The notes below the pieces were generated by a model, which worked only from the letters and a program-made list of their open reading frames with translations, made no database searches and was not told where the DNA came from. Below are positions 1 to 64,000 of a stretch of 64,000 nt of DNA, piece after piece. Numbering within the stretch: position 1 is the first letter of the stretch; each line of letters opens with the position of its first letter. The stretch spans positions 620,001 to 684,000 of the forward strand of contig BCGQ01000006.1 in NCBI GenBank assembly GCA_001599355.1, written 5' to 3'. The translations under genes and the position numbers were made by a program. The DNA comes from Nakazawaea peltata. Taxonomy: Eukaryota; Ascomycota; Pichiomycetes; Alaninales; Pachysolenaceae.

Positions 1-300
1 TTTCTGTAGAAGTTGTTGCAGCAGCTGGAGTAATTTCACTTGTAGTGGTCTCAGCTACTGGAGTAGCCTCAGTTGAGGTAGTGGTAGCGGCTGGAGTAGC
101 ATCAGTAGAAGTGGTAGTCTCAGCTGGAGTGGTTTCAGCTGGAGTAGTTTCATTTGTTGTTGTAGTAGCAACAACTGGAGTAGTAGTAGTAGCAGCATCT
201 GTAGTGGTAGCTGGAGTGGTTTCGCTTGTTGTAGTCTCAGCTACTGGAGTGGTCTCAACAGTAGCTTCAGTAGTAGTTGCAGCACTGTCTTCAGTAACAG
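1..300. repeat. Imperfect coding minisatellite (Thr/Glu/Pro repeats)
   Basis: On the + strand the unit reads roughly as gctggagtggtctcag/gctactggagtagtctcag, repeated about a dozen times with substitutions. It encodes the Thr-rich stalk of the secreted protein on the opposite strand. Such tracts commonly vary in length between strains. The array continues off the left edge. Confidence 0.7.
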
Positions 301-640
301 TGATAGTAACTCTGTTTCCATATTGGTCAATCTCGATAATTCTCTCAATAGTGTGAGTGTGATAGATAGTGTGAGTATGTGTAATGTAGTTGGTGTAAGT
401 CAAACCGTTGGCAACAACTGTGGATGTGTCAACAGAGTAAGTTGTGTCGGCATCGACCAGTCTCTTCGCAAGAGCGACAGAAGTAGTCATACCGTCAACA
501 TGGACAACATTATATGGAATATCGACAATAGGAGCAGCTGTTGTCAGTACCTCAATATTAGCAGTGGAAGTTTGTCTGATAGGAGCTGCTATCAGAAAAG
601 TTAATAAGGTGAGGATAAATAAAGCTTTTGTGGATTGCAT
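1..640 (-). CDS. Secreted Thr-rich mucin-like cell-wall protein, N-terminal part (cut by left edge)
   Basis: An open frame runs leftward from an ATG at 640 to the window edge without a stop, giving 213 codons; the C-terminus is missing. The first ~19 residues form a classical signal peptide (Lys5, a hydrophobic core, then Ala-Ala-Pro). Residues ~20-110 are a non-repetitive domain with a YITHTHTIYHTHTIE segment. From ~residue 115 on, the protein is a low-complexity Thr/Ala/Glu/Pro tract built of ETTPVAETTT-like repeats, expected to be O-mannosylated. This architecture matches yeast cell-wall or secreted proteins such as the PRY/CAP and SUN families, whose catalytic domains follow a Thr-rich linker. 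Which family applies cannot be told because that domain lies outside the window. A TTTATAAA at 753-760 sits ~113 bp upstream of the start. Divergent from RPS20. Confidence 0.75.
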   Translation of the reverse strand, partial: MQSTKALFILTLLTFLIAAPIRQTSTANIEVLTTAAPIVDIPYNVVHVDGMTTSVALAKRLVDADTTYSVDTSTVVANGLTYTNYITHTHTIYHTHTIERIIEIDQYGNRVTITVTEDSAATTTEATVETTPVAETTTSETTPATTTDAATTTTPVVATTTTNETTPAETTPAETTTSTDATPAATTTSTEATPVAETTTSEITPAAATTSTE

Positions 641-1626
641 TTTTGATGATTTGAATGAATGAATGACTGAATGTGAAAATGATGCAATATAGCTAAGCTG
701 AGTTTTGAAATGATTAATGAATGACTAGGTTAAACCTGAATTTAATTGAACGTTTATAAAGAGTGGAAGTGTTAATTTAAAAGAGATCAAAAGATATGAA
801 CCCCCGACCGGATCATTTCTTGTTTATATCTGATTTAAAATCATACATAGTGACAGAAGGCTGGATATAAGAGATCAATAAGATGAACACATCAATTGCT
901 TTCTATCAGCTAAACAGTGCATAATTATCGTCACACCCTACATATTGGGGCTAGAAGCCTCAAATTGCTCTGAAATATAGATGGTTGGTTTAGCCAAGTT
1001 CCCCAATTGGTATTTCCCTTTTCAAGAAAGGCTGGTTTTTTTCCCTTTTTGGCAAACTACGTGCATGCGGCTCAAAATTATTTTTCAGCTGGATCAATAT
1101 CGGTGGTCTTGTGAATGACATGAGATGAGTAGGCGGACTGCAAAGGCTATTGAGATCTATTGTTCAATGGAGGTAGCGAACGTTTCAGGTTACCTGTAGT
1201 GTGCAAGATGATCTTACTGATCAAAATCCAGTCAGGATTTCTCTCAACTAGTAAAACGTGGTTCTTGATTTTTCTTGTAAGCACATGATGAGATTACCAG
1301 CGATTGATATTACATATCCAAGACCTCATTGCAAGGCTTCGTTCCAGTGCTAATGAAAGGTAATTACAGTTCCAAGGCTTCCATGTGATCATGGTCATCC
1401 TAAAACCTGCCACCCCTATTTATATTTCTTGGTGTCCCGATGTTCCTCTAGTGCGCGTGGTGTAATGATTTTCTAGAGGGCTTCTGCCCTAATAATTTAT
1501 TAGCATTATGCTCAAGAAGAAAAAAAATTTTCTCACTCTTCGCTTTTTTCACTTGCCATAAAAAAAGAATATTCATTTTCATATTATAGTTCCTTTTAGT
1601 TCTTAACGTCAAATTAATCAATAAAA
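641..1626. promoter_or_regulatory. Divergent intergenic region, cell-wall gene / RPS20
   Basis: This ~1 kb region holds no convincing gene. Visible elements are a palindromic TTTATAAA at 753-760 serving the leftward gene, and an A-tract followed by TTTTCTC (about 1520-1540) plus pyrimidine runs just upstream of RPS20, as is usual for ribosomal protein promoters. I see no certain Rap1 or Tbf1 site. Confidence 0.4.
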
Positions 1627-1977
1627 ATGTCCGACATCAAAGAACAAAAAGCCGTTGAGCAACAAGAGATCCTTAAGATCAGAATCACCTTGACCTCCAC
1701 CAAGGTCAAGACCATCGAGAAGGTCTCTCAATCTATTATCAACAACGCTACTAGATTGAACCTGGTCAAGAAGGGTCCAGTTAGAATGCCAACCAAGGTC
1801 TTGAAGATTAACACCAGAAAGACTCCAAACGGTGAGGGTTCTAAGACCTGGGACCACTACGAGATGAGAATCCACAAGAGATACATCCACTTGCAAGCCC
1901 CAGCTGACCAAGTCAAGCAAATCACTCAAATCACTATCGAACCAGGAGTAGATGTTGAGGTCACCATTGCTGCTTAA
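1627..1977 (+). CDS. RPS20: 40S ribosomal protein uS10 (Rps20)
   Basis: This 116-residue protein matches eukaryotic uS10 over its full length. It contains [12 protein letters not shown] near the N-terminus, the [12 protein letters not shown] block, [24 protein letters not shown] in the middle and the [12 protein letters not shown]-terminus. It is part of the small-subunit head and acts in translation in the cytoplasm. The ATG follows an A-rich leader (ATAAAA), typical of highly expressed yeast genes. Leu is encoded mostly by TTG, consistent with high expression. Its single CTG (1762-1764) falls on a position that is Leu in S. cerevisiae, one of few sites that do not by themselves support the CUG=Ala reading. 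No intron is seen. Confidence 0.97.
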
Positions 1978-2809
1978 GCGGTTTGAGATATGTTTTTAAT
2001 ATATTGAAATCTGTTTTAAGTAATCCTTGGAGAAGTCGGATCTTTGGTTCTGACACCGAGTAACTTCAAAGATGATGTTTATATGGTACTTTTTACTTTC
2101 TTAGAAGTGTATGTTACCTCTCCTGGTTTATTATCTGTGTCCACTTAGATCACTCCATGAAGGCTCTAGGTTATGTTTTTTTGACGTTGCATTACTGTCA
2201 GCTGGAGTGGCAGGTGAGATCTTATAATATCGAGGTTACAAATACTTCTGGAATAGATGCTGTTTTATATAGATAAAAAATATTATGTTTGCTTCATTGT
2301 TACTTGATTAAGAATCAGGTCTACATTTTCAAACTATTGTAGTTGATTAACAGATATTATTACTTTGCACTTAACCGTCTACCCTCTACCTCTTAACCCG
2401 AAAGTTCACCATCTAGAAGTGAAAAATCTATAAAGGTAGTGCACAAGATCACGATTACATATCTTTCTCTTCCTCCCCGCTGATTCATAAAGTGCTCAGA
2501 TATTTGAACAATACTTAATTTTCCCAATCGGGCAAAACATAAACACTCAAAACGGATAAAAATTTTAATTAGGATTATTTAGGACTTATCATCATTTGCA
2601 GAGGTATCTGAAACCTTTTGGTTGAATTAAGTGAATTAGAAGTGGGTGAGACATTTTTGGAGGAGACTTAAGCAAAGCCGGTTAAATTAATTTAGAGGCT
2701 GTAAAGACATCAGAGAACACTTGAGAGCATTTGCTGTCATATAGAAACCACTACCTTGCTATCAAATTGGGGGTTAGAGACGAGCAAAGAGTCGTAAAAA
2801 TACAAGAAG
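1978..2809. other. Intergenic region RPS20 - HOF1
   Basis: About 830 bp between two same-strand genes, containing the RPS20 3' end and HOF1 promoter. It is AT-rich, with no ORF of interest, no tRNA and no clear repeat. An AAAAATTTTAATT stretch lies near 2557-2570. Nothing else is recognisable. Confidence 0.4.
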
Positions 2810-4747
2810 ATGACGACGGAAGATAGAAGTTTTGCCACTAATTTCTGGGATGAAGAAGATAAAGGAGTTTCTGTTGTAGAGACCAAGTTCAAGAATGCCC
2901 GTCAGACCTTTGATACATTGTATCATTTCTACAAGGAAAGAATACAGATGGAGGAAGAGTATGGTAGACGGTTGAGTTCCATGACAAGGAAGGTCAATGT
3001 AGGGTCCACAGAAATGGGAGCCACAGGAGGGTTTTTTGAGACTTTGAGATTAGAGACGGAACAAATGGCCAAAGCACATATTACTCTGGGTCAACTGATC
3101 AATAATGAAGTATTCAAACCCTTGGACAATTTTATGTCTTCATTCAAGGCTCGTAAGAGGGCCATTGAGTCTTCTATTATGAAGGTAATTAAATACAAAA
3201 GAACGATAAACTCCAAATTGGAGACATTAAGATCCAAATATGAATCTGAATGCCTCAGATTCCGTGCTATGAGTGCTGATAAACTTCTTGTTGAAGGAAA
3301 CGAGCTCAGACGATTGGAAGCTAAGTTGGAGAAGTCGGAGGAGCTGATAAATACTACAAGAAAGGGCTATTATGAGGTCTACAAAGAAGCAGTTGAGATT
3401 CATGAGAGATATATCAGAGAATGGAGACTGGCGTTAACAAAATACCAAGAATTGGAAGAAGAGAGAATCAAGTTCCTTCGTTCGAACGTCTGGACATACT
3501 GTAATTTGATCTCTATTAGTTGTGTTAACACAGACACTTCATCTGAGAACATTAGAATATCTTTGGAGAAATGTGAAGCCAGAAAAGAAATAGAGAAGTT
3601 TGTTGAGAGGTATGGAACAGGAAAAGTAGCTCCTGCATTACCAAAATTCATTGATTATATTAACCCTGATGCAGCAGCAGCAGCTGAATCTGAGGCATCA
3701 TCGAGAGGTGTAGGATCTTCCGATGGATCTTCTCATACTGCTGGAATTCTTCCTTCTGCTGAGTCTTCTTCGACAATCAAAATCACCAAGAAGCCTCCTC
3801 CTCAAGAGATCAGCGAACAGTCTAATACATTGCTAATGTTGCATAAGAGAAGTGATGAGACTAGACAAGGATTTGAGCAACAACTGCAAAAGGAAGAGAC
3901 TGAAGTGAGGAGACTGACTTCGGAGCATCGTCGTTCTAGACTTATAAGTACCACTACAAGGACACGACTTGATCCTCCTGCATCATCTGAGTACTCAGAC
4001 CCATCGAGCTCTCAAAACCACTCTCATAAATCTTCTTCCAACTATAATCCTTCTAGTCAATACTCGGAGCCTACTGATCTGTCAATCCACAATCAACATA
4101 TGGCAGCTTCGGGATCTAGTGATGGTGGACAAAAGCACTGGAATTCTCCACAACGTAGAAGACGTAGTCGTGGTAGTATGCAAGCATTATCAGACTATTC
4201 ATCATCAAATTATGAGTCTTCTATGTCTCTGTCTGCAGGAAGCAAGCGTAAATCTTTTGTCCTCTTGCAAAAGGGGGATGATGTTGAGTTGCCAAAGGAT
4301 GATATTTTGAGATCTACATTGAGAGATTTACAACTGGGAGGGAATGGTGATATGAATGCTTTGAAGAAGTCAATACGACCAAAAAGTACACACTTCGAGC
4401 TGCAACAACCTCAAATGGAGAAGAGCACTAGACAAAGACCTCAGTCAATGCTTATTGAAAGAGCAAGTGTTAATATTCAACCGATGATTGAAACACAACC
4501 TCAATCTAGTACGGCCATTTCCTCATCGGCCGGCGATTTACCAAAGCTCGCCCCATTGACAAAGCGTCCCGTTCTTAGGTACTGTCGCGCAGCTTATTCT
4601 TATAAAGCTAAAGAAGAAGACGAATGCAGTTTTAAGAAAAAGGATATTGTTCTTGTATTAGATGATGGAGATTTATGGTGGTCTGTTGAAGTTTTAGGTA
4701 AACAAGAGGTGGGTCAAGCACCAAGTAATTATCTTGTACCTTTATAG
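2810..4747 (+). CDS. HOF1: F-BAR/SH3 cytokinesis protein (Hof1/Cyk2, Cdc15-like)
   Basis: 645 residues, close to S. cerevisiae Hof1 (669). Residues ~5-285 are an F-BAR domain beginning SFATNFWDEEDKGV and rich in long charged helices (ARKEIEKFVERYGTG at its end). Residues ~290-585 are a disordered Ser/Thr/Gln-rich linker with many basic-Ser motifs, expected to be a phosphorylation target. Residues 589-645 are an SH3 domain with the ALYDY-like AAYSY, the WW pair (DLWWSVE) and a terminal PSNYLVPL. In relatives, the protein binds membrane at the bud neck and links the actomyosin ring to septins and septum synthesis. Bzz1/Syp1-type F-BAR proteins are alternatives, but the single C-terminal SH3 and length favour Hof1. 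Confidence 0.88.
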   Translation: MTTEDRSFATNFWDEEDKGVSVVETKFKNARQTFDTLYHFYKERIQMEEEYGRRLSSMTRKVNVGSTEMGATGGFFETLRLETEQMAKAHITLGQLINNEVFKPLDNFMSSFKARKRAIESSIMKVIKYKRTINSKLETLRSKYESECLRFRAMSADKLLVEGNELRRLEAKLEKSEELINTTRKGYYEVYKEAVEIHERYIREWRLALTKYQELEEERIKFLRSNVWTYCNLISISCVNTDTSSENIRISLEKCEARKEIEKFVERYGTGKVAPALPKFIDYINPDAAAAAESEASSRGVGSSDGSSHTAGILPSAESSSTIKITKKPPPQEISEQSNTLLMLHKRSDETRQGFEQQLQKEETEVRRLTSEHRRSRLISTTTRTRLDPPASSEYSDPSSSQNHSHKSSSNYNPSSQYSEPTDLSIHNQHMAASGSSDGGQKHWNSPQRRRRSRGSMQALSDYSSSNYESSMSLSAGSKRKSFVLLQKGDDVELPKDDILRSTLRDLQLGGNGDMNALKKSIRPKSTHFELQQPQMEKSTRQRPQSMLIERASVNIQPMIETQPQSSTAISSSAGDLPKLAPLTKRPVLRYCRAAYSYKAKEEDECSFKKKDIVLVLDDGDLWWSVEVLGKQEVGQAPSNYLVPL

Positions 4748-5391
4748 GATAATAATACCGGGGATAATTTTGAAATGAGTAGGATTAGTAGAGTAAATCT
4801 GTAAGTGTGGTAAATGAAAGGCGTATTAGTCAATTACTTGGGGTAATATCATTATGAATTCGATCAGTAGTGAGTCGTTCTCCAAGTGTATTCTTCTCCA
4901 CCCTTTCTTAGCTCATCTTTGGTGATGTGCGCTTTAAAGTTGATTTGGCCCGTATAGAAAGGGCAAAGATAAGGAAAGGGGAAAAGGGCAAGAAAATGAC
5001 AGAAGCCAATAGGGGTTGTAGTTTAACGGTGAAATGACAGACAAATATCACAAGTCTTCTGTGTATAATGTCTGACCTAATGTATGTTTGGAGTATTAAG
5101 AGTCTCTAGTCACTTTTTTCCCATTACTCTTCATATTACTCTCTTCCTATTACCCCTTCCTCTCTACCCCCTCTCCCATACCCCTCTTATCTCTTTCCCC
5201 GATCTGCCCTCTCATCTGCCCCATGGCAAATTATCAAGCACACGCACCGATTGCTCTGCAAGTTACGGAAACCCCCGAGAGAAAAGACTCGATAAGCGAC
5301 TGAAACGACAAGGCACCACCAGATAAAAAGGTATTAATATCAACTAGACCAAAGTCATTGGTAGCTGGAAGCAAATCAGTATCGAAACGTA
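4748..5391. other. Intergenic region HOF1 - MNR2
   Basis: About 640 bp. It holds a strongly pyrimidine-rich stretch (about 5095-5225) and AT-rich sequence just before the MNR2 start. The short open frame at 5084-5326 is a by-product of the TC-rich tract and has no gene-like features. Confidence 0.4.
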
Positions 5392-8300
5392 ATGTCACAT
5401 GATCCTGACTCTCCGCGCTCTACTCTGGTAGACCCAAAACTGGAGTTGCCCCCATCACCAAATAGCGCTGTCAAGCCTAGTGACGATGGTATCACGCTGG
5501 TTAGATCTGCTGATAGTGGACATAAAAGACGAGGAAGAAGAGCCAGTTTCAGTTCCTCGATTCTTACAGGTCCTGGCTCACAAACTACAAGTTCAGCTAC
5601 TCATGTCCATCCCCATGTCCCCCATAATATCCTGGAAGAACCAACTAATACCGCCGATACTCAGAGTGAAAATGAAGAAGATAATGCTAATTACAATTAT
5701 ACAATTAATGAAATGAATATGAGTGATGGTGATAATGAGGAAAGAGAACTAGATGCATTTGGTATTGACCATCAGAACACTTCCTCCGACAGAGATCGTA
5801 TTGGCGGTGGCTTTATTGACCACACTAGAGTTGGAGCGGCTGTGAATGCCAATAGTGCCGGGGCTGCTATGCAAGCAGCGATGTTCACACCACATCGTGC
5901 ATCTGTCGGATCTACTAAGAGACTGAGGAATCATCATAACTCAGTGGTTGGGTCTGTTGGAAGTGTGACTTCTCCTGTTGAGAATGCCAGACGTAAATCA
6001 TCTTCTTCATCTTTGACTGCCAAATATCAATCGCAAACTTTGAACCTGTCTCAGATTACTAGGCCTAGTTTTGCTGAGCAATGGATTGCAAGACATAATT
6101 CCACTGGAGAAGATACCAAATCTCCCTTCTCTTCTTCCAGTCGTGCTCAGCCCATCATAGGAACTACCAGGAACAATTCCACCAAGTATATTCCTGATGA
6201 TTTGAAAGCTAGTTATGGAGCTATTCCCTCCAGTATTTCCCGTGAGAATGCCGAACGTAGACATCATAGACTGAGTCAGCATCACGCTAGATATCAACCA
6301 ATGGGAGATTCTCCATTCTCGGATGACTATACTGATACTTTGCCTGGTCCTTCAGTTGGGTCTCCAACTGGTCCAGGTCTTAGAAGACATTCCACAGTTT
6401 CTTCTGAGAGTGACGAATTTGAATTCAGCGGTTCTAATCCAAGTTCTCGTCGTTCTTCTGATACTAATTCTTTGGATGATGTATGTTTCCCCTTGGATCA
6501 AGAAGGAGAAGGTATCGATAAGGCATGGCCAGATTTACAGGTCTTAGAAGAGTTTGCTCTGAGAGAACGTGCAGAATTAGAAGAGATCACACTTCTGAAT
6601 GCTATGGAATTCCAAAGTAAACAGCAACTGCTGCTGCTGCTGCAACAACTGCTGAATGTTCTGCAACAGATCCAAGGTCTGTCAAGTCGTAATAGTATCA
6701 CTAGTGGTAGTGTCACGGCAGGATCAACTACGGCTGTTAATTTCCAGACTCCTCTTATCACTTCTATCGATACAAATGCTCCAATGTCAAAACTCCGTAT
6801 CAATGAGGCTGAACCTATCAATGGTCGTTTACGTCCTCCTAAAATGGTACCTTGGGACCCTCGGTCTCGTCTGCAACAGCATGCTTCGTATATTCTTAAT
6901 AGCCAGGGAGCCATACCAACTGCTAGTACTCTTTCTGGGGCTGCTCTGATGCTTAATAACCAAAACGGAAACTTTGAATATTCCAAATCACTCATTGACC
7001 AGTTCAGATTCACATATTTCAGAGAAGATTTGGACAGTACTGTCCATTCACCTTCGATTTCTGGACTTTTGCATGAAGATCAGACTTTTGCAGACTTGTT
7101 TTCCCTGGCACATTATGGAGCCGATGGCCTGCGTTATAGTAACTCGTCTTCTACACCTCTTTCTAAGACTCCTACGGTTCAACCACCTGTTGGACTGTCT
7201 CATAGCTTTGAAGGAGCATCTCATAGTCATAATCTGAGTCTTTCTAAAACTCCAACACCATCTTTCAGTGCTGGTCCTGCCCCTGCTGCAAGTATAGAAA
7301 TTGGCCTGGATGGTGCTGAGGAGCCTGAATCTGTCCTGCCATTCTGGCTTGACGTATTAAATCCAACAGAAGAAGAAATGAAAGTATTGTCTAAGCTGTT
7401 TGGTATTCATCCATTGACCACCGAGGACATCTTCCTTGGAGAAACCCGTGAGAAAGTAGAATTATTCAGAGATTATTATCTTGTATGTTTCCGTTCGTTT
7501 GATATAGTCCATGAGAGATTCAAACAGAAGAGAGCTTGGGAGAAATCCCATGAGCTGAAAAATAGTGAAGATGATGATGATGAGGGTAAGCCTTCAAAAT
7601 TACAGTCTTTATTAAGCAGGATTGGTTTATCCAGACGTATCTCTTCTCTTTCATTAGGAGCAAACTCGGAGTCTTCGAGATCTTCACTTTCCGAGACCGC
7701 ATCTCAAAAAGCCAAGCTGAGACGTCAAAGATTGAAAGAGAACAAACAGAAAGGTGGATACAGACATAAGCCAAGAGAGGGAGAATTGGCTCCTTTGAAT
7801 ATGTATATTATTGTGTTCCGAGACGGTGTGATTACCTTCCATTTCGCCCCTACTCCACATCCAGTAAATGTCAGACGTAGAGCTCGTTTATTGAGAGATT
7901 ATTTGACTGTGAGTGCTGACTGGATCGGATACGCTTTGATCGATGATATCACTGATGCATTTGCCCCAATGATCGAGAGTATTGAAGATGAAGTTAATCT
8001 GATCGAAGATGCGATTTTGAAAATGAATAGCTACGATTCGGATGATGATTCGGACGACGATGACGATTCAGACGACGATAACAGTTCGAGCGATTCTGAT
8101 TCGGATTACGAAAACAAGCCTTTTTGGAAACAGAAGAACTCTACTGCTTATTCCCCGTTGCTGCAGCAGGACAACAAATCTGTATTCTCGCGTAAGAGTA
8201 AACGTTCCAATGCGTCGCATTCGACTCGGTCCTCTCGGTCCTCTCGCTCGTCTACTTCCTCATCGACCAATAATATCACGGGATGGAAAAAGAAGGGAGA

Positions 8301-8781
8301 TATGTTGCGGAGAATAGGTGAGTGCCGTAAAAAGGTGATGTCGATCTTACGATTATTGGGGTCTAAGGCGGACGTGATTAAAGGATTTGCTAAAAGATGT
8401 AACGAGCAATGGGAAGTTGCTCCTCGTAGTGAGATTGGTATGTACTTAGGGGACATCCAAGACCATATCGTCACTATGGTACAATCGCTCAACCATTACG
8501 AAAAATTATTACTGAGATCTCATTCAAACTACTTGGCGCAGATCAACATCGATATGACTAGAGTGAATAATGACATGAACGATGTGTTGGGTAAGATCAC
8601 TATTTTGGGTACCGTCGTCCTTCCTATGAATATCATTACGGGGCTTTGGGGTATGAACGTGATTGTACCCGGCCAGGAGGTTGATAGTTTGTACTGGTTC
8701 TTTGGAATATTCTTCTCCATGTGTCTTCTTCTGTTGCTGTGCTATGCTTATGCAAGAAGAGCTGCAGGTTTAACCTCTTAA
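5392..8781 (+). CDS. MNR2: CorA-type vacuolar magnesium transporter (Mnr2-like)
   Basis: 1129 residues. A long disordered Ser-rich N-terminus (~1-640) precedes a CorA domain starting near LPFWLDVLNPTEEE. Signature blocks include TEDIFLGETREKVELFRDYY, RHKPREGELAPLNMYIIVFR, RRARLLRDYL and KGDMLRRIGECRKKVMSILR. Two C-terminal membrane segments flank the GMN filter motif (residues 1087-1089), followed by VIVPGQ. The GMNVIVPGQ context and KGDMLRRIGECRK block resemble Mnr2 more than plasma-membrane Alr1/Alr2. Mnr2 releases Mg2+ from vacuolar stores. An Asp/Ser-rich acidic loop (~residues 880-905) interrupts the cytosolic domain. At 6627-6641 there is a run of five CTG codons between Gln codons: a Leu run by the standard code, poly-Ala under the code inferred here. 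It is longer than S. cerevisiae Mnr2 (969), mainly in the N-terminus. Confidence 0.9.
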   Translation: MSHDPDSPRSTLVDPKLELPPSPNSAVKPSDDGITLVRSADSGHKRRGRRASFSSSILTGPGSQTTSSATHVHPHVPHNILEEPTNTADTQSENEEDNANYNYTINEMNMSDGDNEERELDAFGIDHQNTSSDRDRIGGGFIDHTRVGAAVNANSAGAAMQAAMFTPHRASVGSTKRLRNHHNSVVGSVGSVTSPVENARRKSSSSSLTAKYQSQTLNLSQITRPSFAEQWIARHNSTGEDTKSPFSSSSRAQPIIGTTRNNSTKYIPDDLKASYGAIPSSISRENAERRHHRLSQHHARYQPMGDSPFSDDYTDTLPGPSVGSPTGPGLRRHSTVSSESDEFEFSGSNPSSRRSSDTNSLDDVCFPLDQEGEGIDKAWPDLQVLEEFALRERAELEEITLLNAMEFQSKQQLLLLLQQLLNVLQQIQGLSSRNSITSGSVTAGSTTAVNFQTPLITSIDTNAPMSKLRINEAEPINGRLRPPKMVPWDPRSRLQQHASYILNSQGAIPTASTLSGAALMLNNQNGNFEYSKSLIDQFRFTYFREDLDSTVHSPSISGLLHEDQTFADLFSLAHYGADGLRYSNSSSTPLSKTPTVQPPVGLSHSFEGASHSHNLSLSKTPTPSFSAGPAPAASIEIGLDGAEEPESVLPFWLDVLNPTEEEMKVLSKLFGIHPLTTEDIFLGETREKVELFRDYYLVCFRSFDIVHERFKQKRAWEKSHELKNSEDDDDEGKPSKLQSLLSRIGLSRRISSLSLGANSESSRSSLSETASQKAKLRRQRLKENKQKGGYRHKPREGELAPLNMYIIVFRDGVITFHFAPTPHPVNVRRRARLLRDYLTVSADWIGYALIDDITDAFAPMIESIEDEVNLIEDAILKMNSYDSDDDSDDDDDSDDDNSSSDSDSDYENKPFWKQKNSTAYSPLLQQDNKSVFSRKSKRSNASHSTRSSRSSRSSTSSSTNNITGWKKKGDMLRRIGECRKKVMSILRLLGSKADVIKGFAKRCNEQWEVAPRSEIGMYLGDIQDHIVTMVQSLNHYEKLLLRSHSNYLAQINIDMTRVNNDMNDVLGKITILGTVVLPMNIITGLWGMNVIVPGQEVDSLYWFFGIFFSMCLLLLLCYAYARRAAGLTS

Positions 8782-9173
8782 GTTTGTAATCTATAGTGTA
8801 TATTCTAATGTGACATTAACATTTAAAATTAGTTAGAGAGGGGTTTGGGGCTTATAGTTCTAAAAAAGGGAGTGCGCAAAGCCGTGCGCATCGGAAATAA
8901 TTGCGATTTCGGGGCCGCCGGGAATAAGGGAGATTTCAAATAGAGTTAACTAAGGGAAAGGGTGGGGATAGTGTGAGCCAGGTGGGACAATTTAGTGGCT
9001 TCACATTTCATTAGTAATTATAGCTACCGAGTAATTATAGTTACCGAGTGATATGTATGATACCTATTGGTATTCGAGTTGATCTGAAACGTTAGTCAAT
9101 CTTATATAAATCTGTCGAGATATCCTCTTGGTCGATCTGAGTTCAGTAGCACTACAAGAATAAATATTTAAAG
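8782..9173 (+). promoter_or_regulatory. Promoter of first tandem reductase, with 17-bp direct repeat and Yap1-like sites
   Basis: Contains TATATAAA at 9103-9110, 64 bp before the ATG. A 17-bp unit, agtaattatagYtaccg, is directly repeated at 9013-9029 and 9030-9046. TTAGTAA (9011-9017) and TTAGTCA (9092-9098) match known Yap1 response elements. Stress regulation is an inference from these sites and from the behaviour of YNL134C-family genes. Confidence 0.45.
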
Positions 9174-10310
9174 ATGTCAGTAATTGAAATCCCAAAGACC
9201 CAAAGAGCCCTCGTTGTCAGCGAGGAATATAAGCCAGTAGTCGAGGTCATCGATGTTCCAGAACCACTGGATGATCAAGTTTTGATTAAGACCATGCTGT
9301 ATGCTCTTAACCCAACTGATTGGAAGCATATGCTGTACAAGCTCGCTGAACCGGGGGCTGTTCTTGGATGTGATGCAGCTGGTGTCGTTGTTAAAGTCGG
9401 ATCAAAACTGGCTGAAAATTTCAAGGTTGGTGACAATGTTAGTATTTTCGTTCGTGGTGCGTACAAAAAACATCCTTACCCAGGTACTTTGGCAGAGTAC
9501 GCTTTGGGAGTTGCCAGAACTACCATTAAATTCGATTATGAGTTGAAGCCTTCGACTGAAGAAGAGATTGCACCTGGTCCAATCGACACTTGGGAAGCTG
9601 CTGCTTCCTTGGCTCTGTGTTGGGCAACTGTTGGCTACTCTCTCTACAGTACTCTTGGACTCACCAAGGGCACTGATTATTCCAAAGAGAGCATCTTGAT
9701 TTGGAGTGGAGCCACTGCTGCTGGATCTAATTTGATCCAAGGTGCCAAATGGCTCGGATTTGGTAATATTATTACTACATCTTCTCCTAACAGATTCGAT
9801 GTTTTGAAGAAGTTAGGTGCCACCCACACTTACAGTTATAGAGATCTGGATGTCGTTGATCAAATCAGAGCTGATTTCGGTGACTCGATTATTTACCTGA
9901 TTGATGCCTGGGCCACCAAGGAAACTTGGGGAGCTTTGTACCAATGTGCTTCCAATACCAAGGATTCTTACTTAGATACTTTACTTTTCTTACAAGAGAA
10001 GGACTTGCCTGAGGATGTCCCAAGAAAGAAGACTAAAGTCTTTGTTGGTAGAACCTTTACTTTTAACGCATTAGGTGAGCAACACGCTTTCGGAGACGTC
10101 GAGGTTCCTCAGCTCACTACTGAACAATTGGACAGATATGATCAGTTCCAAAAAGATGCCCAAGAACTGCTTGACAAAAAACAAATTTTCAACATGCCTC
10201 TTAAAAAACTTCCTGGTGGTTTGAATGGCCTTTCAGAAGGGCTTCTGATTTTGGAGAGCGGAAATTATGGAAACATTAAGTTCGTTCTGACTGCGAGTGA
10301 GACAGCTTAA
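9174..10310 (+). CDS. Zinc-free medium-chain dehydrogenase/reductase, tandem copy 1 (YNL134C family)
   Basis: 378 residues, matching S. cerevisiae YNL134C-like proteins (376). Visible blocks are NPTDWKH, GCDAAGVVVKVG, the GroES-like N-terminal half, then a Rossmann half with WSGATAAGSNLIQGAKWLG and the strand/turn LGATHTYSYRDLD. There is no Cys/His set for catalytic zinc, so it belongs to the quinone oxidoreductase/enoyl reductase-like branch. It presumably reduces alpha,beta-unsaturated aldehydes or similar electrophiles with NADPH in the cytosol; the substrate is not shown by sequence. It is the most divergent of three same-strand paralogues. The CTG at 9297-9299 aligns with a conserved Ala, as in copies 2 and 3. 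Confidence 0.9.
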   Translation: MSVIEIPKTQRALVVSEEYKPVVEVIDVPEPLDDQVLIKTMLYALNPTDWKHMLYKLAEPGAVLGCDAAGVVVKVGSKLAENFKVGDNVSIFVRGAYKKHPYPGTLAEYALGVARTTIKFDYELKPSTEEEIAPGPIDTWEAAASLALCWATVGYSLYSTLGLTKGTDYSKESILIWSGATAAGSNLIQGAKWLGFGNIITTSSPNRFDVLKKLGATHTYSYRDLDVVDQIRADFGDSIIYLIDAWATKETWGALYQCASNTKDSYLDTLLFLQEKDLPEDVPRKKTKVFVGRTFTFNALGEQHAFGDVEVPQLTTEQLDRYDQFQKDAQELLDKKQIFNMPLKKLPGGLNGLSEGLLILESGNYGNIKFVLTASETA

Positions 10311-10711
10311 TTCGCAATGGTCTGTTGAAATTTTGGGTATATACGTGATATGACGCTACAGATTTCGTCATTTCGGCTCCCCCAAACACTTCCGAGCCAC
10401 ATCGCCATTTTATAATTGTAGATTTCCTCCCTTTCCGAGCCCTTCAATTAGTTTATTTCTTTTTTAGATTTTCATGCAGGTCTTCGGGGGGTGATTATTA
10501 ATACAAGGCTGAAATAAATTTTTTGTGAGCGCCGTATTACAAATTGTAGGAATTTGAGAGGGGGTTATTGAGAGTAGATAAAAGGGGGTCTAAATCCCAC
10601 TGTAGTTGCCTTGATACCTCTCTATTCAGTAGACCCTTCAGAAGCATCTTCTATTAGTTACTGAATTTTATAAATCCACTTAATTGGTACAATTATTTTT
10701 TTAAAGCGAGA
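10311..10711 (+). promoter_or_regulatory. Intergenic/promoter region between tandem reductases 1 and 2
   Basis: About 400 bp with AAATTTTTT runs and a TTAGTTACTGA stretch near 10652-10662, close to a Yap1-type half-site pair. No ORF or repeat is visible. It does not resemble the copy 1 promoter by eye, so any duplication of the promoter is old. Confidence 0.35.
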
Positions 10712-11830
10712 ATGACACAAATTCCAAAGACTCAGAAAGCCCTTGTTGTTGATGACAAATTGAACCCGGTCGTTAAGACCATTGAAGTCCCGGAACCACT
10801 GGATGATCAGGTTTTGATCAAGGCTGAACTGTATGCTCTTAATCCAACTGATTGGAAGCATATGCGTTTCAATGTCTCCCATCCTGGTGCTGTTGTCGGT
10901 TGTGATGCGGCTGGAGTCGTTGTCAAAGTTGGCGCTAAACTGTCCGAGGAATTTAGTGTGGGGGACAAGGTGAGTATTTTTGTGCGCGGTGCATACGAAA
11001 AACACCCCTTCCCAGGTGCTTTTGCTGAGTATGCTTTGGGGGTTGCCAGTACTACCTTCAAGTACAATTATGATTTGGAACATTTGAGTGGCGAGAGTAC
11101 TGCAATTACTCCTATCACTACTTGGGAAGGTGCTGCTTCTTTGACCTTGACTTTGGTTACTGTTGGACTTGCTTACTATCTGGGTATTGGTTTAACTAAG
11201 GGGGTCGATTATTCCAAGGAGAGTATTTTGATTTGGAGTGGAGCTACTGCTACAGGATCTACTCTGATTCAGATCGCTAAATGGCTTGGTTTTGGTAATA
11301 TTATCACCACTGCTTCTCCAAATAGATTTGACTCATTGAAATCTCTTGGTGCTACCGACACTTACAACTACAGAGATCTGGACGTTGTTGATCAAATCAG
11401 AGCAAAGTACGGTGACTCAATTATATATCTGTTTGATACTTGGGGTGACAAGGATACTTTCAGTTCTATGTATCAATGTGTCTCCAATACTAAGGATTCG
11501 TTCTTGGATTCTGTCTATTTCTTAGAGGAAAAAGATGTCAAGGAAGATATCCCTAGAAAAGCCACCAAAGTTTCTGTTTCTAAAACTGTCGGCTACAATG
11601 CTATGGGAACCGACACTATTTTTGGCGATCTTCATCTCCCAGTCACCGCTCATGATTTGGAAAGATACGCTCAATTCCGTAAAGATATCACCGAGTTTAT
11701 TGACTCCGGGAAAGCCAAAAATATTCCGCTCAAGAAACTTCCAGGTGGTTTAGATGCAATTCCAGATGGACTTCTGGTCTTAGAGAGTGGAAACTACGGT
11801 AATGTCAAGCTTGTACTGAGCTCAGAGTAA
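10712..11830 (+). CDS. Zinc-free medium-chain dehydrogenase/reductase, tandem copy 2 (YNL134C family)
   Basis: 372 residues, closely similar to the flanking copies over the full length. It shares NPTDWKHM, GCDAAGVVVKVGAKL, FVRGAYEKHPFPGAFAEYALG, WSGATATGSTLIQIAKWLG and a C-terminal LPGGLDAIPDG block. The predicted fold is a GroES-like domain followed by a NAD(P)-binding Rossmann domain, without zinc ligands. The CTG at 10829-10831 sits on the conserved Ala before YALNP. Function is inferred from family only: NADPH-dependent reductase, probably stress or xenobiotic related. No signal or targeting sequence is apparent. Confidence 0.9.
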   Translation: MTQIPKTQKALVVDDKLNPVVKTIEVPEPLDDQVLIKAELYALNPTDWKHMRFNVSHPGAVVGCDAAGVVVKVGAKLSEEFSVGDKVSIFVRGAYEKHPFPGAFAEYALGVASTTFKYNYDLEHLSGESTAITPITTWEGAASLTLTLVTVGLAYYLGIGLTKGVDYSKESILIWSGATATGSTLIQIAKWLGFGNIITTASPNRFDSLKSLGATDTYNYRDLDVVDQIRAKYGDSIIYLFDTWGDKDTFSSMYQCVSNTKDSFLDSVYFLEEKDVKEDIPRKATKVSVSKTVGYNAMGTDTIFGDLHLPVTAHDLERYAQFRKDITEFIDSGKAKNIPLKKLPGGLDAIPDGLLVLESGNYGNVKLVLSSE

Positions 11831-12077
11831 GTACAAAGTAAGCTCACGACATTCAAATAACCTGATCGTGCGACACTCTACACTGCCGCCACACTTATCT
11901 GAGGGATCTGACGCCCCCTCGCTTAAATTTTTCTTTTTTTTTTAATTGTTTATGCACGATCTGACTAGTGAATTTGTAAGCGATTCTTTTCAGAAGGGCG
12001 GTGGGTCAAATTTCTATTAATTTACTTAAATAGTTCAAATAGCAATCTTTTGAATAACCCACTAAAATTCGTAAGAA

Positions 12078-13208
12078 ATGTCCGAATTACCTAAAACCCA
12101 AAAAGCTCTTGTTGTCAATGACGATCTCGAGCCTGTCATTGCCTCAATTGAGGTTCCTGAGCCTCTGGAAGATCAGGTCTTGATCAAGACCAAACTGTAT
12201 GCGCTTAACCCAACTGACTGGAAGCATATGCTGTTCAAAATCTCGGAGCCTGGATCTGTTGTTGGTTGTGATGCTGCCGGAGTAGTAGTCAAGGTTGGTT
12301 CCAAGCTGGCTGAACAATTCAAAGTAGGAGACAACGTTGGTATCTTTGTTCGTGGTGCTTACGAAAAACACCCATATCCTGGAGCATTTGCTGAGTATGC
12401 TTTGGGTATTGCCAGAACCACTTACAAGTACAATTATGATTTGGACGAGATGACTTCCGAAAAGGCTGAGATTGGTCCAATCACCACTTATGAAGGTGTA
12501 GCTTCTTTGACTTTGAGTTTAGTTACCGTTGGATTCTCATTCTACCTGAACCTTGGTCTTTCTAAGGGTACTGACTACTCTAAAGAGAGTATTTTGATTT
12601 GGAGTGGAGCCACTGCTGCTGGGTCTGTCCTGATTCAAATAGCCAAATGGCTTGGTTTTGGTAATATCATCACTACTGCTTCTCCAAGCAGATTTGATGT
12701 GTTGAAATCCTTCGGTGCTACTCATCTGTTCGATTACAAGGCTTCCGATGTAGTTGACCAGATCAGAGGTGAGTTTGGTGATTCAATTATCTATCTGTTC
12801 GACACTTGGTCTGACCAAGACTCCTTTAGTACCATGTATGAGTGTGTTTCCAACACTAAGGACTCATTCTTGGACACTTTACTCTTCTTGCAAGAGGATA
12901 ACTTGAAGGAAGGAGTCACCAAAAAGTCTACCAAGGTCTCTATTGGAAGAACATTGGCCTACTGTGCTATGGGAACAGATGCTTATTTCGGTCCTACTAT
13001 TCATATCCCAGTCACCGAAGAACAATTGGTCAAATATGATCAATTCCACAAGGATGTTCAATCTTTACTTGATAACAAAGGTATTTCCCATATCCCTCTT
13101 CAAAAACTTGCTGGTGGTTTGGAAGGTGCTTCAGCTGGGTATGATACTATGAAGTCAGGAGCCTATGGTCATGTCAAGTTTGTTTTGAACGCTAAAGAGA
13201 CCAAATAA
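12078..13208 (+). CDS. Zinc-free medium-chain dehydrogenase/reductase, tandem copy 3 (YNL134C family)
   Basis: 376 residues, the third member of the array and closest to copy 2. Conserved blocks are NPTDWKHM, GCDAAGVVVKVGSKL, FVRGAYEKHPYPGAFAEYALG, WSGATAAGSVLIQIAKWLG and LAGGLEGASAG. The spacer to copy 2 is only ~247 bp, with a T-run and an AT-rich leader. The CTG at 12195-12197 again occupies the conserved Ala position. The tail LNAKETK is not a canonical peroxisomal signal. The array has convergent neighbour SUB1 on the right (83 bp between stop codons). Confidence 0.9.
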   Translation: MSELPKTQKALVVNDDLEPVIASIEVPEPLEDQVLIKTKLYALNPTDWKHMLFKISEPGSVVGCDAAGVVVKVGSKLAEQFKVGDNVGIFVRGAYEKHPYPGAFAEYALGIARTTYKYNYDLDEMTSEKAEIGPITTYEGVASLTLSLVTVGFSFYLNLGLSKGTDYSKESILIWSGATAAGSVLIQIAKWLGFGNIITTASPSRFDVLKSFGATHLFDYKASDVVDQIRGEFGDSIIYLFDTWSDQDSFSTMYECVSNTKDSFLDTLLFLQEDNLKEGVTKKSTKVSIGRTLAYCAMGTDAYFGPTIHIPVTEEQLVKYDQFHKDVQSLLDNKGISHIPLQKLAGGLEGASAGYDTMKSGAYGHVKFVLNAKETK

Positions 13209-13290
13209 TTTGGTTCAGAGACCCTCAATGGGTATATAAATCACATTTAGTTACTATTTTATCGAAATAAATACATTTACTCTTATTTAC

Positions 13291-13698
13291 CTATTCATCT
13301 TCAGACTCATCATCATCAAATTTCCTCTTTTTTCTCTCGGGTTCATCATCATCCTTCTCATCATCCTCAAGATCTTCATCATCAATTACTCCCTTCAATT
13401 TATTCAATGCTTTCTTGATATCATTCTGGTTCTTGATCAACAAATTCCATGATTCTTCGGTCAATGATATACCTTTCTTTCCCGGACGTAACTCTCCACT
13501 CAGCTTATCTGTATAATATTCTCTAATATCAACAAGATTCACTCCATTAAACTGTCTTACTGAGACATGTTTATTCTTACCAATCTATAAGTAGTTAGTA
13601 TGGTAACGATTCAATTGAGTTGGATCGAGTCCAATTGAGTCACTTACATCGATTTTCACCTCATCACTTGACAGTTTCTTGCCCTTATTCATTGTCAT
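13291..13698 (-). CDS. SUB1: Transcriptional coactivator PC4/Sub1 (one intron)
   Basis: Two exons: 13648-13698 (17 codons, start MTMNKGKKxSSDEV) and 13291-13584, giving 114 residues. The 63-bp intron 13585-13647 has donor GTAAGT, branch TACTAAC (13594-13600 on the minus strand) and acceptor TAG, all exact yeast consensus; the reading frame joins in phase 0. Residues ~17-80 form the PC4 single-stranded-DNA-binding domain (IGKNKHVSVRQFNGVNLVDIR and PGKKGISLTEESW). The C-terminus is acidic with a KKRKF nuclear-localisation-like patch. PC4/Sub1 works at RNA polymerase II promoters with TFIIB and in genome protection. It shares a 272-bp divergent promoter with ARA2. Confidence 0.92.
13585..13647 (-). 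other. SUB1 intron
   Basis: 63 bp: GTAAGT donor, TACTAAC branch nine bases before the TAG acceptor. The unusually short branch-to-acceptor distance still fits yeast introns. Confidence 0.92.
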
Positions 13699-13970
13699 AA
13701 TCCCCAATCTTGCTCAACTATCACTCTCTTCTCCTCTTCCCTCAGCTACAATCCTTGATATTCCCCTGTAATTGCTCATGTTTTATCATAAAAACGCAAT
13801 CTGCGCCCGTCTGCGCGTCATTTGCTACCGTTGAACTCCCGCCGTTTACCTTCTCGCCCCCCTACTGACTAATATGCTCGTTCTCGGATTTACTTTTTCT
13901 TTACTTTTTCCGATCTATTTAAGGTTTAACGGGCGCCTCGAGTATTATTAATTTTATCCAGCAAGAAGAA

Positions 13971-15023
13971 ATGACTATTGCTGAACAGACAAAAGATATG
14001 GAGACTCAGCTCCCGATTAAACCGATTAGTGAGAGGTTTGGCAAACCTGTTGCCGGAGATTTGACGGACTTGGCTCCGATCATGCTCGGTGGTGCCACTT
14101 TTAATACTCAGTATAACGATGACCCGGAGAAACTCTCGATCGACAAGATTTTGTACGAGAGTTTTGAATTGGGTGTAAATGCTATTGACACTTCACCTTA
14201 TTATGGGCCATCTGAGGTACTTTTAGGACGTTCTTTGAAGAAATTGACAGCGGAAGGAAAGGTCCTGAGACTGAATTATTATATTTGCACAAAGGTGGGC
14301 CGCATACAGCTCGATGAGTTCGATTACTCTCCAGAGTGGATTCGCAAGTCGATTCAAAGATCTTTGGAACGTTTTAACACTGACTATTTGGACTTAGTGC
14401 ATTTACATGATGTGGAATTTGTTGAAGAGCTGCAGGTTTTGATTCTGTTGAGGGAGTTAGCTCGTCTTAAACTGACTGGTGTTGTTAAGCATATTGGTTT
14501 GAGTGGGTACCCTGTAGACTTCATTTATAAGATGCTGCTTGCTTGTGTGACAGACCCACAAATTGGTCCTTTGGACTCAGTATTGTCTTATTGTAATGGT
14601 TGCTTGCAAAATGTCACTTTGCTCGACTATTATGACAAGCTCATCTCTGAATGTTGTTTGAAATTAGTGAACAACGCTTCCATTTTGTCTATGAGTATGT
14701 TACGTTCCCAAGAGACCAGATCTTTCCACCCTGCTTCTCCAAAATTGAAGGCTCGTGTTAATGATCTTGCTATTATGATTAAACAAAGGTACAACATGGA
14801 ATTAGCCGATGTCGCTACTCGTTTTGCTTTCTCAAGATTGCAAGGAAAGAAGGGGGTAACCATCATTGGAATTAGTAATCTCTACGAGTTAGAAGATGCT
14901 ATTTATCAATACTGGAATGTTATCGAGAAAAAGATGCCAGAAGATGAGAAGATCTTCGCTGAGGCTCAACTGTTCCTCGGTGAACATTTCAATGAACTCT
15001 GGCTGAGTGGAATCGAACATTAA
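13971..15023 (+). CDS. ARA2: NAD-dependent D-arabinose dehydrogenase (Ara2-like aldo-keto reductase)
   Basis: 350 residues (S. cerevisiae Ara2 is 335). An aldo-keto reductase barrel is evident: strand APIMLGGATFN, catalytic Asp in NAIDTSPYYGPSE with the following Tyr, Lys in ICTKVGR, and His in LVHLHDVE. The cofactor-binding C-terminal part includes GVTIIGISN. Ara2-type enzymes oxidise D-arabinose to D-arabinono-1,4-lactone, the penultimate step of D-erythroascorbate synthesis in yeast cytosol. A fungal L-galactose dehydrogenase-like role is the main alternative, as both share this subfamily. The ATG follows an A/G-rich leader; no intron. Confidence 0.87.
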   Translation: MTIAEQTKDMETQLPIKPISERFGKPVAGDLTDLAPIMLGGATFNTQYNDDPEKLSIDKILYESFELGVNAIDTSPYYGPSEVLLGRSLKKLTAEGKVLRLNYYICTKVGRIQLDEFDYSPEWIRKSIQRSLERFNTDYLDLVHLHDVEFVEELQVLILLRELARLKLTGVVKHIGLSGYPVDFIYKMLLACVTDPQIGPLDSVLSYCNGCLQNVTLLDYYDKLISECCLKLVNNASILSMSMLRSQETRSFHPASPKLKARVNDLAIMIKQRYNMELADVATRFAFSRLQGKKGVTIIGISNLYELEDAIYQYWNVIEKKMPEDEKIFAEAQLFLGEHFNELWLSGIEH

Positions 15024-15083
15024 ATTTCTTTATAGATTATCTAAAATTATGAACTTTTATAGACAGTTAATCGTCTTCTGTAG

Positions 15084-16313
15084 CTAACCGAAACACCAGA
15101 ATCCATTATTGATCCATCTGGCGTTTTCCTCTATTCCAGATCCACGGAATCTCTTCATCATAGGCAAGACAAAGTGAGACTGATCTAATTTGGCACCACC
15201 ATCCAGTACTAACCATTCAATAAGATGATTATACAGTTGTTCAGTAGGGGCATGAATGTCTTGAACCCCAGCCTGCATCTTATCACCACCTGCATTAAGA
15301 GATAAGTATTTCCGCTCAACAAAAGATATGAATCCTAGTAATTTCTTAATATGACTCTCCATCATCACTTCATCTTCTACATTAGTGAACATCTTATGTA
15401 TTTGTACATCTTTGAAGAAATATGAGCCTGAAAAGATTACAAATGACTCTTGAGTTCCATGTCTAATACGAGCTCCGAAGGGGATCTTTATCAGCTTATC
15501 TATTTTCCCTTCCCTTAATGCTACAAGACGATCTTGTTCTATAAACCCAAACACAGCATGATGTGACCCATCTGTGGAATAAACAGGAACATCTGAACCT
15601 ATTTGGTTCTGGTAACCTTGATAATTTGTGTTGGTGAAGAAGCCGTCGATTTGGTCAGGTTGATCAATAATCTCGATATCCGAATCTCCTTCGGCGTACC
15701 AACTATCAAACTTCTCCTGCATCAAGTCCCATCTCAACACATCCAAATCACTGAAAGGCTCAAATGCAAACTTATTCTTATAGTACTCTTTAGCTATTGA
15801 ATACAACGACCAGAAACAATGGCCTTTCTTCAATGACTCCAGTAATCCATGTCTATCTAGAAACAGTTCAACTTTCAGATCATCAGAATTAGGAGACTCA
15901 AACTGGGCGCCTTCGGTATACCTCTCATACTTTCTAATCACTTGTGATATTAAATACCAAGTAAAACCTTTACGACGATATTTGGGATTAGTATGAACAT
16001 ACCTCACCATGAGATTATACCACCCTTTAGCGGGTCTATCCAGCAGTTTCCATATGATCCTCACTGTCAGCACAATCTCATTGTCATTTTGAGGATCAAC
16101 TAACATGAAATGTTCAAATACAGACTTCGAAGAGGCACTCCATCTGAACTTCTCCAGCTCTAAATACGTTTCAAGTCCAAGTTGTCGCAGATAAGGATCC
16201 AGAACCAGTTCAATGGCTCTGGAGATCAACTCTTCATCTCTGTCATCGCTTGACAACTCTCGAATGGGAAACAGTGAGTAGTCGACTCCTTCCTCCACTT
16301 CTTTTTCGCTCAT
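15084..16313 (-). CDS. GNAT-like N-acetyltransferase, possibly Lyc1 (lysine acetyltransferase) family
   Basis: 409 residues. The N-terminal half contains a plausible acetyl-CoA-binding GNAT segment: MVRYVHTNPKYRRKGFTWYLISQVIRKYERY fits beta4, the R/Q-x-x-G-x-A/T loop and alpha3. The rest has a C-terminal domain ending in Trp-Cys-Phe-Gly. The overall length and layout recall the fungal Lyc1/YGR111W-type proteins (lysine N6-acetyltransferase in Yarrowia), but I cannot verify this by alignment. No targeting peptide or membrane segment is seen. Its 3' end converges with ARA2 (60 bp). Confidence 0.5.
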   Translation of the reverse strand: MSEKEVEEGVDYSLFPIRELSSDDRDEELISRAIELVLDPYLRQLGLETYLELEKFRWSASSKSVFEHFMLVDPQNDNEIVLTVRIIWKLLDRPAKGWYNLMVRYVHTNPKYRRKGFTWYLISQVIRKYERYTEGAQFESPNSDDLKVELFLDRHGLLESLKKGHCFWSLYSIAKEYYKNKFAFEPFSDLDVLRWDLMQEKFDSWYAEGDSDIEIIDQPDQIDGFFTNTNYQGYQNQIGSDVPVYSTDGSHHAVFGFIEQDRLVALREGKIDKLIKIPFGARIRHGTQESFVIFSGSYFFKDVQIHKMFTNVEDEVMMESHIKKLLGFISFVERKYLSLNAGGDKMQAGVQDIHAPTEQLYNHLIEWLVLDGGAKLDQSHFVLPMMKRFRGSGIEENARWINNGFWCFG

Positions 16314-16609
16314 TCGTAATCAACTCAGCTCACTCAATTCACTCAACTCACTAACTAACTTAGCACGCTCCGCTCAGCTCACACACTCACTCTCTCTCTC
16401 AGCTCTTATCGTTACTTTCGGCGAGCTAAATATGCAGCTCAAGGGAGATAAAATGAGATCTGCTGATAGGATATTAAATTGAGGGGGGAGGGGGGAGGGC
16501 GTAGGAAGTGTCGGAGAAGGTGAGGAGGGGGGAATAAATCCTAATTGAAAATATTTTAAATACCGTCGATAATTTTCTACATCAGTTTGATCCATAATAT
16601 ATTCATTAC

Positions 16610-19372
16610 TTACAATTTAGATCCCTTATCGGACAATTTGAATCCAGCAGCTCCAATTACCAAGCTGTTTCTTTCCTTAACCCAGGTCTCAAATACGATA
16701 AAGTTGGACGATTTCTTCCATGCTTTGACCACCAAAGTCTCACCCGGATAAACATAACTGGTGAATCTTAACTTCACCTCCTCTAATTTACCGTAATGTT
16801 TCTCCAATAATCTAGCAGACATACCGTAGAATCCCAATCCATGTAAAATTGGTCTCTCGAATTTAGCCCCCTTTGCAAATGCTGGTTCAATATGAAGAGG
16901 ATTGAAATCGGCATTTAATCTGTACAAAGCCAGCAGATCTTCGCTAGTTTTGTACTCGGCTACGAAATCTGGTTCGGAATCTTTTGGAGACTTGAAATCA
17001 TTGGTATTGAATTTCAGTGGCTTCTTGAACCAAACATCTTTACCAGACTTGGTGTTACAATTTCTAACGAAGAATGATCCCTCGTTATAGTAAATCAATT
17101 CTCCGGAATCCTTGTCAATTGTTTCATATCCTGCAATTATGATTACATTCTTGCCCTTGTTGATCAAAGCAATTGGGGAAGGTTTAGTAATGAGGGTACC
17201 GCTAGTTGGGAGAATAGATTTCTCCACTTTCAAATATTGCTCACCGTGAAGTAAGAACATAGGATTGAAGCCTTTAAGGTACTCTTCAATATCGATTCCC
17301 ATACCCAGTTGCATGAAAGGAATTACACCAAATGACCTGACAGGTTGGAAATCGTTATGATTTTCGTAGACATAATTCAAATCCTTAGCTGTGGCTCCAA
17401 TACTCAAGTTATAGAGGATAATTTGACGGTGATCATACTTATAAACTTGGTCATCTTCTTTTTCATCCTCATTCTCTTCTTCTTCTTCTTCTTCTTCTTC
17501 TTCTTCTTCTTCTTCTTCTTCTTCTTCTTCTTCTTCTTCTTCTTCTTCTTCTTCTTCTTCTTCTTCTTCGTCATCATTATCCTCATCGTCAAAGTTTGAA
17601 AGAATAGCCATTGTTGATTCTTGAACACTCTTTGGATTCAAGCTATCTGGACCAAAACCTGTGACTTCGGCGAAATGTTCAGCGACAAACTCAGGAGAAG
17701 GAGCCAGATCGTGAGAAACTGCTCCTTTCAGTCTTTGCCATCTTGTATTTCCAATCCATCCACCTCCAACTTCGAATAATTCACCATTTACTGGAGGTTT
17801 TTCTTGGGTCAAGACAATCAATAATGGGGAAACCAACTTTGGATCGTATTTATTCATATCAGAAGCTCCAAAAATGGTCTTAGTCATAGCAGTTTCCAGA
17901 TGAGGAGCAATAATATTGGTTACAATATTGCTCTTGATACCTTCGATTGCCAAAGTTCTAGACATACCCAAAATTCCCAATTTGGCAGCACTATAATTCA
18001 GTTGACCAAAGTTACCATAAATTCCAGAAGTGGAGGTAACATTGATAATACGGCCGAATTTTTGCTTCAAGAAATGAGGCCAACACAGTTTGCACATTCT
18101 GTAAGTAGCCATAAGATGAATTTGGATCACTTGATCCCATTCTTGTTGTGACATTTTAGCAAAAGAACGGTCTCTCAAAATACCGGCATTATTGATTAAA
18201 ATATCAACTCTTCCGTATTTTTGAATGGCAGTTTCTACAATTTTATCAGCGTCGTGGAAAACGTCGAATTTCAGACCAACGGCATCACCTCCCAGCAGTT
18301 TAATTTCCTCAACGCAAGTTTCTGCATCTTTGAAATCATTAACAACTACTTTGGCACCGTATTTGGCAAACAAATGCAGATGGGCACGTCCTAATCCAGC
18401 TCCAGCTCCTGTGATAATGACTACCTTGTCCTTCAAAGAAACCTTAGATTTAGTAGAAGCGACAGAAGGCAATGTTTGAACATAGTCCCAAATCTTACCA
18501 TAATCGTTCAATTGAGTAGGATGTTGTTTTTTGTCATCAAATTTCAAGATTTCATCGAAACGATCCTGAATGGCTTCTGGAGTATATGAAGAATCAGGTT
18601 TCAAGAATAAACCATTGGATCTCTCCCATCTGATCTGACCATACCAACCAGCGGCAAGCTCAAAAATGGCACCAGTGCTCTTAACAGAATCATGGGCCAA
18701 ATAAACAACCAAAGGAGCAATTTTTTCAACACCAATTTTCTCCAAAATGTCGGCTGGCAACAAATCTTCAGTCATTCTGGATCTGGCCATCGGAGCAATT
18801 ACATTGACCTTGATATTGTTTTTGTAACCTTCACGGGCCAAAGTCTCTGATAATCCCACGGTCAGCAACTTAGCAGCGGAATAATTGGCCTGGCCAAAGT
18901 TACCGTACAATCCAGCAGGTGACAGAGTATTGACGATTCTTCCATAGTTTTGCTTGCGGAACACATCCCAACAGAGTTTGGTCAAACGGAAAGCTCCATT
19001 CAAGTGGACATCGACAACAGTCTTGAATTGCTCTTCGGTCATATTCTTGAAGGAGGTGTCTCTCAAAATACCGGCATTGTTGATCAAAATATGAACAGTG
19101 CCGAAATTAGATATGGCCGTATTGAAGATACCCTCGGCGTTGGTAACGATGTTGTCATAATTGGCAACGGCGGTACCACCGGCCTTACGGATCTCCTCCA
19201 CAACGACATCAGCGGCTTTGGTGGAATTTCCAGAGCCACCCAAAGTACCTCCTAAATCATTGACCACAACTTTAGCACCCCTAGAGGCGAACATCAAGGC
19301 GTAGCATCTACCGAGACCACCTCCGGCCCCGGTAATAATGACAACTTTATCTTTAAACGACAATTGAGACAT
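16610..19372 (-). CDS. FOX2: Peroxisomal multifunctional enzyme (Fox2): two 3-hydroxyacyl-CoA dehydrogenase domains plus hydratase 2
   Basis: 920 residues (S. cerevisiae Fox2 is 900). Two tandem short-chain dehydrogenase domains (~1-300 and ~310-600) each show the glycine-rich VVIITGAGxGLGR, NNAG and the catalytic NYSAAK. Residues ~650-920 are a MaoC-type hydratase 2 with the DxNPLH motif (ADFNPLHIEP) followed by RPILHGLGFYG. The C-terminal tripeptide SKL is a canonical type 1 peroxisomal signal. The enzyme hydrates trans-2-enoyl-CoA and oxidises (3R)-hydroxyacyl-CoA in beta-oxidation. Between SDR2 and the hydratase lies an acidic linker with an uninterrupted Glu run (residues ~601-634), encoded by a GAA/GAG microsatellite, which I do not recall from other Fox2 proteins. 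Confidence 0.96.
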   Translation of the reverse strand: MSQLSFKDKVVIITGAGGGLGRCYALMFASRGAKVVVNDLGGTLGGSGNSTKAADVVVEEIRKAGGTAVANYDNIVTNAEGIFNTAISNFGTVHILINNAGILRDTSFKNMTEEQFKTVVDVHLNGAFRLTKLCWDVFRKQNYGRIVNTLSPAGLYGNFGQANYSAAKLLTVGLSETLAREGYKNNIKVNVIAPMARSRMTEDLLPADILEKIGVEKIAPLVVYLAHDSVKSTGAIFELAAGWYGQIRWERSNGLFLKPDSSYTPEAIQDRFDEILKFDDKKQHPTQLNDYGKIWDYVQTLPSVASTKSKVSLKDKVVIITGAGAGLGRAHLHLFAKYGAKVVVNDFKDAETCVEEIKLLGGDAVGLKFDVFHDADKIVETAIQKYGRVDILINNAGILRDRSFAKMSQQEWDQVIQIHLMATYRMCKLCWPHFLKQKFGRIINVTSTSGIYGNFGQLNYSAAKLGILGMSRTLAIEGIKSNIVTNIIAPHLETAMTKTIFGASDMNKYDPKLVSPLLIVLTQEKPPVNGELFEVGGGWIGNTRWQRLKGAVSHDLAPSPEFVAEHFAEVTGFGPDSLNPKSVQESTMAILSNFDDEDNDDEEEEEEEEEEEEEEEEEEEEEEEEEEEEEEEENEDEKEDDQVYKYDHRQIILYNLSIGATAKDLNYVYENHNDFQPVRSFGVIPFMQLGMGIDIEEYLKGFNPMFLLHGEQYLKVEKSILPTSGTLITKPSPIALINKGKNVIIIAGYETIDKDSGELIYYNEGSFFVRNCNTKSGKDVWFKKPLKFNTNDFKSPKDSEPDFVAEYKTSEDLLALYRLNADFNPLHIEPAFAKGAKFERPILHGLGFYGMSARLLEKHYGKLEEVKLRFTSYVYPGETLVVKAWKKSSNFIVFETWVKERNSLVIGAAGFKLSDKGSKL
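17475..17569 (-). repeat. In-frame GAA (TTC) trinucleotide repeat in FOX2
   Basis: About 31 uninterrupted TTC units on the + strand (GAA on the coding strand), encoding poly-Glu at the linker between dehydrogenase and hydratase modules. Its purity suggests recent expansion by slippage. Confidence 0.97.
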
Positions 19373-20919
19373 GATTGTTCAAACTTAGTCGAATCGAAAT
19401 ATAGTTGAAGTTAATTTGAGAAGCGGAATTTTTTGTAAGGGAATTTATAAATCCGCGGCGATAAATTTATAAGATGTTAGTGTAAATGATACGGAAGAGA
19501 AATGGAAGTGTTTTGGAGCGTGGAGGATGGAAAGCTCCTTTATATACGCCCGCAGAGGAATCCGGGACTCGGGTCTCGGCATCTCGTTCGTACAACGCAC
19601 TCTCGTCATCAAGGGGATGCGGGGTGTTTTTTAAGTATCACATGCGACTAACGAAGCGCAGGGGGTTTTTTTGAAGGGATTGTGGGGGTTTGTGACATGT
19701 GCTGAGGATAAAACCGAGGAAGGGAGACGAAAGTATGGGGCAAACCTATGGGGGCGTAAGCTGTATGAAATAGGGAATAGCCAAGACTAAGAGGTGGAGG
19801 ATAGCGTTGGGAAGTGGTAAGGGAGATTTGGGATTAAGAGAAGGGTAAAGATGAGAGGAAATTTTGTAGTGAGAAAAGGGATTTTTTTAAGTGCCATAGA
19901 GAAAATTATAGTGGAGGGAGAATTTAGGAGAGGATTTTGGAGAGAATTAGAAGGATTAACAAAGACTCAATGATGGGGTAGATCAAGAAGAGCAGAATCC
20001 TTAAATGGGGAGCCTTAGAGATAGCATGAAGCTCCAACTTTCTGATTCATTTTCTGCAAAACTCACTTAAACTGGCCCTTAAGAAACAGAAACTGTGTCA
20101 AATTTATCTGCTGAACGTAATCATTTATTTCTATTATGGACTTTAAGTTTGCTCTTCTTATTTTATAGCCAAATTCCGTTTTATTATGAGCAAAAAGATA
20201 GAGCCGCTACAGGCCTAAGAGTCGGCAAGATCACCTAAAAAAATATCATAATTTAATATTTTGCTAGCCTTCCGGCTTTCCCCGCCTATTCCTCTTTCTC
20301 GACCAGTCGCTGTTCCTGGCTTGACTCCGATGGGCTTTGCACTCCCTCTTCAACCAGTTAACCTGCAAGATTTTTTCAGCCTTATTATTTAAACAGCTAA
20401 GGCCATGTTGAATGACATAACCTCATTCCTCCCTGTTCCTTACCCCTATCTCTATCCCCACTTCTCTATATCCTACTACTCCCCTCCAACCTCCCCCATC
20501 TTCCCCTATCGTTCTCCGATGACTCAAGATCATCCCACGGGGAAAAATCCTTTCCCTTTCAATCATGCTTCATCCCAATTAGGAAACTAATCTGGAGTCA
20601 TCGACCTCGTCTCGAAAATTTTTCACGCATTAAACGCTCTTGACTCTTTTTACTCTTTTTGTCAAGGAATGAGAAGTTGTATGACGAGTTGTTCGACGAA
20701 AGTTTAGAATATAATACCCGCTTTTCAACTTTGTTCACTCATTTAGACACTTAGAAGTATCGTATTGTTCAGATACTTGGTATTAATCTCGTTACATCGT
20801 TGATATTGAGCGTCAGAGCGATCTTGCACTCAAAATTAGTCAGATCTCCCCCGCAAATTTCAGCCGGGCTATACTCATCACCTCTTAAATTCGATTAATA
20901 CACCAAGACATTCTCCAAA
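19373..20919. promoter_or_regulatory. Divergent intergenic region FOX2 / sugar transporter
   Basis: About 1.55 kb. On the FOX2 side, TTTATAAAT (about 19443-19451) is a TATA candidate. The + strand from ~19480 to ~19960 is strongly purine-rich. On the transporter side, TATAATA lies near 20710, and CCCCGC (about 20849) and CGGGGAAAAA (about 20538) resemble Mig1-type GC boxes next to an A/T run. No supported gene lies here; I did not recognise a clear oleate response element. Confidence 0.35.
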
Positions 20920-22602
20920 ATGGGTATTCACAGAGTCTTCCATCATCTTGGAATGTTCAGAAGAATCGAGGACGTCAAGTCCCTGGTTCCTATCCCTGTC
21001 CTGGTCTACAACCTCAGGATCTATCTTTTGGCCTATATCCTGGCCACAGGAGCTGTGATATGTGGTTATGATACTGGTTTCATCGGTACTGTCGTCACTT
21101 TGGACGCTTTCCAGTCTGAGTTTGGTTTGGACACTATGTCTACATCTGATGTTAACGCCATCACTGCTAACGTTATTTCTGTTTTCCATGTCGGTGCTTT
21201 CTTTGGTTCTCTTTTGACCTACCCAATGAACGAGTTGTTCGGTCGTAAGAGATCTTTATTGGTATCTGGATTCTTGTTAACTTTTGGAGGTGCGATTTCT
21301 TTGATTTCTAATAGTCATACCGGTTTGGGTGCTATTTATCTGTCCAGAGTCTTGACTGGTTTGGGTATTGGAGCCTGTTCCAATATCTCTCCAATGTACA
21401 TCGGAGAGATCTCGCCTCATGCTATCCGTGGACAGTTAGGAGGTATGTGGGAAGTCAACTGGCAAATTGGTACCTTGGTAGGTTTCTGGATCAACACCGG
21501 AATCAACGCTCATATCCCAGCCACTTCTTCTAAGCAATGGGTTGTTCCATTCCTGGTTCAAATTATTCCTTCTGCCTTATTCTGGATAGGATGTGTTTTC
21601 CTCCCAGAATCCCCAAGATGGTTATTGAGTAAAGAGAGAGAAGCCGATCTGCTCAAGAGTTTCAGTTACTTGACTCAGTTGCCTGAAGATCATGAGTATA
21701 TTCAATACGAAGTCAGTAACATCAAGCTCTCTCTTGAACAAAAGAGAGCATTCTTGGGAAGCACTTCTTTGTGGGCTCCAATTAGAGCTACTTTCACTTC
21801 CAAGAAATACCTCTACAGATTGATCATCTCTACCTCTGTCTTCCCATTACAAAACGGATCTGGTATTAATGCTGTTACTTACTATTCTACTACTGTTTTC
21901 CAATCGTTTGGACTTTCATCTCAATCTACCAAATTGTTGTCTACCGGTGTCTTTGGTATCATCAAAGCCGTTGCTGGTCTTATCTGGCTGGTAATCATCA
22001 TTGATACCCTTGGAAGACGTACCCTGTTCATTGTAGGAGCTATTCCTTGTGCTATTTGTATGTACTACCTTGGAGCATTCATCAAGATTGCCGACCCACT
22101 GCTGCTCTTGGCTAAGGGAGAAGCCCATCTTACTCCTGCCGGTAAAGGTCTGCTTCTGATGTTCTATATTTGGACCTTCTCTTTCGGTCTGTTCCTTAAC
22201 GGTACTTGTTGGATCTACTGTTCTGAGATTGTGGACCAAAACGTTAGAGCCCTTTTCCAGAGTTATAATGCTGCTTCTAATTGGTTCTGGGCTTTCATCT
22301 TCTCTAGATACACCAAGTATATGTTCAACGCTATGGGTTATGGTACTTATTTCCTCTTTGCTGGATCTTGTACTTTGATGCCTGTTATCATTTTCTTATT
22401 CTACCCAGAAACTAAGGGTGTTCCATTAGAAGCTGTGGATGATTTGTTCGAGGTTCCTGCTTGGAGAGGAAGAAAGCATGCTTTGCTGATGATTCACAGT
22501 AGAGTTAATGAGAAGTTGAATAACAATTCTTCTGATTCGTTCGATGATTTGTCACAAGAGGATGTTGTTCGTGACAGAGCGTCTGCTTATGAAGAAAAAT
22601 AG
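20920..22602 (+). CDS. MFS sugar transporter (HXT/HGT-type)
   Basis: 560 residues with about twelve hydrophobic segments. Sugar-porter signatures are present: GYDTGFIGTVVTL in helix 1, NELFGRKRSLL between helices 2 and 3, PESPRWLLS before the central loop, NGSGINAVTYYS in helix 7, DTLGRRTLF between helices 8 and 9 and PETKGVPLEAVDDLF after helix 12. It should be a plasma-membrane proton symporter or facilitator for hexose or a related sugar or polyol. The N-terminal FRRIEDVKSLVPIPVLVYN segment is seen in fungal quinate/galacturonate and Hgt-like permeases, so the substrate is left open. Confidence 0.9.
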   Translation: MGIHRVFHHLGMFRRIEDVKSLVPIPVLVYNLRIYLLAYILATGAVICGYDTGFIGTVVTLDAFQSEFGLDTMSTSDVNAITANVISVFHVGAFFGSLLTYPMNELFGRKRSLLVSGFLLTFGGAISLISNSHTGLGAIYLSRVLTGLGIGACSNISPMYIGEISPHAIRGQLGGMWEVNWQIGTLVGFWINTGINAHIPATSSKQWVVPFLVQIIPSALFWIGCVFLPESPRWLLSKEREADLLKSFSYLTQLPEDHEYIQYEVSNIKLSLEQKRAFLGSTSLWAPIRATFTSKKYLYRLIISTSVFPLQNGSGINAVTYYSTTVFQSFGLSSQSTKLLSTGVFGIIKAVAGLIWLVIIIDTLGRRTLFIVGAIPCAICMYYLGAFIKIADPLLLLAKGEAHLTPAGKGLLLMFYIWTFSFGLFLNGTCWIYCSEIVDQNVRALFQSYNAASNWFWAFIFSRYTKYMFNAMGYGTYFLFAGSCTLMPVIIFLFYPETKGVPLEAVDDLFEVPAWRGRKHALLMIHSRVNEKLNNNSSDSFDDLSQEDVVRDRASAYEEK

Positions 22603-23147
22603 AGATTTATCGTAATGAATGCATGAATGATTAGAGATATTGTAGGAGCAGAGTTGCGCGGTAGGAGATTATATAGAATTAAAGGGGGAGGGAGTAATAA
22701 GATAATTAAGGGGGTAATTTAGGGGGGGATTGAGGGGGGGATTGAGGGGGCAATTAGGGGGGATTGAGGGGGTAACTTAGGGGGGCAATTAGGGGGGCAA
22801 TTAGGGGGGCAATTAGGGGGATCATTAGGGCAAGCCGTAGATATCACAACCAGAGTTATTCTTCAAAGGTTCAGGTTCAGGTTCAGAACTGTTAAGAGAG
22901 CTAAACTTATTAATATCCAAGATTATTGTATTTGTAATGATAATGGTATGACCCCATTAATTATCACCCACTTAACTAACACAATTACCACTACGCGCAA
23001 CTATAAATAAATATCAATTAAAGATCATATACAATTGAGTATATAAGTGTGCGCGAAGTGCTTACACGTAAAGTATTTGCAAAGTGTTTGCGAATCGCAC
23101 ATCGCGCATCGCAACTTCGGCTCACCCCTCATCGAGTTCCTTTTCCC
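22603..23147. other. Convergent intergenic region, transporter / IKI3
   Basis: About 545 bp between two 3' ends. It contains the G-rich minisatellite (see separate entry), a ggttca triplication near 22868-22885 and AT-rich sequence. No gene is visible. Confidence 0.5.
22684..22830 (+). repeat. G-rich minisatellite with G-quadruplex potential
   Basis: Runs of 5-7 G alternate with short AT-containing spacers; the best-formed unit is the 12-mer ggggggcaatta, three times in tandem at the right end, with degenerate versions to the left. More than ten G-runs lie on the + strand in under 150 bp. Confidence 0.85.
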
Positions 23148-26100
23148 TCACTCATAATCCAAAATATTCTTCTTAGCAAACTCCTTAATCTCAGGAACAG
23201 GTATCTCAGGAACATAATACACCATTCCATTCTCATCAAGTCTTTCACGATCCCTCTCACTGATATTGTAGATCTCCTCAACGTTATCCTTTAAAAGTTG
23301 AATCAACTCGATGAAATTCTTTTGAATTTGATACAGTTGTTGTCTCATATTACGTCTCATCAACCCTTCGATCAAACGAATCAGCTCGGGTTGAGTTTGC
23401 TCGGCTCTTTCAACTAATCTACCCACACTCTTAACAAGGTACTCTTCCTCATAGATAGTTCCCTTCTTACCACGAGCTCTCTTTCTTTCCTCTCTTCTTC
23501 TGTTCTTCAGAGTTCTTCTAGAAGCACCTGTCTTGGCTGTTCCAGCTGTCTTACCAGTGTAACGGGTGAAGAAGGACTCTTTAGTTGATGTTTCCGAAGC
23601 GGCAACCGAAACATTATCAGGGGTATCACCGTTATCAACTCCATCACCATAGAACAGATAAGGATCTTCGGCCTTCTTGGCACGTAACTCTCTTAATCTC
23701 GTCAATTGAGAATTCACTTGCAGTTTACAATCGGCAAGTAACTCCAGGATAACACCGAATCCTTCTCCTAACAGAGAATCGATCACCTCCTCGATCAACT
23801 CAGGTCTCTTCTCATCGATACATGTCAAGATGGCTACTTCATAGTTGTATTCTTTACAGTACAACTTCAACAGTCCTTCAAGGTCACCGAGGTATTTGAG
23901 TTGGATTTGCAGCAGGGAGGAGTATTGATGGTCGTCTGTAAGCAGAGAGATCAATCTATCACATACTTCCTGGAACTTCTCCCCGGCATATTCAGGTCTA
24001 AGAGCGATCAGAAGCAGTTCTCTCCATTTCTTCAGCAAAATATACTCTTCTAAAGCGTTCAGCCAGTCATGAAGTAAATCATAGATCAATCCCAGCTCGG
24101 CGAACTCGGTTTGTTCATGTAAATATGACAGATACAAGTTCAAAATCTCATTTGTCTTGTCCAAGTCGTCCTTATAGATTCCCAAAGCATGTTGGTACAA
24201 TTTGTGTTCGACAACATAGTTGGAGATCTCATTAGCTTCCAATTCCAGTTCAGGTAACAGACATAAAGAGTCCAACAGCTTGGAATGATTCTTCAAATAC
24301 GAATCGACAAGGAATCTCCTTCTCAATTCGGTCTGAGTATGTAAGTTTTGTAAGAATGGAAGGTATTCTTTAGGATCCTTCTGAGATTGTTGGGCAATGA
24401 CAAGAGCCAAACGAACATTGTATAATGACAAGGCAACATCGTACAATTTATTCACGTCTTGTAAGAAACAAACATGAGTGACACTCTTCTCGATCTCATC
24501 AGGAGAAGTAAATGACCCAATAAGAGTCAAGGCATCGGTCAAGTTTGGAGGATTCTCACAAGCATAGGCAGTAATGATAGTCTGCATATACTGTTTCTTG
24601 TATTCCGGTCTCAACAATACCAGTAAAATCAGTTCACAGATCTTATTAACTTTACTGTCCTTTGGATCAATTCTGAGATGACGAGGATGACCAGAGACGT
24701 TGACTTTGGCCTTGAATTCATTCAGCAATACTTCATCTCCAGTAAGAGTCAAAGTTTCCCTGTATTTGGTCTTGGTGACGTCTTCCTCGTGCAAACAAGA
24801 GACGAACAAATCCAAATATTCGATCTTTTCGATCTGTTTAACGAACTCCTCGATATTCAGAAGGAATAACTCAGGGTCATAGTCATGTAAGATATCCAAG
24901 TCGATTCTATGAGTTCTACAGGTCAAGAAAGCGTTCTTGAAGTTGAGGTCTTTGATATCTTTTCTGACCCCGGTAAGAGTCATGATACGAGGATAGATTG
25001 TCTCCAAGTTACCTCTTGGCAGTTGTAAGACGACGGCCAGTTTAGAAGGCATAGTAGCTACTAAGATGGAACCTCTTTCTATCATTCTAATACGCTCATC
25101 AGAAGACTCGTTTTGAGCCAGTACATCTTCACCAGTTTGGGCATTTTCAACCACTTGGAATTGCAGGTCCAGGTTCAAATGTACGAATTTCAACTGGTTT
25201 TGAGCTGTAGTATATAATAAGTAAGACTCGGTGACTCTAAGAGAGGTCACCAGAGATGTCAATTGCTGATCATTGGCATATAATTTACCGTTAGAAGATA
25301 CACCAAAACAGGCTACATTTGGACCCAAGGCAAGAGCATTATCGAACTGGTTATCCCATTCATTGGTCAGCAGATCATTCAGAGCCGAGGAAGGTAACAC
25401 AGCTACTTTATAATCATGACACAATTGAGGGAAATGACAAAGCTCGGTGCTTTCACCATTCAACGTATCTAAAGAGAATACTTTACCTTGAACTGTTTCG
25501 TAGGTGACCAGAGCAAAGTCTGACCGTTGTTCTAAGAGCACAATCTTTGGCATTACATCTACAGTGGTTCTGAGAACTGGACTAGTTACATCTGTGCAAT
25601 CAATGATAGCCAATTTGGAGTTCACAGCCGTGTCGTACAATACAACTACAGTATCATTTGAGACGAAACTAATTTGACGAACATGTTCGTCTACAGCAGT
25701 ACCATTGATACCGATCTCGGAGATATGTAAGGTCGAAACGATCTCTGGATGTTTACCTTTGGTTTGCATATCATTAAGAGAAGAAATTTGCAGGATATTG
25801 ACTTCATTCTCGGTCAACATGGCGAAAAGACAGTTGTTTTGGGAGACAGAACAGTCCAGAATTGGCTCTTCACACTCGATTTCTCTGTAACTAACAGGGG
25901 GAGGAACATTAGCAATGGATAATGGGGTCAAATTCAAAGTTCTTCCGTCGATAAAACATGTCATTCCCACATCGAATGGCGCAGACGTGGGTCCATTGAC
26001 CATTTTACGTGCTAAATCTACAATATTAAGCATGGAATCAGTTCCGAACATGATTCTCAATGGGTTCTCTTGGTGAAACTTGACGAAATTGATCTTCTCC

Positions 26101-27203
26101 GATGATTGGATCTCCTGTTTTAATGACCAATGATAATTCTTACTGGACCATAATTGGATAGAATGACTCAATTGGAAACATAAGATTTCAGAATCACAAG
26201 ACCAATCTAAAGCTACGATTTTGGACAGAGGCGGTAATCTGGAGGCGAACTCTCCATGTCTTAACCCATTTCTCTCGAAAAATACAAGATCCAAGACTTC
26301 CTCACCGATCTCTTCCTCCAAACGTCTTTGTACAGACAGAATTAAAGCACCTTGAGGTTTCCAGCTAAGACATTCTTCAAGTCCATCGACAGCCTCAGAA
26401 CAACTGTCCAATTCTCCATCTCTGGAATATACTCTGATTACTCTACGATTAGATCCTGCCTCTGTTTCTTCAACAGAAGACACACTGAAATACAGACAAT
26501 CTCCTCTCCAAGAAATGTAGCTCTCGAAAGTATCATATTCACTCAATTGTCCTTGCTCGATGATACCCAAAGTTGGGTCTCTCAATTGGTCATCGTTATC
26601 ACCTAATCCTGCATGCTTCAACAGCATCTTTTCTCTTTCGATCAGACGGGCTCCACGTCCTTGGAATTGGGTCTCTTTCTTACCCCATCCAACACTGACT
26701 TGAGTCTTAAGGTCGATTTCCAGAGGGTCCAAACGTTTCTCCAGAATCAGCTCGAACATCCTGGAAAGAATGACCATATTATTCTCATTGGTGAGCATCA
26801 GCAAGGACTCTTCATCCGGACTCCATGCCGCACATTTCAACCCACAATCAATCGACCCTACAATCTCCACTATAGTCGTATCTGGGTCGGGCATCTCCAA
26901 GTCGTAGGTCAGAGTTACGATGTCTCCATGCTCTAAAACAAAGACAAGTTGGCAAATATCGGCGAAATGTACGAAACTTAACAACTTATCACCTTCATGA
27001 CCCAATGGGAAACTCAGAAGTATCCTTATCTCCCCTGTCTTCATGAACTGTTGCACTTCTAAAAGCTGGGCTTCAGCGCTGCCCATCACGACGGTGACAC
27101 TGTCGCTGATGGGGTCGAAATTCGACGTCAAGACACTCAAATCCGGATAAGTTCTTGACTCAGGACGTAACTGGCCTTTATTCAATACCACCAAGTTCTT
27201 CAT
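23148..27203 (-). CDS. IKI3: Elongator complex subunit Elp1/Iki3
   Basis: 1351 residues (S. cerevisiae Iki3 is 1349). The N-terminal ~750 residues form the WD40 double propeller (GWGKKETQFQGRGAR, ISWRGDC, FFERNGLRHGEF, WSSKNYHWSLKQE), followed by a TPR-like helical C-terminal half (RTHRIDLDILHDY, AYACENP, LPFLQNLH). Near the end, SRRTLKNRRREERKRARGKKGT is the conserved basic tRNA-binding region, then IYEEEYLVKSVGR. Elp1 scaffolds Elongator, which modifies wobble uridines (mcm5/ncm5) of tRNAs in the cytoplasm. CTG codons at 26337-26339, 25020-25022 and 24015-24017 align with Ala in the S. cerevisiae protein as I recall it. Confidence 0.97.
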   Translation of the reverse strand: MKNLVVLNKGQLRPESRTYPDLSVLTSNFDPISDSVTVVMGSAEAQLLEVQQFMKTGEIRILLSFPLGHEGDKLLSFVHFADICQLVFVLEHGDIVTLTYDLEMPDPDTTIVEIVGSIDCGLKCAAWSPDEESLLMLTNENNMVILSRMFELILEKRLDPLEIDLKTQVSVGWGKKETQFQGRGARLIEREKMLLKHAGLGDNDDQLRDPTLGIIEQGQLSEYDTFESYISWRGDCLYFSVSSVEETEAGSNRRVIRVYSRDGELDSCSEAVDGLEECLSWKPQGALILSVQRRLEEEIGEEVLDLVFFERNGLRHGEFASRLPPLSKIVALDWSCDSEILCFQLSHSIQLWSSKNYHWSLKQEIQSSEKINFVKFHQENPLRIMFGTDSMLNIVDLARKMVNGPTSAPFDVGMTCFIDGRTLNLTPLSIANVPPPVSYREIECEEPILDCSVSQNNCLFAMLTENEVNILQISSLNDMQTKGKHPEIVSTLHISEIGINGTAVDEHVRQISFVSNDTVVVLYDTAVNSKLAIIDCTDVTSPVLRTTVDVMPKIVLLEQRSDFALVTYETVQGKVFSLDTLNGESTELCHFPQLCHDYKVAVLPSSALNDLLTNEWDNQFDNALALGPNVACFGVSSNGKLYANDQQLTSLVTSLRVTESYLLYTTAQNQLKFVHLNLDLQFQVVENAQTGEDVLAQNESSDERIRMIERGSILVATMPSKLAVVLQLPRGNLETIYPRIMTLTGVRKDIKDLNFKNAFLTCRTHRIDLDILHDYDPELFLLNIEEFVKQIEKIEYLDLFVSCLHEEDVTKTKYRETLTLTGDEVLLNEFKAKVNVSGHPRHLRIDPKDSKVNKICELILLVLLRPEYKKQYMQTIITAYACENPPNLTDALTLIGSFTSPDEIEKSVTHVCFLQDVNKLYDVALSLYNVRLALVIAQQSQKDPKEYLPFLQNLHTQTELRRRFLVDSYLKNHSKLLDSLCLLPELELEANEISNYVVEHKLYQHALGIYKDDLDKTNEILNLYLSYLHEQTEFAELGLIYDLLHDWLNALEEYILLKKWRELLLIALRPEYAGEKFQEVCDRLISLLTDDHQYSSLLQIQLKYLGDLEGLLKLYCKEYNYEVAILTCIDEKRPELIEEVIDSLLGEGFGVILELLADCKLQVNSQLTRLRELRAKKAEDPYLFYGDGVDNGDTPDNVSVAASETSTKESFFTRYTGKTAGTAKTGASRRTLKNRRREERKRARGKKGTIYEEEYLVKSVGRLVERAEQTQPELIRLIEGLMRRNMRQQLYQIQKNFIELIQLLKDNVEEIYNISERDRERLDENGMVYYVPEIPVPEIKEFAKKNILDYE

Positions 27204-27733
27204 CTTGTCCTTAAGGCTATTTGGATATGGGTTGTTAAACCTTCTTGCCCTTCTTCTGTATTTTGTGCCTTTCTTAGCGTTGGAAAAAATTTTCGCCCTA
27301 TGAAAAATTTCGTTTCTTGCCCCGATGAGATGAGCAGATAAGGAGGGGGGGGAGGAAATGGAAGGAGAGGGGGAGCAGTGGGGGGAGGGATGGGTAAGTA
27401 GAGGAAAAGGTGCAATGAGTGGAGATATCAGGTAGTAGAAGGAATGGAATAGGCAAGGATTTATGAATTGTGAGATGAGAATTAATTTTGATCTGAGTTT
27501 CGATCTACTGAACCTGCTGATGTACCCCCATTTTCGCTTAAAATTGGGGGTGATTAAAGAGAGGGATCAAATAACAATACATACAAATGATCTGAGAGCA
27601 AACAAAAATATTCATACGACAATACACATATACAATTCTCATAATACAGTACTCATAATACAGTACTCATAATACGTGTCATAATATTCAATCCTACATA
27701 TCCACTTTTACATATCTCATTACTTATACACCC
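27204..27733. other. Intergenic region IKI3 promoter / VPS33 3' end
   Basis: About 530 bp. AAAAAATTTTCGCCC (about 27284-27298) and AAAAATTTCG lie close to the IKI3 start. G-rich runs follow near 27340-27390. A 14-bp unit (ctcataatacagta) is tandemly repeated about 2.5 times near 27637-27675. No gene is seen. Confidence 0.4.
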
Positions 27734-29821
27734 CTAATTTATCCACCCCCGTACCACACTCTTACTATTAATCATATCATCAGTCAACATCACCAACTTT
27801 TTATCACCACCCTTCTTATTGATTTTATTGACAATAAACCTTATCGCAGCCAGTTCAGCATAACTCATCCCCCCAATCATAACAACCACAATATATTCCT
27901 GGGATGGTTTACTTTTATGAGAATTGGTAGCTGGACCTTGGCTAAATATCAGTTTTTTGTTCTCAGGCACTAACAAAAGCTCTCTGAATGGACCAGGAGC
28001 AAAATATCTCCCCAAATTGTCATTCAATTTGGACCATCCACATTTCAATTGCAGACTTGTCTTCATTGCTGATGAGCTAGTGAAATCTCTAGAGTAGATC
28101 AGTTCTACTAAACGAGCAGTTATCGGGATATATCCAGGTAAAACAAAATCTGGGTCTTCGTTGGGCTCATCCGAGTTGGGCATCAAATTTAAATAGTAAT
28201 TTACTTGAGAGAAATTCTTGATCTCTTGAATTATTGGTTTGAAAGAGTCTGGAGTAGAGTTTGAAGCCACAGCGGGTCCAGTTGCAGGTTGAGAACTGAT
28301 TGTAGCAGACTCAAGAGCATTAAATAAACTTAACTCATTACCAGATCTGGCATAAAATAACTGACTGTCTTGTAATTTCTGTAATACAGGGAAATATTGG
28401 AATCCATAATACTCAATTATCTCTTTCTTGAGATTTTGATATTCTTTAAGACGGAATCCACTCTTGACAATCGATGTTAAAATGCAAAGATTCATGAAAT
28501 CTTCGAATTTCGGTTTATAAATGTATAAGAAATCTATCAATTTGGTGAAATTCGTCGTATTATCGTACGAATTAGCAAGAATACTTTGTTGGATATCGAT
28601 AAACAGGCTAAAATAAGACTCGTCTTCTTCATCTTCATCCAAAACATGACTTTCTGTTTCTACTGTCATGGTACCCCCTTTCACTTTTTCCAAGATATGC
28701 TCCAGAACATAAGTATGATCTTTAATTAAACCTTGTTCGGCTGTTAAATCGTTTAATTTATCTACAAATTGTTTAATTTGATTAAGATCTTTCGCCAGAT
28801 GCCTCTTATCAAACTCATCTTGTAATTCTTTCAGTTTGGAATTCAAAATAGGACCTACTTGAGAGAAATTCAAATCTTTCAAAGAGTCGAATAATTGGTC
28901 GTCATCAAAATTTTTTGTAAAAGATTCGGATTTAATTTGGTTCAAATCCAAATCAAAGGTCTCATCGATCAATCCAGCATAGGTCAATTGAGTCAATAAG
29001 GGAGTTATCATATCCACTGAACGTTCGAGTATTACGAGGTCACACTGTCTATTGTAGAAAGTGTGTTTATCGAAGAATAAGACGTCGTCTATGTCCTGAA
29101 GAAGCTTCTGTTGCTTCAAATTCATCTCATTCTTAAGATACACATCAAGATTCTTCTCGTAGCTATGGAAGAATAACTTCGAGAGCTCTCCTTTCATGTA
29201 CACATGAGTGAATCTCAATCTGAACCCTGATTTCACCACTATTTTAAGCAACGCCTTAGACAATTGTGTCAATACTGTGATGCTTTTATGATTGTACAAT
29301 TCTTGATAAGAGTTTGAGTCGTTTAAGACGATCAAATCTGAGGCCAATGCGATTGGCAGAACCAGATCCCAATTATATAACTGTACTTCATCCTTTAAAT
29401 TGGCATTCAGGAACATCAATCGATCGAATTTCTCATTATCTCCGGTGAATATGACCGAACAACGACAACCTCCCCCAATAAATGGAAGAATTTGAGTCTT
29501 AATTATGGACTGGATTAAGGAGATGGTTCCAAGCGAATCTGTTCCTAAAAACACCACACTTTGGGTCTCTCGTATAAGTTCTGGAGCCAATTGCGTGTTC
29601 TCTTCAAGTAATACCACCTGACCAATACCAGTGAGCTCTTGTAAATGCTTGAATGTTGATAGCCTATTGAGGTACTTCATTGTTTGTTTAGTTAAGATAA
29701 GTAGATGTTTGAGGGGATCTTCAGCTGAGATATGTTGGAATATCTCTACTAATTCATCTAAGGAGTCGGATTGGAGCCTTGAAGGCTCGACCACCGGAGT
29801 GTCATCTACTTTCAGCGGCAT
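27734..29821 (-). CDS. VPS33: Sec1/Munc18 protein Vps33 (HOPS/CORVET)
   Basis: 695 residues (S. cerevisiae Vps33 is 691). The SM-family core motif DLVILERSVDMITPLLTQLTYAGLIDE is almost identical to Vps33. The C-terminal VVVMIGGMSYAELAAIRFI and KLVMLTDDMINS are the typical domain-1/2 Rossmann-like end of SM proteins. The protein binds SNAREs within the HOPS and CORVET tethering complexes at endosome and vacuole membranes. A GGTCGTGTAT motif lies 30 bp upstream of the start. No intron. Confidence 0.95.
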   Translation of the reverse strand: MPLKVDDTPVVEPSRLQSDSLDELVEIFQHISAEDPLKHLLILTKQTMKYLNRLSTFKHLQELTGIGQVVLLEENTQLAPELIRETQSVVFLGTDSLGTISLIQSIIKTQILPFIGGGCRCSVIFTGDNEKFDRLMFLNANLKDEVQLYNWDLVLPIALASDLIVLNDSNSYQELYNHKSITVLTQLSKALLKIVVKSGFRLRFTHVYMKGELSKLFFHSYEKNLDVYLKNEMNLKQQKLLQDIDDVLFFDKHTFYNRQCDLVILERSVDMITPLLTQLTYAGLIDETFDLDLNQIKSESFTKNFDDDQLFDSLKDLNFSQVGPILNSKLKELQDEFDKRHLAKDLNQIKQFVDKLNDLTAEQGLIKDHTYVLEHILEKVKGGTMTVETESHVLDEDEEDESYFSLFIDIQQSILANSYDNTTNFTKLIDFLYIYKPKFEDFMNLCILTSIVKSGFRLKEYQNLKKEIIEYYGFQYFPVLQKLQDSQLFYARSGNELSLFNALESATISSQPATGPAVASNSTPDSFKPIIQEIKNFSQVNYYLNLMPNSDEPNEDPDFVLPGYIPITARLVELIYSRDFTSSSAMKTSLQLKCGWSKLNDNLGRYFAPGPFRELLLVPENKKLIFSQGPATNSHKSKPSQEYIVVVMIGGMSYAELAAIRFIVNKINKKGGDKKLVMLTDDMINSKSVVRGWIN

Positions 29822-30281
29822 GTTGTGGTATCTACAGAGGGAGATAATAAGGTCGTGTATTTAGATCAATAAATAAGGGAGGTGGTGATGGTGGTGATAT
29901 TTCGTAAATTGCTGAGGGGTCAGAGGCTTTTGAGGGCATTGAGAAGGGGATTGAGAGGGGAAGAGAGGGACCATAATTGACCGTGATGAGCCTTGGCAAG
30001 CGATGAGGTTGGAGAAAAGACAGAAATTCACATGTTAATGCGAACCTTAACAATTTCCAGCTACCCAGTCTACATCAAATTATATACCTATAATATATAA
30101 AATTCTTATTAAATAGATGATAATAATAGTAATAAGTTACGCCTATAAGGCAGTGTTTTTAAGTGCGAATGTGTGTCTTAGTATCCAACATGTCATTAGC
30201 AAATGAATCTGCGAAGTGAAATGTATAAAGTACATGTTGTTTATGGAAGTTGTGGATGAGTTGAGTCAGAGACTAAGGCTT
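29822..30281. other. VPS33 upstream region / COX9 3' flank
   Basis: About 460 bp. GGTCGTGTAT at 29851-29860 lies just upstream of VPS33. The remainder is AT-rich with no supported gene. Confidence 0.4.
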
Positions 30282-30716
30282 TTAGGCGTCCTCAGCACTC
30301 TTCTTCTTGGCCAACTCAGCGTAGTATTCTTCTCTGATACGGACATCATTCTTGTGGAAACCCCACCACCAGTAAGAAGCGAAAGTGAAACCGATGGTCA
30401 AACCTGTTATTGTTAGTATATGTTTGTGTGTATTGATGTTGGCGGTTTAGGAGGGAGGTTAGGGACAACTTGAAGAAGGGAAAGGTGGACCAAAATGCTT
30501 CAAGCATCATGAATGAATAGTGATAGATGATGCTTGACGCATCCCAGACCATTTATACCCAATAATCGTACTCAATCCCTCTCGTTACTTCATCTTTCGA
30601 AACGCCTTCGTCTCATCTCCAACACCGCCCATTCCATGCCATTATTCTCACTTACCAACACCGATGTCGGTCATGATCTTTCTCTTCATCATTCCTTGAA
30701 TTGGAGCAATAGCCAT
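30282..30716 (-). CDS. COX9: Cytochrome c oxidase subunit VIIa (Cox9), one intron
   Basis: Two exons, 30656-30716 (61 nt) and 30282-30403 (122 nt), give a 60-residue protein; S. cerevisiae Cox9 is 59. The N-terminus MAIAPIQGMMKRKIMTDIGVG is followed by one membrane helix ending ASYWWWGFHKNDVRIREEYYAELAKKK, matching the invariant ASYWWWGFH and FYAELA blocks. The intron 30404-30655 (252 bp) has GTAAGT, TACTAAC (30412-30418 minus strand) and CAG. Cox9 is a small nuclear-encoded subunit of complex IV in the inner membrane, needed for its assembly. It is divergent from COX8 with a shared 377-bp promoter. The conserved sequence across the splice junction makes the model firm. Confidence 0.95.
30404..30655 (-). 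other. COX9 intron
   Basis: 252 bp with exact GTAAGT donor, TACTAAC branch and CAG acceptor. It interrupts the Gly codon just before the membrane helix (phase 1). Confidence 0.93.
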
Positions 30717-31093
30717 TTTGTCTGTTTTATAGTATATATCACGAAGTTATATCCTCTACCAATATCAAAAGTTATAATAACTCAAATATCACCATTTTTT
30801 CTACGTTCAAACTCTTTACTCTGAGAGGTCGTGCACATTTGTCCCAATCTGCCCTAGCTCAACAACCAATTAAATTTCAAAGAAAGAAAATTTTTTATTC
30901 GAATTTACAAAAAAAATCGAGCCATTACTGTTTGTAATGCGGGCCACAAGAGGGTCGTGCACTTCCAATCTGAGCCTGCGAATAAGCTGGGAAAATTTTT
31001 CCCTAATGGCGGTTCTTGTTTGTTTAATACATCATTTTAGAGATTGAAAGATACCATTAGTTGTTGAATCATAGTATAATAAACCGATCAGAA
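30717..31093. promoter_or_regulatory. Bidirectional promoter COX9 / COX8
   Basis: 377 bp separating the divergent starts of two complex IV genes. It carries two exact GGTCGTGCAC copies (30827-30836 and 30953-30962, both on the + strand), a CCAAT box (about 30864, possible Hap2/3/4/5 site) and two AAAATTTT elements (about 30885-30896 and 30990-31003). A shared architecture would give coordinated expression of the two subunits; this is inferred. Confidence 0.6.
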
Positions 31094-31336
31094 ATGTTCG
31101 CCAGAATCGCCACCAAGCCTATCACTGCTAGACAGATTGTTTCCAGAAGATTCTTATCTTCCACCACCACCAGATTGGCCCCACACTTTGAAGACGGTGT
31201 TTACACCAACTTGCCATTCAAGGTTCATAACAGAAGAGTTCCATACCTGGTTCCACACTTCTTGTTCTTCTTCATCGGTATGGGTCTTCCATTCTTTGCT
31301 TGTTATGTCCAATTGAAGAGATCTGGTTCTTTATAA
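31094..31336 (+). CDS. COX8: Cytochrome c oxidase subunit VIIc (Cox8)
   Basis: 80 residues (S. cerevisiae 78). The N-terminal ~28 residues (MFARIATKPITARQ..., ending in Arg-rich RRFLSSTTTR) form a cleavable mitochondrial presequence. The mature part HFEDGVYTNLPFKV, one membrane helix and ACYVQLKRSGSL match Cox8. I use the ATG at 31094; the in-frame TTG codons upstream are not likely starts. The CTG at 31247-31249 in VPYxVPHF aligns with Ala of S. cerevisiae TPYALSHF, another CUG=Ala site. Confidence 0.95.
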   Translation: MFARIATKPITARQIVSRRFLSSTTTRLAPHFEDGVYTNLPFKVHNRRVPYLVPHFLFFFIGMGLPFFACYVQLKRSGSL

Positions 31337-32811
31337 GAGGACTGTCTTTTTATTATCATTTCACCATATCATAAAACACAACACGCACAAGATATCATTA
31401 AAATCGCACCATTGTCAAATTGGACTTAATTAAAGTTTCGATTTGGTCTTCTGGTGTTTAATATTTGACATTCAATTCCGCTGGAGGAGTTTGAACTTAC
31501 TATATATATTTTATTAAAAGTGTATATGTGAATATATATATTTATTCAGATAAGATTGAGTAGTAGTAAATGGGAAAGTAAATGGGAAAAGCTAATGGGG
31601 TCCGTAATCTTCAGTGGCTACAAATGGGTCGCCTTGGATGAATGTGTTATTGGATATCTAGCACTTGCACTGATTCTAGTCACTGCTTCTAGACACCGAT
31701 TCTCTAGTCACGGGGTTTGTACTCATTAGGCTTATCTATAAGTATGTTAATTCGTAAATTGCTATGTAAGAAGATCTGGAATCAGAATATAGTTGAGATG
31801 GCTATTAGATTTCTTGATAGTTGGTTCTGATTGTGTCATCGAGAGTATAGTGTTATTCTTCGCTTTAATTGATCAGCTTCTCCCGGTGCACGTTAAGTTA
31901 ATAATCAATTGTGGTACTAAGCTGAGTCACTCTCTTCTACATTCTACAAATATAGAAATAGGTAGGGTTGTGGTTGTTGGTTAAAATGGAATAGAATTGA
32001 AAACTAATAGTCTTCAACTGTTATGGTATTACTTTCTAGATTGTAATGATAGAAGTTTCAAATTATTAGCTCTATGTTGGCCATGTCCATCCCCACCCTA
32101 TTACCCTCTAATCTCTGAGTCATCTTAGTCAAGCATAAAAAAGGGGTACCAAAATTAAAGAAAAAAAAAATATAGCATAGAGAATAAGTAGTAAATACAT
32201 AGTGAAATGAAGAGGTTAAAATTGTTAGGGTGGTTAGAGTAGCTAGATAGGCAACATTGATCTTATTGCTGAAGTTTAAATCATCAAAAATTGTCTCAAC
32301 AGAAGATCTGAATACTCATTATTCAGCCATTTGCTTTCCTTTCATTATTTCCATAGCATTCGCTCCCTCATTTATTTATTATATATCAAATATAACTTTA
32401 AATCCTACACTACTTAACAATTACTCACAAAAAAGGATCAACTACCATGGGTCAAATATCATATAATTAAGTAAAATCTCACCAAGTAAGCACCTAACTA
32501 TGTCCTGATGCCTGTCCTGATCCATGTACGGACCATCTACAGTTTTCAGGTATCTTGCCCTCAAATTGATAACCCTTATCGTCCCATCACCTCACCCCCT
32601 TCCCACCCTGGTCTGCGTCACCGTTACCGGCTCTTCTTCCACAAGGTCACCCCCTGCAAAATCGGAAGAAAAAAAATTTTAGCCCGTCGCCGGAATCCGA
32701 GCAAGAAGCGAAATTTCGTTCACAGGCTCACGCTCCACTTAGCAATATATATATTGACGCAGGAGCCTTGAAGTGAGAGATTTGTTGACACGATAAGCAA
32801 ATTGAAGCAGT
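31337..32811. other. Intergenic region COX8 - IDP1
   Basis: 1.47 kb of AT-rich sequence, unusually long between same-strand genes. Short open frames (for example 31793-31984 and 32257-32466) are not gene-like. The IDP1-proximal end has AAAAAAAATTTTAGCCCG (about 32668-32685). No tRNA or repeat was found. Confidence 0.4.
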
Positions 32812-34110
32812 ATGATGTTCTCTACTATCCGCGCTAGAACTCTGATCGGTGGATACCGTTCATTCCACTCCTCCAGATTGGCCTTGGACAAGATCAAGGT
32901 CAAGAATCCAATCGTCGAGATGGATGGTGATGAAATGACCAGAATTATCTGGGCCATTATTAAGGACAAGTTGATCAAACCTTACTTGGATGTCGATTTG
33001 AAATACTACGACTTGAGTGTCACTTCCAGAGACAAGACTGATGACAAGATCACCATTGAAGCCGCCGAGCTGATCAAGAAGTATGGTGTCGGTGTCAAAT
33101 GTGCCACCATTACCCCAGATGAACAAAGAGTCGAAGAATTCGGTTTGAAGAAAATGTGGAAATCTCCTAACGGTACCATCAGAAACATCTTGGGAGGTAC
33201 TGTCTTCAGAGAACCAATCATTATCGGAGACAGAGTCCCAAGAATCGTTCCAAACTGGAATGAGCCAATCATCATTGGTAGACATCTGCACGCTGATCAA
33301 TATAAGGCCACTGATATCTCTATTCCAGGTGAAGGTAAGTTGGAATTGAAGTTCACCCCAGCTGGTAGCTCCGAGTCCGAGACCATCACCGTTTACGACT
33401 ACAAGGGTCCAGGTATTGGTTTACTGATGTACAACACCGATGAAAGTATCACCGGATTTGCCCACTCTTCTTTCAAGATGGCTTTGTCTAAGGGTAAGGA
33501 TTTGAAGTTGGCTACTAAGAACACTATTTTGAAGACTTATGATGGTCGTTTCAAGGACATTTTCCAAAACATTTACGACACCACTTATGCTAAGGAATTC
33601 GAAGCCAAAGGTATCACTTATGAGCACCGTTTGATCGATGATATCGTTGCTCAAATGATCAAGTCTAAGGGAGGTTTCGTTTTACTGTTGAAGAACTACG
33701 ATGGTGATGTCCAAAGTGACATTGTTGCCCAAGGTTTCGGATCTCTTGGTTTGATGACCTCTGTTTTGATGACCCCAGATGGAAAGCTGTTCGAAAGTGA
33801 GGCTCTGCACGGAACCGTCACCAGACATTACAGACAACACCAACAAGGAAAGGAGACTTCCACCAACTCTATTCTGTCTATCTTTGCTTGGACCAGAGGT
33901 TTGATCCAAAGAGGAAAGTTGGATAACACTCCAGAGGTTGTCGAATTTGCCGAGAAGTTGGAGAAGACCGTTATTGACCTTGTTCAAGTCGATGGTGTTA
34001 TGACCAAGGACTTGGCTTTGGCTGGAGGAAACACCGACAGATCGGCCTACGTCACTACTACTGAGTTTTTGGATGCTGTAGCTGCCAAGTTGGCCAAGGA
34101 GCTTAAATAA
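32812..34110 (+). CDS. IDP1: Mitochondrial NADP-dependent isocitrate dehydrogenase
   Basis: 432 residues. An Arg/Ser-rich presequence (residues ~1-26, with RSFHSSRLA) precedes [21 protein letters not shown], as in S. cerevisiae Idp1 (428). Substrate and cofactor blocks are visible: [52 protein letters not shown], and [21 protein letters not shown]. No peroxisomal SKL at the C-terminus, so this is the mitochondrial isoform. It oxidises isocitrate to 2-oxoglutarate and makes NADPH. Eight in-frame CTG codons: five align with conserved Ala (including 33286-33288, 33805-33807 and 33874-33876), none with conserved Leu. Confidence 0.97.
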
Positions 34111-34131
34111 GTATGTGTATTGAAATAGCTT

Positions 34132-34458
34132 TTACTTGCTGTCTTCATCTATAAAATCCCATAAGTAGACCATGCCGTAGAAAGTTGCGAAAGTGACCAG
34201 AGTTACTTTGATGAAAGGGGGGAATAAGGTTTTGTAGAATTGACGATGGAGGTTGATTGGAGGGTCAATTGGTGGAGTTGGTGGGATATTTGGGGTGGTT
34301 CCTGAGGTGGTTCCTGAGGGTGTTGAAGCGCCATTGGAAGTAGTCGTTGTGGTTGACTTGTGGTCCTTCAATTCGGCCGAAAAACGTGCTCTACTGGTAT
34401 GAATACATCTCAGTAGCACAGCTGGACGCAAAAGAACTCTTGAATTAGTTAGTATCAT
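34132..34458 (-). CDS. Small predicted mitochondrial single-pass membrane protein, unknown function
   Basis: 108 residues. The N-terminal ~28 residues (SRVLLRPAVL, then RCIHTSRARFSAE) look like a mitochondrial presequence with an R-x-Phe-type processing site. A Thr/Ser/Pro-rich linker follows, then a C-terminal hydrophobic helix (FPPFIKVTLVTFATFYGMVYLW) with a short acidic tail. I do not recognise the family. It converges with IDP1 only 21 bp away. A GGTCGTGTGA motif (34541-34550, minus strand) lies 83 bp upstream, as at other mitochondrial genes here. The TACTAAC overlapping its second to fourth codons appears coincidental. Confidence 0.6.
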   Translation of the reverse strand: MILTNSRVLLRPAVLLRCIHTSRARFSAELKDHKSTTTTTSNGASTPSGTTSGTTPNIPPTPPIDPPINLHRQFYKTLFPPFIKVTLVTFATFYGMVYLWDFIDEDSK

Positions 34459-35340
34459 AGTAATTGATCACCTCAATTCATCGTCCTTATAATGAATTTG
34501 CCTATAGAAATTGGAGATTTTTATCTGAAAGTTGGATTATTCACACGACCTTTGGAAATATCACTTGGATGAGATGAAGCAAATTACAAATTATTGATAT
34601 TAGCATATTACGAATAAATGTACAGCAAAGTACGATTATGAAGTAGAGGGGGTGGATCTTGGAGGTTGGTCACTCAATTGGATGTCGAAAACAACATACC
34701 TGAAGACGAGAAGTCCAGATATCTCTAAATAATATCAAGAGATGAGCTTGACCTCTAATTTGCACCATCCAATGCAATATTCTGTCAGTGTAGTCTCTTA
34801 GAACAGGGTGCATTTTAATATGTCTTTTCCGGTGCATAGAGGCACATATGAGTGAGGAACAAGTGATACAGTGTGATAGGCGGGTGTGTGGGAGTAAAAA
34901 TCACAGAAAATTCTCGTGCTCACTATATTAACAATCTTCTATGTAACTGCCATGCTCTACGTTCCTCTAAGTCCCTCTGCCATACCTTACCACTACCGTA
35001 CCACTTCCCTCTTGTGGCTCCGTTTTTGTCTCCTGCCCTCCCTCATTACCCTACCCTAATTTTTCACAGCAAATTATCCCCAATCCGCCCAAGCCAACTC
35101 AAGTCCAAGCAGAAAAAAGAAAAGAACGCGCAGCGAAACGCACCCCTCGCATAAGCTGATTATTACATTTTCGGGGGGTTATTTAAGACAAGAAGAAATA
35201 GAATAATACAATTAAGATTTATATAAAAGCTCACTAAGGAGTGGAGTGGCCTGTGGTAATAGCAGAACTAACAGGAGATCTGATAGAAATCGTTTAAAAT
35301 TGGACCTCGGTCTTGAGTTGTACTCTCGTAAAAGATGCCT
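34459..35340. other. Intergenic region, mitochondrial protein upstream / EFG1 3' flank
   Basis: About 880 bp. Carries the GGTCGTGTGA motif at 34541-34550 and AT-rich sequence. A 38-codon frame on the minus strand near 34698-34811 ends at a GTATGT but does not join any downstream frame; it is not annotated as a gene. Confidence 0.35.
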
Positions 35341-36879
35341 TTATTTCTTCTCCAGTTGATGGATGTGAGAAGGAGTAGTGGCAGCAGTTTGAACCTGGGA
35401 GTAGTAACTTCCATATGGCAGTTGCAGTTGCAGCAGTTGTTGTTGTTGCAATTGAGGGTAGTAATAGTACGGCAGTTGCAGTTGCAGTTGAGGCAGCAGC
35501 AGTTGCAGAGGCAGCTGTTGTTGTTGTTGAGGCATCTGCTGATAATAGTTGTTATAATTCAGTTGCTTGGAGCTCATATCAGAAGTCGATGTCATTTGGT
35601 TTGAATAGTACATGTTAGAGTATGGGGTAGTGTTAGCAGTGGTAGAAGTGGCTCCATTTGTGCTGTTAACTGGTTGTTGTTGTTGCTTCATAGAAGGAGT
35701 AGAAGTGCCAGAAGACATGGCACCATTAGTAGCCAGACCAGAAGTAGCAGCGGCGGCTACGGTACCAGTGGCAGCTCCACCAGCTCCAGCTCCCATTTGA
35801 CTAGTTGGAGTACCTTGTTGGATAACTCTCTTAATATCCTTGACAAATAATGGGTACAACAAATCGACAATACCTTCTCTTTGCAGCATCAGCAAAGCAC
35901 GTTCAAATGGGATCCAAACACCTTTCAAGTGCATAGATCCAATTTTGACAACTTTACGTACTTTTTCACTTTTCAATATTCCATCACGTCTACCACGAGT
36001 CATTTTCAGAACATTCAACAATTTAGTACCATTGATCATGTTGTTGTCGGCACGTCTAACGACGGAAATTCCGTTCAGATCGACTTGATAACATAAAGTT
36101 TTCTCATCTTCCCACATGGTGGTGGTGATACGAGGTCTTAAACCAGCTGGTTGGATTTGACCTACACTTGAGCTGATTCCGGAAGCAGCGCCAGTAGCGG
36201 AAGAGACACCGGAAGGAATGGCACCGTTGGCAGCACCATTGGTGTACAAAGAGGAACCGTTAAGACCAGTAGCAGCGCCAGTAGCAGCGGTGGACCCGGT
36301 ATTGGCGGCACCAGAACCGTAGTTTTGTAAGTAGTTACGGTAAGCATAGTTAGAGTAATCAGGCAGCAGCAGTTGTTGGACTTGTTGCAGAGCTTGCAGC
36401 AGAGGCAGCAGTTGTTGAGGAAGCAAACCTTGGTTCATCATGTAATAAGAGTAAGAGTTCAGCTGGTTACCGTAACTATTCGGCATATTTTGTAAACCAA
36501 CTTGGGCGCTTTGCATATACTGTTGGTATTGATCTGGGTAACCCAAATAAGGTCTTTGAGCACCAGATTGGGCAGCGCCAGACAGGGACAGAGATTCGGC
36601 TCCAGTGGTGGTTTGGCCAGTAGAAGTAGCATAAGACATAGGCAGTTGTTGCAGTTGACCGTATGGCATTTGGTAACCCGAGTGCATCTGAGGAGCAGCA
36701 GAGGCCAGTTGATGTTGACCATGGGAACCGCCCACGATTGGAGTGTTGTTGGCGGCAGTAGAGCCGGCGGAAGTGGCCCCGCCGTTGACTGCAGAGGCGG
36801 CCGAAGTTTGGATCATCTGAGGAACCGGCGTGTTGGTGTTACTACCGTTTTGTTGCACGGATGAAGTGTCGGCAGACAT
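35341..36879 (-). CDS. EFG1: APSES transcription factor, Efg1/StuA/Phd1-Sok2 type
   Basis: 512 residues. The APSES DNA-binding domain (~248-355) includes [56 protein letters not shown] and [12 protein letters not shown], closely matching C. albicans Efg1. Flanks are Gln/Ala/Tyr/Pro-rich, low-complexity activation regions. Four CTG codons inside the domain (36076-36078, 36007-36009, 35890-35892, 35884-35886) all fall on Efg1 alanines, so CTG=Ala makes the domain near-identical there. Under that code the CAA/CTG tracts in the flanks become Gln/Ala runs. Efg1-family regulators control morphogenesis and metabolism downstream of cAMP-PKA. The unusually long upstream region (1.7 kb) suggests complex control. 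Confidence 0.93.
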
Positions 36880-38604
36880 GATCTTTGATGGACTGACAGG
36901 TTCTATATCTGATTACTCAACACTGACTGATCTTTACAAAAGAGTGAAATCACTTTTGAAAATTTTTCCCTCCTTTCTTGAATCGATTTAAAGTGAGGAA
37001 AAGGAGAAAAGTTTGTTGATAATTTTTTTCTTTTTCTTTTTATTTGGAGGAGAGGCACGGTAGGGCAAGAGATTGGGGGAGGGGCATGGGGCAAGAAGGG
37101 GGAAGGGGGAGTAAGAAAAGAAGGGGTAGCAAATAGAAGGGGTGGTGAATGGAAGGGTATACGAAGGGATATGTGGTTACGAGATGACTTTAAGCTGACA
37201 TCATACACTTGACCACATCTGTACATCTGTACCAGTACCGTATCGATGCTGGTGTATCTTCCTACGCAGCTCGGCCTAGTCTTCCAGATTCTCTACAGAA
37301 CGGCACAGAATAAGAAATGTATCAATCTGTGCCCATCTATTGTCCTTCTTGTTACGGAAAGTGCACGAAAATATATAGAGTTGAGCTTTGCAGAGAAGTA
37401 CAGACGCACCGGTGCAGAGTCAATGTACACTGGGTCTTGGTGTGGATATTCATTCGTAGACTATTGTTCAGTATCTGGGTATCTGACCCGATAGATTTCA
37501 CCTGATAGACTTCATCTTATCATCAAGATGATCATAACCCTCAATCTTCCGAATAGCCTGAGATTCGTTCGTTAATTGTGGATTGGGGCACAAATGGAAA
37601 ATTTTTTCTCTTTTATTTCTTTTTAGCCTATTCGTTGATTTTTTCATCGCGATTAAAGAGGGCATGCTGCGAGAGGTACAGCGGGGATCAACTTATCCTT
37701 TAAAGTTATGCCCTTGGGACATAGTATTAGGCGATCCGTTGGAAATTCGAGGTACACCGACAGATCGAGGTTGCTGATATTTAGAGGTTGTTGTTGAATC
37801 GAATTGAGTTTATTTGTTGATACATCTCTAATTAATATCTGTGTGGTTGCTGCAAGAGCTATGCTGAAGATTCAGACCTTATTCCTGTTTCGGCCCAATT
37901 CACGCTCAGACACGAAAAATAATACTGTAATTTGCCCTATTTTATGCCCCTTTTTTTCATCTCACAGCAGCAGCGCAAGCAGCAGCATAAGCAGCATAAA
38001 ACAAAAGCCGTTATATTATTAGTGTCTTGCAAGATTAGGTATCTAAGGAGGGCACAGCGCCAGCTTACTTCGGGAAGGAAGGTGTCGGTGTTTAGAGAAC
38101 AAAGACGCCGAATAAACTGGATCGGTCTTATGTTTGTTGTGATGGATTCCAACCCTATCCCGTCTCACCATATTCACTCCGGCCTCTGTTGCTTCCCCGC
38201 TTCTCCCACCCCCATGCCCTCGACTCTCTGCTTCCCCCTGTCTCAGGATCTCCTTACTTTAGAATAACCTGTACATTCATGTAGCCGGAAACTCAAAACT
38301 AATCTAAGGTTGCCGCGCCGGAATTAAAATTGCCTAATCAATACAAGGTTGAGCGCGCAATTCGGGGCAAATTTCGGCGGGCCCAAATGCACAATCCTGC
38401 GGGTCACCAACGACTACCCTGCCCCTCCCTGCCTTGCCCCACAAACCACTACGATCTTCGGCACACACTTCGTATGCAACTCACTTACTTCCATACTTTA
38501 GGGTTTGTTCACACACATGTGATTGACCTCTACATGGACTACGGTGTACACGGGCGGATTAAATAATACAGGTACATGTATTAAAATAATTGTGGGACAT
38601 ATAA
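36880..38604. promoter_or_regulatory. Long upstream region of the EFG1-type regulator
   Basis: About 1.7 kb separates the EFG1 start from the SPT16 stop, both genes being read leftward. It has AAAATTTTTCCC near 36957-36968, a CACATGTGA E-box-like site (about 38514-38522), a short imperfect CAGCAG/CAGCAT tract (about 37965-38000) and no supported gene. Long promoters and 5' UTRs are typical for EFG1 orthologues (established for C. albicans). Confidence 0.45.
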
Positions 38605-41600
38605 CTAATCACTCCAGATTTCGCCATCGGATCCTGCATCAGAAGAGGCCACGTCCGATTCATCATCTCCTGTGACACTTGCATCATCGTCGTCTTCTTC
38701 TTCGGCATCATCATCACTACTTTCTTGATAATCGTCACTTTCTTCTTCCAAATCATCACTTTCTGGCTCGAATTCTTCCTCTTCTTCTTCACTTTCTTCA
38801 CTTTCGGATCCTCCATCGTCGGCAAGGAAAGACCAAGCATCGTTACTGTAGAATTCATATGGATCCAGCAAGATGGTCTTGGTAATCAGACCCCAGTTCA
38901 AATTAACAGGTCCAGAAGTAACAGGAATATCGACATCTGCCAACCAGTTTTTGATGTCATCTAACAATGTCACATCAACTGTATTGATAGCAACAGTATG
39001 GAAATCTTTGTAGACAAATACCATATCGAAATTCTTCAAACCGAATTGGACTCTCTCCAAATGAACAATCTCGATCTCGTCCAATGTAATACATAAGAAT
39101 GGAGGGTCGATCAATTGGACAAGACAATCTCTTGTTGGCATACAGAACACCAGAGATCTGAATGGGACACCGTTGAATCCTAATTCTCTGAATGGAATAT
39201 CCAAATCGATATCTCCCAGGTCACTGATTTGTTCCAGGAACAGTTTGAATTCTTTGTCCAACAACATCTTTCTACGTCTTTCTTCTTGTTCTTGTTCTAA
39301 CTCATCTTCATCTCCGTATCTATATCTTCTCTTCTTGTTTCCGGTCTCGTCAATCGACATATCGGTCAGTTCTCTGTAGAATTGGACATCCTTTGTCTTC
39401 TTCTTTCCAATCATGATCGGTGTCTTCAAATGACAATGAATTAAAACAATCAACTCATCTTTACATGGTTGAAAGAACAAATGTTTGATATTGGAGAAAA
39501 GAACATCAACCCTTTGATCTGATCTGATTGGACTTTGATATCTTAAACCGTTCTGATGAATTTCCAAGTATCCAGCGGCTCTCTTAGAGTCTGGACCAGG
39601 TCTTACAAAGACTTGATCCAATCTCTTACCACGACCCAAAGATCTGTTCTCGATCAATTTCAGTTGAGTGACAACATCGGCCATTTGCTTACGTTCTTGT
39701 TCTCTCTTGGTGGCAGCCTTCTTGAGGTCGGTAATCTTCTTGAATACTTCACTCATACGGTCTCCATCCTTTGATCTGAAGGTGAAACTACGAACAAATT
39801 CACGATCCAGTCCGTCTTCATATGGTAAATCATCCTTTCTGGTGTTGACACCACCTGGACTGTTGAAATTCAATCTCAAATAAGTGTACTCACCTTCCTC
39901 ATTCTTGGAAGCATTCTTGAACAGATTGATATGGAAGGGTACAGGACGTCCACTGATTGGTAAGATGATAGTTTGCAGTTTGGAATCGATATGAATCTTC
40001 AAATCTTTAACGTTAGTAGGGATTTGAGTCTCTCTGATATAAGATTCGTATCTTTTGAAGACAGCCTTGGTGTCGGAACTCTTTTGCAGATCATCTTTAT
40101 TGAATCTAGCCACACCTTCCAGCTTTCTCTTATCCAATAATCTCTTCTGTAACTCTTTTTTGACTTGTTCTTGATCTTCGTCATAGTTTTTGGTCTCTGT
40201 TCTTAATTTGGATTTAAGAATCTTGGAGTTTCCAAGATCAACAGCAGCTCCTCTGGTCTCAGAAGAAGACAGTTTTGGGATCTTTTTCTCGGTCTTAACC
40301 TCGGATTTCACCTTCTTATTATCTTCTTCGTCATCCTTGAAATAGAACGAGATCTCAGATCTTGTCTTTGGAGATTCAGTAAGAATAATTGGGTCCAGAG
40401 TAGTGACTCTGACGGTATCACTCAAAATCAATCCATACAGACCATATTCAGGGTCATTTAAACCTTGGAATCCAATTGTGATATTGAAAATACTTCCGTT
40501 ATGGATCTCTCTCTCATTTTTAGCATTCAAAACTAAAGAACTATCTTTATAATCCAAACCCATTAACCAACCGGCATTTTTCAAGAAATGTTTCTCCAAA
40601 TCTGGACGTTCATTGATGATGAACAGAATGGCTTTGTTGTAGATATCTTTAGTAGTGACTCCAGCTCTTAATAAAGATAAAATATGTTGTTCTAACGAAA
40701 GAAGGAAGTCATAATTCTTCTCTATTTCCTTAGTAGGATCGATCAAGAAAGTTCTAGCAACGTTAGAACAATAAGATTTGTATCTTGTTCCTATAGAACT
40801 GGTGATGACTCCACCAACCAACAGGTTATCGTTGGCTTGCAGAGAAGGTTTAAGGTCAAACTCATGTCCACTTTGAACAACTGGATTATAACACCAATCC
40901 AAATTATTTAAATCGAAATCTGGACCTAAGGATTTCAAAGATTTGACAGTGTCCAGTTTCTTGAAGAATTGAGCATCATCGATCTTATTCTCGACACGTT
41001 CACTTAACTTATAATTGGACACGTTCAATTCTTCATCGACAATCTTAACCATTTCATCGGTGAAAAATTGCATCAAATTAGTGGAACATCTGGCAGCAGT
41101 ACGAGCATTTTTTTGTTCTTCTTCATCTTTTACTTCCAAAGTCTTTGAGATAGGGACAGTAATATCGATTTGAGACAATTTAGAAGCATTTGGAGTCCAA
41201 TAATTGTCGAGCCAATCTTGATAAAACTTTCCCTCGAACTTATCCTTAGGGAAGACACCGACTTTGGAACCGAATCCAACCAATTTATCAATGAATTGTT
41301 GGAATAAAGAGCTGTTATGCTCAGCGTCCTTAGATCTGACCATTAATGATACTTTGATTTGAGATTGTTTGGTCAAATCTTGTAATAATTTGGCTTTATT
41401 CAGGGAGGTCAAGATGATCAGTTCATCGGCGGTGACCAAGAGCAAAGTCAGCGGGAACTCATATCCAAACAACCAGTTATGTAATACGGTACTCTTTCTG
41501 TATGGATTATCATCATCACTTGATCCAATGGCCACCAAAATTGAGTCGACTGGGGAGTCGAAACAGGAGGCGTCTTTAAGTTGAGTCTGCAAATGAATCA

Positions 41601-41643
41601 ATCTCTTAGTGAAAAGCGATGAATTGATTTTGATATCGGACAT
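38605..41643 (-). CDS. SPT16: FACT histone chaperone subunit Spt16
   Basis: 1012 residues (S. cerevisiae 1035). The N-terminal pseudo-aminopeptidase lobe (~1-440: [37 protein letters not shown]) precedes the dimerisation and middle domains ([87 protein letters not shown]). The last ~80 residues are the acidic histone-binding tail. FACT reorganises nucleosomes during transcription and replication. CTG codons at 41449-41451, 39367-39369, 39151-39153 and one in KxFxEQ near 39230 match S. cerevisiae Ala positions. Confidence 0.97.
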
Positions 41644-41788
41644 CTTGCAGAGTACGAGACTGATTTAATGGCGGGATGGTGGGGGTGGTTGGGTGTGGAT
41701 TGATTGATTAAGCGCTGTAAAATTTGGATTAAAAATTTTCAGAAAAATTGAAACGCGTCTTGAAGGGAAAATGAGAGGGAAAAAGTGA

Positions 41789-41830
41789 AGGAGAAGTTGA
41801 GGGAGAAGTTGAGGGAGAAGTTGAGGGGGG
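41789..41830 (+). repeat. 12-bp tandem repeat (gagaagttgagg)
   Basis: Three to four tandem copies of gagaagttgagg/gagaagttgaggg upstream of SPT16. Confidence 0.85.
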
Positions 41831-41926
41831 GTTTTGGAGATGGAAGGGCAGGGCCAGGAAGGTACAGAAAGAGTGGTGACGGTTTTTGCTGGGAGGGTGC
41901 TGGTGGTGGTGGTGCTGGTGGTACTG

Positions 41927-41982
41927 GGTGTAGTGCTAGGTGTAGTGCTAGGTGTAGTGCTAGGTGTAGTGCTGGGTTTAGG
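41927..41982 (+). repeat. 12-bp tandem repeat (gtgtagtgctag)
   Basis: Four near-perfect copies of gtgtagtgctag, preceded by a ggtggtgctggt tract. Confidence 0.85.
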
Positions 41983-42719
41983 GTCTGTACTATAGTATGT
42001 GTTCTATAGTATGTGTGCTACAGTATGTGTGCTCACTGCGCAATTGCTAGAGCTACTCAGAACTAAACACAAAGTAAGAGCCACTAACTAATACTGTGCG
42101 CGGCGCGCTATATGGCAGATAGATCTAGTTAGTTTTGTATAGTGCGCACTACATAGTAGCTTGAAATTGATGAAGAGATGGCTTTGGAGATTGAGGAGGG
42201 AGGAAGAACTTGAGCTAAGTAGATCAAGAACAAATGGAGTCAAAGGAACAACAGTAAGAGATACAGCACTTCAGTACTACAGCACTACAATACTACCGCA
42301 CCACTTCTTCCCTCTACTCAGTCTGCACAAGATATACCATTATTTCCTATTACAGTACCTTCTATTTATAGTAATTAAATCATACCTCTTAGTCAGGACC
42401 AAAGCTTAGACACCACAATAAGAATCTCGTCAACTTCAAATTCAATCTCCTCACACTCTGATCTCCATCCCCTCGTCCCCCTATCCTCAGCTCCTCTAAC
42501 TTCTTCCTACCCCCTGCTACCTCAAACCACTCCCCCCTCTCTTCTACCTCTTCTCCCCCTTCTGCCCTCCCCTCGCCTTTTCCCCCATCCCTCCAACTCC
42601 CTCGCGCAAACCTCTTTTCTGTTGTCTTTTTCCTAAGTTGAAACACTCAAGATAACAGCAATTGGTAAGACCGACTTGGACCAGAGATACAACAATCGAC
42701 ACAATATAACACTACTGAG

Positions 42720-43650
42720 ATGGCTGACGAATATTCATATGATTACGAGTATCTTTTTAAGAGTGAGTATTAGAGTTAATCAACTTTGGGATGCGCCTAT
42801 TTTTAGAAGGATCCAAGGCGTCGAGTTGTCGAGGATGGATGGCTCAAGAGCGCGGTACATTGGAGGGAGGTGAGTTTGAGTTTACTGGGGATTTTCGTTA
42901 TTACATCGATGATGCCCGGTGGGTCAAGATTCTGATCCCTTCATCCACTTCTCATCCTCTTCCCATTCTTCCCATTCTTCCCATCCACTTCTCCCACCCC
43001 TTCATTCCATCTTACTAACATCCACAGTCGTCTTGATCGGAGACTCCTCCGTTGGTAAATCCAACTTATTATCCCGTTTCACAAGAGACGAATTCAACTT
43101 AGAAAGTCGTGCCACCATCGGTGTCGAATTCGCTACAAGAACCATAGAAATCGATGGCAAAAGAGTCAAGGCTCAAATTTGGGACACCGCCGGTCAAGAA
43201 CGTTACAGAGCCATCACATCGCTGTATTATAGAGGTGCTGTTGGGGCCTTGGTTGTATACGACATCTCCAACTCCGAGTCTTACGAAAGTGTCAGCAGAT
43301 GGTTAAAAGAATTAAAGGAACACGCCGACGCTAACATTGTTATTGAATTAGTCGGTAACAAGAGTGATTTGGACCATTTAAGAGCCGTCCCTACCGAAGA
43401 AGCCAAGAACTTTGCCACCGAAAACCAATTGTTGTTCACCGAACTGAGTGCCTTGGACTCCAACAACGTTGAATTCTCCTTCCAACAATTGTTGAAGAGT
43501 ATCTACGATATGGTAAGCAAGCACCAATTTGATTCCAATGAAAATTACGGTGGTGCTGCCAGTCAGAACAAACCGGGTTCAGGCCCAACTATCTCCTTAA
43601 CACCTGCCCCAGCTGACAACGCCAAGAGCAAGGGCTCCAACTGCTGTTGA
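42720..43650 (+). CDS. YPT31: Rab11-type GTPase Ypt31/Ypt32, one intron
   Basis: Exons 42720-42762 ([14 protein letters not shown] plus one base) and 43028-43650 give 221 residues. The 265-bp intron 42763-43027 has GTGAGT, TACTAAC (43013-43019) and CAG. The splice restores the P-loop GDSSVGKSN; switch and guanine motifs are [28 protein letters not shown] and SALDSNN. The C-terminus ends SNCC, a double geranylgeranylation site. Ypt31/Rab11 drives traffic out of the trans-Golgi and recycling endosomes. The CTG at 43222-43224 occupies the invariant Ala of RYRAITSAYYRG, strong evidence for CUG=Ala. An in-frame open stretch in the intron is not coding. The hypervariable tail has a Gly/Pro/Ser stretch. 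Confidence 0.96.
42763..43027 (+). other. YPT31 intron
   Basis: 265 bp: GTGAGT donor, pyrimidine-rich 3' part, TACTAAC at 43013-43019, CAG acceptor. The exact codon for Ile at KIVLIGD is formed across the junction. Confidence 0.94.
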
Positions 43651-43720
43651 TTTGTCTATAAAATATAACGCACTAGGATATTTAAAAATGCTTAGTAGAA
43701 CAGTGTAGATTTATTTGGGT

Positions 43721-44155
43721 TTATTTATCTTTTGGGACATCTTTGAACTCTCCATCGTCTTCATCGTCATCGTCACCTCCGGCAGAAGGTTGTTCTTTGT
43801 CAAGTTGCTCGGCTACTTTAGCATAGTCCACAACCTTTCCTCTTGTACGTCTTCCGGTGGTGATGATGTTGCTGGTGTCGATCTCTAACAAATCATCTTC
43901 TTCGTCATCTTCAACGACCAATTTGTCGTCATCCTCTTCATCAGCTTCGTCTTCACTGCTCTTTTCCTCTTCTTCTTCAGGAGGTAAGTCATCGTAGTTT
44001 CTTCTTCTCTTCTTCTTCTTGTCCTTCTTGGCCTCTCCATTTGGAGCATCGACTTGAGGTTTGGATTCTTCTTCGGCTGGTCTTTTGGAGCCCAGAATTG
44101 GCTCTTCGGTCTTTTCGACGACTGGAGTTTTGACTTCTTCTGGTTTTTCGGACAT
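43721..44155 (-). CDS. CHZ1: H2A.Z-H2B chaperone Chz1
   Basis: 144 residues from the ATG at 44155; an in-frame extension upstream is not needed and lacks family support. The protein is Lys/Glu-rich and disordered. The diagnostic CHZ motif is clear: acidic patch, LLEIDTSNIITTGRRTRGKVVDYAKVAE. Basic KKDKKKKRRRNY provides a nuclear signal. Chz1 delivers H2A.Z-H2B to the SWR1 complex. S. cerevisiae Chz1 is 153 residues. It converges with YPT31 (70 bp). Confidence 0.93.
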   Translation of the reverse strand: MSEKPEEVKTPVVEKTEEPILGSKRPAEEESKPQVDAPNGEAKKDKKKKRRRNYDDLPPEEEEEKSSEDEADEEDDDKLVVEDDEEDDLLEIDTSNIITTGRRTRGKVVDYAKVAEQLDKEQPSAGGDDDDEDDGEFKDVPKDK

Positions 44156-44528
44156 GATGGCGGTCAATTGATGGTGTAAAAGATGACTTTGAAATGGAGA
44201 ATTATGTTTATTTTTTAGGTGGAAGAAAGAAGGGTTGAGGTGAAGATGGGCAGAAGTTGGGCAGAAGTTGGGCGGGGAACAGGTGGGAATCGGGCAGGGA
44301 GCAGGCAGAGATTTTGGCGGAATCAACTCTACAGAGTTAAGTGCGCGCGGGAAAATCAGAAAATGGGTGGACAAATGTTCTGCCTAATTTAGTTTTTTCC
44401 TCCGCCCACTCTCCGTCTACTCTCCGCCCATTCTCTACCAGTCATTAAACTACTCATTAAACTACTCATTCACTTATCCTCATTACTCATTCCTCTATAC
44501 ACACCACTATACACTCCAACCAACACCA
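44156..44528. other. CHZ1 upstream region / JJJ1 3' flank
   Basis: 373 bp, with no supported gene. A short duplication (attgggcagaagttgggc type, about 44250-44275) is visible. The pyrimidine-rich right part contains a repeated ctactcattaaactactcatt element near 44440-44475. Confidence 0.4.
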
Positions 44529-46271
44529 CTACTTCTTCTTCTTGTTCTTCTTCCCTTTCTTTCCCAGTAAAGCATGCCCCGTAGCATTCACATGCTGGAA
44601 GAGCTTGTTTCTACTAGTAAATGTCTCTCCACAAACATTGCACAACTCAGAGCCAGCTTGAGATTGAGGTTCAGGAGTCACCAGAGGCTCAGATTCAGGC
44701 TCAGGAGTCAGCGTACTTCCTCTGACCTTTGTTTTCTTATTTTTCTTAGCCTTAGCCTTCTTTCCTCCAATATCCCAATCATCACTGTCATTATTCTTCT
44801 CAGTATCCGACAAAACCACACCTTTTTCTAAATTGCGAGCCAATTTAGTCAACTCATCTAACTCGGGTGTCTCAGAGGTGTCGTCTTCATCGTCGAATTT
44901 GAACATTTTGGCTTGTTTCTTCAACTTCTTCTGCTTTTTCTTCGAGAGTTTCGGTAAAATTATCTCTTCTTCTTCGAGACTCTCAATATCATCGTCGACT
45001 TCGAGATCAGCTACATCGTCTACATCCTCCTCCAACTCACCATCATCCTCGATGATCTCATCACCCTCATTGGTCTCATCCACTCCATCTATACTATCTA
45101 CTTCATCCTCTTCACCACTAGAAGCTGTCTCGAACTCCTCCTCATCAGTTAACAGATCAAATCCTAACTCTACACCTTCTTTACGCATCTCCCATTTCAA
45201 TCTCCTCAACAGTTGGTTATGTTTCTTAGAGCTCTCATGGGTCTTAAATTGGGAAGCACTCTTAAAAGTCTTATCACAGATAATACACTCATATATTTCA
45301 AGATCCTGCTCCTCACGTTCATCTTTCAGCAATCTCAACTCTTCCTGATGCAATTTTTCCAACTCCAGTTCGATCTCTGCTAACTCGGCATGGTCTATAG
45401 TTTGCCAATTCTGTTGCTCAAAGTTCTCACGACGCAGAAGATTGGCCTCTTTGTCTCGTTGCAGTTGTCTTTTACGTTCCTCTTGTTCCTTCAAACGTCT
45501 GTTGCGCTCATATTCCAGTGCTCCCAGCTTAACTCTGGCATCACGCTTCTTTATGAACGATACAAAGCTTCTCACCAGCTCGTTATACTCTCTTCTGGCA
45601 TTATCTCTACACTTCTTGTTCTCCTTCTCCATTAACCGACGACTACGTCTGTCCTGTGTACGACTATACCTATACTCATCTTTCCAACTGAAAGTCTTTA
45701 CCGTCTGGAACAGCGACCATTTCAGATAGAAGTTACGGACATCTGTACCGTAGTCAGAGCGGGAAGTTCCAAACCGAGGATACAATAAGTCAGCCTCTGA
45801 GACGACATTCAGCATCGTCGTGTCATCTTTATATTTATGGAACCCTGGTAATTCTTGTTGTTTACCACTGCTGACCTCCTCACTGGCTAACTTCTCAAAT
45901 AACATCCCCGCTACTCTGTAAATACCATACAAGGAATCATCCACACGAGTGTACATCGAAGGGTCGAAGTAACGAAGAATCTCCTCTGTAGATGTACCAG
46001 CCACCTCATATGACACACCTCCTTCATCGTCGTAATCTTCATCTTCCATCAAAATCTGGTTCTTATGAGAGTCATACCATGCTCTCTCCAGAGGATCACT
46101 CAACACCTCATACAGCAGTCTCACCAAGTTGAACTGGAGAGTGGCTTCTTCGACATTGTCAGGGTTCTTATCAGGATGGAGTTGAAGAGCCTTCTTACGG
46201 TACAGTTTCTTCAATTCCGAGTCAGTGGCGGTACTCGCCACTCCTAATAACTCATAGTAGCACTGTTTCAT
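44529..46271 (-). CDS. JJJ1: Hsp40 co-chaperone Jjj1 (60S ribosome biogenesis)
   Basis: 580 residues (S. cerevisiae 590). The J domain occupies residues ~1-70 with the HPD motif in [11 protein letters not shown]. The middle is charged coiled coil ([16 protein letters not shown]). Two C2H2 zinc fingers of the Jjj1/Zuotin-like type follow: [23 protein letters not shown] and [24 protein letters not shown] long acidic stretch separates them, and the protein ends in Lys-rich [10 protein letters not shown]. Jjj1 works with Ssa Hsp70 and Rei1 to release the export factor Arx1 from cytoplasmic pre-60S particles. Confidence 0.95.
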
Positions 46272-46600
46272 CTCTGCAACTCTATACCGCCCTTGCTTAT
46301 TATACCTTGTCTTCTCTTCAGGGTTGTTAAGTATGGAAAATTTTTCAGGTGCAGATGGAGATGATCAAATGCTCTGGACCCGCTGGAGCTATGGCCCAGC
46401 TTAAACGGCCGCGCGAGCTCTCCTCATCGGAAACGGCGCATCGAGGCCGCATCAAGAACGGCGCATCAAATCGGACTAGTTTGGCTGGTGCGCAAAGCTT
46501 AATTTTGACTCATAAGCCACTCAGGAGATGGAAATTCTGGCCTAATTTAAGTGTTGGAAACGGCGGCGAACAAGAGTGAATTACTGATGGTTGTGTGAGA
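46272..46600. promoter_or_regulatory. Bidirectional promoter JJJ1 / FEX1
   Basis: 329 bp; GAAAATTTTTCAGG at about 46338-46351 near the JJJ1 side, with GC-rich segments (CGGCGCATC repeated near 46430-46465). No TATA box is obvious. Confidence 0.4.
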
Positions 46601-47761
46601 ATGAGTATATCTGAGCGTGAGGAACAAGAGAGGATAGATGAGAGAGAGAGGCTTGAGGAGGAAGTAGGGGAATACGATGCCATTTCCGTACAGGAATCGT
46701 TACCAGAAGGTTTCCGGTCGTCTCTTTCTCATGACGAGCATTTACATATCAAGAGAGTACCGACTGTGGTGACGACGTATGTCAAGTTCTTTAGATTACA
46801 CGCTATATTGACTCTTGGAGGGATTTTAGGTGTCCTTCTGCGGAAGGGATTAACTGTGCTCTCGGAGTATGAGGGTTCTTATCTTACTGGTGTTGTTTGG
46901 AGTAACTTTACCGCTTGTGTTGTGATGGGATTTGCACTTGGAAGTGAGCGGATATGGAGCGAGTTGAGATTGGGTCCTACTACTGATATCACAATTAAGG
47001 CTCTGGTACCTCTTTATGTGGGAATCACTACTGGATTCTGTGGTTCGTTGTCTTCATTCAGTTCTTTTGTTTTGGAGATATTTGAGAAGACCAGTGACTT
47101 GATGCCTAGTAAATATTACCATTACCCCAATCTGCTGTATGGTATTATGGAGTTTATTTCTGTGATTTCTACACAGATGACCATGTCTGTTGCCGGATTA
47201 CAATTTGGTAGACATATTCTGAGGGGAGTTGATTTGACTTCCAAACCTTTCGACACAGGTTATTATCAGCTTGTGGAACATTTGTTAGTTGTTTTGGGAG
47301 TTGTAGGATGGATTGCCAGTATAGCTGTTAGTGGGGCTGTCTCTGTTAATAGAGAATGGTCACTTAGTTGTGTATTTGCTCCATTGGGAGTGTTTGCTCG
47401 TTATCATATTTCCAAGCTGCTCAATACTAAGATAAAAGACTTCCCACTCGGGACATTTGTATGTAATTTGTCCGGATCGATATTGATTCTGATATTCAAT
47501 TTGTTGACGAGGGGTAAGATTGGTGATGACGGGGTAATTGTGGGTAATTATATTGGATGTGAGGTTAATACACTGCTTGCTGATGGATTTTGTGGATGTT
47601 ACACTACGGTGAGCACATTTGCAGTTGAATTATTTGGTCTTAGATTGTTTTATGCGTATAGATATGGATTGGTATCAATTGCTGTGAGTTTTGTGTGTTT
47701 ATTATTGATTATTGGACCTTACAATTGGACACAAGGGCTTACTGTTTCTGTTTGTCTGTAG
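46601..47761 (+). CDS. FEX1: Plasma-membrane fluoride exporter Fex (two CrcB/Fluc domains)
   Basis: 386 residues from the ATG at 46601 (the preceding in-frame GTG is not a start). An acidic cytosolic N-terminus precedes two homologous CrcB/Fluc repeats. Repeat 1 has GGILGVLxRKGLT, SNFTACVVMGF, TTGFCGSLSSFSSF. Repeat 2 has GVFARYHISK, GTFVCNLSGSIL, DGFCGCYTTVSTF. The asymmetric Asn and FCG...S/T-T-x-S motifs are the channel signature. It exports toxic F-; S. cerevisiae Fex1 has 375 residues. Reading CTG as Ala gives G-V-L-A-R in repeat 1, matching G-V-F-A-R in repeat 2. Confidence 0.95.
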   Translation: MSISEREEQERIDERERLEEEVGEYDAISVQESLPEGFRSSLSHDEHLHIKRVPTVVTTYVKFFRLHAILTLGGILGVLLRKGLTVLSEYEGSYLTGVVWSNFTACVVMGFALGSERIWSELRLGPTTDITIKALVPLYVGITTGFCGSLSSFSSFVLEIFEKTSDLMPSKYYHYPNLLYGIMEFISVISTQMTMSVAGLQFGRHILRGVDLTSKPFDTGYYQLVEHLLVVLGVVGWIASIAVSGAVSVNREWSLSCVFAPLGVFARYHISKLLNTKIKDFPLGTFVCNLSGSILILIFNLLTRGKIGDDGVIVGNYIGCEVNTLLADGFCGCYTTVSTFAVELFGLRLFYAYRYGLVSIAVSFVCLLLIIGPYNWTQGLTVSVCL

Positions 47762-48748
47762 GTATAGTGGTCACTCTATGTGTTAGATGCCAGAATATGG
47801 ACTTAGTGAGTGGACTTAATGATTAGTGAGAACGAACCGAAGTGGTAGAGTGATATTAGAGGATGAATAAATGTTTTAATAAATATGAGATGATGAGGTA
47901 GCGTAATTGAGGGTATAGGTGTAGAGGGATAAATGCTTAGAGGGCAGGAGAAAAACAGAAATATGGCAGGTCAGGAAGAAAGGGGGGTGGAGGGGGGAGG
48001 AAGAAAAAGGTGAGATGGGCGGAAAAATTAAAGATCAATATGAGGTAGGAGAGAGATATTAAGGGCATACGCAAGGGGAAATGAAAGGTGAAGGGGAGAG
48101 GAGGGGAGGGGGACAGAAGGGGTTCGGGGAAGAGGTAGAGGGAAAATAAGGGTAAGGGTAAGCGAATAGGAAAGTGACGATGATAACGATGTTCTAACTA
48201 GAGATAATTCCAAGCGAACCCAGATAGATACCCCCACCTCAATTCATGCGATTCTGACTCCCTTCAATTTACATCATATAAATAATATAATTGATATGAA
48301 CGGTTTTGTATATTTTTGGAGGTGATTTTTGTAGATTTATCTGAGATTATCCCTTTTGCATTAGGTTTTTCTTAGTGATTTTCTTAGTCCTTTCTTTCTC
48401 TTCCCCTTACTCTTTTCCTCTTTCTTTCCTCACCGTCTTCCTTTTCAGTTGAGATTTTTCTCTGTGTTTCCTCCTCTCTCTCTGACCTGCGTTGTTTCTG
48501 TTTTTGCTCAGTTTTCCCTCTCCTTTTGCTTAGTTTTTCTTCTGTTTTGCTCAGTTTTTCTTCTGTTTTCGCTCACTTTTTCATTTTCCTCTCTGTATCT
48601 TCCTGAGCTTCCCCTTTTTCCTCTTATTCTGCTCATCAATTATCACTTTCCACTTCAAAAACTTCACCATTAAACGCCAATACTCCACTCACCACCACTG
48701 ACCGTATCAAGGGAACCGACTACTGGGCGCTATCCCTACAACACCACC
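47762..48748. promoter_or_regulatory. Intergenic region FEX1 - bromodomain gene with pyrimidine-rich leader
   Basis: About 990 bp. The left half is purine-rich on the + strand. From 48360 to 48660 the + strand is nearly all pyrimidine, with a ctcagtttttcttctgtttt-like unit repeated about three times (48500-48580). This tract probably lies in the promoter or 5' leader of the next gene. No gene is supported. Confidence 0.4.
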
Positions 48749-50653
48749 ATGAACTCATCAAATTCAGTAACGCTACTCCACAAACTAATAACGCTCCAGA
48801 ATTTGTACTCCTCTTTCTTGAGTAACAACGCTCAACTGTTGAAAGAAGGACGACCACTCCCCGAACAACTTTCCATCAACTTGTTCAAATTGATTTATTT
48901 GATCAACAGCAACTCGTTGATCAACCGTCAGTTTGATATCTTGAGCATCCACCAGAGTTTCCAGCGCATGAGCAATGCCGCTAAGCTGAACAATAACAAC
49001 TTCCCTTATGTCCCACTGCTTTCCATCACAGATATCATCAAGATCATTATTGAGGTCTTAGGGAAGGACAGTATTATTATCCCTCAGCAGTCCTCTTCTA
49101 ATAAGGATAAACAGCTATTGAGGTTGTCTCCTCAGATCAGCCTTGAATTCATTAAGAAGAACTTGAGTGAGATTATCATGCTGTATAGGAAGGAGACACT
49201 TGAACAGGTCCAGAAATTGGAGAATGATTACACGTTGGCAATGAAAGAGATAGAGTTGATAGAGAATGGGACTATTGAAGAGAAGGTGTTGGAGGAGGAG
49301 CAACTGAAGACATTGAAGATGAAGGAACTGCAACTGCTGCTGCTTGCGCTGAAGAATCTTGCTCTGCAGAAACAATTACAACAACAACAGAAACTGGCTG
49401 CTTCGTCGCTGTCGTCTTCTGCTCCTCTGACATCTAAATCGGTATCACCGGCTCCTGTATCTACGCCAGCTGTTGCTCTGAAACTGACACTTTCGCTGCC
49501 TCCAGTTGTACGACCACCAACTGAAGACAGTGCTGAGGAGTCTCCATCAATGGAAACACCAATCAAGCTGGAGCTGCCAAAAGAGGATCCACAACCTATT
49601 TCAGTCACCAAGACTCCAGCTACTACCAAGATGACCCCGGTTACACCTCAAACAGCTCCGCCTGTCATGAAAGACAAGTCACTGGCGGAATCTTCTACTC
49701 CTGCTGCTATTCCGGCTACAGAAGTTAAGAAACAACCTGCTCCAACTCATAGACATAACACCAGATCACTGGATAAGAAAGTGGAAGTCCAAGAGACTCC
49801 ATTACAAAAGCAAAGGGACACTAAAGAGGTGACTACTGAAGAGTCTCAGAAGGAGGTGAATAGTGATAATGAGACTCCTTTGAAGACGTCTAAAGAGGAA
49901 GAGATTGCTCCATCTCAAGAAGAGACCGAAGATTTGAAAAAGAGTGAAGACGAATCGGCTCCTGCTACACCTCCAATGGCTACAAGACTTCGTAGGGACT
50001 TGAAGACTGAAGAGAAGAAGAAACTGGAGGATGTAAAGGTGAAGTCTGAGCGTAGATCACGGTCGAAATGTCTGACTCCTGCTGTAGAGAAAGAGGAAGA
50101 AAGTGAGAAGGAAGATGAAAGCGAGAAGGAAGATGAAGATAAAGAGAGTGATAAAGAAGATGAAGACGAATCTAAACCAAAGACTCGTCTTAGTACTCGT
50201 TTACAACAAAAATTACAAGATGAACTTCATCGTTCACCAGCATCTGAATCTGAATCCTCAGGTAGAAAGAGAAAGAGAAATGATCTGGCTCCAGAAGGAA
50301 CACCTTCTAAAGTGCCTCATCATTCCTCATCCAAGAAATTCCAAACGATTCTGCTCCAGTTTATCACTCAAATCTCGCAGCATCGTTTTGCCTCAACGTT
50401 CTTACAACCTGTCAGTGAGCATGATGAACCAGAGTATTACTCTTTAATTAAGGAACCACAAGATCTTAAGACAATCACACGGGAAATAAAGAACGGTACC
50501 ATCCATACCGTTGAGCATTTGGAACGTAACTTGATGTTGATGTTTTGTAATGCGGTGATGTATAATGAGAGTGGAAGTGATATTAGCACGTTGACATTAG
50601 AGATGATGAAGGAATGTGAACAATTGTTGAATGAGTTCAAGGAGTATTTTTGA
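48749..50653 (+). CDS. Single-bromodomain protein, BRD8/Bdc1-like (probable NuA4 or SWR1-associated)
   Basis: 634 residues. Residues ~1-230 are helical with Gln/Ala-rich coiled coil. Residues ~230-520 are disordered, rich in Pro/Glu/Lys/Ser. A single bromodomain fills ~530-634: FASTFLQPVSEHDEPEYYSLI, PQDLKTITREIKNGTI, and LMLMFCNAVMYNESGSDI with the acetyl-lysine-binding Asn in MYN. The NGxIxxxxxxxRxxMLMFxNAVMYN pattern resembles human BRD8, a NuA4/TIP60 subunit, and S. pombe Bdc1, rather than Bdf1/2 (two bromodomains) or Gcn5. S. cerevisiae has no clear equivalent that I recall. Complex membership is inferred. Confidence 0.75.
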   Translation: MNSSNSVTLLHKLITLQNLYSSFLSNNAQLLKEGRPLPEQLSINLFKLIYLINSNSLINRQFDILSIHQSFQRMSNAAKLNNNNFPYVPLLSITDIIKIIIEVLGKDSIIIPQQSSSNKDKQLLRLSPQISLEFIKKNLSEIIMLYRKETLEQVQKLENDYTLAMKEIELIENGTIEEKVLEEEQLKTLKMKELQLLLLALKNLALQKQLQQQQKLAASSLSSSAPLTSKSVSPAPVSTPAVALKLTLSLPPVVRPPTEDSAEESPSMETPIKLELPKEDPQPISVTKTPATTKMTPVTPQTAPPVMKDKSLAESSTPAAIPATEVKKQPAPTHRHNTRSLDKKVEVQETPLQKQRDTKEVTTEESQKEVNSDNETPLKTSKEEEIAPSQEETEDLKKSEDESAPATPPMATRLRRDLKTEEKKKLEDVKVKSERRSRSKCLTPAVEKEEESEKEDESEKEDEDKESDKEDEDESKPKTRLSTRLQQKLQDELHRSPASESESSGRKRKRNDLAPEGTPSKVPHHSSSKKFQTILLQFITQISQHRFASTFLQPVSEHDEPEYYSLIKEPQDLKTITREIKNGTIHTVEHLERNLMLMFCNAVMYNESGSDISTLTLEMMKECEQLLNEFKEYF

Positions 50654-51066
50654 TGTATAGTAATGGAGAAGTTAATAAGGGGATGTAGGATGTAGGGATA
50701 GGAGTTGGGAGGAGTGAGGAGGAGCCAAGTAGGATTCGAATTGTGTTAGAGAGGTGAGGTGATAGAGGTTGGTGTTATGATGTTAGAGTGTATTGGTGTT
50801 ACGATGTTGGGGTATAGTGGGGGGAGTGACTCGCACTGACTGACTGACTGACTGACTGACTGACAGTGACTGGTCCTAAAGGGGTAGTTGGCTGTCGTTA
50901 GAGGTGGGATTGGAGCTGCGCGGGGAGGATCCGGGCACTAATGGTGGCCAGGTGCAAATGGTAGCCTGGAATGGTACCCGGGAAGATAGCAGCCAGGCAC
51001 AATGGTAGCCGGGCACCGCCTACTAATCTTATCTCATATCATATATTAACTTATATACACGTTAAC
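50654..51066. other. Convergent intergenic region with simple repeats
   Basis: About 410 bp between the bromodomain gene and TIM9 3' ends. It holds a (TGAC)n microsatellite (50836-50864) and imperfect repeats built around aatggtagccgggcac (about 50935-51018). No gene is visible. Confidence 0.5.
50836..50864 (+). repeat. (TGAC)n tetranucleotide microsatellite
   Basis: About seven tandem tgac units, followed by a degenerate copy (agtgac). Confidence 0.9.
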
Positions 51067-51327
51067 CTAAAACTTCTTTTGCATCATAGCTTGGTTTTGT
51101 TCTTGGAATCTCAGTCCAACTCTCTCACTGTGCTTCATAAACTTCTCAGAACATTTAGCAATACAAGTACTCTCCTTAGAAGTCAACTTCTCGGAGGTGA
51201 AATCGTTAACACAGTCGGTGAAACATCTGTCGACTAAATCGGAGTATAATCTCATGAAGTCGCGCATTTGCTTTTGCTCGACAATCTTTTGGAACTCTTG
51301 TTGTTCCTTGGAGTTTAACTGGTCCAT
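51067..51327 (-). CDS. TIM9: Mitochondrial intermembrane-space chaperone Tim9
   Basis: 86 residues, matching S. cerevisiae Tim9 almost throughout: [21 protein letters not shown], twin CX3C motifs at Cys35/Cys39 (CFTDC) and Cys55/Cys59 (CIAKC), and HSERVG-x-RFQEQNQ. Tim9 and Tim10 form the hexameric chaperone that guides hydrophobic carriers across the intermembrane space via Mia40-dependent folding. The one CTG codon in VGxRFQEQN is Gln in S. cerevisiae and neutral to the code question. It shares a 276-bp divergent promoter with URA3. Confidence 0.97.
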
Positions 51328-51603
51328 CTTGGTGTTTTGATTACTTTATGGTAGTCCTCTTTATAGGCTTGCCCCTTAAATCATTGCCGCGATTATAAGC
51401 GCCGAATTTTTTCGATGGGAAAAGTTTTCACGGTCGTGCGCGGGGTACAAAACCCGGCAAAACCGGACAGATGCACGACCCCAGACTGTGTGGATTTGTC
51501 CGGTTTTCCAGAGGTCCATCACCTTGCAAAATTTTTGTCTCGCACTTTTAAAGGCAGGGTCTTGAAGGGGTGGATCTGATTGCGATAGGTTTAGGGGTTA
51601 AAA
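51328..51603. promoter_or_regulatory. Bidirectional promoter TIM9 / URA3
   Basis: 276 bp carrying GGTCGTGCGC (51432-51441, + strand) and GGTCGTGCAT (51471-51480, minus strand), plus GCAAAATTTTTGTC near 51526-51539. Short inverted CCGG-containing elements (aacccggcaaaaccggac, about 51451-51468) lie between them. Confidence 0.5.
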
Positions 51604-52404
51604 ATGGCACAAACTTATACTGAAAGAGCTGCTGCACACAATTCAGCTGTCGCTGCTAAGCTTTTACGCTTGATGGACGAGAAGAAGACCAACTTGTGTG
51701 CTTCTGTTGATGTCCCATCCACTAGTGAATTTTTACTGTTGATCGATAAGCTTGGTCCATTCATTTGCCTTGTCAAGACTCATATCGACACTATTGATGA
51801 CTTCTCATATGAAGGTACTGTTAAACCTTTGATTGAGTTGAGTCGTAAGCATAACTTTATGATCTTTGAAGACCGTAAATTCGCTGACATTGGTAACACT
51901 GTTAAGAATCAATACAAAGGTGGTGTATACAAGATTGCCGAGTGGGCTGATATTACAAATCTGCATGGTATTACTGGAGCTGGTATTGTTAAGGGTCTTA
52001 AAGAAGCTGCAGCTGAAACCACATCGGAACCAAGAGGTTTATTGATGCTTGCTGAGCTTTCTTCTAAAGGTTCATTGGCTGTTGGAGAGTACACTCAAAA
52101 GACCGTTGATATTGCTAAGACTGATAAGGATTTCGTTATTGGATTCATTGCTCAAAACCTGATGGGTGGTGCCGATGAGGGATTCGACTGGTTGATCATG
52201 ACCCCAGGTGTTGGTTTAGATGACACTGGAGATGCTTTAGGACAACAATATAGAACTGTTTCAGACGTATTCAGCACTGGAACTGATATTATCATTGTCG
52301 GTCGTGGATTATTCGGTAAGGGAAGAGATCCTGTCGTCGAAGGTGAAAGATATAGAAAGCTGGGATGGGAACTGTACCAAGCTAGAGTTGGTAATGATAA
52401 ATAG
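51604..52404 (+). CDS. URA3: Orotidine-5'-phosphate decarboxylase
   Basis: 266 residues, full-length Ura3. Key blocks: [22 protein letters not shown], the catalytic [12 protein letters not shown] (Lys and Asp), [26 protein letters not shown], and [15 protein letters not shown]. It decarboxylates OMP to UMP in de novo pyrimidine synthesis. Of five CTG codons, three (51961-51963, 52360-52362, 52372-52374) align with Ala in the near-invariant NAHG and YRKAGWEAY segments, and none with Leu. This gene alone strongly suggests CUG=Ala. It converges with the carrier gene (156 bp). Confidence 0.98.
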
Positions 52405-52560
52405 TTACTATTTTAGGAAATACTTAATTAGGCAGTTATAATACACATAGCAATTTACTAAAATTAAAGGGGTTCTATTTCTTGGTCACGTGACTTGTAA
52501 GAATGATTTATTAAAATATATACAGGTAGAGGTCATTGATTAGTTACGGCAATGTACTTC

Positions 52561-53928
52561 TCAACTACCATCACTCTCAAATGCCTCTTCTAAATCGTCA
52601 CTCAATTTCTGTCGAAGAATCTCAAATACCAATAACCCAATACTGGTGGCTGGAATTGTAGTGATCGAATTAGCTACAAAGCCCTTGTAACACCATTCGA
52701 AGAACGAGAGTCTCGATTTCAGGACCATACTTTCCACTTGTAAGAAGGTGTCGACGTAAGATTTATAGTAAATTGTGAAGAACCGACGATTTGTGGTCAG
52801 GGTAAGACTCTCATTGTAAATATCGAGCAGCTCTAAACGGGAAAGGTGGATTTTTTGGATCTTATTGAAGGGGTATTGGACTGCTATAAGACAAGCAGCA
52901 GCTGAGGCACCGGCAATAAGCACAAAGGTAGTATATAACACTCTTTCTGACCGTCTATAGGCATCTTTTGGGGGAATTGGAGTACCTAAAAGTTGCAGTT
53001 TATACAAATCGTAAGCTTTGAAGATCCGACGGGTTAAATTGTATCCATGGGATTTGATGGTCTCGAATACGGAGAAATAGAATGCAAATCCGATGGAATC
53101 TTTGATGAGGTTGAAACCGAACCCGGCAAATACACCGACGGGGCCGATTTGTCTTAATTTATACCAACCATATTGCCAAAGGTTGTCATGTTTACCTTGG
53201 ATGATTTCCAGCAGAGAAGCTCTAGTGAAGATAGCGTCGATTGGAGCACTGACCAAACTCTGCATCAGACCAGCGAGAAACCCGGCTTTGAAAGTCTCCA
53301 AAAAGACAAAAGAGCGTCGTGTAGGGGTCGTTTGTTGAGGGTTATTACTTGGAGTCGTATGTAAAACACTCAAATAGGTGGTATAGAGGACCACACCAGT
53401 CAGAGAATTTGCTAATAATGGAGGAAGTACTTGGTCAGGTATGAATCTCCACCCATTGGTCTTTATCAGTCGATATAAAAGCAGGAAAGATGAATGTGAA
53501 AGAATGCTATAAGGTCTGCCCTTCAAATGCTCCAGTTGAAGAAGCCGCAGGGTCAGAAGCCAATCGAATCTCGAAGGTCTGAAGATCTTGGCTGGTGTAC
53601 GGAGATATAACGAGGTAATTTGGTAGATCACCAGACGAATTCCTGCTGTCGACAGCGAGACCACATTTGTAGAGGCCGATGAGAGATGAGATGGCGGGTC
53701 CGATGGGGCAGATGAGGATGACAGAACACCTCCGAACCCACCAAACCCACCTCCACTACCTCCAGGTCCACTTATACTTCCATTTTGATCACCACCAAAT
53801 GCATTATACCCTGCTATCACTCCATCAAGGCTTATTCCTATGGGCTTTTCTTGGAGCTGCCTCGGTGCCGACGGCACTAGGGGCAGAAAAGGCCACGAAG
53901 GGGTGGTAACATTGGCACCCGAGCTCAT
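52561..53928 (-). CDS. Divergent mitochondrial carrier-family (SLC25-like) protein
   Basis: 455 residues from the ATG at 53928; the frame is open further upstream but begins there only with a non-ATG codon. A Gly/Ser-rich N-terminus (~1-95, with FGGVLSSSSAPSD) is followed by carrier-like helices. Two recognisable but degenerate signature motifs appear: SAPIDAIFTRA and QYPFNKIQKIH, in place of Px(D/E)xx(K/R). Membrane segments include GFLAGLMQSLVSAPID and ASAAACLIAVQYP. Substrate residues cannot be assigned. The location is likely the mitochondrial membrane, possibly outer-membrane Ugo1-like given degeneracy. GGTCGTGCCC lies 122 bp upstream. Confidence 0.65.
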   Translation of the reverse strand: MSSGANVTTPSWPFLPLVPSAPRQLQEKPIGISLDGVIAGYNAFGGDQNGSISGPGGSGGGFGGFGGVLSSSSAPSDPPSHLSSASTNVVSLSTAGIRLVIYQITSLYLRTPAKIFRPSRFDWLLTLRLLQLEHLKGRPYSILSHSSFLLLYRLIKTNGWRFIPDQVLPPLLANSLTGVVLYTTYLSVLHTTPSNNPQQTTPTRRSFVFLETFKAGFLAGLMQSLVSAPIDAIFTRASLLEIIQGKHDNLWQYGWYKLRQIGPVGVFAGFGFNLIKDSIGFAFYFSVFETIKSHGYNLTRRIFKAYDLYKLQLLGTPIPPKDAYRRSERVLYTTFVLIAGASAAACLIAVQYPFNKIQKIHLSRLELLDIYNESLTLTTNRRFFTIYYKSYVDTFLQVESMVLKSRLSFFEWCYKGFVANSITTIPATSIGLLVFEILRQKLSDDLEEAFESDGS

Positions 53929-54293
53929 TTTGAATCGTGTTTTTGGAGAATCCGTGTACTCAGATGACAATAAAACTAGTTGAAGTCTTTTTGGATCCAA
54001 GAAACGTCTACAACTGACTTTACTGAAGGGGTTCAAATGACGATGAGTTGGTCGTGCCCAGATTTTGCCCGACTAAAAATTTGCCCTTTTGGGTGAAAAT
54101 TTTTAGTGATATTCGTAATTTGCTCGCGGGGAATTTTGGGGGTGTTTGGGGAGGTCTGGGGGCTCATCCGATTCTTCTGTTCTACTGCCCTGCTCTGCCC
54201 TCGACTCCACTAAGACTTTACGACTATGCCCTGTTCTCCCTCTACTGTTATCCTCTACTTTCTTATACTATCTTTATTAACATTCCTATACAC
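53929..54293. other. Upstream region of carrier gene / GEA2 3' flank
   Basis: 365 bp. GGTCGTGCCC at 54050-54059 and GGTGAAAATTTTTAG (about 54090-54104) near the carrier side; pyrimidine-rich DNA toward GEA2. No gene. Confidence 0.4.
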
Positions 54294-57200
54294 CTACAAT
54301 CCAATCAACTCTTTCAACTGTTTCAATACTCCAACATCCTTCTCATCTTTATTCTCCTCACTCAATATCAAATACATGTTCTTCAACATCTCAACCAGTT
54401 GCTCTTCAAAGTCCTTGGATTGCAGTTTCCGGATCATCAACTGAACAATCTTCACATATTTCAACAAATACCCACTTTGCATCCTCTTCAACCCTACACG
54501 AAGATAATACTTAGTGATCATCTTGAGAATATTGATATCCATTTGATTCTCAGGTTTCATGATATCGGCAAGTAAAGCAAAGAGACAGTTCTCAGAGACA
54601 GAGTCGGCCGAGATGGAGGTACTTTCTACTGATGCCATCAAGGTGGTCTCTAACAGTTGAATGGCATAAACTCGAATCTCAGTGCATGGGTTATAACATT
54701 GATGACACAACAGCTGAATTAATACTTTATAATCTACAATCAGCTTGATACTTGCGGTCAATTTAATCGACTGGATCGAAGTTTGGATCACTCCTTCATA
54801 TGGGTTACGTTCGCTTTCTACTTTATGACCTGTCTTGACTAATCTTTCATACTCTTTCTCCCATTGCAGTCCTACAGCTCCAGCTGAGCTGATCTCATCG
54901 AGTAATCCGAGAATAAGGAAGTAATTCTCATGAGAAATACACTTCTCCACTCTCAGATTGACCAAATCAAACACTTCACGATTATGTTTCAAAGAGGAAG
55001 CAAACGTACGCATCAACATCCAATACTGTTCTTTATCACGAACCGCTTGTTTAGTCCATGATTCGTCATCGAGTAAAGCTCCAAGAGGTTTGATAAGAGG
55101 AGTACCATACTTGATAAGTTGCAGTTTATCGACAGAATGAACACGTTCAAGAGTTTGTGTGAGAATAGACTCTTTCAGGGTCTTGGAATTTCTCAAAAGT
55201 AACAACTTATAGGTACATAAACGTACAAGAGTTGATACACGAATCGTTGCAGGTTTAGACTCTTCTTCGCGTGGTTGTTTAGCAGCTTTTCTTCTTGCGG
55301 CTGCAGATCCAGATTTGTCTTCTACAGGAGCAATTGAATGAGCCATCAGAACATCACCTACATTGATTTCGAGGTCCACATTTGGCAGCTCTTTAGCTAC
55401 AGCAGCATCAATTGATCTTGTTTCGATTTCTTCAGGCTCAGGAGTCATGACTTGCTCCAGTTGTTTCGAACTTTCGAACAAATCATCGATAATCTTGATC
55501 AACATAGCAATAATCGACTCGTTCATCGATACCAAAGACAAACAAACGGCAGTTTCCAAGATGAAAATGACTTCTGAATCATAAAATCTCAGAGTCAGTT
55601 TAGATTTCACCGGCAACAACTGAACTAATAACTTGACAAAGCGATCGGCATTCTCAGAAGAAGTATTACTGATTGTACTGATCAAACGAAGCAAACTACT
55701 TGATCTGATACAGTTGATAGTCGACAAAGTGGACTGGATTTCCTCATCAGTTGGTTCTGGAGGCTCGTCTGAGTACCCCTTCAAGAAGGCCGAGAATGAG
55801 GACAAGAATCCCGACTCTTTCAACAGTTTGGATCTATTGATATGGAATTGAGGTTTGACCTTTGGAATTGGAGGCAAATTCAATCTAGACTGGAATTCTG
55901 GGAACATATCTGGGTCGACAAGACAATTCTCGAATAAGGTAAGAAGAATTGTTGCGATATTGAGCCAATGAGGAGTGACACGGTACTCGCATTTACGGAG
56001 AATACGGAAGAGTTCGATAGTGGACAATTGCAGTTTGAAATCTCTACCGAACCAAACACTGACTTCACTAACGGTGATAGTTTCATGAGATTCTTTTACC
56101 TCGATTTGAGTCACTGGGATCACATCACGAATCGACCCATCATCAACTATAAGTTGAGACAGTTTAACACCAGTAAGAGTTGTGAGATGACTGAGAATCT
56201 CCACGAGTTTATCAAGAGTCGAATCCAAACCGAAATGACTGGCAATATTCAGACATCTATCGATTGTAGTCATCATTCTGGTGATGATATGGTCATCAGA
56301 AGCCTCTTCAAAGATGGTGAGAAGAGTTGAAATGACTGGCTCGGATGTCTTGATGAAGAGTTCTTTGTCGAATTGGGTTGTATCGGAGAGATCAAGTGGA
56401 TGAAGGAGATCAAACGAAGTATCGGAAGCTCTCAGTTTAGCTGTCTCATGTTGGAGAATCAAGTTTGTCCACATATCATCGAACCATTTAGTAGTACCAT
56501 GATGTTCTTCAGGGATAATGATCTCTCTTTCTTTGATGCTGTTGTAAATACCTTCAAGATACCAGCTTGGGAAGTCTTTTCCACCATAAACACCACGAAG
56601 ATTACGTTGATATTCGGTGAGAGTCATGTGGTTTTTGATCTTAGGGTTGTGCAGATCGGTATTCAACATGATAACCGAGTAAGAGAGGACGAAAACTGCG
56701 TCTTTATCAGGATGAACAGGTTCATGATCAACTGGGGTTGGGGTTGACAGTGAATTTTCACTAGTTTCTTGACATCTTACGTATTTGTCAGCAAATGTTT
56801 CGACAATTCTTTCAATTTGTTGAGATTCTCCTGGTAATCTGAAACTTTTAAGCAAGACTCTCAACAGCTCATCGACTCTCAAGCCGGTGAAGTCGAAAAG
56901 GTCCATGAAACGTTTCAATAAATCGAGGTTTGATGGTTTGGCAAGTAATTCACCGAGCTTTTTCTTATTTAAACCGGCACTTTTCTCGAAATAGAACTTG
57001 GCAAGTTCATCAAGGTCTGAAAGATCACTTATGAATCCCTTTGAATGAAGCAGCAGGAGTCCTGCTTTGTTATTCTCATTGAGGAGTTTCATACACTCGA
57101 GGAATTCTTGTTTTTGATTCTTTTGGACAATGAGACGGTGAGGGTCTGAAGCTTGGGCCAGTGGTTGCAGTCTAATTCTGTCATTTATCCCATTGATATA

Positions 57201-59138
57201 TGCTAATAATCCTTCTAAAGCTATTGGAGGGACATTATCGGTGCTCAACAACAGCGAATCTGGCAATGACAATCTACAAAGATACTTGATAGTGCTAACA
57301 GCAGTATCACTTCTGTCGAAATCACAGTCATAATTGGTGAAAAGATGAACAAAGAAGTGAGGGAAACGTGACCAAAGGATCGAGGTTGTTTCAAGAAGCA
57401 TCTCCTTCGAGAGAGAAGATCTCAGAGTCGAAGGGAGGGCAGAAGAGATACCAGGGGAAGAATCTCCTCCAACAGACCCGATACTTGGACGAGGATCATC
57501 GCCGGAATTATGTCTAGTTTCAGCATCATTCTCGTCAAACCTCAGGAATCTCTCACTGTTACGTCTTAAATCATCACAGACCTTATCGAAGTCCGGAGCG
57601 ATACTTTTAAAGACTGTTTGTAAGATAAGCTCGACTTGCAACTTCAATTCGTCTCCCAAGTTGACAGTCAATGCGATGAAAAGCTGTAATGCCGCATAAA
57701 GTAAGGATGGCTGGTCGACTATTTGCAAGGTCTGGAGTAAGTTTTTGCAAACAGGGTCTGAGACAAGAGCGAGAATCGAGGGATGATGAGGAAGGTAAGT
57801 AGAAGAAGCTTCGATGGCTGTTGTGAGGAGAGAGAATGCAAAGACTCGAGTACTTTCCATGTGCTGGTATTGATTGGAGGGGGAGATCATGTAGATAAGA
57901 ATAGAGAGGTATTCTTTAATGCAAGGGATTCCGTACGGTTTTGATGGGGAGGATGGAAGGGAGTCGGGGAGAGAGTCTGGAAGAGTGTCTGGTTGAGATT
58001 CTGGTTGAGACTCAGCTTGAGGTCCTTTAGAAGGACTTGGTTCTGAGTTATTACTGGCTTGGTCAGACTCTGTGGTTTCGTCAGTTGGTTGAGAAGACCC
58101 GTTAGTCTGTTTCTCAGCTGATTTTTCAGTCAGATCAGTATTCTCAGTATCCTCTGTGGAGGGTACTGTCGAGGGTACCGTTGAACCAGTGCTGTCTGTA
58201 CTTTCTGTCCCTCCAATAGTATCCTCTTGCAACTTTGAAACCCTCAACACAGGCTCCTCTACTACCTTGAATCTCTCCGGTTTAATATCACGAAGCTTAC
58301 CAAATATACGTATAGTAATAGAAGTCATAGCCATCTCAGCAGCTCTTCTCAACACCTCGGACCGTCTCTTATTACAAGCCAAGGAAAGACAGGTCTGGAT
58401 GACCTCATAGACAACTTCATCGGGCAAAAGATCACCCAAATCCGAGTTCAAAGTGATCTCCAAAAGACGTAAAACCTTCAACAAGACAGCGTCATCGCTG
58501 GCCTGATCTCCTGCCTCAAAACGACAACGCGTAAGAGCAGCAACGACCTGCGGAAGAGCCTGCTGGATGTTATTGGAGGCCGGCGACACGATGGAGTACT
58601 GGAGGAACTTGGATAATGACGATAACAGGAGCAGGGTGATGTATCCGGAGGTGGAAGACGACTTGATCACCATCAAGAAGGGCTGTAAGAGGGTGAGAGT
58701 GTCGACATCAGCGATATTATGGACGTCTGAGAGGAGGATTCTCAACTGGATGAAGCCGCTGACGAGAGGGCTGTCGGATTTGTGGAGGTCTTTTGATGGT
58801 TGTGACTGAGGAGAGGTGGCGGTGTTCTCACCTAGCACTTTGTGGGAGGATTTGGACGCGTAAGGAGAGGATTTGGAGCCGAATCTGGAGGTTGATGGCG
58901 ATGGTGGCGAGCCTAACGCGGCGGCGGCGGCGGTAGAAATTTGAATTGGGCTCGGAGATCCGGTCGATTCGGCGGGTTCATCGAGTCCAAAGAGAAGGTC
59001 GCGCCCATGGCCACCCAAGATCAGGGCGGCAACGCCACTCTGAGACCATTTGGGGATCTTACGCATCTCGGAGGAGATGGTGATGCATTCTCCAATCACC
59101 AAAGTGAGAGGATCCGCCGTTTTAACGTGACTTGACAT
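54294..59138 (-). CDS. GEA2: Large Arf guanine-nucleotide exchange factor Gea1/Gea2 (GBF1 family)
   Basis: 1614 residues (S. cerevisiae Gea2 is 1459). The N-terminal DCB/HUS region (SGFIQLRILLSD, LTLLQPFLMV, LSLACNKRRSEVLRRAAEMAM) precedes the Sec7 domain (~700-880) with FRLPGESQQIERIVETF; the catalytic glutamate is residue 771. FILSYSVIMLNTDLHNP-type and IIPEEHHGT blocks follow, then C-terminal HDS helices including GLLDEISSAGAVG. It activates Arf1 at the early Golgi for COPI coat assembly. The extra length comes from a Ser/Thr/Pro/Gln-rich insert (~300-400) and other linkers. The CTG at 56865-56867 matches Ala of Gea2 RVDEAIR. Confidence 0.95.
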   Translation of the reverse strand: MSSHVKTADPLTLVIGECITISSEMRKIPKWSQSGVAALILGGHGRDLLFGLDEPAESTGSPSPIQISTAAAAALGSPPSPSTSRFGSKSSPYASKSSHKVLGENTATSPQSQPSKDLHKSDSPLVSGFIQLRILLSDVHNIADVDTLTLLQPFLMVIKSSSTSGYITLLLLSSLSKFLQYSIVSPASNNIQQALPQVVAALTRCRFEAGDQASDDAVLLKVLRLLEITLNSDLGDLLPDEVVYEVIQTCLSLACNKRRSEVLRRAAEMAMTSITIRIFGKLRDIKPERFKVVEEPVLRVSKLQEDTIGGTESTDSTGSTVPSTVPSTEDTENTDLTEKSAEKQTNGSSQPTDETTESDQASNNSEPSPSKGPQAESQPESQPDTLPDSLPDSLPSSPSKPYGIPCIKEYLSILIYMISPSNQYQHMESTRVFAFSLLTTAIEASSTYLPHHPSILALVSDPVCKNLLQTLQIVDQPSLLYAALQLFIALTVNLGDELKLQVELILQTVFKSIAPDFDKVCDDLRRNSERFLRFDENDAETRHNSGDDPRPSIGSVGGDSSPGISSALPSTLRSSLSKEMLLETTSILWSRFPHFFVHLFTNYDCDFDRSDTAVSTIKYLCRLSLPDSLLLSTDNVPPIALEGLLAYINGINDRIRLQPLAQASDPHRLIVQKNQKQEFLECMKLLNENNKAGLLLLHSKGFISDLSDLDELAKFYFEKSAGLNKKKLGELLAKPSNLDLLKRFMDLFDFTGLRVDELLRVLLKSFRLPGESQQIERIVETFADKYVRCQETSENSLSTPTPVDHEPVHPDKDAVFVLSYSVIMLNTDLHNPKIKNHMTLTEYQRNLRGVYGGKDFPSWYLEGIYNSIKEREIIIPEEHHGTTKWFDDMWTNLILQHETAKLRASDTSFDLLHPLDLSDTTQFDKELFIKTSEPVISTLLTIFEEASDDHIITRMMTTIDRCLNIASHFGLDSTLDKLVEILSHLTTLTGVKLSQLIVDDGSIRDVIPVTQIEVKESHETITVSEVSVWFGRDFKLQLSTIELFRILRKCEYRVTPHWLNIATILLTLFENCLVDPDMFPEFQSRLNLPPIPKVKPQFHINRSKLLKESGFLSSFSAFLKGYSDEPPEPTDEEIQSTLSTINCIRSSSLLRLISTISNTSSENADRFVKLLVQLLPVKSKLTLRFYDSEVIFILETAVCLSLVSMNESIIAMLIKIIDDLFESSKQLEQVMTPEPEEIETRSIDAAVAKELPNVDLEINVGDVLMAHSIAPVEDKSGSAAARRKAAKQPREEESKPATIRVSTLVRLCTYKLLLLRNSKTLKESILTQTLERVHSVDKLQLIKYGTPLIKPLGALLDDESWTKQAVRDKEQYWMLMRTFASSLKHNREVFDLVNLRVEKCISHENYFLILGLLDEISSAGAVGLQWEKEYERLVKTGHKVESERNPYEGVIQTSIQSIKLTASIKLIVDYKVLIQLLCHQCYNPCTEIRVYAIQLLETTLMASVESTSISADSVSENCLFALLADIMKPENQMDINILKMITKYYLRVGLKRMQSGYLLKYVKIVQLMIRKLQSKDFEEQLVEMLKNMYLILSEENKDEKDVGVLKQLKELIGL

Positions 59139-59805
59139 TAAGCGCTGATGAATGTAAAGGGGGGTGGCGGTATGTTTTAGAGGTGAAAATGGCTGGGGAA
59201 CGCGGTTTAAAGTGTCAATTTGGTTAACAGTGAGGGTTTGGATGTGTCTGACAACTCAATTCGTCGTTTCCGTGCGATCTTCACTATGATCACCGATATG
59301 ATTTGATTTTGAAGGTTTGGTGGAGGGTTATTTTTGGGAGAGTTTTGGCCTGTGTGTTGTTTTTTTTGTCGAGTAATGGGCAGGGAGGGCAGGTAGCGCA
59401 GGGCAGGTAGTGGGGCAGACACTGCAGGGCAAGTAGTGCACGAGATAATTTAAATGGGGGTTAGCGATGGGGGTCTTGATTATAGGCAAAACAGGGCTAT
59501 TCTATTTAAGTGTACTGCAGTGCACTGTAGTGTACTGTAGTGTATTGTTGTCGGTGTCTTGTTCTGTGTGTTTTGATCTACATAATACTTTGCTTCTTTC
59601 CCCTTCTATTCGAGCCTTCACTTCCCTTCCTACCCTGCCCCCTCCACACATCTGCCCTTGCCCATTTTGGGCAAATGAATAATTTACACTACCTTCTGAT
59701 AAGGGGAGATAACGAGTCAACGAGTAGAGGACCATATAATTTACAGAGTAACATTAAACAAATATGTACAATGGAGTAGGATACACTCATAGAGCATCGA
59801 TGCTA
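59139..59805. promoter_or_regulatory. GEA2 upstream region
   Basis: About 670 bp of GEA2 promoter. It has a gcagggcaggtagt-type duplication (about 59383-59440) and gtgtactgtagtgta repeats (about 59508-59548). No supported gene. Confidence 0.4.
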
Positions 59806-60223
59806 TCACACCATCACCTCTGTTTTAGCTACTTCCCCCTTGTTATCCACTTCTTTACCCGCCTTAATCTGCCATAGCCCCTCTTGAGTCCACGCGAGGC
59901 GCCTGCGCATGCCCTTTGAGTTTAGATACGAAGCCAAGTCAGATCCGAGATAACGAGGGTGGGCTGGAGTGAGTGGTGTTGTGATGTGATGTTTGTGTGA
60001 GGGTGCTCTGGTGGGCAGGTAACAGAGGGCAGTTAACAGAGGGCAGTTAACAGAGGGCAAGATTGTGAATTTTAAGGTCAGAGCAGAGGAATTACTTACA
60101 GGGGCAGGTAATAAAGAGTTTTTCAGGGGCAGGGTGGTAAAGGGGTTACTTACACGGGCACGCAATAAAGGGGTTCCTTACATAGGCAGGCAAAGGGTCA
60201 ATCATAACCTTTAATTTAGTCAT
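59806..60223 (-). CDS. Possible small spliced gene, unknown function
   Basis: A tentative model. Exon 1 is 60154-60223 (ATG; MTKLKVMIDPLPAYV..., 70 nt), donor GTAAGT, intron 59964-60152 (189 bp), acceptor CAG, exon 2 59806-59963, ending in TGA. The frame joins in phase 1, giving 75 residues with a basic, Trp-containing C-terminal half (YLGSDLASYLNSKGMRRRLAW). For: exact donor, consistent phase, ATG start, amphipathic sequence. Against: no TACTAAC in the intron (only TGTTAAC-like sequences), the intron contains a minisatellite, and I recognise no homologue. The whole interval could instead be non-coding. Confidence 0.3.
60012..60180 (+). repeat. Minisatellite (agggcagttaacag and related units)
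   Basis: Three tandem 14-bp copies of agggcagttaacag-like sequence at about 60012-60060, followed by looser gggcaggYaataaag/ggggttacttacac units to about 60180. Located partly within the possible intron. Confidence 0.75.
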
Positions 60224-60336
60224 GGTATTGTAAGAAGTTTACGATGAAATGAGGAATAGACTATTAAGCAGCTCAGCTTATCACTGCACTAAACACATCT
60301 ACAACCTCCTGTATCTGCAAATAAATAAAATAAATA

Positions 60337-61437
60337 TTAACGAATCTCACGCTGATTATATGACCTATATGAATGCCACAGTAATTTCCAATCCTTCAAT
60401 CCCAAACTTTTATCAAAGACATCGAAATCGGCTTTCTCCAAACGACTCAAATACAATTTGATAGGTAACAGAGCCATGAATGGAACAAAAATCAGATCGG
60501 GAATTCCTTTAAGCCAATTAGAACTCATTGGATGCTGTTGTTGAGCAATTTCTTGTTTTAATGTCGCTAACTTGGTCTCTACAGAAAGAATATGGTCATT
60601 CAGGGCAATACAGGTCTCGAAAACCACGTCTTTAAGCCTTTTATGCACGTCATCCCCCACTTCGTAGCCTTGGACTAACCTTAATACATCCTCTTGAGAT
60701 AGTTCGTGCTTCTGCATCAAATCAAGCGGCAACATTACCATGTCATGTTTGCGTGCATAAAACTCTAATTGCATTACCAAACTGGCAACACCATTCAGTT
60801 GCCCAATATGGGCCAGGATATCGGTGATCAACGTCTGGATCTCCGCGGACAGTTCGAGGAGGTCTATAGCGGAAGGAGAAATCTCTGGGGCCAAAACCAA
60901 ACTTTGAACGAAATAATTCAATTGTGAGTACGTGCCTTCACCATACAGACACATATCTTGAACACTTTTCAAGTTATTTCCAGCATTGGACTCCATGAAG
61001 TATCTCTTGTTGGCAATATAATTATGGAAATAAGACAAATCTGCTCCTCCTGATGATACAAGCAAGCTACTGATTGGCTCTCCTACGGTGGCTTGCCCCA
61101 TTTCCAGTCTGACCATCAAATCGTCCCAAAATTTGAACTTCATCATACTGGCCCGCGAAGGGGTGATCTTCTGCATCTCCAAGTTGAAGCATCGCAGTGC
61201 CACATAAGCTCCTTGAACTGGTTCGGGGATATAATGCATCATCAACTCAGAGCTCTTATCGTACTTTGCCAAAAGCTCTTTACAATCGAAGAGCAGTCGT
61301 TGCTCCGCAACACCCCCCGCATTTGGAGTTTCTGGTGCAGAGGGATGTGTAAAGGGAGAGGTGCCTGCAGAATGATACAGCCTTTTATATCTTCCGGACA
61401 CACTCGCTAATGCAGAACCAAATCGAACTCTAATCAT
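60337..61437 (-). CDS. Complex I assembly factor of the NDUFAF6 (squalene/phytoene synthase-like) family
   Basis: 366 residues. An N-terminal Arg/Ser-rich mitochondrial presequence is followed by a squalene/phytoene synthase-like helical fold: ALRCFNLEMQKI, MMKFKFWDDLM, GQLNGVASLVMQLEFYARKHDMVMLPLDLMQKHELSQEDVLR and the terminal KADFDVFDKSL. These match NDUFAF6/Sicily (human LRxFNxELxxV, MRxQFW, LPxDxxxxHGVSQED, VDFDIF). The Asp-rich catalytic motifs of true prenyl synthases are not evident. Known role: assembly of NADH dehydrogenase on the matrix side. Divergent from CPR6 with a 173-bp promoter containing GGTCGTGCAT. Confidence 0.8.
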   Translation of the reverse strand: MIRVRFGSALASVSGRYKRLYHSAGTSPFTHPSAPETPNAGGVAEQRLLFDCKELLAKYDKSSELMMHYIPEPVQGAYVALRCFNLEMQKITPSRASMMKFKFWDDLMVRLEMGQATVGEPISSLLVSSGGADLSYFHNYIANKRYFMESNAGNNLKSVQDMCLYGEGTYSQLNYFVQSLVLAPEISPSAIDLLELSAEIQTLITDILAHIGQLNGVASLVMQLEFYARKHDMVMLPLDLMQKHELSQEDVLRLVQGYEVGDDVHKRLKDVVFETCIALNDHILSVETKLATLKQEIAQQQHPMSSNWLKGIPDLIFVPFMALLPIKLYLSRLEKADFDVFDKSLGLKDWKLLWHSYRSYNQREIR

Positions 61438-61610
61438 CTGTCACTGTCTTTGTTGTCAAGGTGTGAATCGTTGTCAGCTCCCCCACTTTGAATCATGCCA
61501 TTTGCTGCAGGGTCAGTTAAGGTTTTTTTTTTTTGCTCAGAGTTAAGGTCGTGCATATTATTATTAATTTGTGAACCTTATTTGAAAAATTTTGGGCGAT
61601 GAGGTAGTTA

Positions 61611-62744
61611 ATGGGGTCGAATAACAGACGAAAGATGGTGTATGCATACTTGGATGTTGAAGTGAAGGGTTCAGCGGTTGGCAGAGTGGTGTTTGAGTTG
61701 TTTGAGGAGGCTGCCCCGAGGCTGAGTGGGAATTTCTTGGAGTTGTGTAAACAAGGAAAGTACAAAGATAATAAGTTCCACAGAGTGGTGAAGAACTTCA
61801 TGGTTCAACTGGGTGATATTGTGTATGGAAATGAAGGTGAAGGATACGATGAGAGTAAAGTTGGAACTGGTGGGGAGTCGATTTACACTACCGAAAAGGA
61901 CCAGAATACTGGTCTCAGAGGTACTTTCGAAGATGAGAATTTGGTCGATTTCGAAGGCATGATGAACTTGGCTATGGCTAATACAGGAGAACCAAACACG
62001 AACTGTTCACAATTCTTTGTGAATACCAATTTGGTACCTCATTTGAATGGGAAGCATACGATTTTCGGACGGGTCGTGCACGGTAAATCGGTCATCCGAT
62101 ATATTGAACTCTGTGAGGAAGGTGTTATCCGCGGCTGTGGACAATGGGAAGAAGGTAAAGATGATGTCCCTGTGTATAACGCTTGTTATGATAGTATTGG
62201 AGGTGATATTTATGAAGAGTACCCTCAAGATGAAGAAGAGAATATTGGGGAGAGCACAACTAAACTGTATGAAGTGACAAATACTATCAAAGAAAGTGGT
62301 ACTCTGTTGTTCAAGGCCGGCCGTAAACTGGACCTGTTGTTCAAATACAAAAAAGCAGTCAGGTATTGTAATGAGTTTGTTCCTGATCTGGATTCGAACA
62401 AGGAGTATTATGTAAAGTTTGTAGAATTGAAGAAGAAACTGTTCCTCAATATTTGCTTGACGAGTCTTCAATTGGGATATTATGAGGAGTGTATTACTTA
62501 TGCGAACTATCTTTTTGAGATGGATTTCGAGCTTTCTGTGCTGGAGAAATCCAAGACCCAGTATCGTAGAGGTGTGGCATATCAAAGTTTGGGTAAATTA
62601 GACCAGGCTTTGGAAAGTTTGGAGGAACTGAGACGTCTTGTTCCTCTGGATAAGTTGGTGGAACAACAATATAAGAAGGTGATGGAGGGAATTGAGGAAA
62701 GGAAGGTTAAACTGAAACTGAAATTGTCCAAGTTCTTCAAGTGA
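61611..62744 (+). CDS. CPR6: Cyclophilin-40 type peptidyl-prolyl isomerase, Hsp90 co-chaperone
   Basis: 377 residues (S. cerevisiae Cpr6 371, Cpr7 393). Residues ~8-175 form a cyclophilin domain: VYAYLDVEVKG, FELFEEAAPR, KFHRVVKNFMVQ-x-GD, LAMANTGEPNTNCSQFFVNT and HLNGKHTIFGRVVHGK. The catalytic Arg is in FHRV; the usual Trp is His (HLNGKH), as in several cyclophilin-40s. Residues ~215-365 are TPR repeats (YRRGVAYQSLGKLDQALESLEEL) that dock the Hsp90 C-terminus. CTG at 61809-61811 falls in the Q-(G/A)-G-D motif, where Ala is normal and Leu would be odd. Cpr7 cannot be excluded. Confidence 0.9.
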   Translation: MGSNNRRKMVYAYLDVEVKGSAVGRVVFELFEEAAPRLSGNFLELCKQGKYKDNKFHRVVKNFMVQLGDIVYGNEGEGYDESKVGTGGESIYTTEKDQNTGLRGTFEDENLVDFEGMMNLAMANTGEPNTNCSQFFVNTNLVPHLNGKHTIFGRVVHGKSVIRYIELCEEGVIRGCGQWEEGKDDVPVYNACYDSIGGDIYEEYPQDEEENIGESTTKLYEVTNTIKESGTLLFKAGRKLDLLFKYKKAVRYCNEFVPDLDSNKEYYVKFVELKKKLFLNICLTSLQLGYYEECITYANYLFEMDFELSVLEKSKTQYRRGVAYQSLGKLDQALESLEELRRLVPLDKLVEQQYKKVMEGIEERKVKLKLKLSKFFK

Positions 62745-63275
62745 CACAGCAGTATATAGAGGTAACGAGTATTCAGGAGATATAAATTGAGTAGTGGAGT
62801 GTAGTCAGTGTAGTCCGATAGGAGATAATTAATTAGGGTGTGCTGAGTCTCGTGTAATTGAGTAGATCTGCCTAGCTTCCAGCAGACTGTAATTGAATAG
62901 TTCAAGGTGAATCTCAAATTGGGGATACAGGTCGTGTATTTTGACTCAATTATTTGGTGTAACGATGTACAAGGGTTACATCACCGCACCAGAAGAGGTG
63001 GATAAGAAACAGAGGTAAACCCTCTAAACCACCCACGGAATGAGCTGTCCTTGTATAAACAGCTCACTCGAGTCCCTCTATCCCAAACATGCCAACCCCT
63101 CAATGCCCAACCCCTCAGCACCCCAAACCAGCCAGTCCCTCAACCCCATCTCCCCCATCTCTGGTCGTGCACAATCTCCCAAAATCAAAAATTTTCCGCC
63201 CTTCTTTTCCATCGGCGCTTAATCTTCAAAAGCTTCCCAACCACCACCAAGATACAAACCACCCCCCATTAAACG
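62745..63275. promoter_or_regulatory. PSE1 promoter region
   Basis: 531 bp with GGTCGTGTAT (62930-62939) and GGTCGTGCAC (63163-63172, 104 bp before the ATG), and TCAAAAATTTTCC (about 63184-63197). A ccccaaccctcaatgccc-like Pro-rich repeat region near 63090-63150 shows no coding features. Confidence 0.45.
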
Positions 63276-64000
63276 ATGTCACAGATCCCTGAAGAGTACC
63301 GCGCTCCTTTAGGAGCCTTGGTGAACCTGTTGGCAGCCGCAGACAACCAGATGCGGTCCCAAGCCGAGAAATCTTTACACTCTGAGTGGGTCAAGAAAGG
63401 CAAGGTGGAAATTATGTTGTTGTATTTGGCGGAGAGAAGTAGTGGCGTTGGAGAGGCGGTCGATGAGGTGCAGAGACTGTTTGCCGCTGTGTTGTTCCGT
63501 AGAATTCTGACCAGGATGCCCGATGGACCGGGCTTCTCGGTCACTCTGAGAGTCATCGACCATATTGAGCCTGCTGTCAAGGAGCAAATCCGTCTGGTTT
63601 TGGGCCAAGGGTTCATGGCTGGAGGGTTGAGTCGTAGTGTGCGCCATAAGATTGCCGATGCGATCTCGGAATGCGCCAAATCCGCTTCGGAATCGGCCTC
63701 CGATTGGCCCCAATTGTTACCGATGTTGTTCGAGGCCACCAAAAGTGGAGACTCGAGTTTCCGTGAGTCGCTGTTCCGTGTCTTTGGAAGCACACCTGAG
63801 TTGATCGACCGTAGTCTCATTGACAACGTGTTGCCGGTGTTCCATGCTGGGTTTGAGGACTCTGACGATGACGTCCGGATCGCTGCTGCTACTGCTTTTG
63901 TAGCTTGTTTCCAACAGCTTCCAAAGAAACTGTGGGCTCAATTGTCGGTTCTTTTACCTTCGTTGCTCAATTCTTTGCCTAGATTGTTGGACAATGGGAA
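63276..64000 (+). CDS. PSE1: Importin Pse1/Kap121 (beta-karyopherin, importin-5), N-terminal part cut by right edge
   Basis: 241 residues from the ATG at 63276, running off the window in frame. It aligns closely with S. cerevisiae Pse1: start MSQIPEEYRAPLGALV, DNQMRSQAEKSL, AAVLFRR, SVRHKIADAISECAKS, WPQLLPMLFEATKSG, FRESLFRVFGSTPELI, and LLPSLLNSLPRLLD. These are HEAT repeats 1-5 of a nuclear import receptor. CTG codons 63327-63329, 63477-63479 and 63507-63509 align with Ala in Pse1. About 850 residues should lie beyond the edge. Confidence 0.95.
   Translation, partial: MSQIPEEYRAPLGALVNLLAAADNQMRSQAEKSLHSEWVKKGKVEIMLLYLAERSSGVGEAVDEVQRLFAAVLFRRILTRMPDGPGFSVTLRVIDHIEPAVKEQIRLVLGQGFMAGGLSRSVRHKIADAISECAKSASESASDWPQLLPMLFEATKSGDSSFRESLFRVFGSTPELIDRSLIDNVLPVFHAGFEDSDDDVRIAAATAFVACFQQLPKKLWAQLSVLLPSLLNSLPRLLDNG

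Follow-up and report, generated by a model that had tools for sequence, protein, structure and literature searches.

Codon, tRNA and phylogenetic evidence for alanine at CUG in a 64-kb window of yeast DNA

The window, by which we mean the whole 64-kb stretch of DNA analysed here, comes, with a probability of about 0.97, from the nuclear genome of a relative of Pachysolen that reads CUG as alanine, belongs to the order Alaninales and uses translation table 26. This reading is based on a codon tally and score, on Pfam comparisons, on a genomic tRNA(CAG) gene with a G3:U70 pair, and on trees, in all three of which (FastTree, 17–18 sequences) the window, another close relative and Pachysolen formed a clade with support 1.0, in agreement with the placement proposed in an earlier note on this DNA. 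With the CUG-Ala clade of table 26 (Pachysolen tannophilus, Nakazawaea, Peterozyma), the window and its genome share alanine at CTG columns, a tRNA(CAG) of alanine identity, the grouping with Pachysolen and the lack of a tRNA-Leu(CAG) among the matches of the patterns searched. The code itself is nothing new, being a known peculiarity of a single small order of yeasts: the clade has been described in print (PMC5951914; PMC11540330) and its order bears the name Alaninales, which removes the novelty that the earlier note had stressed.

CTG codons at conserved protein positions

To establish what CTG encodes, we aligned three genes, picked for their length and CTG number and also among the earlier note's examples, with their homologues, counting every in-frame CTG:

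38605..41643, minus strand: SPT16 (FACT subunit); 23 in-frame CTG; 82 of 118 homologues kept; PDB match 7xt7
23148..27203, minus strand: IKI3/ELP1 (Elongator 1); 47 in-frame CTG; 76 of 118 homologues kept
54294..59138, minus strand: GEA2-like ARF-GEF (Sec7 domain); 33 in-frame CTG; 104 of 118 homologues kept
56652..56654, minus strand: GEA2 codon 829; of the 24 CTG codons in conserved columns, the only one whose column is at least 80% Leu

Homologues were the best 120 of 293 (SPT16), 1756 (IKI3) and 433 (GEA2), from which the top two per gene, Pachysolen and one other close relative, were excluded, as they might use the same code or have been translated wrongly; the remaining 118 were thinned where sequences had more than 60% of their 6-mers in common. 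Omission of columns with an occupancy below 70% left 91 of the 103 CTG codons.

In these alignments of 76–104 homologues each, 24 CTG codons fell in columns conserved to at least 80%, and the conserved residue was alanine in 21, with proline, glutamate and leucine once each. The leucine case, GEA2 codon 829, is doubtful as an alignment because it lies in a Ser/Thr/Pro-rich stretch. As a control, the other leucine codons met leucine in 191 of 195 equally conserved columns of the same alignments. A Codetta-like score over the 91 CTG columns gave alanine +115 bits and leucine −266, whereas the four remaining scored leucine codons were all assigned leucine (CTA had no usable column), and the standard meaning was recovered for 58 of 60 scored codons. 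These codon controls rule out a chance origin of the coincidence between CTG and alanine.

The pattern extended to other genes, in which CTG codons were compared by eye with the best PDB match:

32812..34110, plus strand: IDP1, NADP isocitrate dehydrogenase; 8 CTG, 7 aligned (Ala 6, Thr 1); match 2qfv
51604..52404, plus strand: URA3, OMP decarboxylase; 5 CTG (Ala 3, Glu 1, Asp 1); match 3gdk
63276..63998, plus strand: PSE1 (importin beta-3), truncated at the window end; 7 CTG (Ala 3, Ser 3, Glu 1); match 3w3z
16610..19372, minus strand: FOX2-like peroxisomal multifunctional enzyme; 15 CTG, 11 aligned (Ala 7, Ser 1, Asp 1, Glu 1, Leu 1); match 2et6 (residues 1–593)
42985..43650, plus strand: YPT31 (Rab11), 3' coding part; 2 CTG (Ala 2 in best match 5ub8; Ala 1, Thr 1 in S. 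cerevisiae 3cpj)
9174..10310, plus strand: reductase 1 of a tandem trio; 10 CTG, 8 aligned (Ala 2, Pro 2, Arg 1, Val 1, Leu 1, Glu 1); match 3b6z

Across these six proteins, 40 aligned CTGs met Ala 23 times, Ser 4, Glu 4, Asp 2, Pro 2, Leu 2 and Thr, Arg and Val once each. Pfam families were present in nine of ten further proteins, and table 26 gave the top score in eight of the nine, with summed best-family bits of 1284.3, compared with 1246.4 for table 12 and 1233.6 for table 1. The exception was an F-BAR protein, in which FCH and SH3_1 gained 0.7 and 0.9 bit, respectively, with table 1. Two of the genes that the earlier note had named were confirmed by their Pfam domains:

35341..36879, minus strand: EFG1-like KilA-N/APSES regulator; 33 CTG; KilA-N domain at 42.5 bits (table 26), 38.0 (table 12) and 35.9 (table 1)
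31094..31336, plus strand: COX8; one CTG, at 31247; family COX7C

All 25 positions at which the earlier note had reported a CTG indeed hold one in frame, and the residue tally that it had proposed as a check favours alanine over leucine and serine. Its sites in URA3, IDP1, YPT31 and PSE1 show alanine in the best solved-structure matches, judged by eye. In the deep alignments, IKI3 codons 289, 728 and 1063 and GEA2 codon 758 align with 88–99% alanine, and SPT16 codon 759 with 98%. Two SPT16 sites were weaker than claimed, with His 38 and Ala 36 among 82 homologues at 41451 and Ala 43 and Ser 38 in the deep alignment at 39153, and the quoted contexts NVAQ and DEAIR should read NV[CTG]K and DE[CTG]LR.

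tRNA genes for CUN codons

Next, by searching the genome with anticodon patterns, using intron-less spacings on all contigs and, among the matches listed, intron-bearing class-I spacings up to contig 6, we found one single-copy tRNA gene with anticodon CAG (G000:C4:81426-81499). It has a short variable loop, G1-C72, G2-C71, G3-U70 and A73, together with A35 and G37. A CAG-anticodon tRNA bearing G3:U70, with no tRNA-Leu(CAG) detected, is the outcome that the earlier note had predicted. ARAGORN drew a cloverleaf with a U6-U67 mismatch, while the ViennaRNA minimum-energy fold was not a cloverleaf and was no better than shuffled sequences (z 0.15). Over the whole molecule it is identical to tRNA-Ala(AGC) at 51 of 74 positions and to tRNA-Val(UAC) at 52 of 74, the acceptor, variable and T arms being closer to Ala and the D arm to Val/Gln; these identities do not discriminate between derivation from Val and from Ala. 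In this CUG-Ala yeast, tRNA(CAG) is no near copy of the same genome's tRNA-Ala.

At G000:C4:804518-804725 lies a gene for tRNA-Leu(UAG), interrupted by an intron of 120 bases. Its 3' half is among the 26 anticodon-pattern matches, whereas its D loop, one base shorter, and its long intron place it outside the first class-II pattern. ARAGORN detected it only with introns of up to 400 allowed, and not with up to 120 on a short stretch; Rfam returned no tRNA match on a longer stretch around it. No leucine or serine tRNA(CAG) appeared, by eye, among 8 + 8 matches of two Leu/Ser 5'-half patterns or 43 class-II 3'-half matches. The 5'-half patterns covered both D-loop lengths with at most three mismatches and any intron, so that more divergent genes may escape them; the eight short-D-loop matches were tRNA-Leu(UAG) and seven serine tRNAs, none with CAG. 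The narrower anticodon patterns (26 and 43 matches) span all contigs, and the listed matches of a wide one (136) reach contig 6. Pattern matches were judged by eye, and ARAGORN was run on 123 loci that include part of them; its 'Val-CAC' call was rejected as a misread Leu-CAA gene with an intron. A general tRNA family search of the genome (63 scored) did not pick up tRNA(CAG), which the anticodon patterns did, and neither Rfam nor ARAGORN found a tRNA inside the window.

Decoding of CUG and competing readings

The alignments show the codon meaning, and the tRNA genes and the phylogeny are likewise observed; charging, base modification, competition between tRNAs and the protein product are what we infer. 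CUG would be read by the single-copy tRNA(CAG), probably charged with alanine because G3:U70 and A73 are present; AlaRS is reported not to need particular anticodon bases. CUU and CUC would stay leucine through tRNA-Leu(AAG), presumably inosine-modified, and the rare CUA through the single tRNA-Leu(UAG). The latter could in principle wobble to CUG, but a modified U34 and the exact match of the alanine tRNA's CAG anticodon would keep leucine largely off this codon.

An ambiguous CUG, mostly alanine with some leucine, through wobble of tRNA-Leu(UAG) or leucine charging of tRNA(CAG), is the alternative that survives best, though we consider it unlikely. The tRNA-Leu(UAG) gene exists and might read some CUG, and the A35 and A73 of tRNA(CAG) also matter to yeast LeuRS. 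The tRNA also has G37, the base reported to cause the ~3% leucine charging of C. albicans tRNA-Ser(CAG), and in Saccharomyces the decoding of CUG is reportedly left to a tRNA-Leu(UAG) that lacks the modification (PMC5951914). Against this, leucine occupies only the one doubtful column of the 24, in tallies that are blind to low-level misreading, and the U34 modification that keeps tRNA-Leu(UAG) off CUG is described as the standard eukaryotic state (PMC5951914).

A serine reading of CUG, as in Serinales (table 12) or in the Ser2 clade, is highly improbable. Serine ranked second for CTG in the Codetta-like score, as is expected where columns are alanine, but it scored −42 bits against the +115 of alanine and occupied none of the 24 conserved columns, so that the tally refutes it; the class-II patterns (43 and 8 matches) held no serine-type CAG tRNA, and the trees unite the window with Pachysolen. 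In the CUG-Ser1 clade, too, CUG has changed its meaning and is decoded by a new tRNA(CAG), and most Ser1 species share the G37 found here in the anticodon loop (PMC5951914); in the present yeast, however, the residue is alanine and the variable loop is short, not serine-type. The CUG-Ser2 clade (Ascoidea, Saccharomycopsis) also reassigned CUG but differs in that no second tRNA, a tRNA-Leu(CAG), was found here.

The standard code, with the alanine coincidence a product of selective reading by eye, could draw on tRNA-Leu(UAG), on the two weak SPT16 sites and on leucine partners in the tandem reductases, yet it is refuted by the tally and by tRNA(CAG), and its probability is negligible. The other two reductases are:

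10712..11830, plus strand: reductase 2 of the tandem array; 9 CTG
12078..13208, plus strand: reductase 3 of the tandem array; 8 CTG

The reductase 1 site cited earlier is alanine in the best PDB match, but the three copies never pair CTG with GCN: at sites with CTG in one copy and not another, the 18 partners were Leu 7, Ser 4, Arg 2, Thr 2, Asp 2, Phe 1 and Ala 0. We read this as mutation, because CTG is one step from four leucine codons and two from any GCN.

CTG use in the window

The alanine reading of CUG is accompanied by a high use of CTG, which is as frequent as GCT in the window and occupies 21 of the 57 alanine columns conserved elsewhere to at least 80%. Such use at conserved alanine sites is less expected, as PMC5951914 describes CUG in recoded clades as comparatively infrequent and as lying outside conserved positions. 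Pachysolen and the other close relative each show leucine in 2 of the 57 columns (the relative being gapped in 2), which is informative only if these are standard-code translations.

On a more speculative reading, which we hold to be rather unlikely, this lineage within the CUG-Ala clade may have made CUG a leading alanine codon at conserved sites, read by a single mosaic tRNA and not by a simple anticodon mutant of tRNA-Ala, with the 120-nt intron throttling tRNA-Leu(UAG), in a late, settled codon capture in which some low-level leucine ambiguity might persist. A throttling role of this kind has been suggested for tRNA-Leu(CAG) in some Leu1 yeasts, where the introns measure 134–318 nt (PMC5951914). 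In both cases one CUN leucine tRNA carries a very long intron, but here the anticodon is UAG, the yeast is CUG-Ala and the intron is somewhat shorter.

As the alanine reading is well supported, genes of this yeast need translation with table 26. If high CTG use proves genome-wide but absent from relatives, this species would lend itself to studying the spread of a captured codon and the means by which the resident tRNA-Leu(UAG) is prevented from reading CUG. Standard-code translation would place a wrong residue at about 27 per 1000 codons in the window; elsewhere in the genome, in a sample of 46747 codons, CTG makes up 18 per 1000.

Alanine at CTG codons of window proteins

With CTG masked as X in SPT16, IKI3/ELP1 and GEA2, we tallied all codons against thinned homologues (best 120 of 293, 1756 and 433 matches, respectively), leaving the two top matches per gene out of the tally. 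CTG columns conserved at 80% or above (n = 24) held alanine at 21 positions, and proline, glutamate and leucine at one each; the alanine share was 14/16 at 90% conservation and 30/38 at 60%. At the same 80% threshold, control leucine codons marked leucine columns (CTT 42/42, CTC 13/14, TTA 49/49, TTG 87/90) and control alanine codons marked alanine columns (GCT 13/19, GCC 15/18). Log-odds scoring of 91 CTG columns gave +115 bits for alanine, followed by serine at -42, threonine at -159 and leucine at -266, and recovered the standard meaning of 58 of 60 codons, the exceptions being CTG and CGC, the latter scored on 2 columns. The sole leucine column for CTG, GEA2 codon 829, lies inside a Ser/Thr/Pro-rich stretch and is doubtful as such. 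An earlier note had proposed an alanine reading from the sequence; the 25 coordinates it cited are all in-frame CTG codons, and our codon-to-residue tally in these three genes likewise prefers alanine to leucine and serine. We conclude with high confidence that CUG is read as alanine in window genes, and that both the observation and its interpretation hold.

Additionally, we scanned 10 other window proteins against Pfam under three codes. Nine had a family, with summed best-family scores of 1284.3 bits for the CUG-Ala code (table 26), 1246.4 for CUG-Ser (table 12) and 1233.6 for the standard code (table 1). Table 26 ranked top for 8 of these 9 proteins, the exception being an F-BAR protein that scored at most 0.9 bit better with table 1. 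Among 40 CTGs aligned by eye to the best solved-structure matches of IDP1, URA3, PSE1, FOX2, YPT31 and reductase 1, 23 faced alanine, with Ser 4, Glu 4, Asp 2, Pro 2, Leu 2, Thr 1, Arg 1 and Val 1 making up the others.

Leucine partners in the tandem reductases

Three tandem ADH-like reductases (window 9174-13208, plus strand) share many CTG sites and gave a contrary result. CTG stood opposite CTG in 18 pairs and opposite another codon in a further 18, where leucine was the commonest partner (7, then Ser 4, Arg 2, Thr 2, Asp 2 and Phe 1) and GCN never occurred, so that these pairs, taken alone, would favour CUG as leucine. However, the deep alignments, which are governed by conservation rather than by one-step mutation, contain no such leucine pattern. 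We think that the reductase partners are an effect of mutation: since CTG reaches four leucine codons by a single substitution, whereas any GCN takes two or more, recent copies drift to leucine rather than GCN, as if a two-step barrier set the two alanine codon blocks apart.

A tRNA with anticodon CAG and its competitors

No tRNA gene was found by Rfam and ARAGORN in the 64 kb of the window (G000:C6:620001-684000), so the decoding apparatus was sought across the remaining genome (G000; 11.63 Mb, 11 contigs, 41.8% GC). Two genes, in fetched loci L097 and L125 of contig C4, bear on CUG:

G000:C4:81426-81499 (L097 469-542): tRNA(CAG), found with anticodon patterns and folded by ARAGORN
G000:C4:804518-804725 (L125 19-226), minus strand: tRNA-Leu(UAG), 88 bases plus a 120-nt intron, long variable arm

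The first is single copy and the one tRNA gene with anticodon CAG among the anticodon-pattern matches, which were read by eye. Its ARAGORN cloverleaf, in which the variable loop is short, shows G1-C72, G2-C71, G3-U70 and A73 and contains a U6-U67 mismatch; the program's Leu label follows the anticodon only. The expected tRNA(CAG) with G3:U70 is present. G3:U70 is an established alanine mark, and by eye it also occurs in this yeast's own tRNA-Ala(AGC) and tRNA-Ala(UGC) and in 0 of 16 other class-I tRNAs compared. When the discriminator is counted together with the acceptor, variable and T arms, tRNA(CAG) matches Ala-AGC at 30 of 37 positions and Val-UAC at 25, while its D arm matches Val-UAC at 17, Gln at 16 and Ala at 13 of 19. 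It is a mosaic in sequence, Ala-like in the acceptor, variable and T arms and Val/Gln/Glu-like in the D arm. PMC5951914 derives Ala-clade tRNAs from tRNA-Ala genes.

Class-II 5'-half patterns returned leucine tRNAs with a longer D loop (CAA 5, UAA 2, AAG 1) and, with a shorter D loop, tRNA-Leu(UAG) and seven serine tRNAs. Neither pattern (introns ignored, 3 mismatches allowed) yielded a class-II tRNA with anticodon CAG, nor did 43 matches to a 3'-half pattern inspected by eye, in agreement with the predicted lack of tRNA-Leu(CAG). At 120 nt, the tRNA-Leu(UAG) intron is reminiscent of the 134-318 nt introns that PMC5951914 reports for tRNA-Leu(CAG) in some Leu1 yeasts, where its authors think maturation is slowed.

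We infer the charging, modification and competition of these tRNAs as follows. tRNA(CAG) would be charged with alanine and deliver it to CUG, as expected because AlaRS is reportedly indifferent to anticodon bases and G3:U70 is an alanine mark. The AlaRS property, that no particular anticodon bases are needed, is stated in PMC5951914. A35, G37 and A73 may also permit some charging with leucine, by analogy with C. albicans as described there. tRNA-Leu(AAG) would decode CUU and CUC, and tRNA-Leu(UAG) the rare CUA; the latter is the one candidate competitor for CUG among the leucine tRNAs. Eukaryotic U34 is normally modified such that CUG is not read, a modification lost in Saccharomyces, according to PMC5951914. 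Since the alignments indicate that CUG sites have been picked as alanine sites over evolutionary time, any leucine reading of CUG must be minor.

A whole-genome valine anticodon pattern (5-base variable loop, no intron) gave 13 matches that by eye included five Val-AAC and one Val-UAC and no Val-CAC, despite GTG use of 11 per 1000 codons.

Clade placement and codon usage

We built a midpoint-rooted FastTree tree from 17-18 sequences for each of SPT16, IKI3 and GEA2. The window, one further relative and Pachysolen tannophilus joined in 3/3 trees with support of 1.0, in support of the proposed origin in the CUG-Ala clade. Identities to Pachysolen among the matches listed (SPT16 69% and IKI3 63%, both full length; GEA2 58% over half) indicate a species other than P. 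tannophilus, and no protein identical to the window's occurred among the best 120 of 293, 1756 and 433 matches. In NCBI taxonomy, the family Pachysolenaceae of the order Alaninales includes Pachysolen, Nakazawaea and Peterozyma. Both this clade and its code have already been published (PMC5951914, PMC11540330); the kind is known, and this genome is a further member.

CTG makes up 378 of 13841 window codons (27.3 per 1000; 22 ORFs, 22 stops counted in), beside GCT 381, GCC 229, GCA 105 and GCG 37, and TTG 533, TTA 271, CTT 249, CTC 130 and CTA 12. Outside the window, 124 mechanical, uncurated ORFs of at least 200 codons from 89 fetched loci contained 860 CTG in 46747 codons (18.4 per 1000) and 1080 GCT. 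PMC5951914 describes CUG in recoded clades as relatively rare and tending to keep off conserved sites, whereas CTG in the window is a leading alanine codon and present at conserved sites: it occupies 21 of 57 columns with at least 80% alanine in SPT16, IKI3 and GEA2. Leucine stands at 2/57 of these columns in Pachysolen and likewise in one further relative, which would mean few CTG there if their proteins are standard-code translations.

Elsewhere in the window, the FOX2-like protein (16610-19372, minus strand) carries an unbroken 32-glutamate run at the junction of its second dehydrogenase domain and hydratase domain. An ORF cut by the window edge (2-640, minus strand) encodes a Thr/Ala/Glu-rich repetitive protein, without a Pfam match, that we would guess to be a cell-wall protein, and 43721-44158 (minus strand) encodes a protein with a CHZ histone chaperone domain.
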